Part shown: one piece after another, positions 1 to 64,000 of the stretch
Position numbering within the stretch: position 1 is the first letter of the stretch
Layout of the letters: every line of letters starts with the position of its first letter
From: Apostichopus japonicus
Lineage: Eukaryota > Echinodermata > Holothuroidea > Aspidochirotida > Stichopodidae
NCBI RefSeq assembly: GCF_037975245.1
Contig: NC_092561.1
Span: 8,554,001 to 8,618,000, forward strand
DNA length: 64,000 bases
Direction: 5' to 3'
Position numbers and translations under genes: made by a program
The notes under the pieces: generated by a model
Seen by the model: the letters and a program-made list of their open reading frames with translations, nothing else
Database searches by the model: none
What the model was told of the DNA's origin: nothing

Positions 1-868
1 CTGAGTTCAAATGGACCTCAACCAAAAAAAAATGCCAACCAAGGATTCCCAAGAGGCACCTTCATACCAAGTATGAGATTCAGCAAAGTTGGACCTATTG
101 ATTTTGCATGTTTACAATGTTTTCAGGCTGTGACCTTTGGCCTCCACCAGAAAACAATAAGAACTGAGGTCAATGCAGCGGACTCCTTTAAACTAAAATA
201 TACAAAAAGAAAACACAATTACATGTCAAGCAATAAATATGTGTCATTGTACTTGAAACATGATTTCACAGAGTTCAAAAGTTTAAGGATAATTAGCCTA
301 TTACAAATATTGCACTAAAATCTTCTAGAAAGACATTTATGGTAACATGCATCAATTTACATAATACATTCTTTCTGCTGGCCTTCACAGCCCAGGAGGA
401 ATTTTTTTTTTTGGTGTGTGTGTGCATGGTCTGGCCATATTTAATTACTGGAAACAGTTTGGTTTACTTTAAGCTTTGATAAACTGATTACATAAAAGTT
501 TTGCCGACTAGGAAGAAGTAGCAGCCTGTCAGCACTTGATCAAAATTAAAAAATTCTGTATGAAAAATAACAACATACAAGTTTACTGAAAAATGACTGA
601 TCAAATTTCCACCCTTCCATATCAGGGTCAAGATTTTGAACACCAGTGCTAGATAAATTTCTTTTTCATTGGTTCTTGGCAAGTTTCTTTCATCTCTAAC
701 AAAAGTTGAGATTTTACAGTCGTTTTCAAATTTCAGGACCATAGTGTGCAAGGTGAGCTTACAAAACTAAACCAGCCTCTGCTAATTTAACTGGCACACG
801 ATACGTGAACATCCAAAAACAAGAGTGATCGTGCAGAGCGGTGACTTCCAAACCAGGAGACGCTCGAT
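1..868. other. 3' flank of the zinc-finger gene, no coding exon seen
   Basis: No conserved coding sequence is visible. The part next to position 868 should be the 3' UTR of the minus-strand zinc-finger gene. An ATTAAA-type poly(A) signal on the minus strand lies near 440-445, so the transcript may end around 410-430, but this is not certain. The first ~150 bases resemble a dispersed repeat also seen near 42120, 57100 and 61930, sharing wording such as 'accaagtatgaga'. Confidence 0.4.
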
Positions 869-1707
869 TCAGTCAGGCGTTTCTCGCTGGGCGATGTTAA
901 ACGGGGTGTTAAAGCTCTTACAAGTTTTGGCGTGCATTCTCTTGTTGTACAACCTCGAGAAAGCCTTCCCGCAGAGTTTACAGACGAACGGCTTCACTCC
1001 TGTGTGGATCCGTTCGTGAACTTTCCACTGGGATTTTTGGATGAACGACTTCTGACAGTACCGGCACGAGAACGGCTTATCTCCCGTGTGGATCATCTCG
1101 TGGTGGATCAAGCTACGACGGCAGTTCAGCGTTTTGCTGCAGTATCTGCACTGAAAGCGATTCCCCCGCCCCGAGGAGTCGTAAGACGGATATTGCAACC
1201 GGAGGTCGCGCGGTGACCTACCTAATAGCTCCACTCTTGATTCGTGGCCCTCTGAGATTTTCCCTCTCCTCTCGGCAAAGTGCGATGGAGGGACTTGCAC
1301 CGGCTTTTTGTGGCCTACTTTTGAGATCATTTCGGCGACTGTAGGAGGCCTGTGGTGCTTCTTGGATGAAGCCGGTCCCACTTGCAAGGATGGGACCTTG
1401 TTCCCGGATTTAAGACGCGTCAGCCCACCGCTCATTGAGGAGCTCGACAGCCGAGATGCCTTTCTGAACACCATTTTCTGTTGACCGCATTGCCTTTGCC
1501 TCCAATGTGGAGCAGGGAGTTTGTTTTTAGGTGCCACTCCTGAAACTTCCGAAGATGTATGGTCACTTGAAATGTTTGGACAATTAGGTTGTCCGTCTGG
1601 GATTGAGGGAGAGTGACTCTCAAGTCTAAAGCTAGCCGTCTGATGACCTCTTATTTCATCTTGTTCCTGTTCAAGTCGTCTTCCCCTCAAGGATGGACTT
1701 AAGGGTT
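869..1707 (-). CDS. Zinc-finger gene, last exon (three zinc fingers)
   Basis: The acceptor TTTTTAATTTTAG ends at 1708 and the exon runs to a TGA at 871-869. Its first two bases complete a Glu codon split with the upstream exon. It encodes about 278 residues: a Ser/Gln/Lys-rich, probably disordered part, then fingers CxxC-x12-HxxxxH (twice) and a final CxxC...HxxxC. Gln-Lys-Ser and Arg-Leu-Tyr lie at the helix contact positions of fingers 2 and 3. Confidence 0.9.
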
Positions 1708-4700
1708 CTAAAATTAAAAAGAAAACATAATGTAACTGAACAACAAATTAATACAATTGTATAAATAATTTAATACATATAAATTAATAAATCCAATACC
1801 TTGAGGTTTTCATATTTTTTGCCTTAACCAGAAAATGAAAATGCTAAATGGTTCCTATGCTTCACAAGATGCAAAAAAAAAGTACAAACGAGACAAATAT
1901 GAAAGGAAACTAACTTTAAGTTGTCAAACTACGGACATTTCAACATATTACATTTAGCTCCGCCCACTTATTAATATGCATGACATTACTTCTAAACACA
2001 ATACGACACATCTAAAGCCCTGGATCTGGAGTGATACTACTCAACTCCCCTAAAAGGGGTAAAACGAGTAGGGTGGTGCAGTCTTGATTATGCTGTGATT
2101 GGTTTCTGGCTGTAGTGTTGGGCGACAGCCACTTTGAAGTTATCCTTGTCCTCGATTTCATTGGCTATCAGACTACCACCAATGACATGAATCCGACATA
2201 AAGTTCTTGAGATGTCATAATTAAAAGCTTCCTTATTTAAAACCAAAAATAACATTGAGCTCTGCCTACCATGCCTATTAATTTATTTCAGCATATGCAC
2301 AGCATGAGCCCTTACACACTTTGCTAACCATATAAACAAGTCAAAAATGAGAGGAAACAAACAAATTGTCAAAATATGGCCATTATAAGATTGTTACATT
2401 ATGCCAAGCCCACTCATAAATATGCATGACATTACTTCTTATTAAAACACATCTACAGCCCCATTGGCTATCACACTACAATAAGATATGTATATAAATA
2501 CAGCATATAATTCCTGAGATATCCTGTCTGTAGGCAAGGTGTAACACATGTACACACACGCACTTACATATACACACGCCATGGTGACTGCATAGGTTTC
2601 AGGATGGTGTCAGCATCGGAACAAAAACACCATCAGTTTTCAACCACAATGGTCAGATGCTTGCACAAGACAAAAGTCACAACAATGAATCTTAAAAGGC
2701 CAATTATGACCTTTGTCCAATGTGAAACAGGTTGAAAACAAAAAGAAGTTTAACACCAAAAAACAGTACGAATAAAATTGGTTGTCTGAGTCCATTCCTC
2801 ACCTGTTCCTGAAACGTTGGTCTCTTGAACCGAGTCCGGCTCGTTGACTTCGACTTGAACAGCCGTGTTAATATTCAACGTGTCATCAGAGGGAAAATGA
2901 GCCTCTTGACCTTCTTCAGGATGGTCATTGGATAGCTCCACAGGGCCTTCATCCGCATCATCATCTGGTTCCTCCTTGACTGCGATGCAGAAAACGTCTT
3001 CATCCTCTGGGCAAGTGACAGTCTCCTCTGAAAGGGTATTAAAAACTCGATATGATAAGGTCAAATGTCACCAAGGGTGATCGTCATGGTTACCATGTGT
3101 ATTATCTAACAATTATGCCAACATCTACAATACACATCCGTTAAAGCAGGGGTGGGCAACTTATGGCCCGCAGGCCCCATGCGGCCCGTCAGTGATTTTT
3201 TGTGGCCCATGAGATGTCTAAAGAAAGAAAAAAATCAATAGCTGCTTAGAGTTTATCGGCACTAATGATGCTGTCAGGTAGGCCTACTATCCCCATTAAT
3301 TATCAACTGTACTGTACTGTATTCTGTTTTTGTGAATACAGATTAAGTACACACACCTATTGGTTGAAAGTCCTCGGAATCGCGGCCCAGCCAATTTTTC
3401 ACCCCTTACATCTGGCCCATTCATTCAAAAAGGTTGCCCACCCCTGCGTTAAAGTCAGTATGACCATAACATCAACATGGCAACATATGAATCAACAGAA
3501 CGTACATCTCAAACGCATAACAATGTACACGCTACCACTATGAGGGCCATTTAAATGATAAACTGTATAAAATGAATTGTTCCCATCTGCTGATGTGCGT
3601 GGAAATACCAGGTTCGACTGTGTGAGCAATTCAGATACGCATTTCTGAAGTTCTAGAAACCCGAAAAATTTTTCAACACATCCAATGTTGCCTAAATATG
3701 GTCCCTGGAAAAAACATTTGTTCCCAAATTCTTGAACATAGAATTGGCTCACCATCCCTTGGATCAGTGAGAGCATTAAATCAGAGTTCATGCATCCGTC
3801 TAACGTCTGGGATTCTCAATTAGTTTTCTACGCGGGCCAGAGATTGACATTGGGTTGGAACAAAGTAGGGCTAGCGAGAACAACAGTCCACACCTAAAAC
3901 TGAGCAATGTACATTGAAGGCTGCTGTTAGAGCTGATTGGTGCAAGACTACTGCAGGCTGTTTTCTCTTCTTTTTTATTAACAGGACAAGATTGAAAGCT
4001 GTCAAAGGCCAGACTTGGTCTGTGGTTTGTTTATTGAAAACCCCTTGGTGTACACAAAAAGTATTTTCTATATAATAATAACAACAACAAAAATTAATAA
4101 ATAGTCAGAGAGATAGATGCCAAGTTGGTTATATAGATTTGGAACTTCCTCTCCTATTTACTCATCCATCAACAGGGAGTTTTCTCACCTGAGGTACCGA
4201 CCACCTTGTCGTCTCCGGCAGGTAGAATTTCTTCCTCGTTGATGTTTGAGATAGTGTCCACGTTGTCACTTTCGCTGCCCTCTTCTCTCAATTCCATCGG
4301 CACCTCTACCGCCATGGCTGGGTCCTCTTCGTGCTTTTCATTGAACTCTTCCTCGGTTTCCCAGGCGGCACTTTCATCTGAAGCGAAGGAGAAAGCAGAA
4401 CCATCGACAGTATCAGACGAACTGACCTCCTTGGATGTCAATTTTGCTGAAATCTGCTGTGTAGATCAACAAATACCACAGAAAACATCCACTGCCACCA
4501 TCAACTGCCACCATCAACTGCCATCATCATCCCCACTACTATTTACCATATCATTTATTATCATACTTTTGGGGGGGGGGAAGGGGGAAGGGGTGTGGGG
4601 GGAGTGAGGAGAGGCAAAAACCACAATGATCGACAATTTAATATTTTAAATTCACGTTTTTTATAGCAATTTATGAGAAGAAAGAAACATCAATAACGCC

Positions 4701-6159
4701 CAAGATAATTCCAACAGATCCAATTATATTTGTATATGATTAATTTTTATGTTCTATTCACTAAACTACCTACACATCTCTCCTGCAGTGTATAGACATA
4801 CTGGTCAGTCTTTGTTATTTTGGTACATGGTTTTGAACAGACCAAATTCGCTGTTGTCGAACAACCAATTGGTAAGATCTGGTTGCCCAAGTGATGACCA
4901 GAATATTTCCTTATAAATTTGCCCTGTTCCGGACAGGGCAGTTTTATACAGTGGATGGTTTGATCCTCCCGTAACAACCACAAAGGATGGCACAGATATT
5001 TATTTGTCTCTTTTTTCAACTAAACGACATCATCACAGATGGTCGAATACAAAGTCATTCCTCTCTTCCCCCTGCACCCCCCTACCCCGACCAACTCCCT
5101 CCACCATCTCACTTCCCTAAAGTAAGGAAAAGTTGATATCTTACAAGCAGACACCGGATTTGCTGAGATACTTCTCACTGATTGGCAAACAGACGAAGGG
5201 CTGTCGTCCAGTTTGTAGTCGTTGAAATCTGTCTCGATGGAGTAGCCTGTGAGGTAGACGCAACCTGTACACGGCAACAATTATATATATGTATATATCT
5301 CCTGCAAGCAGGAATTCGCGAAGAAGCCTTCATTGGCTTATCAAAGCCGCATGCTGACCGAAGTCAGTCTCTTAGATTTATATTTAACGTCCATGATTAT
5401 GAATTGTCAATTGTCAACAACTCTATATAAACTGGACGACATACATTAATCTTGGAGTGACTCACAACTCGGGACCTTATGATTGAAAGGCAACGGCGTT
5501 AACCACATTATATTTCTTGACTTGACTATAAAATAGAGGTACACAACAACTCTCAATTCTTTTATACAAGAATTGTTGGTCAAAACTCAAGAAAAATCAA
5601 GAATGAAACCGGTGTACTGACTGTGTGAAGTCTAAAACAAATCTGTGCAGATAAACATAGCTAAATAGAACTGATATTTTGATCCTAGAGATAGTCAAAA
5701 GAGAGGTTGGAATGATTACAACCCAATTGATGTTTGCAACGTGTGTGCTATGCAAACCTTGCAAGCTAGTTTGCATTTTGTGAATATTCATGTCACGGTT
5801 GCAACCGCATTCCCTCACCCCCCCCCCCCCCCCCCCCCCCCCGAATATTGACTGTGCAGAGAGATATACAAGCCTAAAGACTTAACAATTCCACCAGTAG
5901 TCAGCATTGCAGTGATTCTGGGAAATATTCCAAATTTGCTATTTTATTGTACAACTTTTCCCCATCCGGTTCTCATTTCGTCGGCAGGGCATCGATTGGT
6001 ACTCACAGTTTCCTTGATTTGAGAATGCTACTTCTTCGTTGGCCATTACTTTCAGATCCAACTGCTGTTGGAGTACAAGCCCTTGAACTAGAGAACAGAG
6101 GAGCTGCTCACAGTCATTGGTCTTCAACACGACATGAGATACCTTCACAGGATCAGTAC
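869..6159 (-). CDS. C2H2 zinc-finger transcription factor (whole gene, 5' end missing)
   Basis: Five minus-strand exons join in one frame: 6159-6007, 5264-5145, 4446-4189, 3027-2803 and 1707-869. Every junction is phase 1, so each internal exon can be skipped without a frameshift. The product is about 530 residues plus an unfound N terminus. The first half is acidic and has no domain I recognise; it includes a VKEEP motif, which fits a SUMO-acceptor site in transcription factors. The last exon carries a basic Ser-rich stretch and three zinc fingers (positions 1150-920): two classical C2H2 fingers and a third ending H-x3-C (C2HC). Linkers HTGDKPF and HTGVKPF are typical of DNA-binding tandem fingers. 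Expected role: nuclear sequence-specific DNA binding. Target and orthologue are unknown. No in-frame ATG lies upstream in the first exon found, so at least one 5' exon is missing. Confidence 0.85.
1708..2802 (-). repeat. Intron of zinc-finger gene with diverged tandem duplication
   Basis: Two diverged copies of one block occur at about 1905-2020 and 2340-2460, both containing 'aatatgcatgacattacttct'-like wording, with related flanks at 2155-2250 and 2460-2525. The period is about 430 bp. No coding signal is seen. Confidence 0.5.
2803..3027 (-). CDS. Zinc-finger gene, acidic exon with VKEEP motif
   Basis: This is a 225-bp exon (75 codons, phase 1 at both ends) with acceptor TACCCTTTCAG and donor ACAG/GTGAGG. 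It is rich in Glu and Asp and contains IAVKEEPDDD, which matches the psi-K-x-E SUMO consensus followed by acidic residues. It probably acts in transcriptional regulation rather than DNA binding. Confidence 0.8.
3147..3446 (+). mobile_element. Non-autonomous hAT-like MITE with perfect 8-bp target duplication
   Basis: The element begins CAGGGGTGGGCAACTTATGG and ends in the inverted form AAGGTTGCCCACCCCTG. It is flanked on both sides by the 8-bp direct repeat cgttaaag (3139-3146 and 3447-3454). Terminal inverted repeats (TIRs) starting CAGGGG and an 8-bp target duplication are hallmarks of hAT transposons. It has no transposase and sits in an intron of the zinc-finger gene. A second, inverted and decayed copy lies at 22227 onward. 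Confidence 0.88.
4189..4446 (-). CDS. Zinc-finger gene, acidic Ser/Glu-rich exon
   Basis: This is a 258-bp exon (86 codons, phase 1 at both ends) between acceptor GCAGATTTCAG and donor CTCAG/GTGAGA. The translation is acidic (runs such as ETEEEFNEKHEEDP) and has no known fold. It is likely a disordered regulatory segment. Confidence 0.75.
5145..5264 (-). CDS. Zinc-finger gene, short internal exon
   Basis: This is a 120-bp exon (40 codons, phase 1 at both ends). The acceptor is GCCGTGTACAG and the donor GCTT/GTAAGA. The translation contains GYSIETDFNDYKLDD and matches no family I know. The donor is weaker than the others, and an alternative GTGAGA lies upstream at about 5177-5172. Confidence 0.55.
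5300..5512 (-). mobile_element. tRNA-derived SINE, family A, copy 1
   Basis: It shares the family A body (ctcctgcaagcaggaa...gccgca...ctgaccgaagtcag...catgattatgaattgtca). The tRNA-like head on the minus strand is diverged. It lies in the zinc-finger gene, just 5' of the 5145-5264 exon. Confidence 0.75.
5818..5842. repeat. Poly-C tract
   Basis: An uninterrupted C run of about 25 bases. Similar C or G runs of 8-20 bases recur (for example 18616-18635, 33022-33035, 47897-47911). Confidence 0.9.
6007..6159 (-). CDS. Zinc-finger gene, most 5' exon found
   Basis: This is a 153-bp exon (51 codons, phase 1 at both ends) with acceptor GTATTTGCAG and a consensus donor AACT/GTGAGT. The translation has a short Leu/Gln-rich helix (LVQGLVLQQQLDLKV). 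There is no start codon, so a further 5' exon is required. A 25-bp candidate at 8695-8671 has the right phase but is unproven. Confidence 0.65.
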
Positions 6160-6813
6160 CTGCAAATACTGTATTTATGGAACCAGGAAACAGACAGGCT
6201 TAAGTCACAATGAAAACCACAGGTAATCACTTCAGCATCCCTACATACATGTACAGTAATGTACTGCCAGAGATGAGATGTTGTACTCTATTGACAATTT
6301 GTGCAAAAAAAAGTACTAAATTTCCTGCCCACCTTACAGCACTTGAGACACTGCCCTAGGCTTGGTGGGTTGCTGTGTCTTAATGAGGGGTACCATAGGG
6401 TACCTTGGGGGGGGGGGGTTAGAAAGTGATGTGTGTGAGTGTACGTGTGTGTCTGTATTTGTTAACTACATGAATTTCCTACTTGTTCATTCTTGGTGTA
6501 AAAGTAAGTTGGCCTGAGGTTTCGATCCTAGCAGGATCTTCTTCAAAGGCTAAATGACAAGTAACAGTAACAGAAGGGACAAAAACACTTTTACACATTC
6601 TCTTACACAGGATCTCTAGTGGATAAGCAGTTTGCTAACAGTTTTATTTTATTTTGTTCATTCTTTGACTGATAAAGAGTAATATCGCCCACACACACAT
6701 CCTGTTGACTATTGATTACTATGTACAAGAATACCAGCTTGGATAAACTGACAGTTTCAGCTTTCCCTACGTTCAGCTATTCCTACACTGTTAATTATGA
6801 ATGTTGTATGTAT

Positions 6814-7018
6814 GTATTTTAGATCCTCCTGCAAGCAGGAACTCATGAAGAAGCCATCATTGGCTTATCAAAGCCGCAAGCTGACCAAAGTCAGTGTCTC
6901 TTACATTCATATTTAACGTCCATGATTATGAATTGTCAATTGTCAACAACTCTATAACTGGACGACATACATTAATCTTGGAGTGACTCGAACTCGGGAC
7001 CTTATGATTGAAAGGCAT
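6814..7018 (-). mobile_element. tRNA-derived SINE, family A, copy 2, head truncated
   Basis: Same body as the copy at 31726, but it stops in the middle of the tRNA-like part (after 'ttatgattgaaaggcat'), losing the A box. Confidence 0.75.
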
Positions 7019-7522
7019 ATAGAGATCATTACATCTCCCTATCACCACCTTACCTTTCCCTCTGCAGTCTAAAGTTGCCAAAGATAGGTGTGTTTCTGTG
7101 CTAATCCTCCTAGTGTAAATACATCCCGGCTCCAGGGTTAGACCTTTTGTTTGAAGAGAGGTGAAATTAGATGTTTTGTTATTAAATAAAATAAGAAAAT
7201 GACTTAAAAGCAGAAAAATATGAAAGTCGCTCGAAGAATAATATATTCCAAACTTTGATAATAAAATTCTGATCAGTGGTCACAATATTACTTTACTTCT
7301 ACAGTAACTTTATTTATAAATATCATTTAAACATTTTCTGCTAAATCTGACAAAAATCTGAAATTTACCTAATTTGTATAGATTGATTAAAGTTTATTGA
7401 ATCTGTATGAACTTTTCACAATTCAGCCTGCAATATAGATGGGATCTGAGGAACTGACATCTGAACTGAATTCTTCTTGAAACTTAGGTTTGAAAGTCTA
7501 AAGAAAATGAAGCCGAACCACT

Positions 7523-7886
7523 TAAAGGCATTGAAGACTCGCCCCAAACCGCGTGCCACGCTCTGAAAAGGAAACTTTCCGTTGCTTGCAAGTGAAGTTT
7601 TCTTCTTGTCGCTACAAAATGCAGACAGTAATGAAACGTGATACCTTGTTATCTTTTATCCAGACCTGAGATGTCCATCACTGCTATGTACACATGTGTT
7701 GTGGGTATTTACCATAGCTGTATGTATTGCCTGTACACTAGTGTCTAATTAACGACGGTAGCAAGCTTTGTGTGTATTTTCTGGGATCGATGGTGGGGTC
7801 TAACACTTCTGTTACACCTCATTCGAAACTAGGTCAGATTACCGGTATGAGACGTTTCTTTGTGCGCGAGTCTTCACACACTTTAA
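7523..7886 (+). mobile_element. piggyBac-like MITE bounded by TTAA
   Basis: This 364-bp element starts TTAAAGGCATTGAAGACTCG and ends, inverted, CGAGTCTTCACACACTTTAA. Both ends sit at TTAA, the piggyBac target site, and share the inverted GAAGACTCGC. A second copy in opposite orientation is at 23464-23837. There is no transposase ORF. Confidence 0.8.
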
Positions 7887-9079
7887 CAGACCACACTGAT
7901 AATAATGAAACCAACAGTCTGCACCTGCAAAACACTTGTTGTTTGGCATGATCATCACTTAAACCACTTCTAACATGCATCTTACTGGTTTTACTAACTT
8001 CCATGCTCTGTCCAGATCTAGGGTAAACAGACTTTCAGGTGACTAACATGCTATCATCAAGGTAAACACTTACCCCAAATCATGTTGATCGTACTGTAGT
8101 TTAGCGGTATCTGTGCAGAAGGAAGTTATCCAATTGGCACTGCTAATCCCATACCTTTATCATTCTTTCTTAGACCATGAACCTGTGAACAGGAGTGGAT
8201 CATCCCGTTTAGTTTTGTGTTTATTATCTCTGGCATACTGTACAATAAATAGTAGGACAAGTTGTCCCAGTCTTGGGAAGGCATCCAAGTTTGGGGGGCC
8301 TCCTCTTTCATGTGGGATGAAAATCTTTTTTCATGGGCACCTCCTTAATCCTTGAGATGGTACCAGAATTGAAGATAAAACATTCAATCTTAACAATTTA
8401 CAGTGCACAGACAATAATTCCAACCAACATGTCTACATCATTGTTGGCACAGTTTTTCCACTTCATTTTTACAACTTTGCCAGAAATATATTAATGTAGG
8501 TTTATTTACAAGATATGCTATGCTGTACTTCTCTTGAATAGCTTGTAAGTTGTAGCTTGGTAGACCAGCATGAAAAACCTAACGTCAAACCTAACTTATA
8601 ATCGTAGCTTAGGCTAACCAAACGTTTTGTATCAGTTCAAAACATTTCCTTACATTACCTTGTAACTTACATCTAATGCGGTCAAAATCTTGCTGCTGTT
8701 TGTGAGCAAAGAGAAGATAAAGTTGTTATCATAAACGATCCCTAGGAATGACAATTTGCTCTGCAAATGACTGTTAGGCTTAGTCGCAGATGTAGGCTTC
8801 TGTGTTCAGTTCATGTTGTCTTCTGTTCATACATTGTTGTTATTGTTTTGAAATAATCAAGGCTAGGCCCGGTAACAGAGGTTTAATTCGAGTTGGCTTA
8901 CGCTCAGCTGTGCTGTACTAAATAATAGAGCACGTTATCAAAGGTTATTAGAGGGAAGAGGAGACACTCGATCTGTATTGTACAGCATTACGGAAACCTT
9001 GATGTCACGTTTTCGGAACAGAGAAATTAGCCCTCACTCAGTATGTAGTTGGCTATGAGGTATATCGTAGGTGCTATAC

Positions 9080-9160
9080 TTGAAAACAATAAATATAATA
9101 TTACAATTTATAAAGCGCAAAATACAAAAAGTTCCTAAGCGCTGTATGAAGAAAAATATG
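9080..9160. repeat. Fragment with 'agcgc ... gcgctgta' repeat domain
   Basis: A short stretch (ataatattacaatttataaagcgc ... cctaagcgctgtatgaag) resembles the segment at 20265-20325. It is probably a decayed SINE tail. Confidence 0.4.
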
Positions 9161-10619
9161 AACAAATAAACAAAAAATACTTCAAACATATTTTTTATAT
9201 GAACATCGAGGAGGATAACAAGACAAAAACAACAGGAAACCGATAAGAGCTCAAATATATTAGATATATATTTCAAGGTGGTAAGCATTATGTTAATAAT
9301 CTAATTTATAGATACGATTCACGAGGAAACAACCATGGGAGGTAACAAAGGTACATCATTCAGTTATTTACGTGTCATGGCAACCACGGGCAAACTGAAT
9401 TTATAAAATAGAATGTTCTAATAATGTTATGACGTGGATATGTTTTGTCTGATAAATTAAATATAAATCCTTGTTTTTTCACTGAACCTAAGTCTTTATC
9501 ACAGGTATTAATGATTAACAGGAGTTTGCCTGCGATGCAACCGTTGACCGCCGCGGTTCAGAGGGGCCGTGATATGCATTTTTTGCAACATCATAGAACC
9601 ACAAAAGTTACGAGCTGGGTTACTAATTATGAATATTGAATGAAGGGAAATGAACACCAAAATCAAACACAAAATCTTTTCGCTCTTTGCTTAGCAGCAA
9701 ATTCCCCTTATACCGTCGTATGTACATTCAATTCTTACATCTATTGTATGGTATCTCACTTGCTGCGTTTTAACTCCCAGTTTGTTGATGGCGTCCTTCC
9801 ACATGATTATTTCCGGTTTTATTACTGCTTCGGGATAGTATCCCTTCTTTCCCTTTCATAACCTCTGCTATTACTACTAGCCTGAACAAATATCGAATAG
9901 TGAATAATCTACCAATAAATTACGGCACGTCAATTTGGATCTCGTGAAATATGCAAAAATATCTTCAATTATACAGTTGTTTTTATTTAGTAGTTTTTTA
10001 AAACTATATATATATGTAGATATATTTTTTGTGTATTCCTGTGTTGGGCTTTTCTATGGTTGTGATTTCCAGACCATGTGCCCTTCAACCTGTTACTGTA
10101 TGTTATGAATGATATATTTGATGCGAAAAATATTAAAGATAGCGTCAAATGGACTCAAAACATATGAAGATAACTAAGAGATTTTGTTTTAAATGAATTC
10201 GAGATATCATTAAATGAAATAATGAATATTAACAGAATCTTTGCCTTGTTTTACAGATATTTCTAGTCATCTGAGTAACTTTCTACTAGGTCCTAGGCCT
10301 AAACCCCCAATCCCTTCGATGCCACCCCTACCTCATGCAGGGTTATTCAAGAACTAGGTTGGGTTCTAGGTCCCCATTCATATTATGAGAATACATTATT
10401 CTTCATACCATACTTCTTGGGTGGCAACCACCCTGACCCCCCCCCCCCTCCCTCGCTCTCATCTGGCCTGATTGCATGCAATAGCATATCCACACACAAG
10501 GGGTTAGAAGTGTAGTGACCAGATAGTTTGAAATAAAAATGAAATTCTAAAATTTAACTGAGAGTACAACAAAAGGGGGAAAAAATATAGGCTATGAAAA
10601 CACAGACAGAATTTACAAA

Positions 10620-13600
10620 CGTCCTTTTCATTTCAAATGGATATTTTTGTTTTTATTATTAATTCATAACAATCACCAAAATTGACTTGAAATGGCATAA
10701 TTGTGATAACGCGATTACACATTGAACAAGAAAAGGCAGAAACGCATGACAGGTAATGTTCGGATTACACTTAACGATTACAATTATACACAAACATAAT
10801 AAACAATAGCTTAGAACAATTGATACAAAACAATGGGAATAATTGCAAAGAATAGTCCAGAGAAAAAAAAAAAATTGTTCATCTTTTTCAGGAAGCATTC
10901 AGGGTTATAATTAAGCCCAAGAATCAACATGAGATGGATGGTCTTAACTTGAACATATCCTCATCTCAAAATAAACAATACTTTTTATCAGTGGCATATG
11001 CATTGGTTCAATGACCCCAGTGCCACACCCTCTCCTTCCAAAAATAAAGAACACCACTTCACTGTTCTATTCCATTGATAGAAATTGCAGAAAATGAAGT
11101 TTCACTGAAAATTTAAACTTAATCCCAAGCAGTGAGACATTTTGCCACATTCCAAAATAATGCATTTATAGTAAAGATGGGCTGCAAATGAATCAAAACT
11201 TGACTTAATTTGGCACGAAAATGTAAAAAAGAACATTGAAATATATAATAAATGAGCCAAAACAATGGCCAACGATTGTTAATAGATACTTCTCATGTCA
11301 TAACATGCTCCTGGCAAAACAATTACTTTTAGTTACTTTTATCAGATGAAACTTGGTTATATATTCAAGCTGATGAGATCTGTTGATATGAGATTTCTCT
11401 ATGAAACAGCATGAAAAATCTCATCAAACGTAACTCAAAACTAGCTGCTTCTAATTAGAGAAAAAACAAATGTTAAGTAAATGAAGAATCGGTAATGAAA
11501 ATGTGACTAATATTGACTCATTAGATGTAGTATTCACATATTAGAACTTATTACAAAGGCATCATTGACGACTTGTATCATTCAAACTTTCCTTCTCAAG
11601 TTGCTTTTTCCAAAAAGAAAGTGGAAAGTTTTGTCGCACAAAAGAAAACTTTGTTACATTTGCTTTTCGTAGATATAAACCAATGAATTTATATTTTTAA
11701 TGAGATATACTATAAAATTTTTTTTTTTTTTAAATGGGAAAGATTATTTATTTCACCTAACAGTTTAACCCAACCAAGATAAAAAATGTCACCTTACCAC
11801 CAAAGCTGAATTAATTAATCTCTTGTGGATCAATTCAGTGGGGAGATGAGAGAGAGTTAGTGAATTAAAAAGAGAAAATTGCAACATCTTTTTTAAGAAG
11901 ACTTAAAATGTTCTCTACGTATCCAACATTTGTGTGTATTTCACCAACACAATATTTCCATCGACCTCATTTTGTCTTGGCAAAATAACCACTTAGTAAA
12001 TCCCCAAAACCAAATCTCTCATTTTACAATTGGCAGCATCAGAATCAACATGAATTAAACAATAAAAATGATCACACTTACCTTAAACATTTACTTTCAA
12101 TAACCTTTACATTAATTACCTTCAATGCCCAGAGTTTTTTCCCAGACAATTTCAAAATTGTCAAGCAATATTAAGGTGTATTTAAATCACAACAACAAAT
12201 AAAGATAGCAAGCACCTGGCTGGAAGTTGTATGCAGTACACATTACACTCACAAACATGTAAAATGACTTAGAGAAAGTCTTGCTTGTGTGACAAGTTTA
12301 CATCTTAATACAGCAAGGGTTACACTTTGTCATAGCATAGAGAAGACTCTATAACATGATTTTCATCTTGGCCCAAGAGAATTCAATATTTTGTAACAAG
12401 TATCTATCGGTTTAAGAATATTTCCACTAAGGTTTACACTAACATATGAGACACTTCATTGTCTCATTATAGAATATACAAATATCCTATTTCCACAAAA
12501 GATTTAGAATGAGTTTTGCAGAATCAATCCATCCGTGTTAAATGGAACATAGTAATTTGCATTTCTTTTGCATAAAACCATTTACAGGGGGAGAATTTAA
12601 CAAGGTTTGTCAAATTACATGCTACTAAATCACCAGGGTGTGTTAATGTATTTCAAATGATTTTAAACAGAGATACTGGCTACAAATTAAAAAAAAAAAA
12701 CAATCTTGAAATATAAGGACAGTACACTTATCCTGGAAACAGGATCTGTCGATAAATTTACAGTACAAGTAACATAAGAAAATGAGAATACAAAAGTACA
12801 AAGGATATGTTTAAAACATACTAGCAAAAAAGAAAAAGAAAAAAGAATGTAAAATCATGATCTAATCACAGAAGAGGGGAATGGTTTATTTTCTTTGATT
12901 TCCCTTATTTATGTTTTCCATTTTATGGTCTGAGAATTTCAAGGTTGGACATCATTTAAAATGAATTCATGGCAACAAAAAGTAAAAATATTGTTAGAGA
13001 ATATGTCCTTCTAAAGGAAGAATAGTCTAAAAAAATATTCTGGGATATGGAATTAACTTGCCCTATGAGTAAAGTGTTTTACTCCCTTGAAACCTGATTT
13101 TGAAAGCAAATTCACAATTTATAATAAACATAGCTTTGCTGGAAATGTCGTCATAATTCAATGCTACATCATCCTGCTGTGATGGATAACAGCCGAGTCA
13201 CAGCAAAAGAAAAATACAACATATAATTATGGTATGTCCTCGACTGTTTAAATCCACTGCTAACATTCCTGGTTGTTTTTATTATTTTGCAGAAATGAAC
13301 CTTTAAGCAGCTTGAGGTCCATTAATTAAAGTGACTGAACTATAAAGGCTAACACACCCAATAGGTCAGTTCCTCAGGTGCAACACACAAACTCAAATGG
13401 AAAACGAGAGATTTTTATGGCCTCAAATGATACGTTTCATAACGTGTTTACAAATTTGTCAACGACAACTGGTGATGTACGTCATAGGATAACGTTCTGA
13501 TCTTTATATGAAGTTAAAAGAACATATTTTGTTTTGAGTTATCTTAGAAAATTTGTTAAGCAATGGATTAATAGTAACATTTAGACTAGCCACTGAGGAA

Positions 13601-16600
13601 GCCAACTCTTCACATCATAAATTTACCCTTTAATCAAGGAGCTTTCCAGAGATTTAGCATAGTTGAATGCTGAATATCTTGAAAACTAGAAAAGCTATGG
13701 AAACATTACCAGCACTCTTTTTTACTTTTTTTTTTCTTGGAGTATGATATCCAGACTAACTAGCTGCCTAACTGCATCCTTCCATAGCTATTAAACTGAC
13801 CATTTACAAAAGGCAAATCTCTGTAAGACATCAGAATTGAACACTAAGAGGAAGAAATGGAACAACTTTAGAAATCGAAGGTTTCGGTTTGAGGTTTTGA
13901 GAGGAAAAACAAGTTTCAGAGGACTTTTGTACAAGTCTTTATGTTATTTACTATCTTCATGAATGGATAAAATCAATTTTCATAACTTCATTCCAGAGTT
14001 TTCCATGTAATCAAACAAAATTATTTAACACATAACTTGTACATCAAGGAAATGTTAAATTATTTCAAATTTCAACAAAGGGTTAACTTTAACTCACTGG
14101 TAGATGGTTTTGCCCCCCCAAAAGTTTCTTAGTTTTGTCTACAACATGAATCACATCACATTCACAATGTATTAAGCATTCAAAACAGATGAGAGATTTC
14201 CAAAAAGGATGCATCTAAGCAGGCAATTTCAACTCTACTAACAACGGCATCGTCACAATGAGCATATGAATCTACTTTTATTTCTACGTTCTAACTATGA
14301 TTACTGTGAACACATAACTAACTATATGCAGGACCAAACTTATCAAAGGCACTAAGGGTACAAAATTTCTACTGTTAAAGATATCTTCAGCTCTCTACTG
14401 TCACAAATTTCAGAACATCTAATTCTAACTATCTCTTTGTCTTAATATTTAAATACAAAAATATCAACATTTAGTGTTTTTTCTTTACTCTAGACAAAGT
14501 TTTTTAAGGTGAAAATTGGGTATATGAAATTTTTAAGAAAACTCCCTGTTAAGCACATTAATTATACTGTTGTGAAGGGTTGAGACGGATGAATATCTTT
14601 TTTATGCTAAGAAAGATGTTGGACTAAGTGACTGCTACTTGGACAACGTTCATAAGACATCAATTTTAACACTAGGCCTATAACTTACTCATTAATTTAA
14701 CATGGTAGGCAATGCTTCATATCTTCTGTATGTTTAATGTTTATCTGTAAAGCTTTCCAAAATTACTGACTGGTCAAGACATTTAACGTAACGTCTAACA
14801 CTGTCAGGACTCTATATTATGTTTACTAAATTACAATGTTAACTACCAAACAATGTAATTGACATATTTTCCATTTAAATCTAAGAAAAAACCACAATAG
14901 AACAATTTGTTTTATATATCCGTCTTTACTTCACAATCTTTTCCCCACACCCTTGCCATTTTACTGTTTCTCTTAATATCATTGACATATCTAAAAACAC
15001 TTTCCATTCTACAGTCAATTACCCTATAGATTTAATCTAAGGGTAAGGTGACAAAAAGTCCTCTTTCCTTGGGGACAGTCCCCGGTTCTTATGTACCATA
15101 CCAGCATCTAAACCATCCCTGGAATTGTTCCCCGATTACAAGTATCCTAGGAGCTATTCGAGGTTTGGTAAAATGGCTGTGAATAAATATCAAACGGGAC
15201 AAAATTCTTGTTTTCTGGATGATATCCACAGCTTGGGCATTTGACAATCATCCTAAAAACATAACACCAACAAATACAGAGGAATCCTCAAAATTCCACC
15301 CGGCCTTCCAAATGTACTGTGCAAACCCCTGGCTGTAACATGAGGTGTGGGGGGGGGGGATATCAACATCCATATTATGTGCTCAGATATCCTGCAAAAT
15401 AATATGGTCACCAATACCTTAGAGAAGTCAATTGCCAACATTTTCATCACAATCAATATTTTACATTGACTTATCATTCTTAGCTCAATCAAGGTGGAGA
15501 AAAATTTTCACATTAAGTACATTTGCCTCGAAAAAGAATAAACCATCATCAGAGAGAAAAATTCCAACTAACAGAATATATATTCAGTTTCATATTTAAT
15601 GTACTAGTTGCTCAACAGACCTATTTTTAATATACTAGTTGCTCAACAGACCTATTTTTTTTCTTCTAAAGAGTGCAATACATATCTTCAATCTTTCCCA
15701 GTTCCATTGGATTCTCCTTATTGTTAGTTAACTGAACATTTAACTTGAATCTTTACATATTAATTACTTTTATTAATTAAACAATTTCATATACAACTCA
15801 CAACCATTCAAGACATAAAAACTAAACACCTTTAGTGTTCATTTAAATTATCAGCTTGGTGGGCAGTTTAACTTTACCGTTAAAATCAAACCCTTTCCCT
15901 CCATAACGGCAAGTCCCGAAAAGAAAAATTTGAAGCAAGAAAAAAATAAAAATAAATAAAAGAAACTATTTAACATTCATTAACAATACCTCACAGGAAT
16001 TGTATGTGGAATGAACATTACTGAACAATATGAAGTATGTCATGATAACATATCACTAAACAACTTTTTTGCAAGTTACCCTTGGTTTTGACAAAGTTTA
16101 GCAAATTTTCAAGCTGTGCTGGGTTTGATCAACCTTGAGATGATAACAATCTGGCAAAAGTCATGCGAGAATCAAACATGCTAATATCTCTCAAAATGAC
16201 AAATCTCAACTTTACTGACCTTATGAGCTATGATATATAAAAACTAGAAATGTTACACAGAAAACTCTGGAGACCCAGTCATGCCGGGGGGAGGCACAAG
16301 GGGTGTGCCACCACCTGTGCCCACTCAAACCACCCCACATTTGTACCACAATCGTGTGTACAAACCCTTCACAATTTATAAGACATGAGTATTGTGTCCC
16401 TCCTTAAATTTTTGGTGCCTTTCCATGACTTTTTGGTGGCACTCAGAATTCCTGGCCTTAGAGGCCAGGTATTCTGGTTAATAATTTTAACAAGGTATCT
16501 AATGAAAATCTTGTCCTTTATGGAATCCATTTCATCTGGAACGAGGAATGTAGTAGACAGACCGGACAAAAGAAAAAAAAATCTGCTATGCAAATCAAAA

Positions 16601-18009
16601 GTAAGAATGTTTTGGTCAATTTTGAAGATACTGGGAACGTTTTCGATGGGTTTTCCATCATTTGTTTGGAAGATATGCTTATGGCCATGGACCAAAAGCG
16701 ACACTCAATAGGAAAGGAAAATGTTAAGATGTCATAGAGGGAGAACAAACACAAACAGTGCAGCATACAGTAGGATGAACTGCCTTTCACTTTTTACAAT
16801 TGGAAGGAAGACAAAGTTAAGTCTTCTTGCTTTATTCCTTCCCTTCTTAAAGTAAGTATATCGTCTTCTTCAGGCGATCAGAACAGGTCTAAAATATCAG
16901 TCCAGAGTCTACATTTTCCAGACTCCTCACCCACACCCCCCCTTATTCTGCTATTCCTCGCCCCTACCCACACCCCTCATACTGCTAACTATAAATTCCA
17001 GTCTTGTTGATATGGGCAAGTCCAACCACAAAGGAAGTACATTATAATGTTCTCTCTTTTTACCATGGCATTGCGCATTAAAAAAAAAAAAACGTAAATG
17101 TCCCTCACTTCTTAGAATTTGAAAAATCTTTACGTGAACATTGCTGTGCAAGGTACTGTATTTTGTGCGGCAAATGGAGCTCATATTTCGGAGCATTTCG
17201 TCGGTGAAATTTGACATAGTCAATAGCACACAGGGTTGATTTGTAGGAAAAGTTCGGTGGTCACCAACCGGATGGGAACTGGGCACTCCTTTATGATTGC
17301 CTTGAGAGCAAAATTGGTTTTCCAATTAGATCAAATACTTATATATATATTCTATTATTTTGCCAATTACAACAAAATTGAAGTTGTATAATTTCAATAC
17401 CCTGGTAATACAAAACAACATGCAAAGAAATAAGGCAAATTAATCCTCCCCCCCCCCCAAAAAAAAAAAAAATGCAGTGAGTTGGTGGAATTCAAACCTA
17501 AATTTTAACAATTATTTAGGGAACCAGGTGCTGTGACATTGTAAATAAAAAATACCATACATACTTCACTATAAATGAATTGTATGTATTTATTTTTGTT
17601 TCCATGGGTACAGCTGGTCACATTCAGAAAATTTACATCTCAACAAATTTAATATGTAACTAAAAAAGACACCGATAGATCTAAGATCTTCAGGATTTCT
17701 ACCCCACAAACCACTACCAGCCCCACCCTCCTCCACTCTCACCCCCCCTTTACTAAATCAACAAATGTATTTAATGATTATATTAATAGTGCCCATTGTT
17801 CCCTGTCCAACATAAAATGTACATTCATAATATTTATAACCAAATTGAAGTACTAAATCTGCCAAATCACTTCCACCCCCCTCTCCACTGCTACCCCATA
17901 CCCCCCCATCTTATCCTTTCAGCATGCTACTAACCTACCATAAATGCCCATCAACACACAATGCCGCGACAAAAGCTCTAACCATTGCAAAAATTAATTT
18001 CTTCCATTT
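10620..18009 (-). other. Repeat-poor AT-rich region, possible long 3' UTR of the SDR gene
   Basis: Downstream of the SDR stop codon lie 7.4 kb with almost none of the SINEs and MITEs found elsewhere, which suggests constraint or a transcribed UTR. A minus-strand AATAAA occurs at about 10657-10651, followed by a GT-rich stretch (TCTGTCTGTGTTTT at ~10605-10590), a good poly(A) site arrangement. Closer AATAAA motifs also exist, one overlapping the stop codon at 18014-18009 and one near 17588, so alternative shorter 3' ends are possible. No coding exon is seen. Confidence 0.35.
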
Positions 18010-18397
18010 TTATTCTTCCTTCTTTTCCTCCTCTGCTTCATCCTCCTTCTGCTCTTCGGATGGTTTCTCTTCCTCTGCCACCTTCTCTTCAGTCTCCTGA
18101 GATGGTTTTGCATCACCGCCACCTGCCTCTTCATCTTTCTTCTCCTCTGGTTTATCTCCATCTTCCTTCTTCTCGTCTGTCTTATCTCCATCTGCACCTT
18201 TCTCCTCCTCTTTCGCACCTTCTTCCTCCTTCTTGTCGCCTTCCTCTTCGGCCGGCTTCGGCTCCGGTTCGGGTTCCGGTTCTTTCGGTTTTATGCTCTC
18301 GAGGGTCTCCCCGACATCTGCCAGCAGGGTGTCATCCAGATGTTCCTGTAGTAAACCCAAGCTGTAGATCCACAGCTGTTTCTGCTGTTCTTCATTT
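18010..18397 (-). CDS. SDR gene, last exon (acidic C-terminal tail)
   Basis: The acceptor is ATCTTTCGTTTTAG and the exon runs to TAA at 18012-18010. It begins NEEQQKQLWIYSLGLLQEH, the usual last helix of the SDR, then from about residue 481 becomes a Glu/Lys/Pro/Asp tail of about 93 residues, very like the exon 4 insert in composition. The repeated composition suggests exon 4 and the tail may share an origin or a function. Confidence 0.9.
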
Positions 18398-21300
18398 CTA
18401 AAACGAAAGATCATGTTTAACAGGGTTAAAGATTGCTCGTAACTTAACAATCTACTAGGATTCCCGCAAGTTACTGGTTCGGGGATCTACGAGCGATGAT
18501 ACTTTATACTTGTCTCCTACCCTCCTCTTTTACCTTACCGGCTAAACTGGTGACAATTTTTGCACTGCGCCCCCCAACTCACCTGAGACTCCGCCCCAAA
18601 CACATCCGAGACTCCCCCCCCCCCCCCCCCCCCCCAACACATCTGAAACTTCGCCCACTCATTCTTCCTTCTGAATACATACCCCTTCAGAACAACCAAC
18701 TGCCACGTTAACAGGTTAAGGAAATGAGGATGAGTGCACAAGAAAACTGGAGATAGGTTCGGGAGGTACATCAGTGGTAGCCAACCAATATGGATCTCAG
18801 GGTAACACCTTCAATCTCAATGTGTTAAAGAATCACACAGCATTTACAACAAAATGCATTTTTGAAAGTTTGGCAGAATGGCAAATTTGGCTTCAGTATA
18901 CAGGACTGCAAGCATCTACTTCATTTATAATTTCATGTGGTCATAAAGAACGTAGAATGGGTATTTCTTTTTTTTCCTTTACAGGGAAGTCTCATGGACC
19001 ACACAGATAACCCTAACACAGATGCTTACAAAACCTTTAGGGTCCCTTGGTTTACAGAAATATGAATTAAAACTTGCATACAGTATCTCTGTAACTTCTG
19101 AATTCCAGCCCTACATTTCTACATTCTACATTTCTCTACTGAAGCAGATTTTTTGTCTGTTTGTAAGGCAATGCCTCCCTAATTCTACATGTAACTTGAA
19201 CACAAAACCTGTTATTATAGAATGACTTTAGAGTACATGATTAACAGTTGTAGACAGTTTTAAAACAAAAACTTATATCACTCCAAGCTGAAAAGTCTTA
19301 CGCTATTTGGGAGATACGAACACTCATCTTCCTTCACATAAAAGACCGAAGGATCCAGTCTAAATAAGGCATCATGGAGCCACTTTGGGTTTCACATTTT
19401 CATGTTTTTATTATAAAATCACCATATTTATTGTTTGTAATGTAGATGGGGTTTTGTGTCAACATTCTACTCGATACAATGAAATAAAAAACAAAGCAAA
19501 AAGTAGAAAGGTTTTCGGATCCCAGCGGCAGTACATGACATCGCATACTACCAAAAAATGACAGTCACCATTCATGACTTTCAAGCTAGCATAATAACTA
19601 CCAAATATAACAAGAACTTTCTTTATCTGTTTTTGGTGGAGTTGTTCCACAAGAAAAAACCTTGATCATATCGAGGATGGTAAGGTTTGTGCCTTCTTTC
19701 ATTGCCAGACACACATCGGCAGCTATAACTTGGCAGAGACGTTCTTTAGAGTGCATAAATGCCGTGCATGATCGTTTAGTAATTCGTAACTATCAAAGGT
19801 ACCACTGAATTAATCATTCGGACAATTTCAGCATGAAGTAAACACTGCAAACAGGTTTCTAGGAAAGTAAGTCCCAGCAGGCCAAACAAGGAGATGAAAC
19901 AACCCCTTTAAAACTCTGCAATGATGTACTGACACTGACACTTTTTGACCTTCGCTTTCTTCATTTTTTATCACTTTTCTTTATGTTTTTAATTTTTGTT
20001 CCTTAGCGATTATTCTATCTCACCGAGCTGTGGCGCTGGGCTGTACGGGCTTGCAGCTGGAGAAGTAGAGTGGACCCTTGCCGTGGAACTGTTCATCCAA
20101 CGCAGCTGACAACGTGGTCGCTGCTCCGTCATCAGAAGTTCTCCCAAATCCTGGAATGAGGTTAAAATAGATGTTTTTTCAAGTTATTTTCAAGATTTGT
20201 ATCTTTCCATCAAGCACAATGGTTTATGGAATGCAGAGGTCAGAAACTCTGAATAATAATAATAATAATTAACAGTTCTTATATAGCGCAACTAACAATA
20301 AAGTCTTGCCGCGCTGTACTTAACCCTGGTCTTTGGTAACTTGTCACACCTACACACCAAAGTGTGCACAATTCAAACAATCTCTCCTGGGGCACCACAG
20401 TTCACCACAGCTATGTGTCCCCTGGGGGACTTCCCATAGGGTGCAGCCACAAACCGACCCAACTATATTTACAAGTCACTTCGCAAGTCCCCATTTATAC
20501 ACCTGGGTGAAGAACTATTCAAACATCTACAAGGCTGATTTTGAAGCAATTTTTTTGTGTCATCTGAGCGAGCACTTGTCCTTTGATTTGGGTACTCGGG
20601 TTCTACGAATGAGTCAATAGTCTGAAAAAGAATCGAGTGCACCCTTAAACAGTGCCAATGGATTGGGTATGTGCGTATATTTTTCATCAAAATATCGTAG
20701 CTAAAAAGGCCACACATTATATTATTGTGAAACAAAATAAACTTCATGAAGAGCATTGCAAAGCTAAATGACTTTTGTTACTAAACTGGGCATTTGCAAA
20801 TTATAGAACTGAAGTTTCCAAAAACTTATTAAATTTAATGAATGTTCTCTTTTGTTGTTGGTAGAGAAACAGTGAAGATTAATTAAGTTGAGAAAAAACT
20901 GACCTTTATGTAATAATGTGGCTGCTTTATACAAGCCAGAGTATCCCTTGGAGAAACCTGTGTCCACTACGCCTGGGTGAACCGAGAACACATCGATTCC
21001 TGTGTCCTTGATTTTGGAATGCAAACTGAATGTGTTCATGATCTATGAAAAACAAGCCCAAAAAAAATGCAGTTTCCATGGCAACTGAAGCTTTCCAAAT
21101 TAAATGGCAAGAATTTTTTTTTTTTTTTATAGTTTCAAAATATATTTCCTGTCTATTTCCAGTTTTTGAACCTACTCAATATTATCCCAAATTTTATACC
21201 AAAATTCTGATAAGAAAATGAAGATATATAGTGTGGAAAGGTGCAGATTTTTAACAACTCTACTACTGAAACAGAAATTTTCCAATTTTCTGCAAACATG

Positions 21301-24300
21301 GCAGTGGGTTACTACCATTCAGTAACTGTATTTTCTTTCACTGTTCTTTAAGTGAATCTCAATTGGGAAAAAGGTGAAGGGTGGAAGGGAGTAGGGGCAG
21401 AGTGGGAAGGGTAGGGTAAATTGGACAGGGGAGAGAGAGGATAGCAAAGATGTGTAAAAGGTAGGGTAGAATGAGGGTGGGGAGAGGGAGGGGTTGACGG
21501 GGCTCGTATTTTTTTCCCAGGACGAAGGTGGGCATCGGCCAATCAAATCCCTGGATTCCAAACATGTGACGCTTTTTCAAAAAACATGTTCTGAATCTTT
21601 TTTCCTAGTTTTGACCCCAGATTATGAACGACAATCCTTCATTTTCATAGAAACTGGATCCATAACCCACTTTCTAAACCCTAACTCTGATTTCAAACGA
21701 ATTTGTAAGTTCCTGAAAAAACCTGAAACCCTTATTCGTCCTAGGAATAAAAATTAGGCTGACGGGGCAGTCAGGTTTGGACAAACATAAAACCCTGTCC
21801 TACCTGGAATAGCTTTGAGTTACCATAAGCCTTGCCTTGGCTGTAACTCTTCTGAGACTGAATGTTGTCAAGGTTAACCCCGTCGCCTCGCTTGTGACCA
21901 GATGAAGAGACGTTAATAATTTTGGAGTTTGGTGCACTGGCCTTGAGTACGGGCAAGAGGTGCAATGTCAACAGGAAGTGAGACAAGTAGTTTATCTGGA
22001 AGGTACTCTCCAGGCCGTCATTGGTCAAAACTAAAAAAGCAAGAAATAACATGTTAAATTTATCAAAATAATACCTCTTGCAAGTTTGATTTTCAAGATG
22101 GAAATACCTCTGGATATAGAGAATCACTTGCTATTTGTGTAAATATCAACTACTACAGGTTTATATGTCACTGAGATTCTTGTGCTTACGACCTTCAAAG
22201 GATGATCTTCTAAGATGCTCCTAGGCCAGGGGTGGGCAACCTTTTTGAATGAATGGGCCAGATATAAGGTGTGAAAAATTGACTGGGCTGCACCTAACCA
22301 ACGACCTGCTGTTGATTTCAAACCTTTGATTTCGAGGACTTTCAAGCAATAGGTGTGTGTACTTAATCTGCATTCACAAAAATATAATGTCAACACAGTA
22401 CAGTTGATAATTAATGATGATAATAGGCCTACCTGAGAGCATCATTAGTGCCGATAAATTCTAAGCAACTAGCTCTTTTTTGTGATGATGTAAAATAGAT
22501 CGATTGTTTTTGTTTTTCCTTGAGACATCTCACAAGACCAAGACACCCCCCACCCTGCTAGATATTTTGCTCCAAACGAATTTTGATTAGCAAGAATTAA
22601 TTTAGGCCTTCCAATTCCATTCCAAAATTGCCAGTGTATAATATTAATCAAATTACATAATTAAATGAAATTTCAGTGTATTCCACCTCTCTTTTTGTCA
22701 CTTTTTGAAGTGAAAACCTGACCGTGGATTGAAGTATGAAATTGTTATCTGAAAAGTTTCCAGATTGCTCTAGACAAGGTAGAGCCAGAGTGCAGTTGTT
22801 GTGGGGAGACCGGTAAGTGAGTAAGTTAAGTAAATATTACAAATTCGATGCAAAACTGTGGCTGAATGCATTCACAATTACTCCCTAGTTGGAATCCTCC
22901 AGGTTCCTGGAAATATTTTTACCTGTCAAAAATCTGTCAATTAATGGTGATGAGTTAAGTTTGACATGGACTGACCTTTTTTATGGGGGGGGGGGCGAGT
23001 GGGGGGTTAGTGAAGAAGGAAATGGGGTTTGTTTCTGTTATTGCTTTTTCTTTTCTCTTGTTTTTTTCATTGGTTTTGAAACTTCAATTGTAACAGGGTT
23101 TTAATTTTTCAGAATGTCAGGGTAAAAAGCCATCCTTCAAATGAAGGGGTCAGGGAGATGCAGGAATGGAAAGGACAATGGGGATGGCTGGACTCATAAT
23201 CCTCTTATTATTCATATCAAGATGAGAAAGTAAAGAGAATTTTTACTAAAAGGGCATCCTCAATCTGCATACATGTGGATAGGATAATTTTTCAATGCGT
23301 TTTTTGACTTAAATTCACTTAGGTCCCTTGGATTCATTTCACAATTCTTTTTTTATTTTGGTCGGCATTTTTAACAATCAATAGAGTATTACTCCACGTA
23401 AGACTGAGATATGATGGATCCCTAAGACATCCTCCTGTGGTATTTGTTTCACCAAATGAGGGTTTAAAGGGTGTGAAGACTCGCGCAAAAAGAAACGTCT
23501 AATGCCGGTAATCTGACCTAGTTTCGAATGAGGTGTAACAGAAGTGTTAGACACCACCATCGATCCCAGAAAATACACACACACAGCTTGCTACCATTGG
23601 TAATTAGGCATTAGCGTACAGTCAGTACATACAGCTGCGGTCAATACCCACAGCACAGAATACAAACGATACAGCGATGGCCTTCTCAGGTCCAGCTAAA
23701 TATAACAATTAAGGTATCACGTTTCATTACTGTCTGCATTTTGGATCGACACGAACAAAATGTCACTTGCAAGCAACAGAAAGTTAACTTTCTCAGATGG
23801 GCGCACGCGGTTTGGGGCGAGTCTTCAGTGCCTTTAATGAAAAGGACAGTTATTATGATTCTAATCAATTCTCAATGTTTCAAGGCCAAATCCTTCATAT
23901 TGGTATATACCCCATGTCAAACGACCGATTGCAAAATTTCACAAGTTTCCAAATTTCGCTTTTTCAGGTGGCCGCACGCGGTTTGGGGCGAGTCTTCAAT
24001 GCCTTTAATGAAAAGGACAGTTATTATTGATTCTAATCAATTCTCATTGTCTCAAGGCCAAATCCTTCATATTGGTATAAACCCCATGTCAAACGATCCA
24101 TTGGAAAATTTGTGTCGTTCCGAATTTCGCTTTATTATTTGCGAGGGAAATTGATGAAAACATCTACCTCATTTATAGCTTTATAGGGACTTTGGTATGA
24201 AAAAAGAAAGAAAAAAAACAGTCATAAAATTTATCAAAGCTTATTCGAAGTAATAAAACTTACCTTTTGCGGGAGCAATTAATCCACCATTGCAGATCAA

Positions 24301-27300
24301 GACATTTAAAGGTAATCCGCTCTCTTTGTACTGTTTGACAAATTCAAGAACAGATTTGAACGATGCCAAGTCTAATGGCATAAACTGGAGCTTGAGTTCT
24401 GGAATTTCTTCTTCTGGTTCGGGCTATTAAAAAAAAATGAAATCGTTCATAAACCCCATAAATTGTAAAATTTTTAGAACAATTAGAGGGTTTTGACAGC
24501 AATATATTTTGGATCAAGGAAAAATACTATAGAGTTGCATATCATTGAAGAAAAAAAAAATTATATAGCATGAGCCAACTCCCCACGTTAACTCCATTGA
24601 TGTTGAACATTGCAGCATATATGAGTAAACTTACTGAACGTTGTGGAACAATCTATAATCGACAAATCAAAAGTGATGGCAGCATAACTTACTATTTGTT
24701 TATTTTTTTCCAAAGAACAATGAACTTCATAAATAGTAACTATTTCAGATGTTTTTATGAATAATAACAGTTGTTTTTCTGATATTTTATACGCCCCTAG
24801 ACTTAGATCTGATAATCCAAAACTTTTGACCGAGTGAATAGCATGGGCACCGACCGCACAAACCAAAAGGCACACAGTCGTATTTTTGTGGCAATACTTG
24901 GTCGCATTTTTCAGCGAAATGTTAGCATTTTTCTGGAAAGATGCATGCCATGAAAGGAGAAGGCAGTCAAGGATGCATATTTTAACAAATCCTGAACCTA
25001 TTAGCTCCTCTGGTCCTAAAATAAGCTCTTACCCTAAATTATTATTCAAACAAAAGCTCTGCTAACTTGCTATATCATCAGGTGATGCTAATTCTAACAT
25101 TTGTCATGAGTTTTCTTTGAAGACTAGGCTAGTCACAGAAGCACAAAATCTCTAAGGAAAGTGCATTTAAGGACTAAAACCCCCCCCCAAAACTCCCTGG
25201 TTTTGGGTATTTACATGCGGGGATACTTACCTGTCTAAACTCTACTATTGCACTTTCTCATATACTATACCTACAGTAACCCTACTAAATGGTATTATTT
25301 TAGCACTACCCTCCTCCCTCATACCTTGACCCTTCTCTGGGTCATAGTCCATCACCCCCTCCTCTTTATGGATCTAACATTCACAAAGTATAGAAGCATA
25401 TCCTTTTGATAATCTTGTCTCATTTGGAAATCCTACTTTTTGGGAGAATGTTTCTCTGGAGTGTGTTTTGGAATTATTGTTTTGGAGAACTCTCTCAATG
25501 CGCTTTCTGAGCACTGCGTAACCATCCTTTGACCTTTTCACATGTTTTTTCAATTGTAGGCTAGGGTTCATGGGAAGGTGCAATAGTAGAGTGTGGACAG
25601 GTAAGAGAGGAGCACAGTAAATGTAGATCAGTAAATATTCCTAAACTTACAGAACTTTCTTGAGGTACCTACAGAAATGCCTTATTAAGGTGTGAGTAGA
25701 ATTGGAAGAAAAAGAACATTGACCCCCAGGGGTGAAAGGGGATCCAGGTTGAAGATAGTATCTACTGGTATAAGCTGGTGGATCGGGATGTAGATGGATA
25801 GGAGACACAATAGAAATGGAGGAGTTAATTCGGGGGTAGGCACCATCTGCTACGAAAAGTGTCATCTAGGCACTATGCTAAGTTTCAAGGTTTTTGAAAC
25901 TAGCGGAACTTCTACGGTATCAAGTATATGTTGCTAAGAAAACTGGCAATACATCTTGAAATTAATTATGCATACACATGCATGGTTGGCAGGAGGTATT
26001 CAGTGGAAAAACCCATCTAGCTAACTTTAGAAACCAGAAATTGGGAGAAGGGGTCATATTCCATCAACTAAGGGTCCAATTTTTGTGACATTTATGTTTC
26101 CTGTATAGCACACAGAATAACTGGGTTAGGTTAATGTTTGCTTTTGGACAAACAAACAGTATTTTCTGAAGGCAAGAAAGTGATGAGATGGGGAAGAGAA
26201 AGTTTATACTATTGTGCTCGAACAATAACTTGTTACACATTTTAATGAAAGCAACTAGAACTCTATTTAATAATGCAAAATACTTATTGATCCTGGAGTG
26301 TCAATTTGGATAACTTTTGTAACGCTCTTTATCGTTAATGTGAAATAATATAAAAGACTTATTGATCCTGGAGTGTAATTTTGATAACTTTTGTAACATT
26401 TTTAACGTTCATTATTATCTTAATCTCATAAACTTTTAAATGTCTTAACCTGTATTTTTGATGTTCTGTATATTGTTATATTTTCATCCTATTTATAAAT
26501 TTCTCTGTAAATTTATACTGGAATAAAGAAATGAAATGTCCATACCTCTGCCTCTGCAGGGGCATCTCCATCCTCCTTGGCTCCTCCCTCAGCAGCAGCA
26601 GCAGAGGCAGCAGCTGGCTCCTCCTTTTCTCCTCCTTCTGCTGGTTTCTCCTCCTCCTTCTCCTCTGCTGGCTTATCTTCTCCTTCATCAGCCTTCTTCT
26701 CTTCTTCCTCTGCAGGTTTCTCTGTTTCTTCTGCTGCTGCTGGTTTTTCCTCTTCTTCGGCTGGCTTCTCTCCATCTTCCTTGGGTTTCTCTTCCTCGGT
26801 TTTATCGCCAGTCTCTTCTGCCTTCTCTGCGCCGTCTTCTTTCTTCTCTTCTGCGGCGGCCTGTAAAATTTTGAATTTTTTTTGAAATCTTGAAATGTTA
26901 ATATTGCAACTTACGTCAGATATTTGCATCAAATGTACAGAAGATGGATTCAAGTCAATATGTTGTACTATTTATATCACAAAAATGTATGATGACACCC
27001 CCCCACAAAAAAAAATTCTGAACTTCCCCTCTCTCATTCCTCCTGCCCTTGATCAAGAAATAAAGAACAAAATAAAATGAATTCTATTTCAAAAATTTCA
27101 TGCAGTTTCTCTGTCGAATTATACCAAGTATAAAAATAAGGAATGCCACTATACTGCCCAAAACTACATTGGTTTGGGATTTACGAGCAGTGCTAAGACG
27201 TTCCAGTGTGTAGGTAGTTAGGTACATGGGAAAGTGCACATGTGGAGTGGGAGACAGGTAAGAGAGGAGCGAAGTAAATAGGCCAGACTGATTTGTACTG

Positions 27301-30300
27301 CTTGGCAGTAAGACACCGTGTCAAAATCAAAATGCTGAATGACTCTGCAACCATGCTGGGCAGGACATCATTTCTTCTGTGCTCTGTAGTTTCACACAAT
27401 CGAACTGCTGATCTGTTAAGATAATCTCTATGTTTGTTTTCGATATATCGAGTCAGCCTTGTTTGCGGGGGATTTTGCAGCTGCTGTATCTTTTGACAAC
27501 ATTGCCTCCAGTTACCGATTATGTCTTATCGTTCACAAATAACACTATATTACATATTATCAAATTACATTAAAGGCAAACTTGAGCACAGAGCCACTGT
27601 CTCGCTCGGTATACTGTGAAAGAAATTCATACCGCTCATAAAATGGACCAAATAATCTGCAGTTCAGCTGAATCGGGTATCATGACGACTTTTCATCCAA
27701 AGTTGCATTTGATTAATATGCAAATGAGGCTGTGCCAAGGTATCAGCCAGTCGCGACAATTTTTTTTCCTTTTAGAACTTATAAATGCTGGTACTATGCC
27801 TAATCTCTTTATGCAATGCTTTCATGTTATATGCATCTAGGCGATCCTATTGACAGTATAAGAACATTTCCCAACCTTAATCTTACAGATATACGGTATA
27901 CAGGATATTTTTCATAACTGCTCATACTGTCAGTAAAAAAAGGTTTGCAACATGGCATGACCAAATCATAAAGAATTTGTCTCAACTGGGTGCTACAATA
28001 TTGTCCTACTATATATGTCTATGCATTGATCAGTCTTGAAAAGTAATTTTAGAATTTCTCCTGACACTTCTTCATATACTACTGTAATTCCTTGGTGGGA
28101 GACGTTACCATGGAAACAGAACCAAGTGATAAGATAGACCTTTGGACAACATAAATCTAACTACGAACTGTGTATAAATGGCTAAAAAATCTACACATTA
28201 CTCTATATATAACGGGTATGCTTATGCATGTCTAGAGCGAGATTTACTCTGCAGAGTCAATAAAATGTATCAGCTTTCTCGTAGCGCAATATCTTCACGA
28301 ACATTACTCGTTAGGTGAACTTTAGACTTATTGCCAAGAAACTTCACTTGGCGACTGATCAATTTGTCTACGCTAAAGCTCCATTTGAAGTCTCTACAAT
28401 AATTAAGGCAGGAATCAAACAGAAATCAGCGCTTGAGACGAACCGCAATTCGTGGAGAAAGTTTGCACCGACGAATTAAAAATATCTGCTGGTACTCATA
28501 ATCACATTTGTCAACATTAAACCACATTTTGATATCTGTATCTTCATAATTTATCCAGTGTTGCATGGCAATGGTGGTCAAAATTTGCTGTAAAACTCCA
28601 AACTTATCTATATTGTGCAGTTTTCTGCACAGCAACCATAGTATTTTATTAACAGACAAAACTGAGAGCTTTAAAAAATTGACGTACAAAGTTTTGAATG
28701 ATGCTATAAATTATTCCCTAGAGCTTAATGCTTTGGGAGTTTTATGTTAATCCACCAAATGCATGTGACATCAATTCCCAACTATGTTTTATTGAATGTG
28801 ATACTACCTGCAACTTTTGTCACAAAACAACAGACCTGGATATTGTGTATGATCAGCTGGATGTCTTGGTTAACTTGACTTGCAAATATAAGAAAATAAC
28901 AACAAGAGAGTACTGTATTATCACTTGATTATCCTTACAAATCATCCACTTGTACAATATACAACCAAAGTTGCAAAGTAACAAAATAGAGCTCGTGCCA
29001 GACAATCCCCCCCCCCCCAAGCTACTGTATAAAAGGACAAAGGAGATACGTTTTAAATATATGCTTGCGCGTAATATGAAAAGGTCAAAGGTTATACAGT
29101 ACCTTGGCTGCTGCCTCTTCTGTTTTAGCTAGTGCAGCTTGTTTTGCTTCTTCCTTTTGTTTCCTAGCTTCTTCCTTCTTCTTCTCCTGCTCCTCCTTGG
29201 CGGCCGCTGCCTCCTTCTGCTGCTTCTCCCTTTCAGCGGCGTCCTTCGCCGCTTTCCTCTTGGCTCTTACTTCCTGTCGATTTTCCTCTTGCATCTGGTC
29301 GATTGCCTGCATCGAAAGAAGAAACGAAGTCAGAGCAAGACTAAACAATAATAAAGTCCTAAATCGTAGTCGAGTAATTGTCTGACCGAAACTGTGTTAT
29401 TTTTTCTTTTTTGCATATTTCACTAATTCAGTATTTTACTACCTGTAGCTGCACCTCTCAAATCAATATGTAGTTATTCTTGTTCCCCTCACTGGCAAAC
29501 TGTCGTTATATGTTAAACCTCTTTACCTTATCTTCTCCCATATTTCCTTCATGCACCCTTCCTACAACCTCCCATTCCATCTTACAGTACCAGACATATA
29601 TACAGTAGCTCCTCCCATCACACCCCACATACAACAAGATGGCTACTTAGATGTATTTTAGATCCTCCTGCAAGCAGGAACTCGCGAAGAAGCCATCATT
29701 GGCTCATCAACGCCGCAAGCTGACCGAAGTCAGTCTCTTACATTCATATTTAACGTCCATGATTATGAATTGTCAACAACTCTGTAACTGGACGACATAC
29801 ATTAATCTTGGAGTGACTAAAACTAGGGACCTTATGACACCGGTGTTAACCACCGAGCTAACATTCCTTATAGAAAGTAATGACATGATAGCTATCTCAG
29901 TCATAGACATATATGAGACCTGGAACACTTGAAGACAGGTGGGGATAGGGGAGGGGAACTGGGGGGGAGGGACACAAAGTGTAAATGAGATGAATGTGTA
30001 GCCATGAGGCCAGGATTAAATGCCAAAATGTATTTCACAACCTTATGTGAATGGTATGACCCAAACAGGGGACAACTTGTACAAAGAGTGGCAACCATTT
30101 CTACAACTTGTCTATTGTCCTGTCCGTATTTCGTAGGACGTGTACACAGTACTTATTTAGTAGAAGAGAACTGAAATTTACACACATTACAGTATATGCT
30201 GTATGTGTACTAGTAAGTAAGCCCTGCAGTATATACAGTATGTAAGAGCACAATATGTACAGTATTACAGTAGCAGCCTGGGCTACATTTAATGAAGGTC

Positions 30301-33300
30301 CTTGTTCCTTAGATTCTCTCTTGCTGTACATACACCCAGGCCTACAGAGAACTTTACAATTCTATCCAATTGCTTAAAAAAAAGAAATCACCCGATAGAA
30401 TGCTGGCACCAAAACTTGCATTTTCCTTGAAATTAATACAAAAGTAACCTTAAGTTTGCACTGGCCGAAAAATTATGCATTTGGCACGGAGCCAGTAAAC
30501 ATACTGTACACACAGGAATAATCTTAATGCGAGCGCCTGCCACCTGACACATGTAGTAAAAACATTTTGATTCTTCCTGTAGAAGGAAGGAACATTTTCC
30601 AAAACTGATTCAAAATTGTCCTTATTAATACGCTTTTCTTGAACTTGTGAATAAGTTTTTAAGTTTAATGGTTCAAAGGTTGTTTGAAGTACTCAAGGTT
30701 TGCGCGATCTTAAAAATACTCTTGTTATTTACAATATCACATGTAGAAATAGTATATTTTCCGACCCTTTACTAAGCTCTGAAGCTACGATTGGGAGTGA
30801 CCTTCTCCAAATCGGCTTACAATTTCACTGTACTACATGCATGCTGAGTGAATGTACTTTTACTAATTTGACATTATTAAGCATCTCCAATATATTACCA
30901 TAAAACGTAACAGTACTACTGTACATTATATTAAATGCAGACATCCATCAAGCTGAAAAACAAACATTATAAATTGATTTCCATCTGTCTCCACCTGACT
31001 ATCATGGCAACATATAGAGTTGCATTACAATGTGTACTTTAAGAAATTTGGAAACCTCTTACTGAGAGATAAAAACATCTGGTCTTCTTTTTAATAGTAA
31101 CTGTACTAATTGAACCGATCTATTAAAGAGCAGCTTCTTACATTTCAACACTTAACGTATAATTCTCTGGTTACCAATGCGCCCTGAAACTCTGTCTTAT
31201 TTTGCAATTATCATGTAACAAGAAAAAGGTATATTTCAAATGTCATAAAATTTTAGACATTTCCAATTCATGCTTCGAGACGAACAGTTTGTTGACAAAC
31301 CGTAGGAAAACTGCATATGTATCTCTAAGAATTGAAATTACGATGAGAAAACATTGAAACAAATCTAGATTTTGTGTCATTTTCTTTCAGAATGGTAGAT
31401 TTGGAAGTGAGAGCGCAGTGCTCAAAGGTTCCAATGTGTAGTTTTAGGTAGATGGGAAATTGAAGATGTGGAGTGAGAGACAGGTAAGAGAGGAACGAAG
31501 TATGTATGTATGTGTGTATGCATGTATGTGTGCGTTTGTTTTTTAATCTGATCGAGGACTTGAACAAAAGGGTCCTCTGTTGTAATTTCTAAAGAATCAC
31601 CACGTCCTCGGAAGAATTCTATTGTATGGGGTATTGTTAAGGTTAGGGTACGTGGATTTGAACAATGGAAAATACAATGGGGTCCTCGGTTGGAATGTAA
31701 TACAAGCATGTGTGTGTATGTGTGTATGTATTTTAGATCCTCCTGCAAGCAGGAACTCGCGAAGACGCCGTCATTGGCTTATCAAAGCCGCAAGCTGACC
31801 AAAGTCAGTCTCTTTAAGCGTCCATGATTATGAATTGTCAATTGTCAACAACTCTGTAACTGGACGACATACATTAATCTTGGAGTGACTCGAACTCGGG
31901 AACTTATCATTGAAAGCCACCGGCGTTAACCACTGAGCTAACACTCCTAAGTAAAATGCATTTATATCAAAGATCAAAATGTTAAAACGACCAAATGCAA
32001 TGTAATTATTATATATGTCTACTACATACAGTGTATACATACACACACATACAGTAAACACTTGAGTAGAAATTAAGTACAGTACTAAATTTGCCAATCA
32101 GAATAACAATAGTGTACAGTATGTACAGTGTCTTTTGTCTGACAGAGTACATTGCTGATCAACTACTCCATTTTTCATGAGCTTAAAAATAACAAGTTCA
32201 CACAAATTTTATGGCAGACATAAAATTTATTCCAAAGACTCCTTGAATTCTCTTTTGCGCTGAACAGCATCATTTTCAGTTGGCAGATTTCACATGTATT
32301 CCTCTACTGCCTGACGATGAGTTTGCCGCATCCAAAATGCTGAGAGCAAACGAGTATCAGCTTATGAGTTTTGTCACCTTTCAACATGTTTATCGGTCAG
32401 ATTGCAGCCCGGTGGTTTAGTTGTGAATACAGATTGTCCAATGATTGATCGAGGTCTGAAAATACTGAATATTTTGTGCAGAGGTGTCAGCTACAGATTT
32501 TTCTATTTGGATACAGAGAGATCCTCATTGAGAGGAAAGGGATGGTTATATTAGAATGGTTTGGTAAGAAACAGAGCTGTGCGTCGGATGCATGTATTTG
32601 CACATTTAACCACGGGACCAAGTAGACTGTTAACTTGGGCAAGTTTTGTTTAAAGGGATATTCTGGGAGCAGTGGCGGAGCTAGGGGTATTGGGCAGGAG
32701 GGATGAGAATGTTCTGTAGGGGCACTTTCGACACTATCTAAGCGGAGCGCCACCACTGGTTGGCGCGTAGCATACAGAAAATTTTTGAGTAAAGATACTC
32801 CCTAGATCGCCAGAAATGACCCTTTCCGGGCCTGGCTAATTTGCAGATAAACGAAGAATAAATAGGTGTCATCGCCAAATTACACCAACAAAATGTGACA
32901 TATATCAATAAGTAGATGAGAGCACAATAAAAAAGTCAATAATCTAGAAAATTAAAGTAAAAAGTGGTAAAGAGCTGAAAAGGGCGCCAGCAGTCCATTT
33001 GAGTTCGTCAGGGGGGGCATCCACCCCCCCCCCCCTGACTGTATGGACGCTCCGCCAGTCTGGGAGAGGATGTAATAGAAAGAGAAAGATATTCCACAAT
33101 ATTAGCTGAAAAATGCATCTCAATATCCCCCCCCCCCCTCCCTACTTGAGATATAGTTGATTTAATGTATTTCCAAATCGCTATTAAAGCCTTCTCTTTC
33201 CAGACAGTGGATCACAATAGGTTTTCTGTGTTGTTATTGTGGCAGATGTTCATCAAAACCATTTTACTTTCCTGTTATAATAATTTTTTGTTGATTTATC

Positions 33301-36300
33301 CTTGAAACGTGATTCAAAATTTGTAATATCTTGTTGAATACCAAATAGATGCTACACGAGGATGTGGGCTTGACCGTAAGATGCAGAAAAATTCTAGCAC
33401 GTTTTTTAAGCAATCAATTCCAGCTAACAAAATTTTCCTTCATGAAACGGTACACTGGTCATTGGAGATGACTGAATAAGGTCTAAACAAACCCAGCGAT
33501 CATGTTTAACCAAAATGACAGCAACAGTTAATTGTGAAGAACAACTCTATGAAACAAATCTTGCTATATAATCTTATGAATTGAGAACTTTGCATTTGTG
33601 TCAATGTGTGATGTCATAGCCTTTTAGTGCCACTAGGCAAAAAAAGGTAGATACCTGTAGATGACATATTTCTGTCTTTCTCTTCATTTTCTTTCATTTT
33701 ATAGTAGTCACAATACACCATTGTTAGTACAAGCCTTCTTATGTTGTAAAACGGCATAATTTGATACTTCACAGATACCCAGGGCTATGTAACTTGAACT
33801 TTTGAGGTTCTGATTGAGTTCTATTACTCTTGCTGGAAAAAAAAAAAACTGGCTCGATTTTTTTCTTTATTGATAACTCACCTTTTTGGCTTTCTCTTCT
33901 GACCGGCAGGCCATTATCACTCTTCCTCCAAGTTGGGCAATTTTTTTGGAGGTATGGTACCCAATTCCTGGGGGAAAATTGATTCAAAAACACAAAAATT
34001 TATATTTAAACAAATCTTGCTCAATCTGGCTGATAGGAGCCCTACAAACAATATAGTTGAAAGAGCTGTGAAACTATATTAAACATAACAGGCAGAAATA
34101 CTCTCCAACAGGTTTCTTGATGTGCTCTTTCAAAATCTCAAAAGAATGGGGGGGGTGGTGGAATGGGGGGTGGAATGGGGGAGGGGAAGGAGAAGGATGG
34201 GAAGTGCGTGGGAAGTGAGGGAAGGGAAATAGGGGATGGGGATGGGAAGTAGGGGAGGTGAGGAAGAATGTATACCAATTTGTGTATACCCAATATACTG
34301 TAGACTATATATACTGTATCGCTCATACTGTATTAAAAATATACTGGTCTCCTAATTTTTTTTATAATTTCTATGTGATACCCACAACTTTACTGCAAAA
34401 GCAACGAAACTCAATTGCGTATTCTCTGTTGTACTTCAGTTTGCACTTTTCCACAGAAACCGAACCTACCAAATTGGCACCATGTTTTAGCACTGCATGT
34501 GCCCCGTTAACCCCACAGAGCTACTGCAGTGCTAAAACATTCCAATGTGCAGTTAGGTAGATGGGAAAGTGCAGATGTGGAGTGAGAGATAGGTAAGAGA
34601 GGAACAAAGTATTAAATCTCCTAGTTTGTCACTTTCTTTCTTCCTTCCTTCGGAGTCAACCATTTAAAAGTTAACCCATGACTGTAAACTGTGTTCTTCA
34701 GACATTTTTTGGATTTGAGAAGATCCACTTTTTATACAAAAGGGACCGTTTTTCTAATTTTGTCAAATTTCTCTCTCTTTTTCTTTACAACTAGAGTACT
34801 GTTTGTCATTTGCTACACACCGACAGCAAAATAATAACAGAACTGAAATCATGGGCTGAACTGAAGCACTTGCAATATAAGGGGGTGGATTGACAGGATA
34901 AATTATTGAACATCACCAAAGGTACATCATCTATAGGTACGTACAATACAGGTTATACTGTATGACCGATACAGGCAAACAACTTTAGAGTGCATAATTG
35001 AATCAAATATATTCGATTGAGAAGCACAGCTTGAAAGAACTTGTTTTCTGGGTGTTGTCACAACATCAACAAATACCTCCACTAGTTCAAACAAGTTTGT
35101 GACAAACACCTACAGTAAATGATTTTTATCTCTTTTCCTGTGGCCCTTAGACTCAAATCTGAAGATCTCTTAATCTGTGTAGTTGTCAAATACAAGCAAA
35201 TGCCAATGTTGTATGCACAACACACAAACACGGACAGACAAATTATGAAAGGTCACTAAAGATGCGACGGGGAACCAAGTTTCAAAAAGAGAATTTTAGG
35301 TAGACGCAAACTTTTTCCCATAGCTGATATGTGCTTTACACAACCTGCATCCCCCTCTCCCCCCTCCCCCCATCCTAAAAATAGACCTACAGTAATTTTT
35401 ACATGATTTTTACAGGATTTACTGTAGGAGTTTTGTTATAAAGACTTGTAGCATGCGTCAAATATTTACCGCTATTGCATTTATGTGTCACTGCCAATGA
35501 ACTTTATAGCCAAGTATCTTTAACAGTACTTTCTATACTTCCTGTGTCATAGTAGGTACTACATGTTTCCGTGTTGTAGAGTGATGTATATATACTACTA
35601 TACTTACATCTACTGTTATGCTGCACAGTTCATTGCACAATTAAATATGCTCGACTTCTTTCTAGTTTCATTTAAAATTTTACCTTTGATTATGAGTGCA
35701 ATAGTGCAAATATTTCATGAGTTGATAAAGGGAATGTTCCATTCAACGCGGCGCAGGAAGAGGTGATGGACGATGACCTGAAGGAGGGTCAAGGTGGGGT
35801 GGGGAAGGGGGTGAGGGGCGTAGTGCTAAAATAATACCATTTATTAGGGCTAGGTATACAGTATGAGAAGGTGCAACAGGTAAGAGAGGATCACAGTAAA
35901 TACACAGGGTGGGCAACCTTTTTGATTTGGGGTCCAAATTTAAGAAGTCTGGTACCCTGCTGGGCCAGAACATCATTAAAACTGGTTTCCAATGAGCAAC
36001 CAACCAACCAACCCTTCCCACCTCCCCCCCCCCTCCCTCCCACATATTAACTGGGAAGTTTCACTTATCAGATTTATGAATGGAAACAAAAATGAAATAC
36101 AAATGTCAGAAACGCAAATTATGAAAGTTAGTGCGCCTTCTGATTGTTGGTAACTGTATTTTGACATAAAATTGCCATTAACAACTCGTAAAACACTTAC
36201 GAGTATTCAAAACCTAACCTGAAAACCAGGAAGTGGAAAAAGGGCTCCAAAACACAATGAATGAATTTTAATTTTTTTTTTTTGGTATCCTTTTTTGTGT

Positions 36301-39300
36301 GCAAATTCCATAAGGTCTGACCAGTCAAGTGGTTCCGTGACGGGTTTGGCCCACAGGCCACAGGTCGCCCGCCCTGCATTACAACAAGAGGAACTATACT
36401 GTAGGCTGTGATCAAGACGTGGGTCGGTGAGAGTGCAGTGCTAAATGCACTATCAATTTTGCATTTTCAGGTTAAGTATAAATTGGAAAGTGTATCTTCT
36501 GTGTAGGAAGAGGTTTAAATGTTAAGGTTATGAAGTTAATATAGTACTGTGTTGTGCACTGCAATGTACAGACTACCTGTACCAAATAAGAACCTTGAAA
36601 CTATAATGGTTTCTCCATATAGTTCTACACATGTATGGCTGACCAACTGCAATTTTTCAACCACCTTCCCTCCTTTTTTGTTTATTTCTTTTCACTCTGA
36701 ATACACATGTCATAAATAGCTTAATCCATACAGTATAGCTAGCTAAATAGCTTAATCCCTGCTGTATAGCTAGCTAAATGGCTTGATCCCTGTTGTAGCT
36801 AGCTAACTGATTATACTTCAGAAAAGATAGGTCATGGTCGAATTTCTGACTAGGCCATGGCCACAGTAAGTACGGTGAGTGTTTTGTCTTTCTTATAACC
36901 ACCAGCTAAAAACAAACATATACAGTGCAGCAGCCCCATAAAATTTTATTTTGTCTCAAGTTTGTTTGTGTTACATGGATCTTGTCAATATTTCCTTAAA
37001 CAAGTAAACATGTACAGTATCAGTTAACTGGTCTCATTATCCCCACCGTTTGACCTGTAAAGAATTTGCAGATTCACAACACCCATGTGACATATTAAAC
37101 CATTTATTAAAATCTGTTTAGAATCTTTTGAAAATTAATCCTCCAGACGTAATTTTAAAAGCTGACCAACATCAGGACCTGAAATTCAGGCTGTTACTGG
37201 ATAAATGGCAGCGGAATTTGCCTTTACCAGCGAGGGCACCAGACGGCGTTTTGCCAGTATTTATTAAGAATAAGAACACATGGGGCTAAAGTCGGTTGCA
37301 AACTCAAGTCAATTGGCGTGATTTTCTGTACCTAATGCAGAATGTTCTGAATGTTACCTAATGCAGAAATCCCAAAGGATGTATAGAAGGTAAAAATCCA
37401 ATGTATTCCGGGCAATTTCCGTAAGATTTTGTATCCACTACGAAAACGCATGTGTAAACACTTTGGATGGTAGAATGAGAAGGAAGGGCAACGACCGGAG
37501 GAGCCGGTCACTGAGGGTGCACAGTGTTAAAAGATTACCAGGGCATACTAGACACGGTAGAATGAGGTGCCAAGGTTGTGAGGAGACACGTAAGCGAGGA
37601 GCGAAGTAAATTTAGCCAGTTACCCTTTTCAGGCATCATAGGCACTAGATATTTAAGGGCTTTTTTGCATCGATTTGTTATTTTTTTTTTTTTAAGTTAT
37701 ATTTGTTTTATTGTAATCTTTAATGAGGGTAGTCCTGCTCAGTGCAGAAGCACTACTTTCCAGAGGAGCCCTGGGCCACTAATTCCAGATAATAAGATTA
37801 AAGTCTTACCAGGTTTTTACCACCTCTCTTCTATCATGACACAGGGAGTCCAGAGAGTGCTAATACAGTACGTTGGTTGCGAGGAGACAGGTAAGCAAGT
37901 ATGTAAACATAACATCCCAAAATAATGCAGATCGGAAAGTACAGTAGGTCCAAAGAATGAAGATGAAAGTCAGCCGTTTTGAATATTTGGAATATGATTA
38001 CAATCGTTAAAATTTGCAACTTTAAAAGTTAACTATTAACAATCATACTTAACCTTGACAAAAAGGTTGGAATGTGCAATTAGTTTGATAAGTTGAAATT
38101 GTTAATTGTTAATTTCTAGTAACATGGTGGATGAGTGTGACACACTGTGGGTTCAATATGTACTGAAGGCTTGTAACTATCAAAGTTTCTGTGTCAAATA
38201 AATATCTGTAATCCTCCCCATATTTAGCTTTTGCTATGTTAAGAGTATGACACATCACCTAAGATATATTTTACATATTTTGTCAAACATTTGATGAAAC
38301 TGGAGGTAATTTTCAGTAGAAATGTCTTTGCTAATGATGATATAATCTTTTGAAGTTTGAACTGCAATGAAATGACCTCCATTTTATTCCGATATTAGAC
38401 AGCTATAATGCCTTGTATACATTAACTAAATGTTAGCTCAGACTGATCTATACATGTGTACACAACTTGTACATAAACCAGATATATTTACAACATACTG
38501 TACTGTAGGTCTACCACTGTAAATTATACCAGACCTATGTAAATTATTCATTATTTCAACTCAAATGTCACTGATTAATTATTTACAACTCTGACATTTC
38601 AGCAAAAAAGTTTTAAAGATAATTTAAGTAAAGTATTTAAGCCATTGCAGAATTTACTGTACATAGTAGGTCATAGTACTATACTCATTTACAACATACA
38701 CATTATGATTCGGCATATAAGACTGGTTGTGTACATAATGACACACAGGGCTGGTACTATGTATATGAATTAACTCATTTCATTGCACAACGTATTTACA
38801 CATTATATTATCTACATACGTTTTAACATGTATGTACAGTGCCATCTGCTCCACATTTCTGTGGTTTTATCAAACCTTTGTCTGAGTCACAATCTGGATT
38901 TAGATTCTTTACATTTCTCCTTTCATCAGAGTTTCCAATGATCATCAATAAATATTGCATACTTGCTCATCAAACATTTACGAATATGTAGCATTCCATT
39001 CCTCCACTCATGGTGCACTTAACCGAATAAAGTGGTACATTATGATGCTGAACTGAGCCCAACATTACAATTTTCGATGCATCAGTCCTTTGCCATGTAT
39101 GCAACTTGGCTATTAATGATTCATTATCGTCTCAAGGCAACTCAACTTAAACACTGTTGTGTTAAACCTGTTCGCTGTGACTTGCAATGAAAATTAAACG
39201 TACTTCAGTAAATTCTCAACAAGTAATTAAAAATTATCAGCGGATACTGTGATGATTAAACTGATACAGTATGTAAAATGCAGGCATACTGTATAGCATG

Positions 39301-41591
39301 GAGACCCTTTAAAATACAACATTATGTAACAAACCCAACAAGACTGTACTAATACAGGAAAAAATAACTGTGACTAGCAAGCAATGAAAATTACACATAC
39401 TGTATTTCAATACTTTTAACACTTAATTTAAAATTATCAGCAGATACTTGGATGATTTAACTGATATGTAAAATGCAGGCACACTGTAAAGCATGGAGAC
39501 CCTTTAAAATACAATATTATGTTGCAAACCCAACTAAATACTAATTGATACTTTTGGTGGAGCAGCTAAGAGGGGGGGGGGAGGAGGGAGAGACATAGAT
39601 GAGGTAAAATGAGGGGAGGGGGCCATGTGAGGATCGGAGTAGTCAGTACCCTGGATGTCACAGTACGGCTTGCTCTGTTGCACAGACTTTTACATGTACA
39701 TACATCGTACAAGAAAAGGTTCTAAAATGATGCAAAATGTGTCGAACAAAACCATTACCTCCGAAACACAACATTTTTTTATTTTCATTTGGGAGGATTG
39801 CTGTTTCACACAGGTTATTGATGACAGCTGGATTTAAACGAGACACAAACCAAACATCCTTCTTCAGCTTATCCTGTAAATCTTTGAAACCTTTCTCTTT
39901 GCTTTTCTCTTTGCTTTTTTCTTATATATATTCAAGGTGTTGACATTGGAACCAATGCCATTATTGCCAGTATTAGCTGGAATGTTATACAGAGGTTCAA
40001 TATTTTATATTGAGCATTTGCAAAACTCATCTCCAGTATATACTGAAAATAGACATTGTAATAAATAGAGAAAAAAAACAAAAAACTTGAAGGACATTGG
40101 AGCTTGGTGATGTCACATTTAGATTTGAACAACTGTCTCCAGCCTTGTGTGTGAAGTACTGTAAGAAACATTAAATCTGTTATATTACCCAAATGGAATA
40201 CAAATTTTCGTAGCTGTTTTGGGAAATTGTTTAAATGACAGTTACAGAACAGTAACTCTATCACATAGACCAATCATAATGGTTGAAAACATACCAAGCC
40301 TTCTCTTTTGAAATGTTGCAGTAGTTGCTAGACTGTAGACAGGGGTCTGAAGTTTCAAAGTATCAAGACTAGGCTTTCTCACATGACCTTTACTTCATTC
40401 TACCCCCCCCCACCCCCTGGTCATCAATTGGTAACTTGTGATGTAACCACAGTCAAGTGTGCAAAATTCAAAATGCTCGGTTGCTCCTGGGGCACTACAG
40501 TTCACCACCACACATGTCCACTGGAGGACTTCCCAGAGGCTGCATCCAAACACCAGCCCGTGGAACTATATTTACAAGTTACCTCGCAGGTCCCAATCAA
40601 TACACATTTATACAGAACATGGGTAATGACAGGCAATGGACACTAAACATTGTGTGCCTCCTAAGCACACAATGTAATTATATGGCCAGGGCTCGAACCT
40701 GCTATCCTCAGATCACAAGTCCATTCCCCATTAGCCATTTGACCACAGAGCTCTTTTGGTGGTCTAACTTTTTCATTTCCTGGAAACAGGAAGTATATAC
40801 TTGCTAACATTCCAGATCTATGATTGTATGTAAGGACATTAATGTGCTGGTAATGTACACCTTCTATACTACCTAGCATTTTTCAGCATATATAACTGCA
40901 ATGATAAACTCCATTGCACTGCTTCCAGAGTTGTAGTACAGCAGTTACTGACCATGTAGCTTGGGTTCACCAAGTTTGTCTTGCATAAAGGATGACTTTG
41001 TGCCCAGATTCAGAAAGCCAGAAGTGCAAATGTATGCAATTGTATTTTAATATTTACAGGCCTAGAAATTCATAATTTTAAGCCACTCGCTAAAAAATGC
41101 CATCTGTGCATAAAAATTATCTACTAGATATATCAGATTCCCCCTTGCAGTTTCTTTCAGTTGGTAAAAATGCAACATTAAATTTGCTTTGGCAGAAGGA
41201 AAAAGTTATACTGGGAAACGGCCGAATCCACCAGGCATTTAGCCATTAAATAACCTGCAGTTTGAGGCCTAGTAGTTGGTTTATAATACCTGAAGGGTCT
41301 CTTAGAACTATCTTTGTAAAGAATTAATAAAGGTCTTGAATTTAGATGAAGTCAGACTTTTTAAGAGCATGGTAGGACATCGGGGGGGGGGGGCAGTAGT
41401 TTCCTTGGGCTGGGTACTCTGATACCAAGCTGACAAATGCTAAATAATGATGACCTTGGCCACATCATCTGCAATAAAGAAAGCAATAAAAAATCATGGT
41501 TTGTAATTAAGTTACCTGTGTTTGCCCCTGTCACAATAAATGTCCTCTCCTCGGGGATCTCATCTTTTTGTACACTCAACTTAGCTCCCAT
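18010..41591 (-). CDS. N-myristoylated-type SDR oxidoreductase with acidic, disordered insert (whole gene)
   Basis: Nine minus-strand exons give a complete 573-residue protein. The core is a short-chain dehydrogenase of the retinol-dehydrogenase 11-14/DHRSX type: TGANTGIG cofactor loop (21-28), ACRS after strand 2 (NADP(H)-type Arg), LDLAS (244-248), INVSSSGH (319-326) and catalytic Y349-x3-K353, then HPGVV. Expected reaction: NADP(H)-dependent oxidation/reduction of a lipid-like alcohol or carbonyl; the substrate is not known. Oddities: (i) MGAKLS start, a consensus for N-myristoylation, so probably anchored on a cytosolic membrane face; (ii) residues 55-227, from two whole phase-0 exons, are a Lys/Glu/Ala coiled coil and then an acidic disordered stretch, inserted between strand 2 and strand 3 of the fold; (iii) the usual NNAG/CNAG is CNGG (271-274); (iv) residues 481-573 are a second Glu/Lys/Pro tail. 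Without the insert the protein is 400 residues; relatives are ~310-330. Confidence 0.92.
18398..20023. other. SDR intron 8
   Basis: No exon signal is seen. The intron includes a long C tract near 18616-18635. Confidence 0.5.
20024..20150 (-). CDS. SDR gene, exon 8
   Basis: This is a 127-bp exon with acceptor CTCATTCCAG and donor GCTCG/GTGAGA. It encodes a segment with GPLYFSSCKPVQPS, matching the 'GKYFxDCK' substrate-side region of retinol dehydrogenases. Confidence 0.9.
20262..20515 (-). mobile_element. Copy of SINE family B body with an 'agcgc' 3' domain
   Basis: The body matches 40428-40620 (ctcctggggcaccacagttcacc, gggggacttccca, ctatatttacaagt). An AAT microsatellite and the segment ttatatagcgcaa...gccgcgctgta precede it. 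A similar 'aaagcgc...aagcgctgta' segment occurs at 9095-9150. Shared tail domains of this kind are common in marine SINEs. Confidence 0.6.
20904..21042 (-). CDS. SDR gene, exon 7 (HPGVV region)
   Basis: This is a 139-bp exon with acceptor TTTTTCATAG and donor ATAAAG/GTCAGT. It encodes IDVFSVHPGVVDTGFSKG, the conserved segment after the active-site helix that contacts the cofactor nicotinamide in this family. Confidence 0.92.
21804..22030 (-). CDS. SDR gene, exon 6 (catalytic Ser and YxxxK)
   Basis: This is a 227-bp exon with acceptor GCTTTTTTAG and donor TTCCAG/GTAGGA. It carries the FQINYLSHFLLT helix, the Ser motif INVSSSGH and catalytic AYGNSK. All residues expected for SDR catalysis (Asn, Ser, Tyr, Lys) are present. 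Confidence 0.93.
22227..22540 (-). mobile_element. Second copy of the CAGGGGTGGGCAAC hAT-like MITE, one end decayed
   Basis: It starts CAGGGGTGGGCAACCTTTTTG and carries the interior of the 3147-3446 element in reverse orientation, including the shared stretch near 'aggtgtgtgtacttaatctg'. The distal TIR is not recognisable, so the right boundary is approximate. It lies in an SDR intron. Confidence 0.7.
23464..23837 (-). mobile_element. piggyBac-like MITE, second copy (inverted)
   Basis: It starts TTAAAGGGTGTGAAGACTCG and ends GGCGAGTCTTCAGTGCCTTTAA. The interior is the reverse complement of 7523-7886 (for example the shared 'ttctgttacacctcattcgaaac'). It lies in the SDR intron between exons 6 and 5. 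Its right end is the start of a tandem duplication. Confidence 0.8.
23797..24140. repeat. Two-copy tandem duplication of a MITE end plus flank
   Basis: Two ~172-bp units (about 23797-23968 and 23969-24140) each hold the MITE end (gcacgcggtttggggcgagt) followed by 'aaaggacagttattat', 'ccaaatccttcatattggta' and 'ccccatgtcaaacga'. The duplication therefore arose after the MITE inserted, or the MITE belongs to a larger element. Confidence 0.8.
24264..24423 (-). CDS. SDR gene, exon 5 (strands 3-4, CNGG motif)
   Basis: This is a 160-bp exon from acceptor TTTTTAATAG to donor AAAAG/GTAAGT. It starts PEPEEEIPELKLQF, moving from acidic linker into strand 3, then MPLDLASFKSV and NVLICNGG. The last motif corresponds to NNAG of classical SDRs, with Gly in place of Ala. 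Confidence 0.92.
24424..26545. other. SDR intron 4
   Basis: It contains a diverged tandem pair at ~26275-26330 and 26345-26405 ('tacttattgatcctggagtg...ataacttttgtaac') and one copy of the gacaggtaagagaggag repeat at ~25597. No further exon is recognised. Confidence 0.5.
26546..26860 (-). CDS. SDR gene, exon 4 (acidic disordered insert)
   Basis: This is a 315-bp exon (105 codons, phase 0 at both ends), acceptor AAAATTTTACAG, donor GCAGAG/GTATGG. The translation is Glu/Lys/Ala/Pro/Gly/Asp only, with recurrent 'EEKPAEE'-like steps. The composition recalls BASP1 and MARCKS, but low-complexity similarity is not proof of homology. It could be a cassette exon. Confidence 0.85.
26861..29102. other. 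SDR intron 3
   Basis: One copy of the gacaggtaagagaggag repeat lies at ~27251. Otherwise it is AT-rich sequence without recognised genes. Confidence 0.5.
29103..29306 (-). CDS. SDR gene, exon 3 (charged coiled-coil insert)
   Basis: This is a 204-bp exon (68 codons, phase 0 at both ends), acceptor TTCGATGCAG, donor GCCAAG/GTACTG. It begins AIDQMQEENRQEV, which continues the normal SDR helix, and then becomes almost pure Lys/Glu/Ala/Gln with heptad-like spacing, predicting a long single helix or coiled coil. Skipping it keeps the frame. Confidence 0.85.
29651..29872 (-). mobile_element. tRNA-derived SINE, family A, copy 3
   Basis: A nearly full copy, with a small deletion in the tRNA-like head between the B-box region and the A box (gttaaccaccgagctaac). 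It lies in the SDR intron between exons 2 and 3. Confidence 0.8.
31726..31949 (-). mobile_element. tRNA-derived SINE, family A, copy 4 (most complete)
   Basis: On the minus strand it begins at 31947 with GGAGTGTTAGCTCAGTGG, an acceptor stem plus A box. It continues through a B box (GAGTTCGAGTCAC) to a matching CACTCC acceptor strand near 31882, so the tRNA head is almost foldable. An unrelated body of ~155 bp follows, ending at tgtattttagatcc. This is the structure of a Pol III-transcribed SINE with a tRNA head. Confidence 0.88.
32670..33058 (+). mobile_element. hAT-like MITE (CAGTGGCGGAGC family), copy 1
   Basis: It begins CAGTGGCGGAGCTAGGGG and ends GACGCTCCGCCAG. It is flanked by a perfect 8-bp direct repeat tctgggag (32662-32669 and 33059-33066). 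The interior has no ORF. A second copy sits at 59160-59506 in a phnX intron. Confidence 0.88.
33882..33967 (-). CDS. SDR gene, exon 2 (cofactor loop and helix B)
   Basis: This is an 86-bp exon with acceptor TTCCCCCAG and donor AAAAAG/GTGAGT. It completes TGANTGIG and encodes the helix plus strand 2 ending IMACRSEEKAKK. It ends in phase 0. Confidence 0.92.
35902..36376. mobile_element. Possible third relative of the CAGGGGTGGGCAAC MITE
   Basis: The sequence starts with cagggtgggcaacctttttg and, about 470 bp later, has an inverted-looking end ggtcgcccgccctg. I could not find a matching 8-bp target duplication, so it may be a composite or an older copy. Confidence 0.4.
36713..36803. repeat. 31-bp tandem repeat, three copies
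   Basis: Three units of about 31 bp follow the pattern taaatagcttaatcc...gtatagctagc, with the third two bases shorter. The tagctagc palindrome ends each unit. Confidence 0.85.
39175..39548. repeat. ~190-bp tandem duplication
   Basis: Two diverged units (about 39175-39362 and 39365-39548) share 'gcaatgaaaatta', 'aaattatcagc', 'atgtaaaatgcaggca' and 'agcatggagaccctttaaaa'. Confidence 0.8.
40420..40752 (-). mobile_element. tRNA-derived SINE, family B
   Basis: On the minus strand the segment from 40752 begins GAGCTCTGTGGTCAAATGGC and contains a textbook B box GGTTCGAGCCC about 50 bp later, so the head is tRNA-derived. The body (gctcctggggcac...cagttcaccac...gaggacttcccag) recurs at 20330-20515. 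Confidence 0.75.
41516..41591 (-). CDS. SDR gene, first coding exon
   Basis: It encodes MGAKLSVQKDEIPEERTFIV and then TGANT, with donor CACAG/GTAACT in phase 1. The start is fixed by an ATG followed by the myristoylation-like G2...S6 motif and by the first Rossmann strand beginning at residue 17. Just upstream, TTCTCCTTTGCAG (ending ~41627) is a good acceptor, so a non-coding 5' exon is likely. Confidence 0.9.
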
Positions 41592-44500
41592 CTTGCTTCA
41601 AATACCAAAGTTTATCTGCAAAGGAGAATGAAAAAGAAATAGATATCTAGAGTATACATGCTAATTATGCAGAGTTTTCAGTACCCACAAAGCAGGGAAC
41701 AATTTATCCAGGCTAGCATTGCAAAATGCTATGGAAAATGGTCAAATTGCTATACAATTAAGTGCAAATATGTATAACAGTGTCTGTACACACAGGAACC
41801 CATAATATTTTATAAGAGACAAAATTCAGTGACTTCAAAACTGCCACATAATATTTGAAATATAAATGATTCCCTTCTACGGTGAATTTACTCTTGTACC
41901 CCAAGGTACACACTAAGTATGAAGTTCATTACAGCTTTCCATTTGCAGTAAGTCATGCTTATAATAAAGGTTTGTTTTCAAAATTATTGCATTTACCAGG
42001 TTTTCAGACTTACTTGACCTCCAGGCTCCAATGACCTTTCACCACTACAAAAAACAAAGGGGACAACAGCATTTCTTGCAGTCAATATTAAGTGTGCATC
42101 CACTTGTACAAAGTTTACCAACACTTTGCTTGTGAAGTTATGAAGTTCCTAGACTTTGACTTCCAAAAAACAATAGGGCTCTTCTACCCCTCCTGTAGTC
42201 AGGATTGACACACAAAGTATGAGATTTCAATAACTGCATACTTAAACTTTAAGTACAGTACTTACAAGCAAATACACACCATCACATAGATTCCACAAAA
42301 CATACAAGAATGGGGATTTATCAGAGATGACACACATGCCCTCGACAAGGAATCAAAACTTGCACAGACTTTAAAATTTACCAGTATTTCCCTCAAATGT
42401 TACTATGCTGAAAATTGCTTAAAAAGTTCCCAAATATTCTCTTGATGGTCTACTGTAACTTCTCGGTTCTTATAGGGTTTTAAATTTTATTTTCCAAGAC
42501 ATTCAAGTGAAATCAGACACTGCCTTACAGTGATAGAATATGGGGGTGAGGGTAGAATTTAGAGCAATAATCATTAAAGTGTAGGAGAAAGGTTGACCCT
42601 TGAACTTGATTTTCTTTCTAGCATATCTGATCATGAAACTGATAACATTTGCTACTTTTACACCTGAACTGTGAAACCACTTTCAATATCATGATATTAC
42701 ACAAAGCAAAGTCTATACCTATATACAGTACTTAGTACAGTAGGTCTACTCATATCATATCATGTGATGACGATGATGATGCAATCCAAATTTGTGAGGA
42801 AAGTAGAACAAAAATTTACAAAGTTGGCAGGTTTCATATCTGACAAGTTTATGCACACAATGGAATATTTCTACTACTATAAACCACATGTGAAAAGCAC
42901 CTGATGTGTTTACTGTATGTGTACACATTACGAAAATGTTGCAACTTGATGAAAAAAGCAATCTTGAAAGCTTAACACTTTTATTCTTTATCGGCTTATC
43001 GCCGTTCTTACACACTGAAATTGAAATTAATGCATGGAAAAGAACAGAATACAACTTTTAAGAAAGGATTCCCATGACAGGCTGTTAGGATTTTGATTTT
43101 TGATTTTCACTACTGCTTGATTTTTCTTTGATAGGCCTAGAGGTTTCTTTCTTTCCTCCATTCTCTATAAATTTACATTTTCAAATATTCTAGTCATGTA
43201 CACGTGCGATACTATTCTAATATTCCTTTCTTCAAGTTCAAGCCACGCCAAGCCTGTTTCTTTTACAGTTCTTCAACGTCATCAAGTTTCAATCATTAAT
43301 CCGTTAGAAAGTAACATTATATAATTGATACCTGATACCAGTTGAGATATATTTCAACCTGTTTGGAAAGGTAGTGTGCCAGTACTGTACCATATGCCAG
43401 CATCTAGTTTCAGTCTATGTACATACATGTATGATGTACAGTACAGTATGTTAAACTACAGTATACATATGTACAATGCATAAATGCATTGTAGTAAAGA
43501 AGTGTACTTGATCCAGAACATGCCCATGAAAGTTTATGTTGACTCTAAAAGCCTCATTAAACAAACACGATTCGTGAATCAAGCCCCTAAAGTACATCAA
43601 ACAACAGGTGGAGTTAATTCTGTAGAATGGGGCTGGTTGACCCATAATTGAGCAAATGGAGGTGCAGTACTATGGAATCAATTCAGTCAATTTGAGAATG
43701 TTTTGTACAAAAGCTATGAACCGTTTCTTTGCCCCAAAAGATCATTGAAAGACATAAGCTAGTATTGTATAACGGAAGAGGGTCATGGGGGTGGTGGGGG
43801 GGGGTTGGGCAGTGCTAAAAATGTCACCAATTTTGGCTGGCTAGGTACAGTAGATGGTGATTTGAGCTGAGACATAGATCAAAGAGAATCGTGAAGTAGA
43901 TTCACTTCTGTCCATGATATTATTTCCCTCGGTGTAAGCTGTAGGACAGGTCCTGTACGTTCGCGCCAAAGAAAATATTGTACGCTTGTAGACTATATTG
44001 ATGTTTTGCCTTCCAAAGATAGCTTTACAAACATACCTGCATCTCTTGCCAGTCATGTGACACTAATAAAACACTCATACAACACAATGACAATGTTGTT
44101 GTCATGCAGGGTTATACTGAAGAACACTTCATGTGTTTCTGTGTACATACATACAGTACATAACACTTGTATACATGGTGAGAGTACTTATCTAACAACA
44201 ACCTGCTGCTTACATAAGTTTGTCAATGTGTACTTCACACAAATATTACACCTCCTAAAGCAGCCATTTTGTGTTGATTTTGATAAATATTTTTTGCTTC
44301 TGTTCTACTGTATATACTATATAATCTCACATCAATGGAGTTCAGTGGCTTGAATCTACTACATAGCCAAATTTCATTTCAAATAGTGAAGTAAAAAGTT
44401 TAGCATTTGAAAATTTCTGTGTTGTTTAATTTGTGTTTAATTTGCGCTTAATTTGCATTTAATTTGCGTTTAATATGCGTAAAATGAACTACCGTAGAAG

Positions 44501-47280
44501 GTGTGTGGATGACAAAATGTTCAGGATTGAATCAAATTCTATATACTGTATACAACCTACTATATCTTCACTAACAAGTAGATCTTTGGATTGGTTGCAA
44601 AATATATGCATGATAGCCAACACACCACAGAGTAGAAAATATAGTATACTTATCTCTTTAAATATAGGAAATTCCTTTATAATTAATATAAATTCAAAGT
44701 TACTGTACTTTACAGTGGTCAAAAGGTTATTAGAATAATTGTTCACCATGTCAAAGAATGCAGCTTTTCAAATTCAGTCACTAGGTTTGTGGCAATTTCA
44801 AGGACTTTTGCGGTCTAATCTATTTATTTGGTATGAATAATATTGTCGTACTAGGGGTAACAACAATAGAGATTAACAGAGTATTGAATCTGTTCAAAAA
44901 TTTGACTTCTTTGACACAAAAGTGACTCATCAATATGTACAGTATAGTATTATATATCTAGGTTAATATTCATCTTTATAAACCCACATATTCTATGGTA
45001 GAAGAAAGGTTTCACAACTAGGCAGCCAAAACTTTTTGAACCTAATCAACCCATGCCATCATCTGACATTTTAAATTGGCTGTGAATACTAAATTAGAGC
45101 AACAAATAAAACTTCTTCTGCCTATTTAACATAGCATTTTTATCTAATTAATTGTTAGGCTGATTGACATTATGATGTTTAACAACACTTTTCGAGAGGA
45201 AAATGTACCCCCCCCCCCCCTCTAGGTGTGCTCATGCCCTCCAGTGTCACAAACCAGTTACTGCCTCACACATGAGAAATCCCTGAGAAAACCCAGGTAC
45301 TTACTGTAATATACTGTGTACACATTATCTACTGTGACTGAATAAAGCAGCCTCCACTGGGATAAATACATATAATGGAAGTAAACGACATAGGCAAAAG
45401 AATATATATAATTGAAATTGTAGTGAGTTGGAAAATCCAAGATAATGAAAAACTTCCAGCCTCAGTTTTTCACTGTTCTGTAGGGAATAATTGATATCCA
45501 GTATATCAAATTTATCAAATTGCTATACAAGGCAAAATACATGTACAGTACAACAGCTTTTGTTTACAAAGAAACCACAGTATTTTAAAAAAGAGCCTTC
45601 AGCATAGCTACACAAAATTTAAAAATTAAACCATAAAACTTTTCCGAGATATCCTGAATTTTTTTATGAAATGCTACTTAAAGTATGGAGCGTATACATA
45701 CATAAGCTTTAACTGTTTCACAATAAAGTGACAAGTTGGTGAAAGCTGCTGTTATTTGGATGCCATTTGCCAAAGTATTCACGACTAAAAAGAACCTTGT
45801 TTGCATAGTACACAACCAATATACTGTACACACTACAGCTTCACAAAACAAAATGCAAATTCATGCTAACTACAGTAAAGCAGTTAAAAACTACATGGTA
45901 AATGACCTATAGTGCTATCAGAGAATAAGTTTGGTTTTTACAGTTTGAGATTAATTTGAAGAAATCGTTTCTTTGTTTTATTTTTTGGTGTGCATTGGTT
46001 ACCATGTACTATGTAGTGGAACTACTGTCTCAGAATAAGTATCACAAGTGAACAGTGAATATTTACTTATCCTTGCAAACCAAAAATAATATTACAACAT
46101 AAATGATAGTTATTACACTTCCTGAAACATGAATGAAAGAAACTAAGTTAAACAAAATTCATTTTGCATGATAAAAGGTGTCTTTGTTCCCAATGTTAAA
46201 AACTACACAGGCACTAAGCTAACTCTGAAGATGATGGAAGATACCATTATACCCTACATTAGGGGTCGTAAAATGTTTTTCAGAAAGAAATGACACATGC
46301 GCATTCATGGTCTCTTAATTTTCTGTAAAATGAAAAAAAAATTACCATCCAAACATAAGAAATTTGGTGTAAAATAAAGAATCCCACATGGCAGGTGTTT
46401 AACCATGTAATATGTTTTGGCTCATCGTGGCTATAATTTTGCCACCGAATAGTCACGCTAATTACCCTAGTTCGTAACAACGATGAACATATCTCCTTTT
46501 ATAATGACAGGAATAGATATACACCACGAAAATCTGAAAATAAATCAGATTTACAACCAATTATAGCAAAAAGTCCAAATGGTATTGATTTGTGGCAAAG
46601 GTTTGGTGATGTTCATTGGTTTTCAATGTCTATGCTGCAACTGCTATAAAGATTTTAGAGATATTGGCATGGTACAGACTACAGTATAGAATTAAGTAAC
46701 TAAAAGATTCCAGTTCTAGCAAAGGTAAGACTTTGATCAATGACAACAGAAAACAAACGCTATAGGATTTCATACATTAGGTAAATCGAACTGTTCTCAT
46801 TCACAATATATTTGGATGGTCCTTGTCTGTGATAATGGTATGCCTGCTTTCACGTGATATGACTTACTAGTCTTGTAGTACTAGTACTACAGTGTAACAG
46901 TAAAGTGTAGGCTCCACAAATATTGTACATAGACCTAGCACATGTCATTACCTTTTACTCTCCTACTACTAGTACTAGGAGGGCGGGTCCATAAGTATTG
47001 TGAGTCAGAAACATCTGCAGAAAAAATACGGCTTGTCACTGAATATAAATTTAAAAGGACAATTCTATTTTACCTTTGCAATAATCCTTGGCTTCAACAC
47101 ACCTTGTATCTGACTCTTAATACGAGATATTCTCCAACATGTGGAATTCCGTTCTTTGTTATACTGTCGTCTGCAACAGCCGAACTTGTTAACGTTGGAA
47201 AACCGTGTAATAACTAATATAGGTATTAGTAAACAGGACGGATCTGACCGTTATAATAAACAGTAGATCGGCTAGACAAT
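41592..47280 (-). other. Likely 5' UTR intron / upstream region of the SDR gene
   Basis: A splice acceptor 36 bp upstream of the SDR ATG implies a non-coding first exon somewhere here. One possible donor on the minus strand is GGTCAA/GTAAGT near 42015; GC boxes near 47350 could be the promoter. The region contains dispersed repeats (about 42115-42235 and 45400-45465) and many TACAGTA motifs. No coding exon is seen. Confidence 0.4.
45395..45470 (-). repeat. Fragment of SINE-like family C
   Basis: The block ataattgaaattgtagtg ... agttggaaaatccaa ... aaacttccagcct is shared with 49385-49445. Confidence 0.55.
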
Positions 47281-47345
47281 GTCATAGACGCATTTGAAGG
47301 CTACGAAATTTTTCTCTGTATTGTATCCGACGTGTGCGGAACCTG

Positions 47346-47400
47346 GGAAGTGGGCGGATTGGAAGGGGCGGATTGGATGGGGCAGACTGGATGGGGCGGG
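47346..47400 (-). promoter_or_regulatory. GC-box/CCAAT cluster, candidate promoter
   Basis: On the minus strand this reads as repeated CCGCCC/CCCGCCCC (Sp1-type) boxes alternating with CCAAT, in imperfect ~17-bp steps, next to CpG-containing sequence. It lies 5.8 kb upstream of the SDR start codon in the right orientation to be its promoter. There is no direct evidence of transcription. Confidence 0.3.
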
Positions 47401-48544
47401 GAATAGGTGCGGAGAGCAAGGGGTTGGAGGGAAAGGGGCTAGGTGAAGAGGGATGGAAAAGGTAAGGGGTTTCAGGTGTGTTAGGGAGAATTGAATGCAA
47501 AATATGAATTGTGAATGGCCATCACTGTTGGTACTCTAATAGCCTGATAACCACTAGCAAGGTCTATGGTTGAAAAAACCCCTATTTAGTGTAGTTTCCT
47601 ACTACGCTGGCCTGCGTTTACAGTGTCAGAATATTGTGATGAGAAATCTTAGCTCATATAACCTCACCTCACCTTATTGGGAAATAAAATGACGTATCCC
47701 TTCGCTTTTGCTTCCTATCTATTTTTATGTTTGAGGTTGCCTATTCCTTAAATATGCAAATTTTCTCCCACCTTACTTCGTACTAATATACTTGACTGGT
47801 CATTGTGCATAGCGCAACTGACAAGTACAGTGTGCTTATGAGCTAAGCGTCAACAGATAAGGTATGTTGAAGAAATGGAATATAAATTGTACAAGCCCCC
47901 CCCCCCCCCCCGCTCCCATCGTCTACATTCTCTCACACGTACTCTACTAGCTAGGTATACCGTAGTTCACTTCAAACTCTAACTTCAATCCATTTGTGAA
48001 GTATTGCAGAAATTAATTCCGGCTCTTTAGCCGATTTCGATTGATATTATTTTTAATGAATAGCTGATGTCTATTTGTAGTAATTAATTTTAACTGATAA
48101 CGAAACCGAGAAAATTGAAAATTGGAACACGGTTGTTACAGTGACACCACCACCATTCATAACATTTTTTCTGCTAAATTGGTCAGGCTAAAAAATTGTA
48201 TATTTATTGGAGTCACATGCGCTTGGACTTGCTTGCTTTGTATACATACAGCACTTAATTGTGACCTTAAAACGACCTGTTTATCACGCGCTCACTGTAT
48301 TGCACTGTTAGCGTCCACAGGTTTCATCATGCGTTATCCTCTTCATATTAACAATATTAAAATATTGTAGATACGCCGTTTGGACTTGTTTCGGCGTAGC
48401 ATTTGTATATGCATGGGTAATTTTTTTTAACAGAAAGTTGCTGTCCGCGGTGTGATACAGCAACAATGCGGAAGGGTGGAACATCACATGACCGTATACA
48501 GTTAGTTTACTCGTGCAGGAAGTACAATACAGCGTTTGCGGCAG

Positions 48545-48626
48545 ATGGAGGCCAAGGCTAAGTTGTGGTTCTGTTTATTTGTTTTCATGGTAGCTGCTGG
48601 ATACATTTGCCTTAAACCTATATTTT
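48545..48626 (+). CDS. Possible first exon with signal peptide or type II anchor
   Basis: An ATG opens MEAKAKLWFCLFVFMVAAGY followed by ICLKPIF, a classic signal peptide or signal-anchor: short basic start, then about 16 hydrophobic residues. It ends at a good donor TTTT/GTAAGG in phase 1. CpG-containing sequence and an E-box-like CACATGAC lie about 60 bp upstream. No following exon was found on the plus strand before the window ends, so this may be the start of a secretory-pathway gene or a chance match. Confidence 0.3.
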
Positions 48627-48737
48627 GTAAGGGGGTTTATTTTCATTAGAATTCAAAAATATGGAGATGGGGCAAATCCAAAACAGGGACCTTGGCCATG
48701 CAGGCGGGTTACTATACGTCCTAACTTATCATCCCGT

Positions 48738-49247
48738 TTGGCAACGGTCCAAAACATATTTGTCCCCGTCAGCAAACTAACTAACATTCCCAATTTTGAA
48801 AAGGAGATCTTTGTAACTTCCCAAACTAGTACTGTTTTACGCATGGGCGACGATACACCAAGCATGTCAACATCCGCTCTTTCATATTATAGACTAGCGA
48901 AGAAACTAACTCGCATTCGAAGCAATATATGCTTTCTTCGTGAATGTAGACGTGAACATGTAGTGCCTAACGGCCTAAGGGCCAAAAACGTACTTCTCAA
49001 CACCATCAATTCACCTCGTGCAGTTGCCCTCACCAGAAAACATAGCCTCATGGTTAATACAGGTTGTTCGCTGGTGCGTTTCAGCTTAGGGGAATTGGTT
49101 GTAAAGTGTTTACTTCTATACACGGAGTCGGTAGTTTGCATCTCATTCCTTGATAAAGCCTTAACCGGCGAAATATTGGAACATACAGCTTTGTATAATT
49201 TCTTACTTTGTTTGTTGAAGTCTCATATTCTACAATTCATCATATAG
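48738..49247 (+). pseudogene. Unidentified ORF, possibly retroelement-derived
   Basis: This is a 169-residue open frame, also open upstream to about 48655. The middle (YYRLAKKLTRIRSNICFLRE and on to PNGLRAKN) is Arg/Lys-rich and helical and loosely recalls the N-terminal part of Penelope-like retroelement ORFs. The last ~50 residues look non-coding. A 34-bp direct repeat (48854-48887 and 49252-49285) brackets most of the ORF's 3' part. I do not recognise the family with confidence. Confidence 0.3.
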
Positions 49248-49280
49248 TGCCTACACCAAGCATGTCAACATCCGCTCTTT

Positions 49281-49300
49281 CATATATATATATATCTATA

Positions 49301-49347
<47 letters not shown>
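49281..49347. repeat. TA microsatellite
   Basis: (TA)n with a few interruptions, following the second copy of the 34-bp direct repeat. Confidence 0.95.
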
Positions 49348-49350
<3 letters not shown>

Positions 49351-49500
49351 AAATGGTGGTTACGACAAAGGCAAATGAATATACATATAATTGAAATTGT
49401 AGTGAGTTGGAAAATCCAATAGAGTGAAAAAAAACTTCCAGCCTACCGTCGGAATTCGAACCGGGGCCTCCCGCTTTATATGCGGACACCCTTATATATC
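49345..49500 (-). mobile_element. tRNA-like SINE, family C
   Basis: Next to a TA microsatellite, the block tgaaattgtagtgagttgg...aaacttccagcctacc is followed by gaattcgaaccggggcctcc, which on the minus strand gives a B-box-like GGTTCGAATTCC. Related copies are at 45395 and 52725-52890. Confidence 0.6.
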
Positions 49501-49876
49501 AACGTACGTATGATGTTTGGGTCATTGTACTGTATCTTCTTTAAAGTTAACGTTTCCAAATCTACTTGTCGATTTATTACGGCCGTATACGTCCTCAGAT
49601 TGAAGCTGGCGTGATAGCAAATACGTACACACTTGCCGGAATCTATTTGAACGTTTTAATCTAGTATATTACAGTCAGTGGAATTTGAGGGGGACTCAGT
49701 CCCCTATATAATAGCACATAATCGTCATTTCCGTGAGAAAGTTAACATCACATTGTCCTAATATTGACATTTATTCAACATTATACGCAATACAATGAAC
49801 GAACACGGTATTTATATCCGGCTTTGAACCGAAACCGTTCGTGTTATATAGGAGTAACTGTGCTGCGAATGACCTG

Positions 49877-50038
49877 TGGATACGATCGATCACTAGTGTT
49901 TCACCATGTGCATGCAGATCCTGATCCAGAACCTGACACAAAAACTTAAAAGTAGACCGGTGGATACTCGATCACTAGTGTTTCACCATGTGCATGCAGA
50001 TCCTGATCCAGAACCTGACACAAAAACTTAAAAGTAGA
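49877..50038. repeat. ~80-bp tandem duplication
   Basis: Two nearly identical units (about 49877-49960 and 49961-50038) share 'gatcactagtgtttcaccat', 'gtgcatgcagatcctgatcc' and 'aacttaaaagtaga'. The second abuts the MITE at 50039. Confidence 0.9.
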
Positions 50039-50388
50039 CAAGGGCGTAGGAACCGGGGGCGCCAGCCCCCCCAGTGAAAAATATGGAGGGGCGGAAGTAT
50101 GATTCCGCCCCCCCCCCGCTTCGCAAGTCAGAAAACCCCTTTTTTTTCCAAATGAGAAAAAAATCTCATTTGGAGCACCAAATTGCATCTAAGGCCAGGT
50201 GATGATGCAAAATTATTTACAAAATGGAGTGGGTGTTGAAGTGTGCTGTATATTGCGCCAAATTGCATCTGAGGCCACCTGGAAATGCAAAAAAATTCCA
50301 AAGGGGAGGGGGACACCCCCTCCCCTTAGAGGCCGGCCATCAGTCTTCAGCCCCCCCCCCCACTCAAAAGTACCTTCCTACGCCACTG
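50039..50388 (+). mobile_element. hAT-like MITE (GGCGTAGGAA family)
   Basis: It starts CAAGGGCGTAGGAACC and ends inverted TTCCTACGCCACTG. The 8-bp flanks are aaagtaga (50031-50038) and aaagtagc (50389-50396). The interior is rich in C/G tracts and has no transposase. Confidence 0.8.
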
Positions 50389-50656
50389 AAAGTAGCCTAA
50401 TTATAGCACAACCTTGCGTGACGTAAATTATAAACCTATATAATTCATTGCCGAAATATTCCTCAGAATGCCCATTTAATACGTTATTTCTTTGAGCATG
50501 GGGGAGGAAACCACACCCCACACATGTTTGTTGGTTACAACGTACCCAGCGCCACAACCCTCCTATTTAAAAAACCTTGATCCTCAGTTGTTCACAGTGA
50601 GTTTCATAGTCAGTTCGTACCAATTTTGGACGGTGTGTGTGTGGAGGTGTTGAGGA

Positions 50657-50659
<3 letters not shown>

Positions 50660-50709
<50 letters not shown>
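50660..50709. repeat. TA microsatellite
   Basis: Pure (AT)n of about 50 bp. Confidence 0.95.
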
Positions 50710-50711
<2 letters not shown>

Positions 50712-51590
50712 ACAATGGCCCCCTCAATAAAGTTTACCCCCAGTACTTTGCTTTAGTTTCCGATGATGATAAAGTTGATTTTACAAAAGTTGTATACATG
50801 ACAATCTGTAGCCCGACATGAGTTTTGTGAGCGTAGCGTGAAGTTATTGTAACTCCTATACATGATCCTGGTTGTCTTACTTTACAGCTTATTCATGAGT
50901 CCGTTGCCATGGTAACCTTTCTTATTTTAAAGTATTGCGTCCATAGTATTAATGTTTTTTTTTTGGTATTATGACATTATACCGTACATTATATTATGAG
51001 TTATTATATTATGCACTTATAATATGGCGGAATTATTTTTGTCCTTAGTACTTGCCAAAAATCAAATAATGATGACACAGGATTGGTCGTACCGTCAAAT
51101 TTCTGCCTATTCTTTTGTGAAAAACTCTGAAAATGACCTTTTCATAAATTTAAGTGTCCTTGTCCCTTAAAGAACTCCCGCTTTCCATTTCTTAATAGGC
51201 TTGTAAAAGTGTTCTTACTCGTAAATAAAATGTAGATAACCTGGGTGAGTGGAGGGGTGGGGGTGAACTGCCACATTTAAATGAATGTTCCAATTTAACA
51301 CGTCTCCACGCTGTCTGGAATAATAAAATTTGAATCTTTTAATAATTCGTAGGACTCTGCAGTTTATATTTGTCCTTCTGCTGACTTTGAAGATGAAATG
51401 CAATCAAACTTGAGGAAGATAAACATATAATTCTGCACAGGGCGCTAGTAAACTTTTCATTCGGGTGACGCTGAAGTTTTGGCACAATTCGCGCCCCATT
51501 CCGATATCACAATTTGGCCAAGTGATTCAGGTTTATGCTATGCGAACGAACAGAATTTGCCAAAGTGGTTGTTATCATATACGATTCAAA

Positions 51591-51709
51591 CAGGGGGTAG
51601 AAAGCTTCCAAAAAGTTGGGTAGGGGGGGGGGACAACATCAGAGGGGCACTTTCTCATTCCACAACCACCACTCGTTATGCTATAAACCGATACACACCG
51701 GCCATATCA

Positions 51710-51747
<38 letters not shown>

Positions 51748-51950
51748 TATATGATGTATTAGTATGCTATCAATACTATTTTGGTGCACATGAATAATTA
51801 AAATAAAATATTAAAATTAACGAAGGCTTAAGATATCCAAAAGACAGTTCTTCATCAAAGGGGCATATTTTATTTGCCAGTAGGGCACATTTGCATTTTT
51901 GGAAAAAATGGGGGAGGGGCACGAGCCCTCACCCCGGCTTCTCTCCCCTG
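51591..51950 (+). mobile_element. hAT-like MITE (CAGGGGGTAG family), copy 1 with TA expansion inside
   Basis: It starts CAGGGGGTAGAAAGCTTCC and ends CTCTCCCCTG, with 8-bp flanks gattcaaa and gttccaaa (two mismatches). The interior matches 55749-56113 (cagaggggcactttctcatt, ataaaccgatacacaccggc) but carries a TA microsatellite at 51712-51752. Confidence 0.75.
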
Positions 51951-52690
51951 GTTCCAAACATTAAGGTAATATAAGAAAATTTACAGAGTAGGAGGGATGG
52001 TTTATCAAAGGAAGGTGATTACCTTAAAACCTGTGAAAGTTTCAGTCCTAGCAATGGAATCACCCAAGGTGAAATTTTTCTCTATTCTTTTCATTGTCAT
52101 TTTGCAGAGCGATTTATGACTTTTATGGTAACGTTAAGGTGTCGTCAAAATATTACGATTTTCTACCCGTATCGGTCTGTATATTACCAATTTTCAATAT
52201 TTCTTCACTTTTTATGTTTGAATAATAACTCATCAATTCCATATTCTTTGTTTTTAACTTATCAAAGCTTCATATAGTTAGGGGGGGGGGCCTTTCTAAA
52301 TGTCAAAACTTTCGCAGGAAAATGATAAATTGTTCCTCTAGCGTTATATGAGTATTTTAAAACCTTTCCGACAAATGCTGCAATGATCTTAGTGAATGTT
52401 TGAAATTTTGCAAAATGTAAAAAATGTCATCAATGGAAAGCAAAGCGCAAAATCACAATTATTCCTTAATCAAAGGAAAGCAAGGAAAAATCCATTTTGC
52501 AGAAAATTGGATGCGAATCACATGACAAGCTTATAATTCTTCACTTACTTGTAAATTGTCTACTTTTGACAAGTAAACAATTTGAAATTTTCGGCAACTT
52601 TTTTTAATACAAGTGAGCAATTCAAAAAATTGCAGAAATTTTGTGACAATTTATTGAGAGCATTTTAACGGAGCCTTTAATTGTGGTTAC

Positions 52691-52727
<37 letters not shown>
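52691..52727. repeat. TA microsatellite
   Basis: (TA)n adjoining a SINE-like family C copy. Confidence 0.9.
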
Positions 52728-52729
<2 letters not shown>

Positions 52730-52890
52730 GAAATCATTGGAGTTGTAAAACAGAACATTGAAAAAACTTCCAGCTTCCACCAGGATTCAAACTTGGCCTC
52801 TTGCTTTATCTGCGGACAACCTAACCACTATAGGCTATGAACGCTGATTGTATGTTCAGAGGTTCGAAACCGGTATGGAAGGTTGTAACA
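52725..52890 (-). mobile_element. tRNA-like SINE, family C, diverged copy
   Basis: It follows a TA microsatellite and shares 'aaaaaacttccagc', 'ggattcaaacttggcctc' and 'ttatctgcggaca' with 49430-49490. Confidence 0.55.
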
Positions 52891-52892
52891 TT

Positions 52893-52940
<48 letters not shown>

Positions 52941-52946
52941 TATACT
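52893..52946. repeat. TA microsatellite
   Basis: (TA)n with a single CA interruption near each end. Confidence 0.9.
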
Positions 52947-53662
52947 TTCTGGGAACTAACCCTATATATATCTATATTCCTGTTTCATTCGATATATATG
53001 ATCAAATTCAGCAAATTCATGTTTTAGTTAGGTTGTGCATCAATATTTGTTTCAGTTCTCCCACCCTCCTTAATGGGAATGGAAAGGGAGTGATAGAGTG
53101 AGAAGTTTCTGTATGGAACTAAATATATATGGGATGGGGAACAAGGAAGGAGGGGCAGGGGAGAGGGACAGAGAACACTGCATATATGCATTGGCATAAA
53201 CCAGGGTTTCACATTCTTCTCTGCTCATGCATGTTAATTTAGGGGTGTGGATGGGAAAGATAAGTGTGGAGGGGCAAGGGGAGGGGGGGGGATACAATAA
53301 GCTTTCTGTTGATGAATGTAAATAAGAACAAAAGGAATCATCTGGTTGTATTTGACAATAAACTATATTTATATTATAAAATTATATTTTATTATTATTT
53401 AACATGATGATAATAATACTATAATTGGGTATCAAATAAACTATAATCTGGATTGCTGATTACGAGCGTTTTTACGCAAATTTAATTTTTAGAAGGTAAA
53501 CAAAATTTTGGCAAATGTAATGAACAAAATATCTGGACAAGTTGATAATAACTGAACCCAGAATGATGGCATAATCATCTCACAAACCATCTTTTACTTT
53601 TTGTTTCACAGTAAGAAAGAGTTGTATTTTATGTATTTTTCCCCTCGTTTTCACTTCTTTTT

Positions 53663-53851
53663 TCAGGGCTTTTCACCGCAAGCGAGCCTTCTGTTGATGT
53701 CCTCGATGACACCTGGCAGGTCATTGATGCTGTCAATGACATAGTGAGCTCCAGCCTGTGTTAGCTTGTCATATGCTGCTTGCAATTTCTTGCTGTACTC
53801 CCCCTTCTCCATTTTTGCCAACTGTTCCTCTGTCGCTGCCATGTAGTTACC
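53663..53851 (-). CDS. phnX: phnX last exon
   Basis: This is a 189-bp exon with acceptor GGTTGCCAG, running to TGA at 53665-53663. It starts GNYMAATEEQLAKMEKGEYS and ends in INRRLACGEKP. The TGN junction with exon 4 and the 'YDKLTQAGAHYVIDSINDLP' segment fit the C terminus of PhnX. A minus-strand AATAAA lies at 53393-53388, about 270 bp past the stop. Confidence 0.93.
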   Translation of the reverse strand, partial: GNYMAATEEQLAKMEKGEYSKKLQAAYDKLTQAGAHYVIDSINDLPGVIEDINRRLACGEKP

Positions 53852-56800
53852 CTGGCAACCAACGAGGCAAAGAAATGGAGCAAACAAACAGATAAAAAAA
53901 AAAAAAATTATCATAAATAAATAAAAGATGACTAAGCTAAATTAACTATAAGATTTTACTATACCTCTACACGTTATCAGTACGGTTTGAAAATATTCCA
54001 GACAGACTGAAGAAAGATAACAAATTGGTCACATATGAACACCAAGCTTTTCTCAAGTACCTGTTTAACAGCTAGATATACCAGTTATGGAGAATAGCAA
54101 TTTCTGCCCAAATTCTTATATACAAAGTAGATTTCATAGGGCAGATAAATTTGCTACAATAAGTTGCAATATTAGTTTTGTAACTATGTAACAGACCATT
54201 CTGAGGTATTATCAGACTACATAGAGGTATATCAACAGTGATACTAATGCATGGACCTCGCAATAAAAAAAACTGCCTCAAATGCAACCAGCTATATCAA
54301 GTTTCAAAAAGTATTATCAGACGATATTGAGGTATACCAACAGTGACTCTAATGCATGAACATCGCAATCACAAAAACTGCTGCAAATGCAACCAGCTGT
54401 TTCAAGTTTCAAAAGGTATTATCAGACGATATTGAGGTATACCAACAGTGATACTAATGCATGGACCTCGTAATCACATAAACTGTCGCAAAGGCAACCA
54501 GCTGTCTCAAGTTTCAAAAGGTATTATCAGACGATATTGAGGTATACCAACAGTGATACTAATGCATGGACCTCGTAATCACATAAACTGTCGCAAAGGC
54601 AACTAGCTGTCTCAAGTTTCAAAAGGTATTATCAGACGATATTGAGGTATACCAACAGTGACTCTAATGCATGAACATCGCAATCACAAAAACTGCTGCA
54701 AATGCAACCAGCTGTTTCAAGTTTCAAAAGGTATTATCAGACGATATTGAGGTATACCAACAGTGACTCTAATGTGCATGAACCTTGCAATCACAAAAAC
54801 TGCAGCAAATGCAACCAACTGTTTCAAGTTTCAAAAGGTATTATCAGACGATATTGAGGTATACCAACAGTGACACTAATGCATGGACCTCGCAATCACA
54901 AAAACTGCAGCAAATGCAACCAACTGTTTCAAGTTTCAAAAGGTATTATCAGACGATATTGAGGTATACCAACAGTGACACTAATGCATGGACCTCGCAA
55001 TCACATAAACTGTCGCAAATGCAACCAGCTGTTTCAAGTTTCAAAAGGTATTATCAGACGATATTGAGGTATACCAACAGTGATACTAATGCATGGACCT
55101 CGTAATCACATAAACTGTCGCAAAGGCAACCAGCTGTTTCAAGTTTCAAAAGGTATTATCAGACGATATTGAGGTATACCAACAGTGCCCCTAATGCATG
55201 AACCTCGCAATCACAAAAACTGCTGCAAATGCAATCAACTGTTTCAAGTTTCAAAAGGTATTATCAGAATATATTGAGGTATACCAACAGTGACACTAAT
55301 GCATGGACCTCGCAATATGCGTAAACTGCCGCAAATGCAACCAGCTGTCTCAAGTTTCAAAAGGTATTATCAGACGATATTGAGGTATACCAACAGCGAC
55401 AGTAATGCATGGACCTCGCAATCACAAAAACTGGCGCAAATGAAGCCAGCTGTCTCAAGTTTCAAACGGCATGACATTTGGATGCATCTAATAGACAAAA
55501 ACTATATGGCTTCTAGACCTGGTTATGACTCTTTTAAACGTTGTATTTTTTTCCAGAATTGCCATAAGCACAGAAATCTTTTGAAAGAACTTTGGGAAAT
55601 GAAAATTTATCTACCATCGGACAAGCAAATGGACTCACCGTCTTGGCTACTCCAACTGCCCAACATCCAGCAGTTAAACCCTCTGTGATACCACCAGCAG
55701 TGTCATCAACCTTTGCAAAATTTAATGGAGAAAACAATGGGTAGTCACCAGGGGGGTAGGAAGCTTCCAAAAAGAAGGGGGGCACAACATCAGAGGGGCA
55801 CTTTCTCATTACACAACCACCAATCGTTATGCTATAAACCGATACACACCGGCCATATCACTTAAATATATATGATTTGTTAGTATGCTATCAATACTAT
55901 TTATTAATATTGTTTATTGTTAACCGTGCTACAAGAAGATATGTAATGCCATTTTATAAATAGCATGTACAGACTAAAATAAATAATTAAAATAAAATAT
56001 TAAATTTAACAAAGGCTTAAGATATCCAAAAGAGAGTTCTTCATCAAAGGGGCACATTTTATTTGCCATTTTGCAAAAAGTGGAGGGGGCAGGTCCCCCC
56101 CCCCTACCGCCTGGTAGTCACTACTTCCAGTCTTATTTATACCACAGAACACCTCCATACTGGATATTTTAAATTACATCATCAAATGTAAGCCTATGTC
56201 TTAACTTTATTTATTAACTTAATTAATCAATAAATGTCTAATGTTCTATAGGTTTTGTTTATGTTAATTGTATACCATTCATATGAAGCTTGGGGCAGGG
56301 TGGGTATATTTTTAATAACTTCATCGAATGTAAGCCTATGTCTTAACTTTATTTATTAACTTTACAACTCAGAAAATGTCTAATGTCCTAAAGGTTTTGT
56401 TTATGTTACTCGTATACCATTCATATGACGCCTGGGGCAGGGTGGGTGGGGGAGGGGATTGTTGTATTCTTTGTAATTTGCTTACAAATTAAAATTTGGT
56501 TGTGCTGGTATGCTACCCAATCAATACCAAAAGGGATGAGATTTGTCCATTGCTACTATCTGTCAGTCATTTCACTTTAAGGTCAAGTCATTGCCTGCAG
56601 TTTGTATGACTTGAGCTGTCTTTATAAGACAGTGAGGGGGTGGGAGGGGGGAGAGGGGCTAAATTGAGGACCCCATTGGCCACATCCCAAATCTGGCACT
56701 GGTTACACATCATACAAAGACGTAAATAGTGCGGATAAAGAAATACATTCCCTAACATTACGGTCTCTAGTTTTGCAAACTGCAGACCCTTTGCGCCTAT

Positions 56801-59800
56801 GACAGCAAGAAAACTATCGTCACCTAAATGTATTTACAACCGATAAGGTCGGTAAACCAGACAGCCAGTGGGCTTATTGTGATTTCTTGCCAATTGAGAT
56901 TATTTGATCAGCAAGGTTCTTTCACCGACTGTGGACCTACCTACTAAATAAGTTAACTTACCATGTTTACAAGCTACTTTTAGCAAAAATCAACTCAAGC
57001 CCTGCCCCCTAATAAATGTGCATAATATCACAATGAACATATCATGTACCAGCTATCTACCAACACCTTCACACAAAGTATGATTCAATTCTGAAAATGT
57101 TTACATTTGACCCTGTGACCTCATTAATATTCTTGAGATGAGCACCAAAATCAATAGGGCTCTTCTACTCACTATGGCGCATATATGTACCAAGTATGAC
57201 TACAATCCAACTTGTCATTGTTCAGTTACCATGTAAAACAAGATTGGCCACTAAACTCAAGTCTCTAGGATCACAAGATTCCTCAAATAAACCATCATTC
57301 ATGGAAAATCGAACACGTGAAATTGTTGTTAGTTAAAGTGGGGAGGGGAGATGGGGGAAGGAGTGGGTTGATGGATTCGTGCTTGGGTGTGTTGGACAGA
57401 TGCACTATTGTCACATGAATTGATTGAAGATTGATGTATCAATGGATGGATGGGAAGTGTCTATATGGTTCAAAATCATGACTTCATAAACAGGTTCACT
57501 ATTTACTTTCCCTGGCTGAAGCCAAAGCAAGCCACCTTTACAACCAACCCACCTTTACAACCAACCCACCTTTACAATGGATTCAATTGGAGACACGTCC
57601 AGGTGTACCGCATTCAACCATAGGAGGTTGGGGCTCGGTCTGCCTCTCGGAGCCATATCAGAGGTAGCACAGAATTCTGGAGTGTATCCTTGTTTGGTTG
57701 CTATGGGAGACAATGTTTCCATGATAGGTTTGGTAAATCCTGTGGACGAGCCAATCTTCAATTTATATTTTGTCCTCAGATGGTTCACAGTTTTAACGGC
57801 TCCTGCAACATCAAGAGAGAGAAGTTAAGGAGAAACAAGAGGGTAATATCTGAGGAAGGGTTAATAAATATAATCCTAGATAATCGCAGTTAAGTTAAAA
57901 GGATTGTCTGGTAGCTCTAAGAAGTTACCTTAAAAAACCATAAATAATTTTCCAAACATGTTGTCAAAGTATGAGAACACTAATGTTGCGTTTGACAGAG
58001 AAACAATTTTTTAATCGTTAAGGATGGACATTTCAGATATGATTTGAACAGTAACAAACGTGAAGTCATTTTCACTAATGCAGATTGCGACATAACCCAC
58101 GCTCTGTAGAGAACCTACAGTAATCACCACAAAAACAGCATTTGTATACAGATTAATTTCTTCCTTAATTTTCGGTGATATTTCTTATAAATTAGATATG
58201 CTTTCAAAAACTCCTTAAGCTGCCACATATGTAGTAAATCAATGGTTTCGTGGTCTTTGTGTAACACAAGATAAATTTGAACAGCAGACTCTTCGTTGTT
58301 TACATTGCGAAGAATGTTCGCATATAGGCTACTCTAACGTTTACAATTGGACAGTTCTGCGAAGCCTAAGCTTTTCGGTACTTCATTCTGCTCTGACATC
58401 GATTCCGCCAAGTTTCATCTTTTGGTGTTCCAAATACTTTTCAAGTTTCCTTTTACTGTAAAGTTGATCCGTGAATTTTATTTCAGCGATTTCGAAGAAC
58501 AGTTAATGAACTACGGTTTGAGTGTGAGAGTGTATTATGTGCAAACCTATGTAAGTATACCAACTGGGCATGGTAGGCTGTAAACATTCGCGATATGTAC
58601 GTAATATATAACAGGCTATCACCTGTGCCCAGTGTACAGACGAAAGTGTATTTGCTGCGAAAATAGAGTGCTAACTTCAATTCGCTCATTTTGCCTATTT
58701 GCCTGCACTAGGTCAATCACCAAATTGATGCGTTCGAACAAACAGTGCTTTTGGTGAGAAACTGGTGAATTTGAAAACCAGATTTCTACAAGAAGAAAAC
58801 TTTGAATGGGGACAATTTTCACATGGTTAGAAAGAGAAAAATACAAACTACAAGGACAATGTATCAAAATCTTCCACCAAACAATTCCTTTAAAACTGTT
58901 GGATAAAAAGGTGGCCAGGGGCAGGAGAGATTTATCCTAGCCTACCCTGTGGTGAAGTCTTTGCCTGTTCTGTCGGTATCAACAGTAAACTTAAACTAGG
59001 TGGAACAAGTTTACTGCACCTTTCCTACGTAAGTATTTAACTATGTTGTGTCCTACTGCATGTGTTACGTGTACTGCAGCATTCCGTTGTGCTTGCAATG
59101 CAACTTTCTCTCAAAACCAACTTAAAACTGTATTGTTCAAAGTGTATTACATTGATGCTCAGTGGTGGAGCTAGGGGTATTGGTCAGGGGGGGGGCGAGA
59201 ATGGTCTGTAGGGGCGCTTTCCACACTATCTAAGCGGAGCGCCACCACAGGTTGGCGCGAAGCATACAGAAATTTTTTTAGGGAAAAAATACTCCCTAGA
59301 TCGTAGGAAATGACCCTTTCCGGGCCTTGCTAATTTGCAGATAATGTGACAAATGTCAATAGGTAGATGAGAGCGCAATAAAAAAGTCAATAATTGCGAA
59401 TAAGTAAAAAGTGGTAAAAAACTGAAAGGGGCGCCAGCAGTCCATTTGAGTCCGTCAGGGGTACATCCGCCCCCCCCCCCCCGACTGTATGGACGCTCCG
59501 CCACTGTTGATGCCACAATGAATATTACCTAAGGCCTTGAATAAATCTGTGACTTTTCGACACAAACGTAACAGCCCTGTAACCAAATATACGTCTAGAA
59601 TCGACGCAAGTGCCGGCTACTGTCTTATGGTCTAACCTGATATCACGTTACAATGTTCTTTCAGACTTTCCTTCTGCTTTGGAACAAAATTCTGGTACAT
59701 TCGGTCGATGTCTTGTCCCGTGGGATCCTTGCCGTGTTTGGTATTCCAGCGTTTTCTGACCGACTCGTAGCCCAGCACCGTTTCAATGTGCGTCTGATGG

Positions 59801-60892
59801 TTTAAGATGGCAGAATGAGCTGTTGAAGCTGCAGTAGACATGAATCATGTGTTTAATTCTTCGACTACTAGTGGTGCCACAACACGTTTCATACTGGATG
59901 AGGTCAGCCACTGTGGGGGGGGGTGGGGGTGGGGGTGGGGGTGTAGGGTGATCATTAGGAATAGAGTATATGATCAATCTCTGACCTGGAGGAGGGGGTT
60001 TAAGGGTAAAGAGTGTGTCCTCTTGTTTGTTTGATTAAGGGGTGCTTACATGCAAAATGGTGATATAACTTTCCAGTTTCTATAGCAAGTCTATGGTTCA
60101 CCAATTGATTTTGCCCATGTACATACACCACCTATTATAGAGCCCTCATACACTCTGAGAATGTCAATATGCAAAATGACCAAAAGTATTTGACAGCTTT
60201 TACACTTGTGTATGTCTTGCTTAGGTGAATGTGCTTCATGTTAGAACTGTAACCATGGAGACCGGTGCCATACATGGAACCACTTCCGCCCATCCTCCAG
60301 GCCCTCCCACTTCTTAATGAAGTTTTGTTGGTACAGCAGCCCAAAAGTAAAGAGTTTGTATTTCTTGCTTGGAAGTGTTCCTAGAGCACCCCCTTGAACT
60401 TAATTCTTGGATGCTGCCCCCATTGGATAATCTGGTGCTGACACAAACATAACCAAACTTCATGACTCGTAACATATCGTAGTTTCATCGACCAGGAAGA
60501 CCATCGACTGATATTCCTGAAAGATTTCACCATTCAAAGAGTGGAGGGCAGCTAGGGGAGGGGATTTGTGTGAACATGGAAAATCTCAGTCTACCCGGTT
60601 ATAGCACTGTCTATCAAAAGTCATGACTATCCTTGTACATCATAGTACAATAGTATCTGAATTTTGCCCATTTCCACTGTGGTCCCAGCCGTAAAATTTT
60701 TTATCTTACCCTCTTATGTGTACCCATGGGACCCCTCGTTTCCTCGTCTGTTATTGGAACGCCCTCATCTTCGAACACCTGCTGAAAAGCTATCACTGGT
60801 GCAATTACACCACAGTCAACTACTGTGCCGGCCCAATCAAATACGACAGCTTTCAGAGGGCCCTGGTACCTCTGGACCACACGGTATGGCAT
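53663..60892 (-). CDS. phnX: Phosphonoacetaldehyde hydrolase, PhnX (whole gene)
   Basis: Five minus-strand exons join to a complete 277-residue protein, the normal length for PhnX (about 270). The family hydrolyses phosphonoacetaldehyde to acetaldehyde and phosphate, breaking a C-P bond. This is the second step of 2-aminoethylphosphonate breakdown, after its transaminase. It is a HAD-superfamily enzyme using Mg2+ and a Schiff-base lysine. Seen here: nucleophile motif VVFDWAGTVVD with Asp19; PMGTHK with the expected Schiff-base Lys60, 41 residues after the nucleophile as in the well-studied Bacillus enzyme (from memory); motif II KIGSSTGFT (129-137); motif III/IV region IVKVDDTAGGI (189-199) where bacterial enzymes usually have VGDT; and WAVGVAKTGN. 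No targeting peptide is evident, so probably cytosolic. All five exons splice in frame, so the gene looks functional and is a real animal-type gene, not bacterial contamination. No transaminase partner is in the window. Confidence 0.94.
54200..55470. repeat. 105-bp satellite, about 12 copies, inside phnX intron 4
   Basis: Twelve head-to-tail units start with the 'ggtattatcagacgatattg' block near 54203, 54310, 54415, 54520, 54625, 54730, 54837, 54942, 55047, 55152, 55257 and 55362. Units are 105-107 bp and 85-97% alike by eye. Because 105 is a multiple of 3, an incidental plus-strand frame stays open through three units (54785-55105). Confidence 0.95.
55639..55710 (-). CDS. phnX: phnX exon 4 (HAD acidic motif)
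   Basis: This is a 72-bp exon (24 codons, phase 0 at both ends), acceptor TTTTGCAAAG, donor AAGACG/GTGAGT. It encodes VDDTAGGITEGLTAGCWAVG and VAKT. The second Asp of DDT is the likely Mg2+ ligand. Confidence 0.9.
55749..56113 (+). mobile_element. hAT-like MITE (CAGGGGGGTAG family), copy 2
   Basis: It starts CAGGGGGGTAGGAAGC and ends CCCTACCGCCTG, with a perfect 8-bp target duplication gtagtcac (55741-55748 and 56114-56121). It sits in phnX intron 3, 38 bp from exon 4. Confidence 0.88.
56179..56449. repeat. 142-bp tandem duplication
   Basis: Two units (about 56179-56309 and 56320-56449) share 'aatgtaagcctatgtcttaa', 'ggttttgtttatgtta' and 'tggggcagggtggg'. Confidence 0.85.
57095..57240. repeat. 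Copy of a dispersed marine-type repeat ('accaagtatga')
   Basis: The wording 'tgacctcattaatattc', 'aatagggctcttctactcac' and 'accaagtatgactacaatcc' recurs in diverged form at 1-150, 42115-42235 and 61925-62130. This is an old dispersed family of unknown class. Confidence 0.5.
57570..57802 (-). CDS. phnX: phnX exon 3 (HAD motif II)
   Basis: This is a 233-bp exon with acceptor AACATCAAG-free tract GATGTTGCAG and donor GTAAAG/GTGGGT. It encodes AVKTVNHLRTKYKLKIGSST, then a segment with DMAPRGRPSPNLLW and SPIESIVK. The GRPSP stretch matches the 'GRPxP' substrate-loop region of bacterial PhnX. Two extra tandem copies of the donor-like 'aggtgggttggttgta' follow in the intron. Confidence 0.92.
57803..59636. 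other. phnX intron 2
   Basis: Apart from the MITE at 59160-59506 no feature is recognised; no exon signal is seen. Confidence 0.5.
59160..59506 (+). mobile_element. hAT-like MITE (CAGTGGCGGAGC family), copy 2
   Basis: It begins CAGTGGTGGAGCTAGGGG and ends GACGCTCCGCCACTG. Flanks are ttgatgct and ttgatgcc (8 bp, one mismatch). The interior is collinear with 32670-33058 (shared 'tctaagcggagcgccaccac'). Confidence 0.88.
59637..59793 (-). CDS. phnX: phnX exon 2 (cap domain)
   Basis: This is a 157-bp exon with acceptor TTAAACCATCAG and donor TATCAG/GTTAGA. It encodes THIETVLGYESVRKRW and the helical cap ending HCNVIS, replacing the 'DHIRALL' helix of bacterial PhnX. It ends in phase 1, so the next Gly codon is split. 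Confidence 0.9.
60710..60892 (-). CDS. phnX: phnX exon 1 (nucleophile Asp and Schiff-base Lys)
   Basis: The start is MPYRVVQRYQGPLKAVVFDW. The ATG is chosen because the acceptor TCTCGATCCCCTAG ends at 60916, only 23 bp upstream, leaving a short 5' UTR segment and implying an upstream non-coding exon. The exon encodes 61 residues and ends PMGTHKR with donor AGG/GTAAGA, phase 0. Confidence 0.92.
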
Positions 60893-60915
60893 TCTGGCGT
60901 TGGTCCATATATACC

Positions 60916-63900
60916 CTAGGGGATCGAGAGACAGAGACTGAGTTACAAATAACATTCGTGTGCAATCATACATGTAACATTGGTCAATTCCTTTTTCTTT
61001 TTTTTCAGATATGAAGAGGCACAAGAAGTACTTATCCTAGAGCTACAGTTATGACATATATCCTCTAATTGTCTGTACACCAACACTGTGTAAGTGGGTC
61101 ATTGCTTAGTTACATGAGGAGTGTAAATTTGTTTTATTCTATTTTTTTCCGGTTATCATCAATGGTATCACCAAAATGGTCGGGGTATGGCGATATGGGG
61201 GTGGGGCACAAGGCCCCTCAAAGTTAGTTCCCCCTGGTGCCCTCCCATTGATTAAAAATTTGCCACATCTAATAAAAAATCTTAACGCCGGAAGATACAC
61301 AACTTTTTGACTTCTACTGGATATAAATAGGTTAGACTTTTAATAAATGAGACTATAATAGTAAATGAACTGATTAAATTAGTGATGCACAAGTCACCAG
61401 GGACACCTTACTAATGAAATATCCTGGACCATCTATGCATGCACAACATTGATGCTGTTACGACAATTTCACAAACCAAATCACTACATATTAAACAGAA
61501 TGGATGTTTGGATAAATTAGTGGAAACTGAAATATATCCAAAGTTTGACTGTTTATAGAATAGGACTTTAATCAGACCTCAGGGATTTAGGAACTTGAGT
61601 AATGACTTTAAAATGCTTAAGTCGATTTTTCAGAAAAAATATGACTGAGAATATTTGGGAGAAATACTGGCTCCCTTGGGTATATCTATTTAAATCATAA
61701 AGTCATTTTTCACCATGTTTAGTATTATATTTTTCTGTGTTGTTTGATTTTTCACCCTTGTTTAATGTATACGTATTTCAAGAACAATGAAAACAGTATC
61801 AAACCAGAATGCAAAAATGCATAGTGGTTTTGATGATGTAACATGAGCAGTTTTCTTCATGAATCTGACGAAATGTATAGTGAGGGTGTACACCATACTG
61901 GATCTTAGTAATACAGTGCAAAGCAGTGTGATGTGCCAAACAATGGTTTTCAGAATTTGACCTCTGATGACCCAAAATGACCTTCACCAAAAACAATAGG
62001 CTTCTTGTACTCAATGTGGTACTTCTACACACCTAACATGAGGTCTGCCCAAGCTTCCCTTCTTGAGTCCTGGTACAAGTATCTATCGAACTATTAACAT
62101 CATTAACTTTCTCGACATGACTATGACATTACCCTGAAAGTGACATTTATTTATCAGTTCATACTCATTAATATAGTGCATTTTATTAAAATTATCTCAC
62201 CTGTTTGAAAAGACATAGCTAAACAAAGTATTTGGCAGCACTCTGTAAAATTAGTTTGAGAGCCCTGATTGTATGATCTTGTCAAGGAAGCGAGTTTGTT
62301 TCTTTTATTTTCGGCTTCAAGAGAGCTGAGGAAATCTGTGGACAGATAGAAAATGAACAGCGGGTGAATTTCATCATTGAGTTCTTCTCTACATATATGG
62401 TACATGATCAGTGGTGTCAAGGGTCAAGTCAGGCCCTGGGAATAATTATGCCACCAGGCACAGGTTTCTGATGTGCTAAAGTATAGATAGTGGAAATGAG
62501 AAAATATGTACATCATATTGTTCATTCCATGGGCCCACTTGTTGACACCACGGCCCAGACTATAGCCACCTTACCTCTTGTCAGGCCAGTACACAATGTA
62601 TTGCTGTCAGAACCAGAGAGAAATTGTGTGACTGTTTATGCTAAAAATATACCTCTAGCACTTCATCCGATTAGAATAAAGAATTGTCAATGATGGTCTT
62701 AAAGTTAGTCAGTATAGGCCACAATTTATAGCATGCTATATAATTGATAGTTTTCAAAAAGTACTTTCCTGGAGGTGTTTACCCTCCAAATTGTTCTCAT
62801 ACATTTTTAAGGAACACACAAGATGACTAAATGTCCCAGTGAGGGCAATTTCATCGAAGGTTGTAGTAAAACCAGTTTAAGAATTTTGACCAAATGTGAC
62901 CATTTTTTAAATATATTTTGGGCCAATACAGCAGATCTTTAATATTAATCAGAATGTTCGTATATAGATGGTACTACTTGTCAATATATTGTGACATTTG
63001 CTGTAACTACACTGAAAGTACCACCTGCTAGCTAGCATGTAACTCAGCATAAAGTAAAATGTCTTCTATAAACCTGTACCATTACTTTCCATTAAATTTA
63101 AAGAATTGGTGCGTGTAAATGATGGTCTTAATATTATTCAGAATGTTGGTTTATATAGACGGTACTACAAGTAAATTAATAGTGACTTTATGTGCTGTAA
63201 CCATAATGAAATCCAGATCTGGTAATATCTGAGCTGTCATTGAAACTTTATAAAATCATGTTCGAATATTGACAAAATGTCAGCCACGTTGTAATGACTT
63301 GGGTTAGTGGCTACAGCAGAGTCCCGACTTTAGGGACTCTAGACTCAACTAGAGTCTGTGCTTGCAAAAGACTTCGACTCCAGTCTCTGAATGGTAAATG
63401 TTAACAAATTGACTCAACTCAACAAGTTATTGTGATTTGTGATTTGACTGAAGTTTCTTACTTCTTTTCTATCTATTTAGCCATAGGCCTACTTGCAATC
63501 CCCTGCATACCTTTAGCATACCCCTGTACATGACCCCTGACAACAATGTGGCAGCTAATCTCTTCATTGTGCATGGAATATATAGCAACATTCATACCAC
63601 ATATCCTATGCAAATTTTCGGGCAAGTTAATAGTACAAAAGATATATCTAGTTTTCAAATTGCTTTGCTTTCCACAACAACAAAAAGTATTGCCTTTCTA
63701 AGCTAAACCAAATTAATGCAATTTACTGAATTCAATATATTGAAACTTTTTTGTTTGGTACTTTTACAAGTAATACAACAGACATATATATATATCAGGC
63801 ATATTGCTCTCAAGTCCTTGTACAGTACATAAAAAAATGTTATAAAGTTGCAAACATATTGTTTCTAGATTAGTTTAGTTTAGTAGTAAAAAGGGATCAG

Positions 63901-64000
63901 GAGGGACACTCAAGTCCCCATCAAGGACCCTATAGGAGAAAAAAAAACTGAAGATACAAACACTCAGACCCGGTTACAATGCTTAAAGTGCTTGTCCAAA
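60916..64000. other. Upstream flank (or 5' intron) of phnX
   Basis: No exon was identified. The region contains a copy of the 'accaagtatga' repeat (61925-62130) and a diverged ~190-bp duplication (62938-63030 and 63127-63215, both with 'cagaatgtt...ggtactac'). The non-coding first exon and promoter of phnX are expected here or beyond the window. Confidence 0.4.

What the first reader, a model, noticed from the sequence alone, without database searches (positions are those of the whole stretch)
18010..41591. SDR enzyme with a 173-residue acidic/coiled-coil insert inside its Rossmann fold and a matching acidic tail
Seen: exons 3 (29306-29103) and 4 (26860-26546) are both phase 0-0, join perfectly to the flanking SDR exons, and place Lys/Glu/Ala sequence between strand 2 (IMACRS) and strand 3 (KLQFMPLDLAS). 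The last exon adds a tail of near-identical composition. Established: retinol-dehydrogenase-type SDRs are about 310-330 residues and have only a short helix at this position. Inference: exons 3 and 4 may be an acquired, perhaps alternatively spliced cassette giving the enzyme a scaffold or membrane-skeleton role. I know of no described SDR with this architecture.
Basis: partly seen in the sequence, partly recalled or inferred. Interest (0 to 1): 0.85.

Follow-up and report, generated by a model that had tools for sequence, protein, structure and literature searches.

The report
Dehydrogenase with grown acidic loop
An otherwise ordinary sea-cucumber-type metabolic enzyme has a long charged arm growing out of one of its loops and a matching acidic tail that its close relatives in the same genome lack; it also carries a signal for a lipid anchor, so it may be an enzyme held at a membrane behind an acidic brush.

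Summary
Nine GT-AG exons on the minus strand (41591-18010) give a 573-residue short-chain dehydrogenase (SDR) with about 170 charged residues between helix alphaC and strand betaC and a 92-residue acidic tail. Three paralogs on the same contig share the exon phases and show that exon 3 is not an acquired cassette: it is the native alphaC exon (17-21 residues in the paralogs, same AIxxM start), grown to 68. Exon 4 (105 residues, phase 0-0) was not found in the paralogs, and the two paralogs whose last exon was found have no acidic tail. Exon 3 is predicted as one charged helix, not a coiled coil; exon 4 as disordered. All four genes begin MGxxxS, the N-myristoylation consensus. Best reading: a lipid-anchored SDR whose alphaC helix became a charged boom carrying an acidic brush. 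The architecture is well supported and gain in this gene is likely; use of exon 4 in mRNA, myristoylation, membrane role and conservation in other species are untested. New variant of a known kind.

The parts
41516..41591 (-). exon 1: MGAKLS... (N-myristoylation-type start), first strand and first part of TGxxxGIG
   Evidence: same 76-nt exon in three paralogs, all MGxxxS
33882..33967 (-). exon 2: GIGYHTSKKIAQLGGRVIMACRSEEKAKK, second strand and start of helix alphaC
   Evidence: 86 nt in all four genes
29103..29306 (-). exon 3: native alphaC exon (AIDQMQEEN...) grown to 68 aa rich in A, E, K, Q and R; predicted continuous helix
   Evidence: paralog exons 63, 51, 51 nt; helix 2-67, mean pLDDT 92.3, folded alone without alignment
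26546..26860 (-). exon 4: 105-aa acidic exon, phase 0-0, not found in paralogs, predicted disordered
   Evidence: mean pLDDT 58.3, no secondary structure
24264..24423 (-). exon 5: PEPEEEIPELKLQFMPLDLAS..., strand betaC and ICNGG (NNAG position)
21804..22030 (-). exon 6: catalytic Asn (INYLSH), Ser (NVSSSGH) and Tyr-xxx-Lys (AYGNSK) positions
20904..21042 (-). exon 7: SDR part with HPG motif
20024..20150 (-). exon 8: SDR C-terminal part
18010..18397 (-). exon 9: end of the SDR domain (to about residue 481), 92-residue acidic tail and stop
   Evidence: paralogs B and C stop near this point

Best explanation
It is a retinol-dehydrogenase-like SDR belonging to a set of four related genes on one contig. 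Shown by sequence: the four share an N-terminal MGxxxS start, an exon plan and the SDR motifs; this member has a grown alphaC exon, an extra acidic exon and an acidic tail. Inferred: the N-terminus is myristoylated and holds the enzyme at a membrane face. Helix alphaC runs on as a charged single alpha-helix whose first turns (RQEVRAKRKAAK, net +5; no 12-residue stretch of the protein is more basic) can touch acidic lipids or a partner. The acidic disordered loop (exon 4) and the acidic tail form a negatively charged brush that spaces, solubilises or tethers the enzyme away from the active site. The reaction is probably ordinary SDR chemistry on a small lipophilic alcohol, aldehyde or ketone.
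For: SDR domain: Pfam adh_short E 3.1e-26 in two stretches, adh_short_C2 E 6.9e-17. With the insert left out, the core matches PDB SDRs across the insertion point, and none of the five alignments shown has extra residues there (6l1h E 2.9e-25, 3rd5 E 2.8e-24). TGANTGIG and the N, S, Y and K positions are present. Paralogs A, B and C share exon phases; their exon 3 is 63, 51 and 51 nt against 204 nt here, and no exon 4 was found. B (331 aa) and C (343 aa, counting the stop) end about where the tail begins. In three more distant SDR genes of the genome (D, E, F) the alphaC and betaC matches lie 39, 39 and 45 nt apart, with no room for an insert. These and the PDB relatives favour gain here. N-termini MGAKLS, MGAKPS, MGGKPS, MGGSVS fit MGXXXS/T, the consensus given for MARCKS in PMC6478813 (passages). 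F has a hydrophobic N-terminus instead (by eye). An in-frame TGA lies just upstream of the ATG, which has A at -3 (read). Exon 3 is predicted as one helix, with 14 opposite-charge i,i+4 pairs against 9.1 in shuffles, P 0.034; exon 4 is predicted disordered. Among 28 introns the donors of exons 3 and 4 and the acceptor of exon 3 score mid-range, the acceptor of exon 4 8th lowest.
Against: No transcript, peptide or other-species sequence was available, so exon 4 could be skipped or unused. Myristoylation is a motif match only. A structure predictor run without an alignment may draw charged low-complexity sequence as helix too readily, and the i,i+4 excess is modest. The spliced protein was not folded. 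CNGG departs from NNAG (paralogs CNAG). The window gene lies outside A, B and C in a five-sequence tree with support of only 67, so loss in A, B and C is not excluded by the tree. E/K-rich loops and tails can accrete neutrally.
Confidence: 0.55

Rival explanations
1. Neutral accretion: the alphaC-betaC loop and the C-terminus tolerate soluble additions, and low-complexity E/K/A/P coding sequence grew there by slippage and exonisation without a new function.
For: Internal imperfect repeats in exon 4 (periods 3, 6, 21, 27, 72 nt) and the tail (6, 21, 30 nt), all multiples of three. No other match to the insert or tail in the genome at this sensitivity, with low-complexity limits. The sequence just after alphaC also varies among the paralogs.
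Against: Loop and tail gained like-composed sequence (exon 4 and tail match at DNA level, 72% over 100 nt, low-complexity filter off) while the core stayed SDR-like. Synonymous codons are mixed (GAA 16, GAG 21; GCA 11, GCT 7, GCC 6 in exon 4), so it is not fresh slippage. Neither point excludes neutral growth.
Confidence: 0.25
2. Exon 4 is an alternative cassette: isoforms with and without the acidic loop exist, both with the extended alphaC helix and the tail.
For: Exon 4 is phase 0-0, so inclusion and skipping are both in frame; its acceptor is 8th lowest of 28.
Against: No RNA data; the splice scores rest on 28 introns only and are not unusual.
Confidence: 0.15
3. Gene-model error: exon 4, or the 3' part of exon 3, is not coding.
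For: Four of five other frames of exon 4 are also open; the repeat-copy test was inconclusive.
Against: The compositional optimum coincides with the splice sites; T is nearly confined to codon position 3; the composition is like that of the tail, which lies in the terminal exon.
Confidence: 0.05

Closest known systems
Paralogs A, B and C on contig C1 (around 8242881-8244403, 8261007-8262806, 2942891-2944327)
   Same: MGxxxS start, exon phases, 48.5-54.4% identity to the window gene
   Different: Short alphaC exon, no exon 4 found; B and C have no acidic tail (the last exon of A was not found)
Retinol dehydrogenases of the RDH11-14 kind (name and traits recalled)
   Same: SDR core and motifs; F, which I take for a gene of this kind in the same genome, is 37.0% identical over 297 aligned residues
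   Different: No hydrophobic N-terminal segment; MGxxxS start; 152-156 extra residues after alphaC; 92-residue acidic tail
MARCKS and BASP1 (myristoylated acidic membrane-skeleton proteins)
   Same: MGxxxS start, acidic and disordered sequence, a basic cluster (PMC6478813, passages; the BASP1 start is recalled)
   Different: Those have no enzyme domain (recalled); no homology was tested or shown here
Single alpha-helix regions (Drebrin, myosins)
   Same: Long, low-complexity charged helix with i,i+4 opposite charges (PMC12203971, passages)
   Different: Here it would prolong a helix of a Rossmann fold and lead into a disordered acidic loop; not measured
Protochlorophyllide oxidoreductase
   Same: Best PDB sequence match of the core (6l1h)
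   Different: No matching insert at this place in the alignments shown

Membership tests
Short-chain dehydrogenase/reductase (classical) | TGxxxGxG cofactor motif | tested here: met
   TGANTGIG
Short-chain dehydrogenase/reductase (classical) | Asn-Ser-Tyr-Lys catalytic residues | tested here: met
   INYLSH, NVSSSGH, AYGNSK by alignment to the paralogs and F
Short-chain dehydrogenase/reductase (classical) | NNAG structural motif | tested here: not met
   CNGG here, CNAG in A, B and C, NNAG in F; one varied position, while the family profile match stands
Short-chain dehydrogenase/reductase (classical) | adh_short profile above the curated cut-off | tested here: met
   92.5 bits against 26.6
Retinol dehydrogenase 11-14 type | Hydrophobic N-terminal membrane segment (recalled as usual for this type) | tested here: not met
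   Only 16 mostly polar residues precede the first strand; F has a hydrophobic segment (by eye)
Retinol dehydrogenase 11-14 type | Retinol/retinal activity | not testable with these tools
   needs an assay
N-myristoylated proteins | MGxxxS/T at the start | tested here: met
   MGAKLS; 4 of 4 genes MGxxxS; consensus from PMC6478813 (passages)
N-myristoylated proteins | Myristate on Gly2 | not testable with these tools
   needs mass spectrometry or labelling
Single alpha-helix (SAH) | Continuous charged monomeric helix with i,i+4 opposite charges and few hydrophobic residues | tested here: inconclusive
   Helix 2-67 predicted; 14 pairs against 9.1, P 0.034; 4 of 68 hydrophobic; monomeric helix not measured
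MARCKS/BASP1 group | No globular enzyme domain (recalled) | tested here: not met
   An SDR domain is present
MARCKS/BASP1 group | Basic effector domain that binds acidic lipid and calmodulin | tested here: inconclusive
   Basic cluster 64-75, net +5; binding not testable here

The most novel reading that the evidence does not exclude
An enzyme in which a native Rossmann helix has been prolonged into a single-alpha-helix boom that starts with a basic, lipid-touching segment and carries an acidic disordered cloud; with myristate and the acidic tail this makes a membrane-apposed, electrostatically switched dehydrogenase, a MARCKS-like device built out of an enzyme's own loop.
Probability: 0.2. 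Interest if true: 0.65.

Novelty: new variant of a known kind. Interest (0 to 1): 0.42.

Why it matters
With the paralogs as a likely before-state, it shows how a core enzyme exon can grow outward into a charged helix and gain an acidic neighbour exon without breaking phase or catalytic motifs. If the lipid anchor and brush are real, it would be a dehydrogenase with membrane-skeleton-like appendages, and the four genes would form a natural with-and-without set for testing what such appendages do.

Tried and rejected
Acquired two-exon cassette (exons 3 and 4): rejected, exon 3 is the native alphaC exon. Canonical coiled coil: not supported on hydrophobic content. Origin of exon 4 from another gene: no second match in the genome to the insert by protein (2 matches, both the window's own exons; 150 of 170 candidates scored), to exon 4 by DNA (1 match, its own place) or to the last exon (1 match, its own place); low-complexity searches can miss, so this is weak. 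Purifying selection from internal repeats: inconclusive (pooled mismatches at codon positions 1, 2, 3: 1, 5, 4). PDB relatives of exons 3 and 4: none at E up to 1. Described precedent: searches of the held open-access library gave 1 paper for SDR, N-myristoylated and retinol dehydrogenase, the same paper for four of five terms on myristoylation, anchor and echinoderm, 0 for SDR, retinol dehydrogenase, glutamic acid-rich and insertion and 0 for myristoylated, SDR family, retinol dehydrogenase and disordered; the passages of that paper that I saw do not describe such an enzyme. A sea-cucumber paper and an echinoderm review on retinoids (PMC6995554; PMC8834484; passages only) treat SDR7/dhrs7 genes, and the passages do not mention an insert. 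The Holothuria glaberrima genome preprint (PMC13228809) has no word beginning with 'retinol' in its main text. A 'putative retinol dehydrogenase 12' that is abundant in the hydrovascular fluid of a sea cucumber (PMC12631484, passages) cannot be tied to this gene. Rfam and tRNA scans of the window: nothing.

Dropped rows: genes D and E (fetched, matched) were used only for the spacing between alphaC and betaC and were left out of the alignment and tree, because I made no full models of them; 5 of the 7 genes looked at are in the tree, A without its last exon.

Full report
What was checked. The window is G000:C1:8554001-8618000, from an assembly of 671,581,487 bases in 35 contigs. That is close to the Apostichopus japonicus assembly (671.6 Mb, 34 scaffolds; PMC10344927, passages), so the organism is probably that sea cucumber; this is inferred from size alone. 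The gene was rebuilt by splice sites on the minus strand: nine exons, all GT-AG, phases consistent, 573 residues. The coordinates of the finding are right.

The enzyme. Pfam finds adh_short at 92.5 bits in two stretches, adh_short_C2 at 62.3 bits, and KR below its cut-off. With insert and tail left out, the core matches 187 distinct PDB sequences at E up to 0.001 (best 60 shown), led by protochlorophyllide oxidoreductases, then 3rd5; the five alignments shown run across the insertion point. The cofactor motif and the catalytic N, S, Y and K positions are present; NNAG reads CNGG. So an active enzyme is likely, by inference.

Paralogs as a likely before-state. A search of the genome with most of the core after the insert gave 22 matches, five of them in the window gene itself; a search with part of paralog B also gave 22. 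The close ones belong to three genes on the same contig, for which regions of 17.5, 18 and 18 kb were fetched. All three have a 76-nt exon 1, an 86-nt exon 2, then a phase 0-0 exon of 63, 51 and 51 nt: AIERMIRETQEEHSGEKTEKQ, AIHRMKQETQEDFKGSK, AIEKMKKEIQEEFDQKQ. The window's exon 3 starts AIDQMQEENRQE and runs to 68 residues. It is therefore the native exon of helix alphaC, longer at its 3' side. The introns between exon 3 and the next SDR exon are 606, 709 and 239 nt in the paralogs, and a scan of phase 0-0 candidates of 30-600 nt with more than half E, K, D and A found no acidic exon there; in B it found three overlapping candidates of 16-19 residues before exon 3, which look like chance. 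B and C end (331 residues, and 343 letters with the stop sign) about where the window's acidic tail begins; the last exon of A was not found in the stretch fetched. Identity of the window gene to A, B and C is 52.9, 54.4 and 48.5%, and to F 37.0%. A five-sequence tree puts the window gene outside A, B and C with support 67, so a loss in A, B and C is possible on the tree. But in the more distant genes D, E and F the alphaC and betaC matches are 39, 39 and 45 nt apart, and the PDB relatives shown have no insert, which favours gain.

Is exon 4 coding? For: the best E/K/D/A/P-scoring stretch equals the exon to the base; 17 of 18 T are at codon position 3, and synonymous codons are mixed; its composition is like that of the tail, which lies in the terminal exon. 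Its donor ranks mid-range and its acceptor 8th lowest of 28. Against: four of five other frames are open too, and mismatches between its internal repeats do not favour third positions. No transcript was available. My estimate that it is used in at least some transcripts is about 0.9.

Shape. Folded alone, exon 3 gives one helix from residue 2 to 67 (mean pLDDT 92.3); exon 4 gives no structure (mean pLDDT 58.3). Exon 3 has 14 opposite-charge i,i+4 pairs against a shuffled mean of 9.1 (P 0.034) and 4 hydrophobic residues of 68: closer to a single alpha-helix than to a coiled coil. Exon 4 also shows an excess (19 against 13.0, P 0.022) though it is predicted disordered, and the tail shows none (14 against 16.2, P 0.83), so this measure alone is weak. 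Residues 64-75 have net charge +5, and no 12-residue stretch is more basic; residues 76-122 are neutral. Exon 4 is -28, the tail -25, the core +1 and the whole protein -51. In a Rossmann fold the end of alphaC and the start of betaC lie on the edge of the sheet away from the cofactor, on the same side as the start of the first strand (established topology, recalled). The insert and the N-terminus would thus leave the fold on one face.

Anchor. The four genes start MGxxxS. The ATG of the window gene has an in-frame TGA shortly upstream and A at -3 (read). MGXXXS/T is the consensus named for MARCKS in PMC6478813 (passages). F, which I take to be RDH-like, has a hydrophobic N-terminus instead (by eye). 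This suggests a lipid anchor in place of a membrane helix; it is a motif argument only. D and E were not examined for their starts.

Judgement. The strange architecture is in the genome, and was probably gained on this gene, partly by growth of a native exon and partly by an added exon. Its use at a membrane is a reasonable, untested reading. Neutral growth remains a serious rival. The held open-access library gave no described SDR of this kind under the searches listed, which does not show that none is in print.

Noticed in passing
window 869-1690 (-): C2H2 zinc-finger open frame (Pfam zf-H2C2_2, E 1.1e-16).
   Followed up: partly
window 23788-24111: Tandem repeat of a 172-nt unit, 1.9 copies, in the intron after exon 5; by eye a related sequence lies in the second intron of paralog C (L009 about 8580-8960), so perhaps a dispersed element.
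   Followed up: no
window about 31945-31730 and 29870-29655 (-): Two similar stretches with tRNA-like box motifs and a shared 3' part (read by eye), perhaps a tRNA-derived SINE; ARAGORN reports no tRNA.
   Followed up: no
window 55290-55688 (+): Open frame of 132 aa with a match to bHLH_PER below its cut-off (21.8 bits against 27, E 1.6e-4).
   Followed up: no
L013:5000-5407 (-): A 408-nt GAT microsatellite that reads as poly-Asp.
   Followed up: no
L005 and L006 (paralog A, C1:8236501-8254000): No last exon of paralog A was found, and its exon 7 (100 nt) is shorter than in B and C (146 and 145 nt): a decaying copy, or exons that the scan missed or that lie beyond the stretch.
   Followed up: no
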